Below the pieces are notes generated by a model that searched no databases, was not told the origin of the DNA, and saw only the letters and a list, made by a program, of their open reading frames with translations. Both the position numbers and the translations under genes were made by a program. Below are positions 1 to 17,893 of a stretch of 17,893 nt of DNA, piece by piece. Origin of the DNA: Spirochaetia bacterium (GTDB lineage Bacteria > Spirochaetota > Spirochaetia > Treponematales > Breznakiellaceae); contig BNUW01000040.1 in assembly GCA_025997655.1 (NCBI GenBank), positions 1 to 17,893 on the forward strand. Reading direction: 5' to 3'. The number at the start of each line of letters is the position of its first letter. The stretch's first letter is position 1.

Positions 1-1035
1 AACGGAGACTTTAAAGAAGTACTTTCCATCGGGCGTAGCGTTCGTAGTTGTAAGGGTGATATCCGTGGGTGTTGCGACAAAGGAAACCGGCGATACAATA
101 CTAACATCTACCGGTACGCCGCCGGGAATAGTACCGGAAGCATTGCTGAACCACTCAATCGTTACGGTCTTTCCACCCGTGATACCCTGGGTATAAACCC
201 CAAACTTTGCGCTTCCCGTTACACGTGCCGAAATTGTCCCGACCTGCGGGTTGATATTGAGAACTCTTTTGGGGACCCCGGTATTGTTGGTAACCGGCTT
301 GTTCACAAATGATTCGGTAAAATTGTCGTCCGCATCCAGCAGGTGTTTGGCGCTGTCCGCATTCCGGATATACGTCACCGTTATGTTGTTTTCACCAAAG
401 GCCGCCGGTGAGGACAAGGTCAAGGTGATTGTCGCCCCGTTCACCAGCACGGTAGTTACAGACGGATTGCCCGCTATGCCGCTCACGGTAAAATCGGACG
501 GATCAGGCGTACCGGTGACCGGCTCGGTAATTTCAATCACCAGGCTTACCCCGTCAACGACGGCTGCTTTGAATACCGGAAGCGGCGTGTCCACCTGGAG
601 CTGCCCGACCCCCACAGATGTCAGGCTGCCGACATTCGGCAAATCGCCAACGACGACCCGGAAGTAATAGACGTCGTAGGGGGTTGCCGCCGTGGTGGTG
701 AGCGTGAGGTATGCAGGGGTCGCAGGGTCTGTGGAAAAGGTTACCGGCGATTGGAAATTTACACCGGGGGGCGGAGCTGCGGGAGTCACCCCGGCAGTAT
801 CGCTAAACCACTCAAGCGTTACGGTCTTTGCACCGGTGATGCCGGTCGTTGTTACCGCATAGTTTGCGCTGCCGGGGGTACCGGCGACAACCGGAAGGCT
901 CTGCGGACCGATGGTGGTGACCGTCGGGTTAGGATGGGGAGCATCCCAGGGGACAAGGTCGTGGATAATATTATTGCACCGCGTCAGGGACAGGCCTAGG
1001 GCAAGCAGTAGTAGTAACGCAGATTTGGTTTTCAT
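1..1035 (-). CDS. SwmB-type repeat lipoprotein, partial at 3' end (left copy)
   Basis: This is the mirror copy of the gene at 16859-17893, where the domains are described. It is a probable exported lipoprotein with Cys20 as the lipidation site and immunoglobulin-like beta-strand repeats. The frame reads on the complement from the ATG at 1035-1033 to base 1 without a stop, so the C-terminus lies outside the window. The ATG overlaps the TGA of the OmpA-like gene upstream by four bases, which implies co-transcription. Confidence 0.75.
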   Translation of the reverse strand, partial: MKTKSALLLLLALGLSLTRCNNIIHDLVPWDAPHPNPTVTTIGPQSLPVVAGTPGSANYAVTTTGITGAKTVTLEWFSDTAGVTPAAPPPGVNFQSPVTFSTDPATPAYLTLTTTAATPYDVYYFRVVVGDLPNVGSLTSVGVGQLQVDTPLPVFKAAVVDGVSLVIEITEPVTGTPDPSDFTVSGIAGNPSVTTVLVNGATITLTLSSPAAFGENNITVTYIRNADSAKHLLDADDNFTESFVNKPVTNNTGVPKRVLNINPQVGTISARVTGSAKFGVYTQGITGGKTVTIEWFSNASGTIPGGVPVDVSIVSPVSFVATPTDITLTTTNATPDGKYFFKVSV

Positions 1036-2129
1036 TGTATCCAATCCTCCCCTTCGTTCAGCAGGGTAATCTCCGCCCGGTTGTTTTCGTAGCGGCCTTC
1101 TGCGGTGGCGTTGCTCATCAGGGGTTTCAGGCCGCCCCAGGGCCGGAAATAAATGCGTTTATCCGCTATGTTCTGGCTGCTAAGGGCCTCCAATATGACC
1201 TGTCCCCGCCAGAAGGACAGATCCATTTCCTCCCCAGGACGGCCCTCGGCGGCGACATGGCCCTCCACCTGAATTTTACGGCTCACCGGAACCTGCTTGA
1301 TCGCATTGGCTATCGTCACCAGCCGGGGGTAGTCGGCAGGCACGATCTGATCCTTCCCGTCAATAAAATGGATGTTCCAGACAGTTAGTTTTATGCCCTG
1401 TGGAACTTCTTCAATGGCGATGTCCTTAACATTTTTAAGGGCGGCCTGAAGCGTGGGCAGCGTCGGTATCATTGGCTGAGAGACGGGCCGTACCGGAATA
1501 CGCCGGGGCAGGCGGGGCTTAAAGGTAAGACCCGCCTCGACGGCGGGTATAAAAAAGAGCCCTTCGGCTTCCGGAATCATGTCCACCCCGCCTCCAATAT
1601 GGAGACGGAGGACGGGGACCCGGTAAATTTCCCACACCAGATTAAGCCGAAGGGCGGCTATCAAATTCTGGGCAAAGGTTTCCTTTAGGCTGCCCTCCAG
1701 CCAATCCTTTTCTGTTGGATAGTGGTAGACTTTGTAGAGTATGGCGCCGGCCCCCACTTCCGGTTGTATCCCAAACCCCTTGGGAAGGAGGAAGGTATAG
1801 CCAAACTTGAACAGCAGGGGAAGGAGGTGAAGGTCCTCAACATACATCCGGTAGGGATCTATTCCCGCAAAATGGGTATAGCCGGATTCCAGGGAAAAGG
1901 CGAATTGCCGCCATTCATATCCCAGGGCGGCGCGAAAGGCCGGTTCCGGTTTCAAATATGACCAAAAATCAAAGGGTGCATTGGCAGGAAAGAGGTAATA
2001 CTGGGCCATCCCCTTAATGAAAAAAGGCTGTTCCATCCACTCCACTATCTGGGCTTCGGTCCGAATAGGAAGGGCGAGCAGGATGACAAAGACGAGGCAG
2101 ATTCTTAACAGAACAGGTTTTGCCACCAT
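1032..2129 (-). CDS. OmpA-like outer-membrane protein (left copy)
   Basis: This mirror copy of 15765-16862 encodes the same 365-aa exported protein: signal peptide, probable N-terminal beta-barrel, and OmpA-type C-terminal domain. In this arm it reads leftward, divergent from pepF across a 106-bp gap (2130-2235), and overlaps the following lipoprotein gene by ATGA. See the right copy for residues and the missing aspartate. Confidence 0.8.
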   Translation of the reverse strand: MVAKPVLLRICLVFVILLALPIRTEAQIVEWMEQPFFIKGMAQYYLFPANAPFDFWSYLKPEPAFRAALGYEWRQFAFSLESGYTHFAGIDPYRMYVEDLHLLPLLFKFGYTFLLPKGFGIQPEVGAGAILYKVYHYPTEKDWLEGSLKETFAQNLIAALRLNLVWEIYRVPVLRLHIGGGVDMIPEAEGLFFIPAVEAGLTFKPRLPRRIPVRPVSQPMIPTLPTLQAALKNVKDIAIEEVPQGIKLTVWNIHFIDGKDQIVPADYPRLVTIANAIKQVPVSRKIQVEGHVAAEGRPGEEMDLSFWRGQVILEALSSQNIADKRIYFRPWGGLKPLMSNATAEGRYENNRAEITLLNEGEDWIQ

Positions 2130-2145
2130 AACAACTCTAATAGTA

Positions 2146-2175
2146 AGTATATATCAATGATATTAATATTGGCAA
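2146..2175 (-). promoter_or_regulatory. Putative sigma70-type promoter for the OmpA-like gene (left copy)
   Basis: On the complement strand TTGCCA (5 of 6 to the -35 consensus) is followed after 18 bases by TATACT (5 of 6 to the -10 consensus), about 17 bases before the ATG at 2129. The implied leader is very short. No equally good promoter was found for the divergent pepF gene in the same gap, and pepF has no evident Shine-Dalgarno sequence. Confidence 0.5.
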
Positions 2176-2235
2176 GCGTATTTGTACGGTGGCCGGAGGC
2201 TTACAAAAATGCCCTGTTTGTATTAAATTTGCCTT

Positions 2236-4098
2236 ATGAAAAGAACTTTTACCGGTAGTAATGAGGCCACGCAAATAGGGTCCCTGCCTAAATGGGATCT
2301 TTCTTCTATATATCTGTCATTTGATTCACCGGAGTACCGGCGGGACCTGCGGCAACTCCCGGAAAAGATTGCCGTTTTCCTAAAATTGCTGGAAACGCCC
2401 CTGCCCACCGGCGCCGGAATAGCCGCCGCCCTGCTTGCCCTGATACGGTTCTACGAGGAGGCGGGGGATTTGAGGGAAAATCTTGCGGCATATGCGGAGG
2501 CTGTCTACACCGCCGATACCCGGGACAGCCGGGCTATGGCGGAGATCAACGCCATAGCGTCGGCAGCCCTGCCCCTGGGAAAGGCGGCGGTGATTTTCCG
2601 GAACCGGCTTGTGGAGGCGTTCAAGGAGAACGGTGCGAAGGAGCCTGTGTTGGAGGCCCTGGATACAGAGGCTGCTTTAAAGCCCTACGGGTTTTTTATC
2701 CGGGAAAGCCTGGAAAAAGCGGCTTACCAGATGAGCCCCGACTTAGAGGACCTTGCCAATGATCTCGCCCGGTCCGGGGGTGATGCCTGGGGGCGGCTCC
2801 AGGAGGCGGTTTCCTCCACCGTAACGGCGCTGTGGGATTCGGTTACCGGGGAGCGCAAGACCGTGATTGCCCTGCGGGACCTGGCCCACAACGGCGACCG
2901 CAGTATTCGGGAACGGGCTTACAAGGCGGAGCTTGCGGCGTGGCAATCCATGGAGATACCCCTGGCGGCGTCCCTGAACGGCGTTAAGGGGACCACCCTG
3001 ACGGTGGATAAGCGGCGGGGCTGGAAATCGCCGTTGCAGAAATCCGCCTTCCAGTCCCGGCTGAGCGAAAAGGCATTGGGGGCGCTTATCAGAGAAATGG
3101 AACATTCCCTGCCCCTATTCCGCCGCTACCTGAAATCAAAAGCTTCTTTGCTGGGGGTTAAGGCATGTGCTTTTTATGATCTCTTTGCGCCGGTGGAGTC
3201 AGACCCTCGGTCTGCGGATTCAAAAAAGTGGACCTGGACCGGGGCGACGGAATTCATTATCGAGCAATTCACCGTCTTTGACCCTGACATGGGGGCTTTT
3301 GCCCGGAAGGCCGTTTCCCACTCCTGGATAGACGCCCTTGGCCGGGAGGGGAAAATCGGCGGGGCCTACTGCACAGATTTTCCCCTGGCGGGGGAGTCCC
3401 GGATACTCTGCAACTTCGAGGGGTCCTTCGACTCGGTTTTCACCGTGGCCCACGAATTGGGTCACGCCTGGCATCATGAGCTGATCAAGGACCTCCCCCG
3501 GTTCCGGTCCGCCTACCCCATGACCCTGGCGGAAACGGCGAGCATCTTTGCGGAGACCATCATCTTTGAGGGCGCACTGGGCGCTGCCGCCAGTGACGGC
3601 GCCCGGATCGCCCTTATTGAGGGGAACCTTAAGGACTGCTGTCAGGTTATTGTGGATATCCTTTCCCGGTTTTACTTTGAGACCGCCCTTTTTGAACGCC
3701 GGGACAAGGCGGAACTAAGCGCGGAGGAACTCTGCGCCCTGATGACTGATGCCCAGAAGAAAACCTACGGGGACGGCCTTGACCCCGCGCTGCTCCACCC
3801 CTATATGTGGGCGGTTAAGAGCCACTATTATAACCCCGGCCTGGCGTTTTATAATTACCCCTATGCTTTCGGGCAGCTCTTTTCCCTGGGGCTTTTTGTA
3901 CGGGCCAGGCAGGAGGGCCGGGGGTTCGCCGGAGAGTATAGGGAGATGCTCCGGCTCACCGGGCAGGCGACTGCGGCGGCGGTAGCCAAATCGGCGGGGT
4001 TCGATATTGAGGACGGCGCTTTCTGGCAGGATGGTATCGCCCTTATCGCGGATCGGGTGGCGGAGTTTGAAAAGCTGGCGGGGGGAAAAAAACGGTGA
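2236..4098 (+). CDS. pepF: M3-family oligoendopeptidase (PepF type)
   Basis: This 620-aa protein has the length and layout of M3B zinc oligopeptidases, cytoplasmic enzymes that cut short peptides. The zinc motif HELGH lies at residues 406-410 (context TVAHELGHAWHHE). The third zinc ligand is probably Glu433 in LAETASIFAE, 27 residues after the first His as expected. The C-terminal substrate-binding part has the family's typical SHYYNPGLAFYNYPYAFGQL run. The ATG at 2236 has no clear Shine-Dalgarno sequence (ttgtattaaatttgcctt precedes it), so the start is chosen on homology of the N-terminal region and ORF extent. The stop overlaps the GTG start of gpsA by four bases (GTGA), and with ffh the three genes form a compact operon. 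PepF is the usual name for this family; the precise substrate range cannot be read from sequence. It has a mirror copy at 13796-15658. Confidence 0.92.
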   Translation: MKRTFTGSNEATQIGSLPKWDLSSIYLSFDSPEYRRDLRQLPEKIAVFLKLLETPLPTGAGIAAALLALIRFYEEAGDLRENLAAYAEAVYTADTRDSRAMAEINAIASAALPLGKAAVIFRNRLVEAFKENGAKEPVLEALDTEAALKPYGFFIRESLEKAAYQMSPDLEDLANDLARSGGDAWGRLQEAVSSTVTALWDSVTGERKTVIALRDLAHNGDRSIRERAYKAELAAWQSMEIPLAASLNGVKGTTLTVDKRRGWKSPLQKSAFQSRLSEKALGALIREMEHSLPLFRRYLKSKASLLGVKACAFYDLFAPVESDPRSADSKKWTWTGATEFIIEQFTVFDPDMGAFARKAVSHSWIDALGREGKIGGAYCTDFPLAGESRILCNFEGSFDSVFTVAHELGHAWHHELIKDLPRFRSAYPMTLAETASIFAETIIFEGALGAAASDGARIALIEGNLKDCCQVIVDILSRFYFETALFERRDKAELSAEELCALMTDAQKKTYGDGLDPALLHPYMWAVKSHYYNPGLAFYNYPYAFGQLFSLGLFVRARQEGRGFAGEYREMLRLTGQATAAAVAKSAGFDIEDGAFWQDGIALIADRVAEFEKLAGGKKR

Positions 4099-5177
4099 GT
4101 GTGAATATTTCGATTTTAGGAGCAGGCGCCTGGGGAACGGCGGTGGCAAAGGTACTTGCGGAAAAGGGAAACGATGTGTTGATCTGGAGCCACAGTAAAT
4201 CTACTCTGGAGGACATAAATATATACCATACCAATTCCCGTTATCTGCCCGATGTGATCCTGCCGAATAATCTCCAGGCCTGCGATGATATTCTTGAAGT
4301 GGTGAACGGCAGGGAATACCTCATCCTGGCGGTTCCTTCACTATTTCTGCTGGATACGGTGAAGCAGATTCTGACCTCTCCATCCATACGGGAAGGGGAG
4401 ACTGCCATTGCGGTACTCACCAAGGGCTTCCTCCCTTCTGCGGGAAATACCGCCAAGGGGCCGCGGCTGATCCTGGAAACCCTGGAGGATTACCTGCCGG
4501 GATTTTACCGGCAGTCCCTGGTTTATATCGCCGGGCCCAGCCATGCCGAAGAGGTTTCCCGGGGGAAGATCACCGGCCTTATCGCCGCCAGCGAGAGCGC
4601 AAAAAATTCCATACGGTTCCGGGACCTTTTGAAAAGCCCCCGGCTGCTGGTTTTTTCTTCCTTCGATGTCCGGGGGGTGCAGGTGGCGGCGGCGGCGAAG
4701 AACGTTGTTGCCATCGCCTTTGGGATGCTGGATGCCCTGAAAACCGCCAATTCTTATTTCGGCATGGAGGATGTGTTTGGGGATGGCACCGCATCACTGC
4801 TGCTGGCCGCGGGGCTCAACGAAATACAGACCCTGGGTAAGGCCATGGGGGCAACCCACGCGGAAACCTTCACCTCCATTTCCGGGGTGGGGGATCTGGA
4901 TGTTACCTGCCGCTCCGTATTCGGCAGGAACCGCCGCTTTGGCCGTGAAATTATCGAGAAAAATATTTTGAAGCCCTTCAGTAACCTGGATGATATCATC
5001 GACAGGATCGCCGAGATTGGATATCTGCCCGAGGGGGTGGTTGCGGTCAAGCACGTAAAAGCCCTTGCAGAAAAACTAAAACTAAAGATGCCCATCGCCA
5101 CGGGGCTCTATCAAATACTCAACCGCGAGACCGAGCCGGATGACTTTCTGCGTATCTTCTTAAAAGGAATGGAATAA
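4095..5177 (+). CDS. gpsA: NAD(P)-dependent glycerol-3-phosphate dehydrogenase
   Basis: This 360-aa cytoplasmic enzyme reduces dihydroxyacetone phosphate to sn-glycerol-3-phosphate, the backbone precursor for phospholipids. The N-terminal Rossmann loop is GAGAWG (residues 9-14). AGPSHAEEV (146-154 region) is the family's GPS/T-hA-E-E-V motif. Catalytic and binding residues are present: Lys202-Asn203 (AAAKNV), Asp267 and Thr271 (GVGDLDVT), Arg278-Asn279 (GRNRRFG). The middle segment at about 211-240 differs from the common GLGLGDNTKAAL form and is slightly longer, so this is a divergent lineage variant with an intact active site. The start is GTG at 4095, overlapping the pepF stop, with a purine-rich ribosome-binding run (gggggaaa) just upstream; a second in-frame GTG at 4101 is possible. 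ffh follows after four bases. It has a mirror copy at 12717-13799. Confidence 0.95.
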   Translation: MSVNISILGAGAWGTAVAKVLAEKGNDVLIWSHSKSTLEDINIYHTNSRYLPDVILPNNLQACDDILEVVNGREYLILAVPSLFLLDTVKQILTSPSIREGETAIAVLTKGFLPSAGNTAKGPRLILETLEDYLPGFYRQSLVYIAGPSHAEEVSRGKITGLIAASESAKNSIRFRDLLKSPRLLVFSSFDVRGVQVAAAAKNVVAIAFGMLDALKTANSYFGMEDVFGDGTASLLLAAGLNEIQTLGKAMGATHAETFTSISGVGDLDVTCRSVFGRNRRFGREIIEKNILKPFSNLDDIIDRIAEIGYLPEGVVAVKHVKALAEKLKLKMPIATGLYQILNRETEPDDFLRIFLKGME

Positions 5178-5181
5178 TACT

Positions 5182-6534
5182 ATGTTAGATAAACTAACGG
5201 CAAAAATTTCCGATGCCCTCCGTGTTGTTGCGGGGAAGGCGACGATCACCGAAAAAAACATTGACGATGCGGTGGATGCCATCAAGATGGCCCTGCTGGA
5301 GGCGGATGTAAACCTCCGGGTGGTCCGCCGGTTTGTTAATGCTACTATCGAAGAGGCCAAGGGGGAGAAGGTTCTCCGGGCGGTTGATCCGGGTCAGCAA
5401 TTCGTCAAGATTGTCCATGACAAGCTGACCAGTTATCTAGGGGACACAAAACAAGACCTGCAGCTCAAGGGGCCGGACACTATTTCGGTGATCCTCATGC
5501 TGGGGCTGCAAGGTTCGGGGAAAACCACCAGTTCCGCAAAGCTGGCCCTGCGGCTCAAGAAGGACGGACGCAAACCCCTGTTGGCGGCCTGCGATCTGGT
5601 GCGGCCTGCGGCTATGGAACAGTTGACGGTGTTAGGAAACCAGATCGGCGTGCCGGTGTACAAGGAAGAGGGCGCCAAGGATAGTGTTGCGGTGTTTAAG
5701 GACGCCATGAACCATGCCCGGAAAAACATGCTGGACACCCTTATTGTTGATACCACAGGCCGACTGCAAATAGACGAGCCCATGATGGCGGAACTTTCCC
5801 GGCTCAAGGACGCCGCCAAGCCTGACGAACTGCTTCTGGTGGCGGACTCTATGACCGGCCAGTCCGCGGTGGATATCGCCAAAACCTTTGACGAAAAAAT
5901 CGGCCTCACCGGTGTTATCCTCACCAAGTTTGATTCCGACACCCGTGGTGGCGCGGCGCTGTCCCTTAAGACCATTACCGGCAAGCCCCTCAAGTTTGTG
6001 GGGGTGGGGGAAAGACCTGAGGACTTTGAAGTTTTCCACCCGGAGCGTATGGCCAGCCGCATCCTCGGTATGGGTGATGTGGTAAGCCTGGTGGAAAAAG
6101 CCCAGGAGGTGATCGACCGGAAGGAAGCGGAAGAGCTTCGGAAGAAAATGGAGAAGGAAAACTTCACCCTGGAGGATTATCTGAGCCAAATCCGGTCCAT
6201 GAAGAAGATGGGCTCCCTCCAGTCTATACTGGAAATGGTGCCGGGGATGGCGGGACAGGTCAGCGAAGATGATATCAACAAGGCGGAGCTGAAATATCAT
6301 GAGGCTATTATTTCCTCCATGACCCGGAAGGAACGGGCCAACCACCTGATCATCGGCCCCGCCCGCCGTTCCCGGATTGCACGGGGTTCCGGTACCTCGG
6401 TGGCCGAGGTGGGGAGGCTGCTCAAAAAGTTTGAGAAGATGCGGACCATGATGAAGAAGATGTCCAAAATGAGCAGGAACCCTGCGGCGGCGCAGGCGAT
6501 GTTGGGAAGGATGGGGCAGTTTCAGGGACGGTAA
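5182..6534 (+). CDS. ffh: Signal recognition particle GTPase Ffh (SRP54)
   Basis: This 450-aa protein binds 4.5S RNA and targets ribosomes making membrane proteins to the receptor FtsY. The N domain is at about 1-90. The G domain has G1 GLQGSGKTT (108-116), the DLVRPAA motif (138-144), G3 DTTGR (190-194) and G4 TKFDSD (248-253), the set specific to SRP GTPases. The methionine-rich M domain covers about 320-450, with the RNA-binding signature SRIARGSGTSVAEV and a Met-rich KMRTMMKKMSKM stretch. Length is typical. The start at 5182 is four bases after gpsA, with ggaa/aagga ribosome-binding candidates inside the gpsA end. It is the last gene of the pepF-gpsA-ffh operon. Its final 13 bases overlap, tail to tail, the antitoxin-like gene on the other strand, and no terminator hairpin was seen between them. 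Ffh is normally single-copy and essential, so two identical copies would be very unusual. It has a mirror copy at 11360-12712. Confidence 0.97.
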   Translation: MLDKLTAKISDALRVVAGKATITEKNIDDAVDAIKMALLEADVNLRVVRRFVNATIEEAKGEKVLRAVDPGQQFVKIVHDKLTSYLGDTKQDLQLKGPDTISVILMLGLQGSGKTTSSAKLALRLKKDGRKPLLAACDLVRPAAMEQLTVLGNQIGVPVYKEEGAKDSVAVFKDAMNHARKNMLDTLIVDTTGRLQIDEPMMAELSRLKDAAKPDELLLVADSMTGQSAVDIAKTFDEKIGLTGVILTKFDSDTRGGAALSLKTITGKPLKFVGVGERPEDFEVFHPERMASRILGMGDVVSLVEKAQEVIDRKEAEELRKKMEKENFTLEDYLSQIRSMKKMGSLQSILEMVPGMAGQVSEDDINKAELKYHEAIISSMTRKERANHLIIGPARRSRIARGSGTSVAEVGRLLKKFEKMRTMMKKMSKMSRNPAAAQAMLGRMGQFQGR

Positions 6535-6878
6535 TAGGCAAGCATTTTTTTAACAGGAATTACTGAGTTATTTTCCCAACAAAATCCGAGCGTATTCACC
6601 ATTTGTTTTAATATATCCAAAGAGGGATTTTTCCCTTGTAAGGATTCGGCTTGTTTAGCAAGCTGGTTCAGACCTTTTGAACGAGCTACGTCATTAATTG
6701 CATCAAACATAAGAGTTGTGTTTCCATCTGAAAACATATCTTCAAGATAAAAAGCCATTTCATTTTTTGATTTAAAATCCTCAGCGGCATCCCAATCAGT
6801 AATATCATTATCATTAACGGCCTCAACAGACTTTTGAGTTCTTAGTGTTGTTTTATTTTCCGAAAGTAAAGAATTCAT
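6522..6878 (-). CDS. HigA-like addiction-module antitoxin, altered HTH (left copy)
   Basis: This mirror copy of 11016-11372 encodes the same 118-aa protein, described there. In this arm it reads leftward and its 3' end overlaps the 3' end of ffh by 13 bases. The 58-aa CxxC gene lies four bases upstream of its start. Confidence 0.55.
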   Translation of the reverse strand: MNSLLSENKTTLRTQKSVEAVNDNDITDWDAAEDFKSKNEMAFYLEDMFSDGNTTLMFDAINDVARSKGLNQLAKQAESLQGKNPSLDILKQMVNTLGFCWENNSVIPVKKMLAYYRP

Positions 6879-6882
6879 CTCT

Positions 6883-7059
6883 TTAATCTCCTCTTAATAT
6901 CTTCTGCAGTTTCCCCGCGATCTGGTCCTCAATTTCCTGCATGGCAGCCAGGGTTACTGCGTTGGGAATGTGCACTTTGCCGCATTCGGGGCATATATCC
7001 CCATCATATTCGCCGTCAATCCCGATTCCCGCAACTGCGGTTTCTTTTACTTTATTCAT
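6883..7059 (-). CDS. Small CxxC protein, RelB-like antitoxin fragment (left copy)
   Basis: This mirror copy of 10835-11011 encodes 58 aa with CPECGKVH near the middle; see the right copy. It starts at the complement of 7059-7057 behind a strong ggagggg ribosome-binding site and ends four bases before the HigA-like gene. Confidence 0.6.
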   Translation of the reverse strand: MNKVKETAVAGIGIDGEYDGDICPECGKVHIPNAVTLAAMQEIEDQIAGKLQKILRGD

Positions 7060-7233
7060 ACGATAACCCCTCCATCAAATATACCCCACCCCGTCCGCTC
7101 CGTCCACCTTCCTTGCGCCATCATCACTTTCGCACCACCGACTATCCCACAAAAAGGGACGGCCGTCGTGCTCAGGCAAAAGTGGTGACAGTCACTCCTG
7201 CGCTCCCCACACTAATGTAAGCGATTTGGTTTA
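7060..7233. other. Intergenic gap (left copy), nothing firm
   Basis: This 174-bp gap lies between the CxxC protein gene and the CsgG-like lipoprotein gene. It holds a 10-base palindrome (gacggccgtc), a short inverted repeat gtgac-n-gtcac, and a start-less reading frame. None of these is convincing as a gene or terminator. Confidence 0.6.
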
Positions 7234-7986
7234 TTATAATTTCTCCGAGGCAACACCTACAACTTGTGCTGTTTCTGAATCTAATGCCCTTAAGCGTAAT
7301 CGACGAAGATCACCATCCCCGTCTACCCTTCCAGTTACAATTACACTCGCTCCAGCAATTTTACCGATTGAAGCAGCCGTTTTATCATCCACTTCACCAC
7401 TCACGCCAAAATTTTGTTCCCTACGTAATTGGTCTAACTGGCTTCTATCAGTTATAAAATAACCTTCATTTACCCATATATATTCAAGTTCACCAACAAC
7501 ATATTCTGTTGTGCTTCTATCCTGTGCGGTAATATATACAATAGCAATTCTTGATCTTGGCGGAACATTTTTTAGAGTTTGTTCAGCGGCCCTTGCCAAT
7601 GCTCCTTCTACGCCTTTTGCATTAGCATTGTTACGCCCTGTTACAGAATTGTAAAGTACAACATCTCCAGAAGCCGTTACATTCTGGAAAAGACCATAAA
7701 ATATACTAAGAATGTGGAAACTTCCAGCAACACGTACATTCCTAATATCTATATTTCCTTTAAATCCTTTTCGTTGAGCCTCTTTTTTCAATTCAGAAAT
7801 TGCCTTGTTTTCAAGGGAACTTTTTGAGGCAAAACTGAGTGAAAGCCAACTTTTTGTTACGGATCCTAAAACCTCTATTTCGGTTCGTGCATTGGGGTCT
7901 ATTTGATTTGCTTCCAACGATATACAAGAATTCAGAAGCACAAGTATTCCCAATGAAACAATTAAAACAAGACCTTTTCTTTTCAT
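7234..7986 (-). CDS. CsgG/LpoB-like lipoprotein (left copy)
   Basis: This mirror copy of 9908-10660 encodes a 250-aa probable membrane-anchored lipoprotein (lipobox LNSC, Cys21) with a CsgG/LpoB-like C-terminal region. Details are given for the right copy. The ggagg ribosome-binding site on the complement is just outside the ATG at 7986. Confidence 0.75.
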   Translation of the reverse strand: MKRKGLVLIVSLGILVLLNSCISLEANQIDPNARTEIEVLGSVTKSWLSLSFASKSSLENKAISELKKEAQRKGFKGNIDIRNVRVAGSFHILSIFYGLFQNVTASGDVVLYNSVTGRNNANAKGVEGALARAAEQTLKNVPPRSRIAIVYITAQDRSTTEYVVGELEYIWVNEGYFITDRSQLDQLRREQNFGVSGEVDDKTAASIGKIAGASVIVTGRVDGDGDLRRLRLRALDSETAQVVGVASEKL

Positions 7987-8098
7987 AACATCCTCCGTTA
8001 TTTTGCACCGCCATGGATGACGGTGTATATCAACAAAACCATCATTATTTTTATCAAAATGTCAATTCATTTTTCAAAAAATTTCAAGTTTTTATGGC

Positions 8099-8233
8099 GT
8101 ATAACGTTCTAGGTTTGCGACGTTTTCCGGCGGATAAAGCGGCTTGTCCGCCCGCCGGAAAATGTGTCGGAGCGACCGTTAGGGAGCGGAGACCAAGCCG
8201 CTACCGCGGCGCAGCGCAAACCGTTTGTTAAAC
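8099..8233. other. attC-like nested inverted-repeat element (left copy)
   Basis: This mirror copy of 9661-9795 begins gtataac and ends gttaaac in this orientation. Between these lie ggtttgcg and cgcaaacc plus two further inverted pairs. Read this way the 3' box matches GTTRRRY fully and the 5' box has one deviation, so the orientation of a putative attC site is not settled. Confidence 0.4.
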
Positions 8234-8255
8234 GATGTAAAAACCTGCTACGAAG

Positions 8256-8284
8256 CCGCCCGCATGGACGCGGGCGGTTTTTTT
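8256..8284 (+). terminator. Rho-independent terminator-like hairpin (left copy)
   Basis: Stem ccgcccgc, loop atggac, stem gcgggcgg, then seven T on the + strand. The perfect 8-bp GC stem with a T-tract is a textbook intrinsic terminator for rightward transcription. In this arm all flanking genes (lipoprotein, NHL) are on the minus strand, so it faces the wrong way for them. Confidence 0.7.
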
Positions 8285-8334
8285 CAATTCTGCTTTATTT
8301 CCGTACAACAGACATATCAGTAAGTACATTGTTG

Positions 8335-8892
8335 TTACAGTTTTACCTTCCGTATGCAGTTGTTTCCCGAGTCTGCAACATAGATATACTCGTTTCCATC
8401 GACCGCTAAACTGAAAGACTGATTAAATTTTGCCTCCGCAATAGTCCCATCCAAATAACCATGTGTACTTCCGGCAATAGTTGTTTTTACCCCTACGGGT
8501 GTGATTTTATATAGGCGGGCATAATCATCCATAGCATATACATTATCACTACTATCAACTCCTATGGCATGTGGATAAAGAAAACCACTGGCAAGGACAG
8601 ACACCTCTCCTGCCAGAGGTATTTTCCGTATATTACTACCATTGGTATTTGCAACATAGATATTCCCACTGCTGTCAATAATTATACCACGAGGTGAATT
8701 GAAACCACTGGCAGGAAGAGTAGTCACAACACCAGCCGGAGTGATTTTACGTATTTTATTATTACCTGTGTCTGTAACATAGATATTCCCATCGCTATCG
8801 ACTGCTATACCAGAAGCACCACTAAATTTTGCTTCCGAACCAGTTCCATCAGAAGAACCGCTAGTGCCACTTCCGGCAAGGGTAGTAACCAC
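8335..8892 (-). CDS. NHL-repeat protein, N-terminally truncated fragment (left copy)
   Basis: This is the folded-back part of the NHL gene at 8864-9559. The frame stays open only to 8901; the next codon on the complement (8904-8902) is TGA, produced by the palindrome junction. The GTG at 8892-8890 is the nearest possible start but is an ordinary internal valine codon (SGVVTTL) in the other copy. About four NHL blades remain. I regard it as a truncated duplicate rather than a distinct gene. Confidence 0.6.
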   Translation of the reverse strand: MVTTLAGSGTSGSSDGTGSEAKFSGASGIAVDSDGNIYVTDTGNNKIRKITPAGVVTTLPASGFNSPRGIIIDSSGNIYVANTNGSNIRKIPLAGEVSVLASGFLYPHAIGVDSSDNVYAMDDYARLYKITPVGVKTTIAGSTHGYLDGTIAEAKFNQSFSLAVDGNEYIYVADSGNNCIRKVKL

Positions 8893-9559
8893 TCCAGAGG
8901 CTCAATTCAATAGCCCGTGGCGTCTCACTGTCGACAATAATGGAACTGTCTATGTTACGGAATATGGGAATAATCGTATACGAAAAATCACCTCCTCTGG
9001 AGTGGTTACTACCCTTGCCGGAAGTGGCACTAGCGGTTCTTCTGATGGAACTGGTTCGGAAGCAAAATTTAGTGGTGCTTCTGGTATAGCAGTCGATAGC
9101 GATGGGAATATCTATGTTACAGACACAGGTAATAATAAAATACGTAAAATCACTCCGGCTGGTGTTGTGACTACTCTTCCTGCCAGTGGTTTCAATTCAC
9201 CTCGTGGTATAATTATTGACAGCAGTGGGAATATCTATGTTGCAAATACCAATGGTAGTAATATACGGAAAATACCTCTGGCAGGAGAGGTGTCTGTCCT
9301 TGCCAGTGGTTTTCTTTATCCACATGCCATAGGAGTTGATAGTAGTGATAATGTATATGCTATGGATGATTATGCCCGCCTATATAAAATCACACCCGTA
9401 GGGGTAAAAACAACTATTGCCGGAAGTACACATGGTTATTTGGATGGGACTATTGCGGAGGCAAAATTTAATCAGTCTTTCAGTTTAGCGGTCGATGGAA
9501 ACGAGTATATCTATGTTGCAGACTCGGGAAACAACTGCATACGGAAGGTAAAACTGTAA
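8864..9559 (+). CDS. NHL-repeat beta-propeller protein, 5' end missing
   Basis: The frame encodes about five NHL repeats, each with the pattern VDSxGNIYVxDxGNNxIRKI, at roughly residues 17-49, 70-104, 111-144, 151-184 and 202-231. NHL propellers usually have about six blades and act as binding scaffolds, often extracellular in bacteria; no enzymatic motif is visible. The first 12 codons (8864-8899) come from the antisense left arm and are not native; genuine coding sequence begins at the junction, around GAG-GCT (EAQFNSP), which fits the usual EAxF element before a blade. The true start, any signal peptide and any earlier blades are therefore missing. Codons are AT-rich compared with pepF-gpsA-ffh. 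The stop is followed by a stem-loop and the attC-like element. The specific function and ligand are unknown. Confidence 0.75.
   Translation: MPLPARVVTTPEAQFNSPWRLTVDNNGTVYVTEYGNNRIRKITSSGVVTTLAGSGTSGSSDGTGSEAKFSGASGIAVDSDGNIYVTDTGNNKIRKITPAGVVTTLPASGFNSPRGIIIDSSGNIYVANTNGSNIRKIPLAGEVSVLASGFLYPHAIGVDSSDNVYAMDDYARLYKITPVGVKTTIAGSTHGYLDGTIAEAKFNQSFSLAVDGNEYIYVADSGNNCIRKVKL
8901..8993. other. Single-copy spacer (loop) of the giant palindrome
   Basis: This 93-base stretch is the only non-duplicated DNA in the window. Read on the + strand it is in frame with the NHL-repeat gene to its right and encodes one propeller blade (about residues 13-43 of that frame), so it belongs natively to the right arm. 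On the left side it joins the antisense of the same gene. In the left copy the NHL frame meets a TGA (complement of 8902-8904) immediately past the junction. Confidence 0.95.
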
Positions 9560-9609
9560 CAACAATGTACTTACTGATATGTCTGTTGTACGGAAATAAA
9601 GCAGAATTG

Positions 9610-9638
9610 AAAAAAACCGCCCGCGTCCATGCGGGCGG
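9610..9638 (-). terminator. Terminator-like hairpin facing leftward (right copy)
   Basis: Seven A precede the stem ccgcccgc / gcgggcgg (loop gtccat), so the T-tract is on the minus strand. For the NHL gene, which ends 50 bp upstream on the + strand, the hairpin is followed only by cttcgtagcagg, a poor U-tract, though it could still slow polymerase or protect the mRNA end. No minus-strand gene lies directly upstream of it. Confidence 0.65.
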
Positions 9639-9660
9639 CTTCGTAGCAGGTTTTTACATC

Positions 9661-9795
9661 GTTTAACAAACGGTTTGCGCTGCGCCGCGGTAGCGGCTTG
9701 GTCTCCGCTCCCTAACGGTCGCTCCGACACATTTTCCGGCGGGCGGACAAGCCGCTTTATCCGCCGGAAAACGTCGCAAACCTAGAACGTTATAC
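9661..9795. other. attC-like nested inverted-repeat element (right copy)
   Basis: The 135-bp element has the layout of an integron attC site. The outer boxes are gtttaac (9661-9667, fits RYYYAAC) and gttatac (9789-9795, one base off GTTRRRY but keeping the essential GTT). A 4-base and a 6-base spacer separate them from the inner pair ggtttgcg (9672-9679) and cgcaaacc (9775-9782), an exact 8-bp complement. Inside are agcggcttg (9692-9700) with caagccgct (9748-9756), and ttttccggcgg (9732-9742) with ccgccggaaaa (9761-9771); these two pairs interlock rather than nest. Its size is within the upper attC range. It starts about 100 bp after the NHL stop and ends 112 bp before the lipoprotein gene. 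No integrase gene or second attC is visible, so a structured RNA or a non-integron intergenic repeat remains possible. Confidence 0.42.
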
Positions 9796-9816
9796 GCCAT
9801 AAAAACTTGAAATTTT

Positions 9817-9846
9817 TTGAAAAATGAATTGACATTTTGATAAAAA
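9817..9846 (+). promoter_or_regulatory. Weak candidate promoter for the CsgG-like lipoprotein
   Basis: TTGAAA (9817-9822, 5 of 6) is followed after 18 bases by TAAAAA (9841-9846, 4 of 6) in an AT-rich stretch upstream of the lipoprotein gene. A perfect TTGACA at 9829-9834 has no matching -10 box at 16-18 bases. This region is the most promoter-like part of the gap. A mirror copy lies at 8048-8077 on the complement. Confidence 0.28.
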
Positions 9847-9907
9847 TAATGATGGTTTTGTTGATATACACCGTCATCCATGGCGGTGCAAAATAACGGA
9901 GGATGTT

Positions 9908-10660
9908 ATGAAAAGAAAAGGTCTTGTTTTAATTGTTTCATTGGGAATACTTGTGCTTCTGAATTCTTGTATATCGTTGGAAGCAAATCAAATAGACCCC
10001 AATGCACGAACCGAAATAGAGGTTTTAGGATCCGTAACAAAAAGTTGGCTTTCACTCAGTTTTGCCTCAAAAAGTTCCCTTGAAAACAAGGCAATTTCTG
10101 AATTGAAAAAAGAGGCTCAACGAAAAGGATTTAAAGGAAATATAGATATTAGGAATGTACGTGTTGCTGGAAGTTTCCACATTCTTAGTATATTTTATGG
10201 TCTTTTCCAGAATGTAACGGCTTCTGGAGATGTTGTACTTTACAATTCTGTAACAGGGCGTAACAATGCTAATGCAAAAGGCGTAGAAGGAGCATTGGCA
10301 AGGGCCGCTGAACAAACTCTAAAAAATGTTCCGCCAAGATCAAGAATTGCTATTGTATATATTACCGCACAGGATAGAAGCACAACAGAATATGTTGTTG
10401 GTGAACTTGAATATATATGGGTAAATGAAGGTTATTTTATAACTGATAGAAGCCAGTTAGACCAATTACGTAGGGAACAAAATTTTGGCGTGAGTGGTGA
10501 AGTGGATGATAAAACGGCTGCTTCAATCGGTAAAATTGCTGGAGCGAGTGTAATTGTAACTGGAAGGGTAGACGGGGATGGTGATCTTCGTCGATTACGC
10601 TTAAGGGCATTAGATTCAGAAACAGCACAAGTTGTAGGTGTTGCCTCGGAGAAATTATAA
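9908..10660 (+). CDS. Lipoprotein with CsgG/LpoB-like C-terminal region
   Basis: This 250-aa protein has a basic start (MKRK), a hydrophobic segment and the lipobox LNSC with Cys21, so it is probably cleaved by signal peptidase II and lipid-anchored. Residues 30-130 form a region I do not recognise. Residues about 130-250 resemble the CsgG/LpoB (penicillin-binding-protein activator) fold: SRIAIVYITAQDRST starts the first strand and helix, followed by FITDRSQLDQLRREQNFGVS, then AASIGKIAGASVIVTGRVDG and a final beta-strand region. Family members assemble in or contact the outer membrane and periplasm; paralogues of this form are common in treponemes, as far as I recall. The ribosome-binding site ggagg (9898-9902) is five bases from the ATG, so the start is secure. 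The exact role is unknown: it could be an LpoB-like activator or a component of an outer-membrane complex. A mirror copy lies at 7234-7986. Confidence 0.78.
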   Translation: MKRKGLVLIVSLGILVLLNSCISLEANQIDPNARTEIEVLGSVTKSWLSLSFASKSSLENKAISELKKEAQRKGFKGNIDIRNVRVAGSFHILSIFYGLFQNVTASGDVVLYNSVTGRNNANAKGVEGALARAAEQTLKNVPPRSRIAIVYITAQDRSTTEYVVGELEYIWVNEGYFITDRSQLDQLRREQNFGVSGEVDDKTAASIGKIAGASVIVTGRVDGDGDLRRLRLRALDSETAQVVGVASEKL

Positions 10661-10834
10661 TAAACCAAATCGCTTACATTAGTGTGGGGAGCGCAGGAGT
10701 GACTGTCACCACTTTTGCCTGAGCACGACGGCCGTCCCTTTTTGTGGGATAGTCGGTGGTGCGAAAGTGATGATGGCGCAAGGAAGGTGGACGGAGCGGA
10801 CGGGGTGGGGTATATTTGATGGAGGGGTTATCGT
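10661..10834. other. Intergenic gap (right copy), possible weak promoter
   Basis: This is the 174-bp gap before the CxxC gene. TGGACG (10788-10793), 17 bases, then TATATT (10811-10816) is a weak promoter candidate, but the implied transcript start falls inside the ribosome-binding site. The segment also has a GC-rich 39-codon frame without an ATG (10703-10819). Nothing here is firm. Confidence 0.5.
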
Positions 10835-11011
10835 ATGAATAAAGTAAAAGAAACCGCAGTTGCGGGAATCGGGATTGACGGCGAATATGATGGGGATATA
10901 TGCCCCGAATGCGGCAAAGTGCACATTCCCAACGCAGTAACCCTGGCTGCCATGCAGGAAATTGAGGACCAGATCGCGGGGAAACTGCAGAAGATATTAA
11001 GAGGAGATTAA
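10835..11011 (+). CDS. 58-aa CxxC protein, possible RelB-like antitoxin fragment
   Basis: This small gene has a strong ribosome-binding site (ggagggg, 10821-10827, seven bases before ATG). The product has CPECGKVH at residues 23-30, a possible half zinc site (Cys23, Cys26, His30), followed by IPNAVTLAAMQEIEDQIAG (31-49). The N-A-x-T-x-x-A-M-x-E element resembles the linker and dimer segment of some RelB/DinJ-type antitoxins that carry an N-terminal Cys pair, but the usual C-terminal toxin-wrapping part is missing. It ends four bases before the HigA-like gene, whose ribosome-binding site (ggag) lies inside this gene's last codons, so the two are probably translationally coupled. No toxin gene is adjacent. 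Family assignment is tentative; that it is a real gene is well supported by signals and by the pairing. A mirror copy lies at 6883-7059. Confidence 0.62.
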   Translation: MNKVKETAVAGIGIDGEYDGDICPECGKVHIPNAVTLAAMQEIEDQIAGKLQKILRGD

Positions 11012-11015
11012 AGAG

Positions 11016-11372
11016 ATGAATTCTTTACTTTCGGAAAATAAAACAACACTAAGAACTCAAAAGTCTGTTGAGGCCGTTAATGATAATGATATTACTGATT
11101 GGGATGCCGCTGAGGATTTTAAATCAAAAAATGAAATGGCTTTTTATCTTGAAGATATGTTTTCAGATGGAAACACAACTCTTATGTTTGATGCAATTAA
11201 TGACGTAGCTCGTTCAAAAGGTCTGAACCAGCTTGCTAAACAAGCCGAATCCTTACAAGGGAAAAATCCCTCTTTGGATATATTAAAACAAATGGTGAAT
11301 ACGCTCGGATTTTGTTGGGAAAATAACTCAGTAATTCCTGTTAAAAAAATGCTTGCCTATTACCGTCCCTGA
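11016..11372 (+). CDS. HigA-like addiction-module antitoxin with shortened HTH
   Basis: This 118-aa protein has the pattern of the small antitoxins usually paired with HigB/RelE-like killer proteins: TDWDAAEDFKSKNEMAFYLE (27-46) matches the common FDxAxYLxxExxIaxYLexA start, and DGNTTLMFDAINDVARSKGL (51-70) the ALGDVARAKGM helix. The normal form continues IAKETGLSRESLYKALxxxGNPxFDT; here LAKQAESLQGKNPSLD (73-88) is about nine residues shorter and lacks most of the recognition helix. It may not bind DNA normally. The last residues (about 107-118) have no family resemblance, and the stop lies 13 bases inside the end of ffh on the other strand. The gene is preceded by the 58-aa CxxC gene, not by a recognisable toxin. 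I read it as a decaying or diverged antitoxin. A mirror copy lies at 6522-6878. Confidence 0.58.
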   Translation: MNSLLSENKTTLRTQKSVEAVNDNDITDWDAAEDFKSKNEMAFYLEDMFSDGNTTLMFDAINDVARSKGLNQLAKQAESLQGKNPSLDILKQMVNTLGFCWENNSVIPVKKMLAYYRP

Positions 11373-12712
11373 AACTGCCCCATCCTTCCCAACATCGCCT
11401 GCGCCGCCGCAGGGTTCCTGCTCATTTTGGACATCTTCTTCATCATGGTCCGCATCTTCTCAAACTTTTTGAGCAGCCTCCCCACCTCGGCCACCGAGGT
11501 ACCGGAACCCCGTGCAATCCGGGAACGGCGGGCGGGGCCGATGATCAGGTGGTTGGCCCGTTCCTTCCGGGTCATGGAGGAAATAATAGCCTCATGATAT
11601 TTCAGCTCCGCCTTGTTGATATCATCTTCGCTGACCTGTCCCGCCATCCCCGGCACCATTTCCAGTATAGACTGGAGGGAGCCCATCTTCTTCATGGACC
11701 GGATTTGGCTCAGATAATCCTCCAGGGTGAAGTTTTCCTTCTCCATTTTCTTCCGAAGCTCTTCCGCTTCCTTCCGGTCGATCACCTCCTGGGCTTTTTC
11801 CACCAGGCTTACCACATCACCCATACCGAGGATGCGGCTGGCCATACGCTCCGGGTGGAAAACTTCAAAGTCCTCAGGTCTTTCCCCCACCCCCACAAAC
11901 TTGAGGGGCTTGCCGGTAATGGTCTTAAGGGACAGCGCCGCGCCACCACGGGTGTCGGAATCAAACTTGGTGAGGATAACACCGGTGAGGCCGATTTTTT
12001 CGTCAAAGGTTTTGGCGATATCCACCGCGGACTGGCCGGTCATAGAGTCCGCCACCAGAAGCAGTTCGTCAGGCTTGGCGGCGTCCTTGAGCCGGGAAAG
12101 TTCCGCCATCATGGGCTCGTCTATTTGCAGTCGGCCTGTGGTATCAACAATAAGGGTGTCCAGCATGTTTTTCCGGGCATGGTTCATGGCGTCCTTAAAC
12201 ACCGCAACACTATCCTTGGCGCCCTCTTCCTTGTACACCGGCACGCCGATCTGGTTTCCTAACACCGTCAACTGTTCCATAGCCGCAGGCCGCACCAGAT
12301 CGCAGGCCGCCAACAGGGGTTTGCGTCCGTCCTTCTTGAGCCGCAGGGCCAGCTTTGCGGAACTGGTGGTTTTCCCCGAACCTTGCAGCCCCAGCATGAG
12401 GATCACCGAAATAGTGTCCGGCCCCTTGAGCTGCAGGTCTTGTTTTGTGTCCCCTAGATAACTGGTCAGCTTGTCATGGACAATCTTGACGAATTGCTGA
12501 CCCGGATCAACCGCCCGGAGAACCTTCTCCCCCTTGGCCTCTTCGATAGTAGCATTAACAAACCGGCGGACCACCCGGAGGTTTACATCCGCCTCCAGCA
12601 GGGCCATCTTGATGGCATCCACCGCATCGTCAATGTTTTTTTCGGTGATCGTCGCCTTCCCCGCAACAACACGGAGGGCATCGGAAATTTTTGCCGTTAG
12701 TTTATCTAACAT
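11360..12712 (-). CDS. ffh: Signal recognition particle GTPase Ffh (right copy)
   Basis: This mirror copy of 5182-6534 has an identical 450-aa translation with all SRP GTPase motifs and the Met-rich M domain. It reads leftward as the last gene of the operon whose first gene is at 15658. Its 3' end converges on and overlaps the HigA-like gene. Confidence 0.95.
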   Translation of the reverse strand: MLDKLTAKISDALRVVAGKATITEKNIDDAVDAIKMALLEADVNLRVVRRFVNATIEEAKGEKVLRAVDPGQQFVKIVHDKLTSYLGDTKQDLQLKGPDTISVILMLGLQGSGKTTSSAKLALRLKKDGRKPLLAACDLVRPAAMEQLTVLGNQIGVPVYKEEGAKDSVAVFKDAMNHARKNMLDTLIVDTTGRLQIDEPMMAELSRLKDAAKPDELLLVADSMTGQSAVDIAKTFDEKIGLTGVILTKFDSDTRGGAALSLKTITGKPLKFVGVGERPEDFEVFHPERMASRILGMGDVVSLVEKAQEVIDRKEAEELRKKMEKENFTLEDYLSQIRSMKKMGSLQSILEMVPGMAGQVSEDDINKAELKYHEAIISSMTRKERANHLIIGPARRSRIARGSGTSVAEVGRLLKKFEKMRTMMKKMSKMSRNPAAAQAMLGRMGQFQGR

Positions 12713-12716
12713 AGTA

Positions 12717-13799
12717 TTATTCCATTCCTTTTAAGAAGATACGCAGAAAGTCATCCGGCTCGGTCTCGCGGTTGAGTATTTGATAGAGCCCCGTGGCGAT
12801 GGGCATCTTTAGTTTTAGTTTTTCTGCAAGGGCTTTTACGTGCTTGACCGCAACCACCCCCTCGGGCAGATATCCAATCTCGGCGATCCTGTCGATGATA
12901 TCATCCAGGTTACTGAAGGGCTTCAAAATATTTTTCTCGATAATTTCACGGCCAAAGCGGCGGTTCCTGCCGAATACGGAGCGGCAGGTAACATCCAGAT
13001 CCCCCACCCCGGAAATGGAGGTGAAGGTTTCCGCGTGGGTTGCCCCCATGGCCTTACCCAGGGTCTGTATTTCGTTGAGCCCCGCGGCCAGCAGCAGTGA
13101 TGCGGTGCCATCCCCAAACACATCCTCCATGCCGAAATAAGAATTGGCGGTTTTCAGGGCATCCAGCATCCCAAAGGCGATGGCAACAACGTTCTTCGCC
13201 GCCGCCGCCACCTGCACCCCCCGGACATCGAAGGAAGAAAAAACCAGCAGCCGGGGGCTTTTCAAAAGGTCCCGGAACCGTATGGAATTTTTTGCGCTCT
13301 CGCTGGCGGCGATAAGGCCGGTGATCTTCCCCCGGGAAACCTCTTCGGCATGGCTGGGCCCGGCGATATAAACCAGGGACTGCCGGTAAAATCCCGGCAG
13401 GTAATCCTCCAGGGTTTCCAGGATCAGCCGCGGCCCCTTGGCGGTATTTCCCGCAGAAGGGAGGAAGCCCTTGGTGAGTACCGCAATGGCAGTCTCCCCT
13501 TCCCGTATGGATGGAGAGGTCAGAATCTGCTTCACCGTATCCAGCAGAAATAGTGAAGGAACCGCCAGGATGAGGTATTCCCTGCCGTTCACCACTTCAA
13601 GAATATCATCGCAGGCCTGGAGATTATTCGGCAGGATCACATCGGGCAGATAACGGGAATTGGTATGGTATATATTTATGTCCTCCAGAGTAGATTTACT
13701 GTGGCTCCAGATCAACACATCGTTTCCCTTTTCCGCAAGTACCTTTGCCACCGCCGTTCCCCAGGCGCCTGCTCCTAAAATCGAAATATTCACACTCAC
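12717..13799 (-). CDS. gpsA: Glycerol-3-phosphate dehydrogenase (right copy)
   Basis: This mirror copy of 4095-5177 has an identical 360-aa translation, including the GAGAWG loop and Lys202/Asp267/Arg278. It has a GTG start on the complement at 13799, overlapping the pepF stop, with ffh four bases downstream. Confidence 0.94.
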   Translation of the reverse strand: MSVNISILGAGAWGTAVAKVLAEKGNDVLIWSHSKSTLEDINIYHTNSRYLPDVILPNNLQACDDILEVVNGREYLILAVPSLFLLDTVKQILTSPSIREGETAIAVLTKGFLPSAGNTAKGPRLILETLEDYLPGFYRQSLVYIAGPSHAEEVSRGKITGLIAASESAKNSIRFRDLLKSPRLLVFSSFDVRGVQVAAAAKNVVAIAFGMLDALKTANSYFGMEDVFGDGTASLLLAAGLNEIQTLGKAMGATHAETFTSISGVGDLDVTCRSVFGRNRRFGREIIEKNILKPFSNLDDIIDRIAEIGYLPEGVVAVKHVKALAEKLKLKMPIATGLYQILNRETEPDDFLRIFLKGME

Positions 13800-15658
13800 C
13801 GTTTTTTTCCCCCCGCCAGCTTTTCAAACTCCGCCACCCGATCCGCGATAAGGGCGATACCATCCTGCCAGAAAGCGCCGTCCTCAATATCGAACCCCGC
13901 CGATTTGGCTACCGCCGCCGCAGTCGCCTGCCCGGTGAGCCGGAGCATCTCCCTATACTCTCCGGCGAACCCCCGGCCCTCCTGCCTGGCCCGTACAAAA
14001 AGCCCCAGGGAAAAGAGCTGCCCGAAAGCATAGGGGTAATTATAAAACGCCAGGCCGGGGTTATAATAGTGGCTCTTAACCGCCCACATATAGGGGTGGA
14101 GCAGCGCGGGGTCAAGGCCGTCCCCGTAGGTTTTCTTCTGGGCATCAGTCATCAGGGCGCAGAGTTCCTCCGCGCTTAGTTCCGCCTTGTCCCGGCGTTC
14201 AAAAAGGGCGGTCTCAAAGTAAAACCGGGAAAGGATATCCACAATAACCTGACAGCAGTCCTTAAGGTTCCCCTCAATAAGGGCGATCCGGGCGCCGTCA
14301 CTGGCGGCAGCGCCCAGTGCGCCCTCAAAGATGATGGTCTCCGCAAAGATGCTCGCCGTTTCCGCCAGGGTCATGGGGTAGGCGGACCGGAACCGGGGGA
14401 GGTCCTTGATCAGCTCATGATGCCAGGCGTGACCCAATTCGTGGGCCACGGTGAAAACCGAGTCGAAGGACCCCTCGAAGTTGCAGAGTATCCGGGACTC
14501 CCCCGCCAGGGGAAAATCTGTGCAGTAGGCCCCGCCGATTTTCCCCTCCCGGCCAAGGGCGTCTATCCAGGAGTGGGAAACGGCCTTCCGGGCAAAAGCC
14601 CCCATGTCAGGGTCAAAGACGGTGAATTGCTCGATAATGAATTCCGTCGCCCCGGTCCAGGTCCACTTTTTTGAATCCGCAGACCGAGGGTCTGACTCCA
14701 CCGGCGCAAAGAGATCATAAAAAGCACATGCCTTAACCCCCAGCAAAGAAGCTTTTGATTTCAGGTAGCGGCGGAATAGGGGCAGGGAATGTTCCATTTC
14801 TCTGATAAGCGCCCCCAATGCCTTTTCGCTCAGCCGGGACTGGAAGGCGGATTTCTGCAACGGCGATTTCCAGCCCCGCCGCTTATCCACCGTCAGGGTG
14901 GTCCCCTTAACGCCGTTCAGGGACGCCGCCAGGGGTATCTCCATGGATTGCCACGCCGCAAGCTCCGCCTTGTAAGCCCGTTCCCGAATACTGCGGTCGC
15001 CGTTGTGGGCCAGGTCCCGCAGGGCAATCACGGTCTTGCGCTCCCCGGTAACCGAATCCCACAGCGCCGTTACGGTGGAGGAAACCGCCTCCTGGAGCCG
15101 CCCCCAGGCATCACCCCCGGACCGGGCGAGATCATTGGCAAGGTCCTCTAAGTCGGGGCTCATCTGGTAAGCCGCTTTTTCCAGGCTTTCCCGGATAAAA
15201 AACCCGTAGGGCTTTAAAGCAGCCTCTGTATCCAGGGCCTCCAACACAGGCTCCTTCGCACCGTTCTCCTTGAACGCCTCCACAAGCCGGTTCCGGAAAA
15301 TCACCGCCGCCTTTCCCAGGGGCAGGGCTGCCGACGCTATGGCGTTGATCTCCGCCATAGCCCGGCTGTCCCGGGTATCGGCGGTGTAGACAGCCTCCGC
15401 ATATGCCGCAAGATTTTCCCTCAAATCCCCCGCCTCCTCGTAGAACCGTATCAGGGCAAGCAGGGCGGCGGCTATTCCGGCGCCGGTGGGCAGGGGCGTT
15501 TCCAGCAATTTTAGGAAAACGGCAATCTTTTCCGGGAGTTGCCGCAGGTCCCGCCGGTACTCCGGTGAATCAAATGACAGATATATAGAAGAAAGATCCC
15601 ATTTAGGCAGGGACCCTATTTGCGTGGCCTCATTACTACCGGTAAAAGTTCTTTTCAT
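13796..15658 (-). CDS. pepF: M3-family oligoendopeptidase (right copy)
   Basis: This mirror copy of 2236-4098 has an identical 620-aa translation with HELGH at 406-410. It is the first gene of the leftward operon and is divergent from the OmpA-like gene across a 106-bp gap (15659-15764). Confidence 0.91.
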   Translation of the reverse strand: MKRTFTGSNEATQIGSLPKWDLSSIYLSFDSPEYRRDLRQLPEKIAVFLKLLETPLPTGAGIAAALLALIRFYEEAGDLRENLAAYAEAVYTADTRDSRAMAEINAIASAALPLGKAAVIFRNRLVEAFKENGAKEPVLEALDTEAALKPYGFFIRESLEKAAYQMSPDLEDLANDLARSGGDAWGRLQEAVSSTVTALWDSVTGERKTVIALRDLAHNGDRSIRERAYKAELAAWQSMEIPLAASLNGVKGTTLTVDKRRGWKSPLQKSAFQSRLSEKALGALIREMEHSLPLFRRYLKSKASLLGVKACAFYDLFAPVESDPRSADSKKWTWTGATEFIIEQFTVFDPDMGAFARKAVSHSWIDALGREGKIGGAYCTDFPLAGESRILCNFEGSFDSVFTVAHELGHAWHHELIKDLPRFRSAYPMTLAETASIFAETIIFEGALGAAASDGARIALIEGNLKDCCQVIVDILSRFYFETALFERRDKAELSAEELCALMTDAQKKTYGDGLDPALLHPYMWAVKSHYYNPGLAFYNYPYAFGQLFSLGLFVRARQEGRGFAGEYREMLRLTGQATAAAVAKSAGFDIEDGAFWQDGIALIADRVAEFEKLAGGKKR

Positions 15659-15718
15659 AAGGCAAATTTAATACAAACAGGGCATTTTTGTAAGCCTCCG
15701 GCCACCGTACAAATACGC

Positions 15719-15748
15719 TTGCCAATATTAATATCATTGATATATACT
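15719..15748 (+). promoter_or_regulatory. Putative sigma70-type promoter for the OmpA-like gene (right copy)
   Basis: TTGCCA at 15719-15724, an 18-base AT-rich spacer, then TATACT at 15743-15748. Transcription would start near 15755, about ten bases before the ATG at 15765, leaving only a weak tagag as ribosome-binding site. The mRNA may be nearly leaderless, or the true start may differ. Confidence 0.5.
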
Positions 15749-15764
15749 TACTATTAGAGTTGTT

Positions 15765-16862
15765 ATGGTGGCAAAACCTGTTCTGTTAAGAATCTGCCTC
15801 GTCTTTGTCATCCTGCTCGCCCTTCCTATTCGGACCGAAGCCCAGATAGTGGAGTGGATGGAACAGCCTTTTTTCATTAAGGGGATGGCCCAGTATTACC
15901 TCTTTCCTGCCAATGCACCCTTTGATTTTTGGTCATATTTGAAACCGGAACCGGCCTTTCGCGCCGCCCTGGGATATGAATGGCGGCAATTCGCCTTTTC
16001 CCTGGAATCCGGCTATACCCATTTTGCGGGAATAGATCCCTACCGGATGTATGTTGAGGACCTTCACCTCCTTCCCCTGCTGTTCAAGTTTGGCTATACC
16101 TTCCTCCTTCCCAAGGGGTTTGGGATACAACCGGAAGTGGGGGCCGGCGCCATACTCTACAAAGTCTACCACTATCCAACAGAAAAGGATTGGCTGGAGG
16201 GCAGCCTAAAGGAAACCTTTGCCCAGAATTTGATAGCCGCCCTTCGGCTTAATCTGGTGTGGGAAATTTACCGGGTCCCCGTCCTCCGTCTCCATATTGG
16301 AGGCGGGGTGGACATGATTCCGGAAGCCGAAGGGCTCTTTTTTATACCCGCCGTCGAGGCGGGTCTTACCTTTAAGCCCCGCCTGCCCCGGCGTATTCCG
16401 GTACGGCCCGTCTCTCAGCCAATGATACCGACGCTGCCCACGCTTCAGGCCGCCCTTAAAAATGTTAAGGACATCGCCATTGAAGAAGTTCCACAGGGCA
16501 TAAAACTAACTGTCTGGAACATCCATTTTATTGACGGGAAGGATCAGATCGTGCCTGCCGACTACCCCCGGCTGGTGACGATAGCCAATGCGATCAAGCA
16601 GGTTCCGGTGAGCCGTAAAATTCAGGTGGAGGGCCATGTCGCCGCCGAGGGCCGTCCTGGGGAGGAAATGGATCTGTCCTTCTGGCGGGGACAGGTCATA
16701 TTGGAGGCCCTTAGCAGCCAGAACATAGCGGATAAACGCATTTATTTCCGGCCCTGGGGCGGCCTGAAACCCCTGATGAGCAACGCCACCGCAGAAGGCC
16801 GCTACGAAAACAACCGGGCGGAGATTACCCTGCTGAACGAAGGGGAGGATTGGATACAATGA
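15765..16862 (+). CDS. OmpA-like outer-membrane protein with N-terminal beta-barrel
   Basis: This 365-aa protein has a signal peptide at 1-26 (cleavage likely after TEA). Residues about 30-205 are rich in aromatic, alternating beta-strand segments (LGYEWRQFAFSLESGYTHF, FGIQPEVGAGAILYKVYHY), consistent with an outer-membrane barrel. A proline-rich linker (206-226) leads to an OmpA-type C-terminal domain at about 245-358: IQVEGHVAAEG (286-296), LSFWRGQ (304-310), and NATAEGRYENNRAEITLL (340-357), which matches the family ending NxTxeGRaxNRRVEI. Arg308, the conserved peptidoglycan-binding arginine, is present, but the aspartate of the usual GHTD motif is Ala293. That could reflect a non-diaminopimelate wall (treponemes use ornithine) or a lost wall contact. 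It probably links outer membrane and cell wall. The stop overlaps the next lipoprotein's start (ATGA), suggesting a two-gene envelope operon. A mirror copy lies at 1032-2129. Confidence 0.82.
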   Translation: MVAKPVLLRICLVFVILLALPIRTEAQIVEWMEQPFFIKGMAQYYLFPANAPFDFWSYLKPEPAFRAALGYEWRQFAFSLESGYTHFAGIDPYRMYVEDLHLLPLLFKFGYTFLLPKGFGIQPEVGAGAILYKVYHYPTEKDWLEGSLKETFAQNLIAALRLNLVWEIYRVPVLRLHIGGGVDMIPEAEGLFFIPAVEAGLTFKPRLPRRIPVRPVSQPMIPTLPTLQAALKNVKDIAIEEVPQGIKLTVWNIHFIDGKDQIVPADYPRLVTIANAIKQVPVSRKIQVEGHVAAEGRPGEEMDLSFWRGQVILEALSSQNIADKRIYFRPWGGLKPLMSNATAEGRYENNRAEITLLNEGEDWIQ

Positions 16863-17893
16863 AAACCAAATCTGCGTTACTACTACTGCTTGCCCTAGGC
16901 CTGTCCCTGACGCGGTGCAATAATATTATCCACGACCTTGTCCCCTGGGATGCTCCCCATCCTAACCCGACGGTCACCACCATCGGTCCGCAGAGCCTTC
17001 CGGTTGTCGCCGGTACCCCCGGCAGCGCAAACTATGCGGTAACAACGACCGGCATCACCGGTGCAAAGACCGTAACGCTTGAGTGGTTTAGCGATACTGC
17101 CGGGGTGACTCCCGCAGCTCCGCCCCCCGGTGTAAATTTCCAATCGCCGGTAACCTTTTCCACAGACCCTGCGACCCCTGCATACCTCACGCTCACCACC
17201 ACGGCGGCAACCCCCTACGACGTCTATTACTTCCGGGTCGTCGTTGGCGATTTGCCGAATGTCGGCAGCCTGACATCTGTGGGGGTCGGGCAGCTCCAGG
17301 TGGACACGCCGCTTCCGGTATTCAAAGCAGCCGTCGTTGACGGGGTAAGCCTGGTGATTGAAATTACCGAGCCGGTCACCGGTACGCCTGATCCGTCCGA
17401 TTTTACCGTGAGCGGCATAGCGGGCAATCCGTCTGTAACTACCGTGCTGGTGAACGGGGCGACAATCACCTTGACCTTGTCCTCACCGGCGGCCTTTGGT
17501 GAAAACAACATAACGGTGACGTATATCCGGAATGCGGACAGCGCCAAACACCTGCTGGATGCGGACGACAATTTTACCGAATCATTTGTGAACAAGCCGG
17601 TTACCAACAATACCGGGGTCCCCAAAAGAGTTCTCAATATCAACCCGCAGGTCGGGACAATTTCGGCACGTGTAACGGGAAGCGCAAAGTTTGGGGTTTA
17701 TACCCAGGGTATCACGGGTGGAAAGACCGTAACGATTGAGTGGTTCAGCAATGCTTCCGGTACTATTCCCGGCGGCGTACCGGTAGATGTTAGTATTGTA
17801 TCGCCGGTTTCCTTTGTCGCAACACCCACGGATATCACCCTTACAACTACGAACGCTACGCCCGATGGAAAGTACTTCTTTAAAGTCTCCGTT
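16859..17893 (+). CDS. SwmB-type repeat lipoprotein, partial at 3' end
   Basis: 345 codons are open to the window edge. The start ATG overlaps the OmpA-like TGA and has a good ribosome-binding site (ggggagg, 16842-16848). The N-terminus MKTKSALLLLLALGLSLTRC gives a lipobox ending at Cys20 (LTRC), acceptable under relaxed spirochaetal rules. Residues about 59-130 and 281-345 are copies of one beta-rich repeat; both carry GITGxKTVTxEWFS, and a 46-base DNA stretch within them matches at 39 positions by hand count. Between them, about 154-247 resembles a SwmB-like domain (VDGVSLVIEITEPV ... NGATITLTLSSPAAFGENNITVTYI). Such Ig-like repeats are typical of surface proteins. It is probably exposed on or under the outer membrane with the OmpA-like partner. 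The C-terminus and total number of repeats are outside the window. A mirror copy lies at 1-1035. Confidence 0.8.
   Translation, partial: MKTKSALLLLLALGLSLTRCNNIIHDLVPWDAPHPNPTVTTIGPQSLPVVAGTPGSANYAVTTTGITGAKTVTLEWFSDTAGVTPAAPPPGVNFQSPVTFSTDPATPAYLTLTTTAATPYDVYYFRVVVGDLPNVGSLTSVGVGQLQVDTPLPVFKAAVVDGVSLVIEITEPVTGTPDPSDFTVSGIAGNPSVTTVLVNGATITLTLSSPAAFGENNITVTYIRNADSAKHLLDADDNFTESFVNKPVTNNTGVPKRVLNINPQVGTISARVTGSAKFGVYTQGITGGKTVTIEWFSNASGTIPGGVPVDVSIVSPVSFVATPTDITLTTTNATPDGKYFFKVSV

Follow-up and report, generated by a model that had tools for sequence, protein, structure and literature searches.

A mirror-image contig in a draft Spirochaetia genome is very probably a fold-back artefact of whole-genome amplification

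The window analysed here, a stretch of 17,893 nucleotides from a draft genome of a Spirochaetia bacterium, taken to be a termite-gut spirochaete, reads the same from both ends over nearly its whole length. We interpret it, with high confidence, as one chromosomal segment that was traversed twice through a fold-back chimera, the chimera having originated in whole-genome amplification, most likely MDA. As sequence the palindrome is real, but as biology it is very probably false. The window is the entire contig C40 (17893 bases) of the draft, referred to as G000, and no slice of a longer contig. This draft comprises 402 contigs and 2.74 Mb at a completeness of 69.7%, and its last contig, C402, is 1001 bases long.

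The initial annotation had described a palindrome with 8.9-kb arms and a 93-base loop, and this description proved to be exact. Each arm has 8900 nt (1-8900 on the left, 8994-17893 on the right); the two are reverse complements of one another at 100%, and 93 nt separate them. When the window was compared with its own reverse complement, 71 positions were mismatched, and every one of these lay inside 8901-8993. There are zero differences between the two copies, and the second segment is inverted relative to the first. Chance is excluded as the source of this arrangement. The loop itself (8901-8993, plus strand) is 93 bases of non-palindromic sequence that forms a coding part of an NHL-repeat gene. 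As had also been noted, both outer ends of C40 stop at the same mirrored base, and a search of the draft found no contig overlapping the outer end.

The claim that the genes are present twice as mirror images holds for the complete genes of the arms. Read from the window alone, the NHL-repeat protein (8864-9559, plus strand) has a false N-terminus, the 5' part of its gene lying on a different contig, C120. It is followed on the plus strand by genes for a CsgG-like lipoprotein-like protein (9908-10660; mirror 7234-7986, minus strand) and an HI1420-type probable addiction-module antidote protein (11016-11372; mirror 6522-6878, minus strand). Three genes then lie on the minus strand, with mirror copies on the plus strand: ffh, encoding the signal recognition particle GTPase (11360-12712; mirror 5182-6534), gpsA, encoding glycerol-3-phosphate dehydrogenase (12717-13799; mirror 4095-5177), and a gene for an M3-family peptidase (13796-15658; mirror 2236-4098). 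The arm is completed on the plus strand by a gene for an OmpA-family protein (15765-16862; mirror 1032-2129, minus strand) and by an open frame for a lipoprotein-like product (16850-17893; placed here by mirroring the copy observed at 1-1044, minus strand), which continues past the contig end and is cut at the same base in both arms. The draft contains two copies of ffh, both of them on C40. Among four congeners, ffh is a single-copy gene in three, and the fourth gave no match at the cut-off.

Use of the palindrome centre as a query against the draft identified one further contig with identical sequence at that place, C120. The overlap between C120 and the window spans exactly 127 bases at 100% (8893-9019, plus strand; identical to C120:1-127, minus strand) and reaches the very end of C120. 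Upstream of 8893, the window folds into the left arm; C120 carries the NHL gene on, in frame, to an ATG. Continuation of this gene upstream of 8901 without folding back had been set beforehand as a test of the fold-back interpretation, and it is this continuation that is found, in frame, on C120. C120 and the right arm together encode a single open frame of 349 residues from the ATG (352 from stop to stop), which corresponds to an NHL-repeat lipoprotein-like protein, the N-terminus encoded on C120 being lipoprotein-like. Because C120 and the right arm form one unbroken NHL gene, we judge from these sequences that the real chromosome order is C120 (reverse complement), loop and right arm, and that the left arm is probably the same DNA walked backwards. 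The left arm (1-8900, minus strand), a 100% reverse complement of 8994-17893, is accordingly judged to be a spurious copy made of right-arm DNA, since the NHL sequence of C120 runs on into the loop and the right arm. The right arm (8994-17893, plus strand) is judged to be genuine chromosome, as it joins C120 via the loop as one open gene and as its ffh-gpsA-peptidase block is collinear in the related loci L029 and L031 (among the 7 of 83 compared loci that were listed). In another relative, MS499-42 (L030, 8120-11352), the gene order does not fully match that of the arm, because the aligned sequence goes directly from ffh to the peptidase gene, with the gpsA stretch skipped. The unrearranged junction (C120, loop, right arm) and the fold-back junction therefore coexist in the same assembly.

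The point at which the sequence folds back is marked by a short inverted microhomology. Eight bases at 8893-8900 (plus strand), TCCAGAGG, are common to the window and C120 and are likely to be the priming site of the fold-back, with a partner, CCTCTGGA, at 8994-9001 (plus strand); the normal sequence around the junction thus reads TCCAGAGG, then 93 bases, then CCTCTGGA. The microhomology alone proves little, because 8-base inverted repeats are common background here: the joined sequence (16.5 kb) contains 144 word pairs whose spacers measure 20-300 bases. For the same reason, the fold-back site looks like a microhomology that is there by chance, and not like a site of recombination. We propose that a 3' end would have been freed inside the NHL gene while the genome was being amplified, most likely by MDA, and would have paired over the 8 complementary bases, 93 bases apart, either with its own strand in a snap-back or with a displaced strand nearby that it primed. 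Extension would then have yielded molecules composed of the reversed arm, the loop and the arm. To an assembler working at k=127, the 127 shared bases (8893-9019) would probably have appeared as a graph node where the normal and the fold-back paths merge, the former arriving through C120 and the latter through the reversed arm. The path through the reversed arm would have been output as one contig, and C120 would have been left ending at the node. Both arms would then be one edge of the graph, and for this reason both would end at the same mirrored base.

To place C40 in the context of its assembly, 80 contig stretches from the draft were considered; 10 of these (short contigs) consisted of N throughout and were dropped, and 63 of the remaining 70 were whole contigs. 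Two of these 63 other contigs are themselves whole-contig palindromes, namely C80 (L026, 1-11462; arms of 5610 and a loop of 242 bases) and C100 (L128, 1-9177; arms of 4463 and a loop of 251 bases). Together with the 127-base overlap and the intact gene on C120, they support the earlier proposal that a fold-back chimera is the likeliest origin of the window. Searches of the draft with the loops of C80 and C100 found for neither a partner contig with the identical loop sequence; for C100, a match of 82% to C125 was also returned. Of the 70 unmasked contigs, 11 contain exact inverted repeats of at least 30 bases, and in 9 of these 11 an arm touches the contig end. We also took the ends of the window and of the 63 whole unmasked contigs and matched them against the window and the 70 unmasked stretches. 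Exactly 127 bases were shared in 14 matches, which represent 8 distinct contig pairs, C120 and the window among them. Further matches were of 126 bases (7), of 46-125 bases (12) and of at least 300 bases (6), the last being the three palindromes matching themselves. Sharing of exactly 127 bases is probably the branch-point trace of a de Bruijn assembly with a final k of 127. C100 has, at each of its outer ends, 127 bases in common with the end of C209.

The same inverted-repeat test on related loci detected none in 80 (1.12 Mb; the best 80 of 155 loci), many of which were cut from longer contigs, so that whole-contig palindromes could be missed there. Within the genus, inverted repeats were found in 1 of 20 stretches of a one-contig congener (G001; 30-base arms), in 1 of 20 stretches of the draft G003, and in 2 of the 18 unmasked stretches of the draft G002 (2 of 20 being masked); in G002 and G003, one repeat each reaches the contig end. 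The pattern of inverted repeats is therefore not unique to G000, since these two drafts also show a few. The contig-end repeats, of 115 bases in G003 (L193, 18262-19760) and 31 bases in G002 (L220, 12621-14187), resemble the fold-back pattern on a smaller scale. Among the best 80 of 155 loci, the named relatives with the closest Ffh proteins are Spirochaetia bacterium MS495-2 (96%) and MS499-42 (95%).

Inverted chimeras have been described as the main artefact of MDA (PMC1855051). Among 475 MDA chimeras, 85% were inverted, with complementarity of 2-21 nt at most junctions, and hairpin self-priming was judged to be no major route to their formation (Lasken and Stockwell 2007, PMC1855051). The window resembles these chimeras in that its join is inverted, has 8 nt of complementarity between partners 93 nt apart and is accompanied by the normal junction; unlike those chimeras, which were single reads, it is a contig put together by assembly, and its arms measure 8.9 kb. 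For the window, priming on a displaced strand close by would serve as well as hairpin self-priming. Single-cell genomes of gut bacteria from Reticulitermes speratus were produced by MDA and assembled with SPAdes (k 21-127), contigs above 1 kb being kept, and were deposited under accessions BNTM-BOCE; mean chimeric-read rates of 3.6-8.2% were given for E. coli and mock-community genomes (Aoki et al. 2022, PMC9579161). The accessions of MS495-2 and MS499-42 fall alphabetically inside this range, and MS499-41 is named elsewhere as a genome of that survey (PMC12887300). The survey includes Spirochaetia, used a final word of k=127 and kept contigs above 1 kb, and we infer that G000 is akin to it. 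The relatives and the artefact pattern together suggest that G000 was amplified by MDA, and SPAdes is the probable assembly program. Exactly mirrored contigs in single-cell genomes have already been reported as artefacts: in those of Yellowstone cyanobacteria, they were considered very likely to be assembly artefacts and were removed (PMC12755884). As in those contigs, the first half of C40 is mirrored exactly in its second; the passage describing them leaves the junction untraced, whereas for C40 the sister contig C120 shows the normal junction.

A biological origin would call for a real and very recent inverted duplication, carried by a fraction of the chromosome copies in the cell or population and perhaps produced by fold-back replication in vivo at that 8-base match. 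Such an event, too, would leave arms that are identical and a junction with microhomology, but the ordinary junction of C120, loop and right arm is present in the same assembly, C40 shows no distinct outer flanks, as both its ends stop at the same base, and two of the 63 other contigs examined are palindromes unrelated to it. We therefore regard such a duplication as very unlikely, and it is very doubtful that any chromosome copies carry a genuine inverted duplication of ffh and gpsA alongside the normal arrangement. Alternatively, the fold-back could have arisen at a step other than MDA, for example by snap-back in library end repair or as a join made by the assembler alone. The sequence by itself is silent on the step, the MDA origin of G000 is drawn from its relatives and artefact pattern, and palindromic contigs in Mycobacterium bovis drafts, which inflated gene counts, were ascribed to likely assembly error (PMC9455707). 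However, frequent inverted chimeras are a known signature of MDA (PMC1855051), and a branch of exactly one 127-base word implies that the graph still contained words from the fold-back when the last k was reached, which makes a join by the assembler alone less likely. A source outside MDA is, on this evidence, improbable.

An invertible 93-base segment in the NHL gene, serving phase variation and misassembled as a palindrome, would be in keeping with the 8-base inverted repeats that flank the loop, and its inversion would truncate the NHL gene. Such repeats are background here, however; beyond C40 and C120, no contig containing the loop was listed when the draft was searched with the palindrome centre, and inversion alone would not be expected to flank the loop with right-arm sequence on either side inside a single 127-base word. 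We consider an invertible segment to be exceedingly improbable. Linear replicons of Borrelia, which are also spirochaetes, have hairpin telomeres, and reads through a hairpin end give palindromes. Unlike these telomeres, the window has a 93-base asymmetric coding loop at its centre, and the chromosome continues into C120; a hairpin telomere was rejected, as the chromosome does not end at the palindrome centre.

If the window is a fold-back chimera, as we favour, its consequences extend to uses of the draft as a whole. The palindromic contigs of this draft double essential genes and inflate the assembly size, and they could mislead surveys of copy number or duplication. A case like that of C40 can be identified without reads, by comparing a contig with its own reverse complement and by finding a sister contig that shares exactly k bases at the loop.

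Positions 8994-11359 of the window, together with the final 3.5 kb of the reverse complement of C120, had matches in none of 83 ffh-bearing related loci (blastn, E 1e-20). Because no related locus matches, the stretch encoding the NHL, CsgG-like and antidote-like proteins looks, from these comparisons, like accessory DNA adjoining the ffh block, which is conserved. An Rfam scan at the gathering threshold and a tRNA scan of the window gave no matches. The antidote-like gene (6522-6878; mirror 11016-11372) adjoins ffh, and the gap on its other side (6879-7233), where a partner might be expected, holds no listed frame of at least 80 residues.
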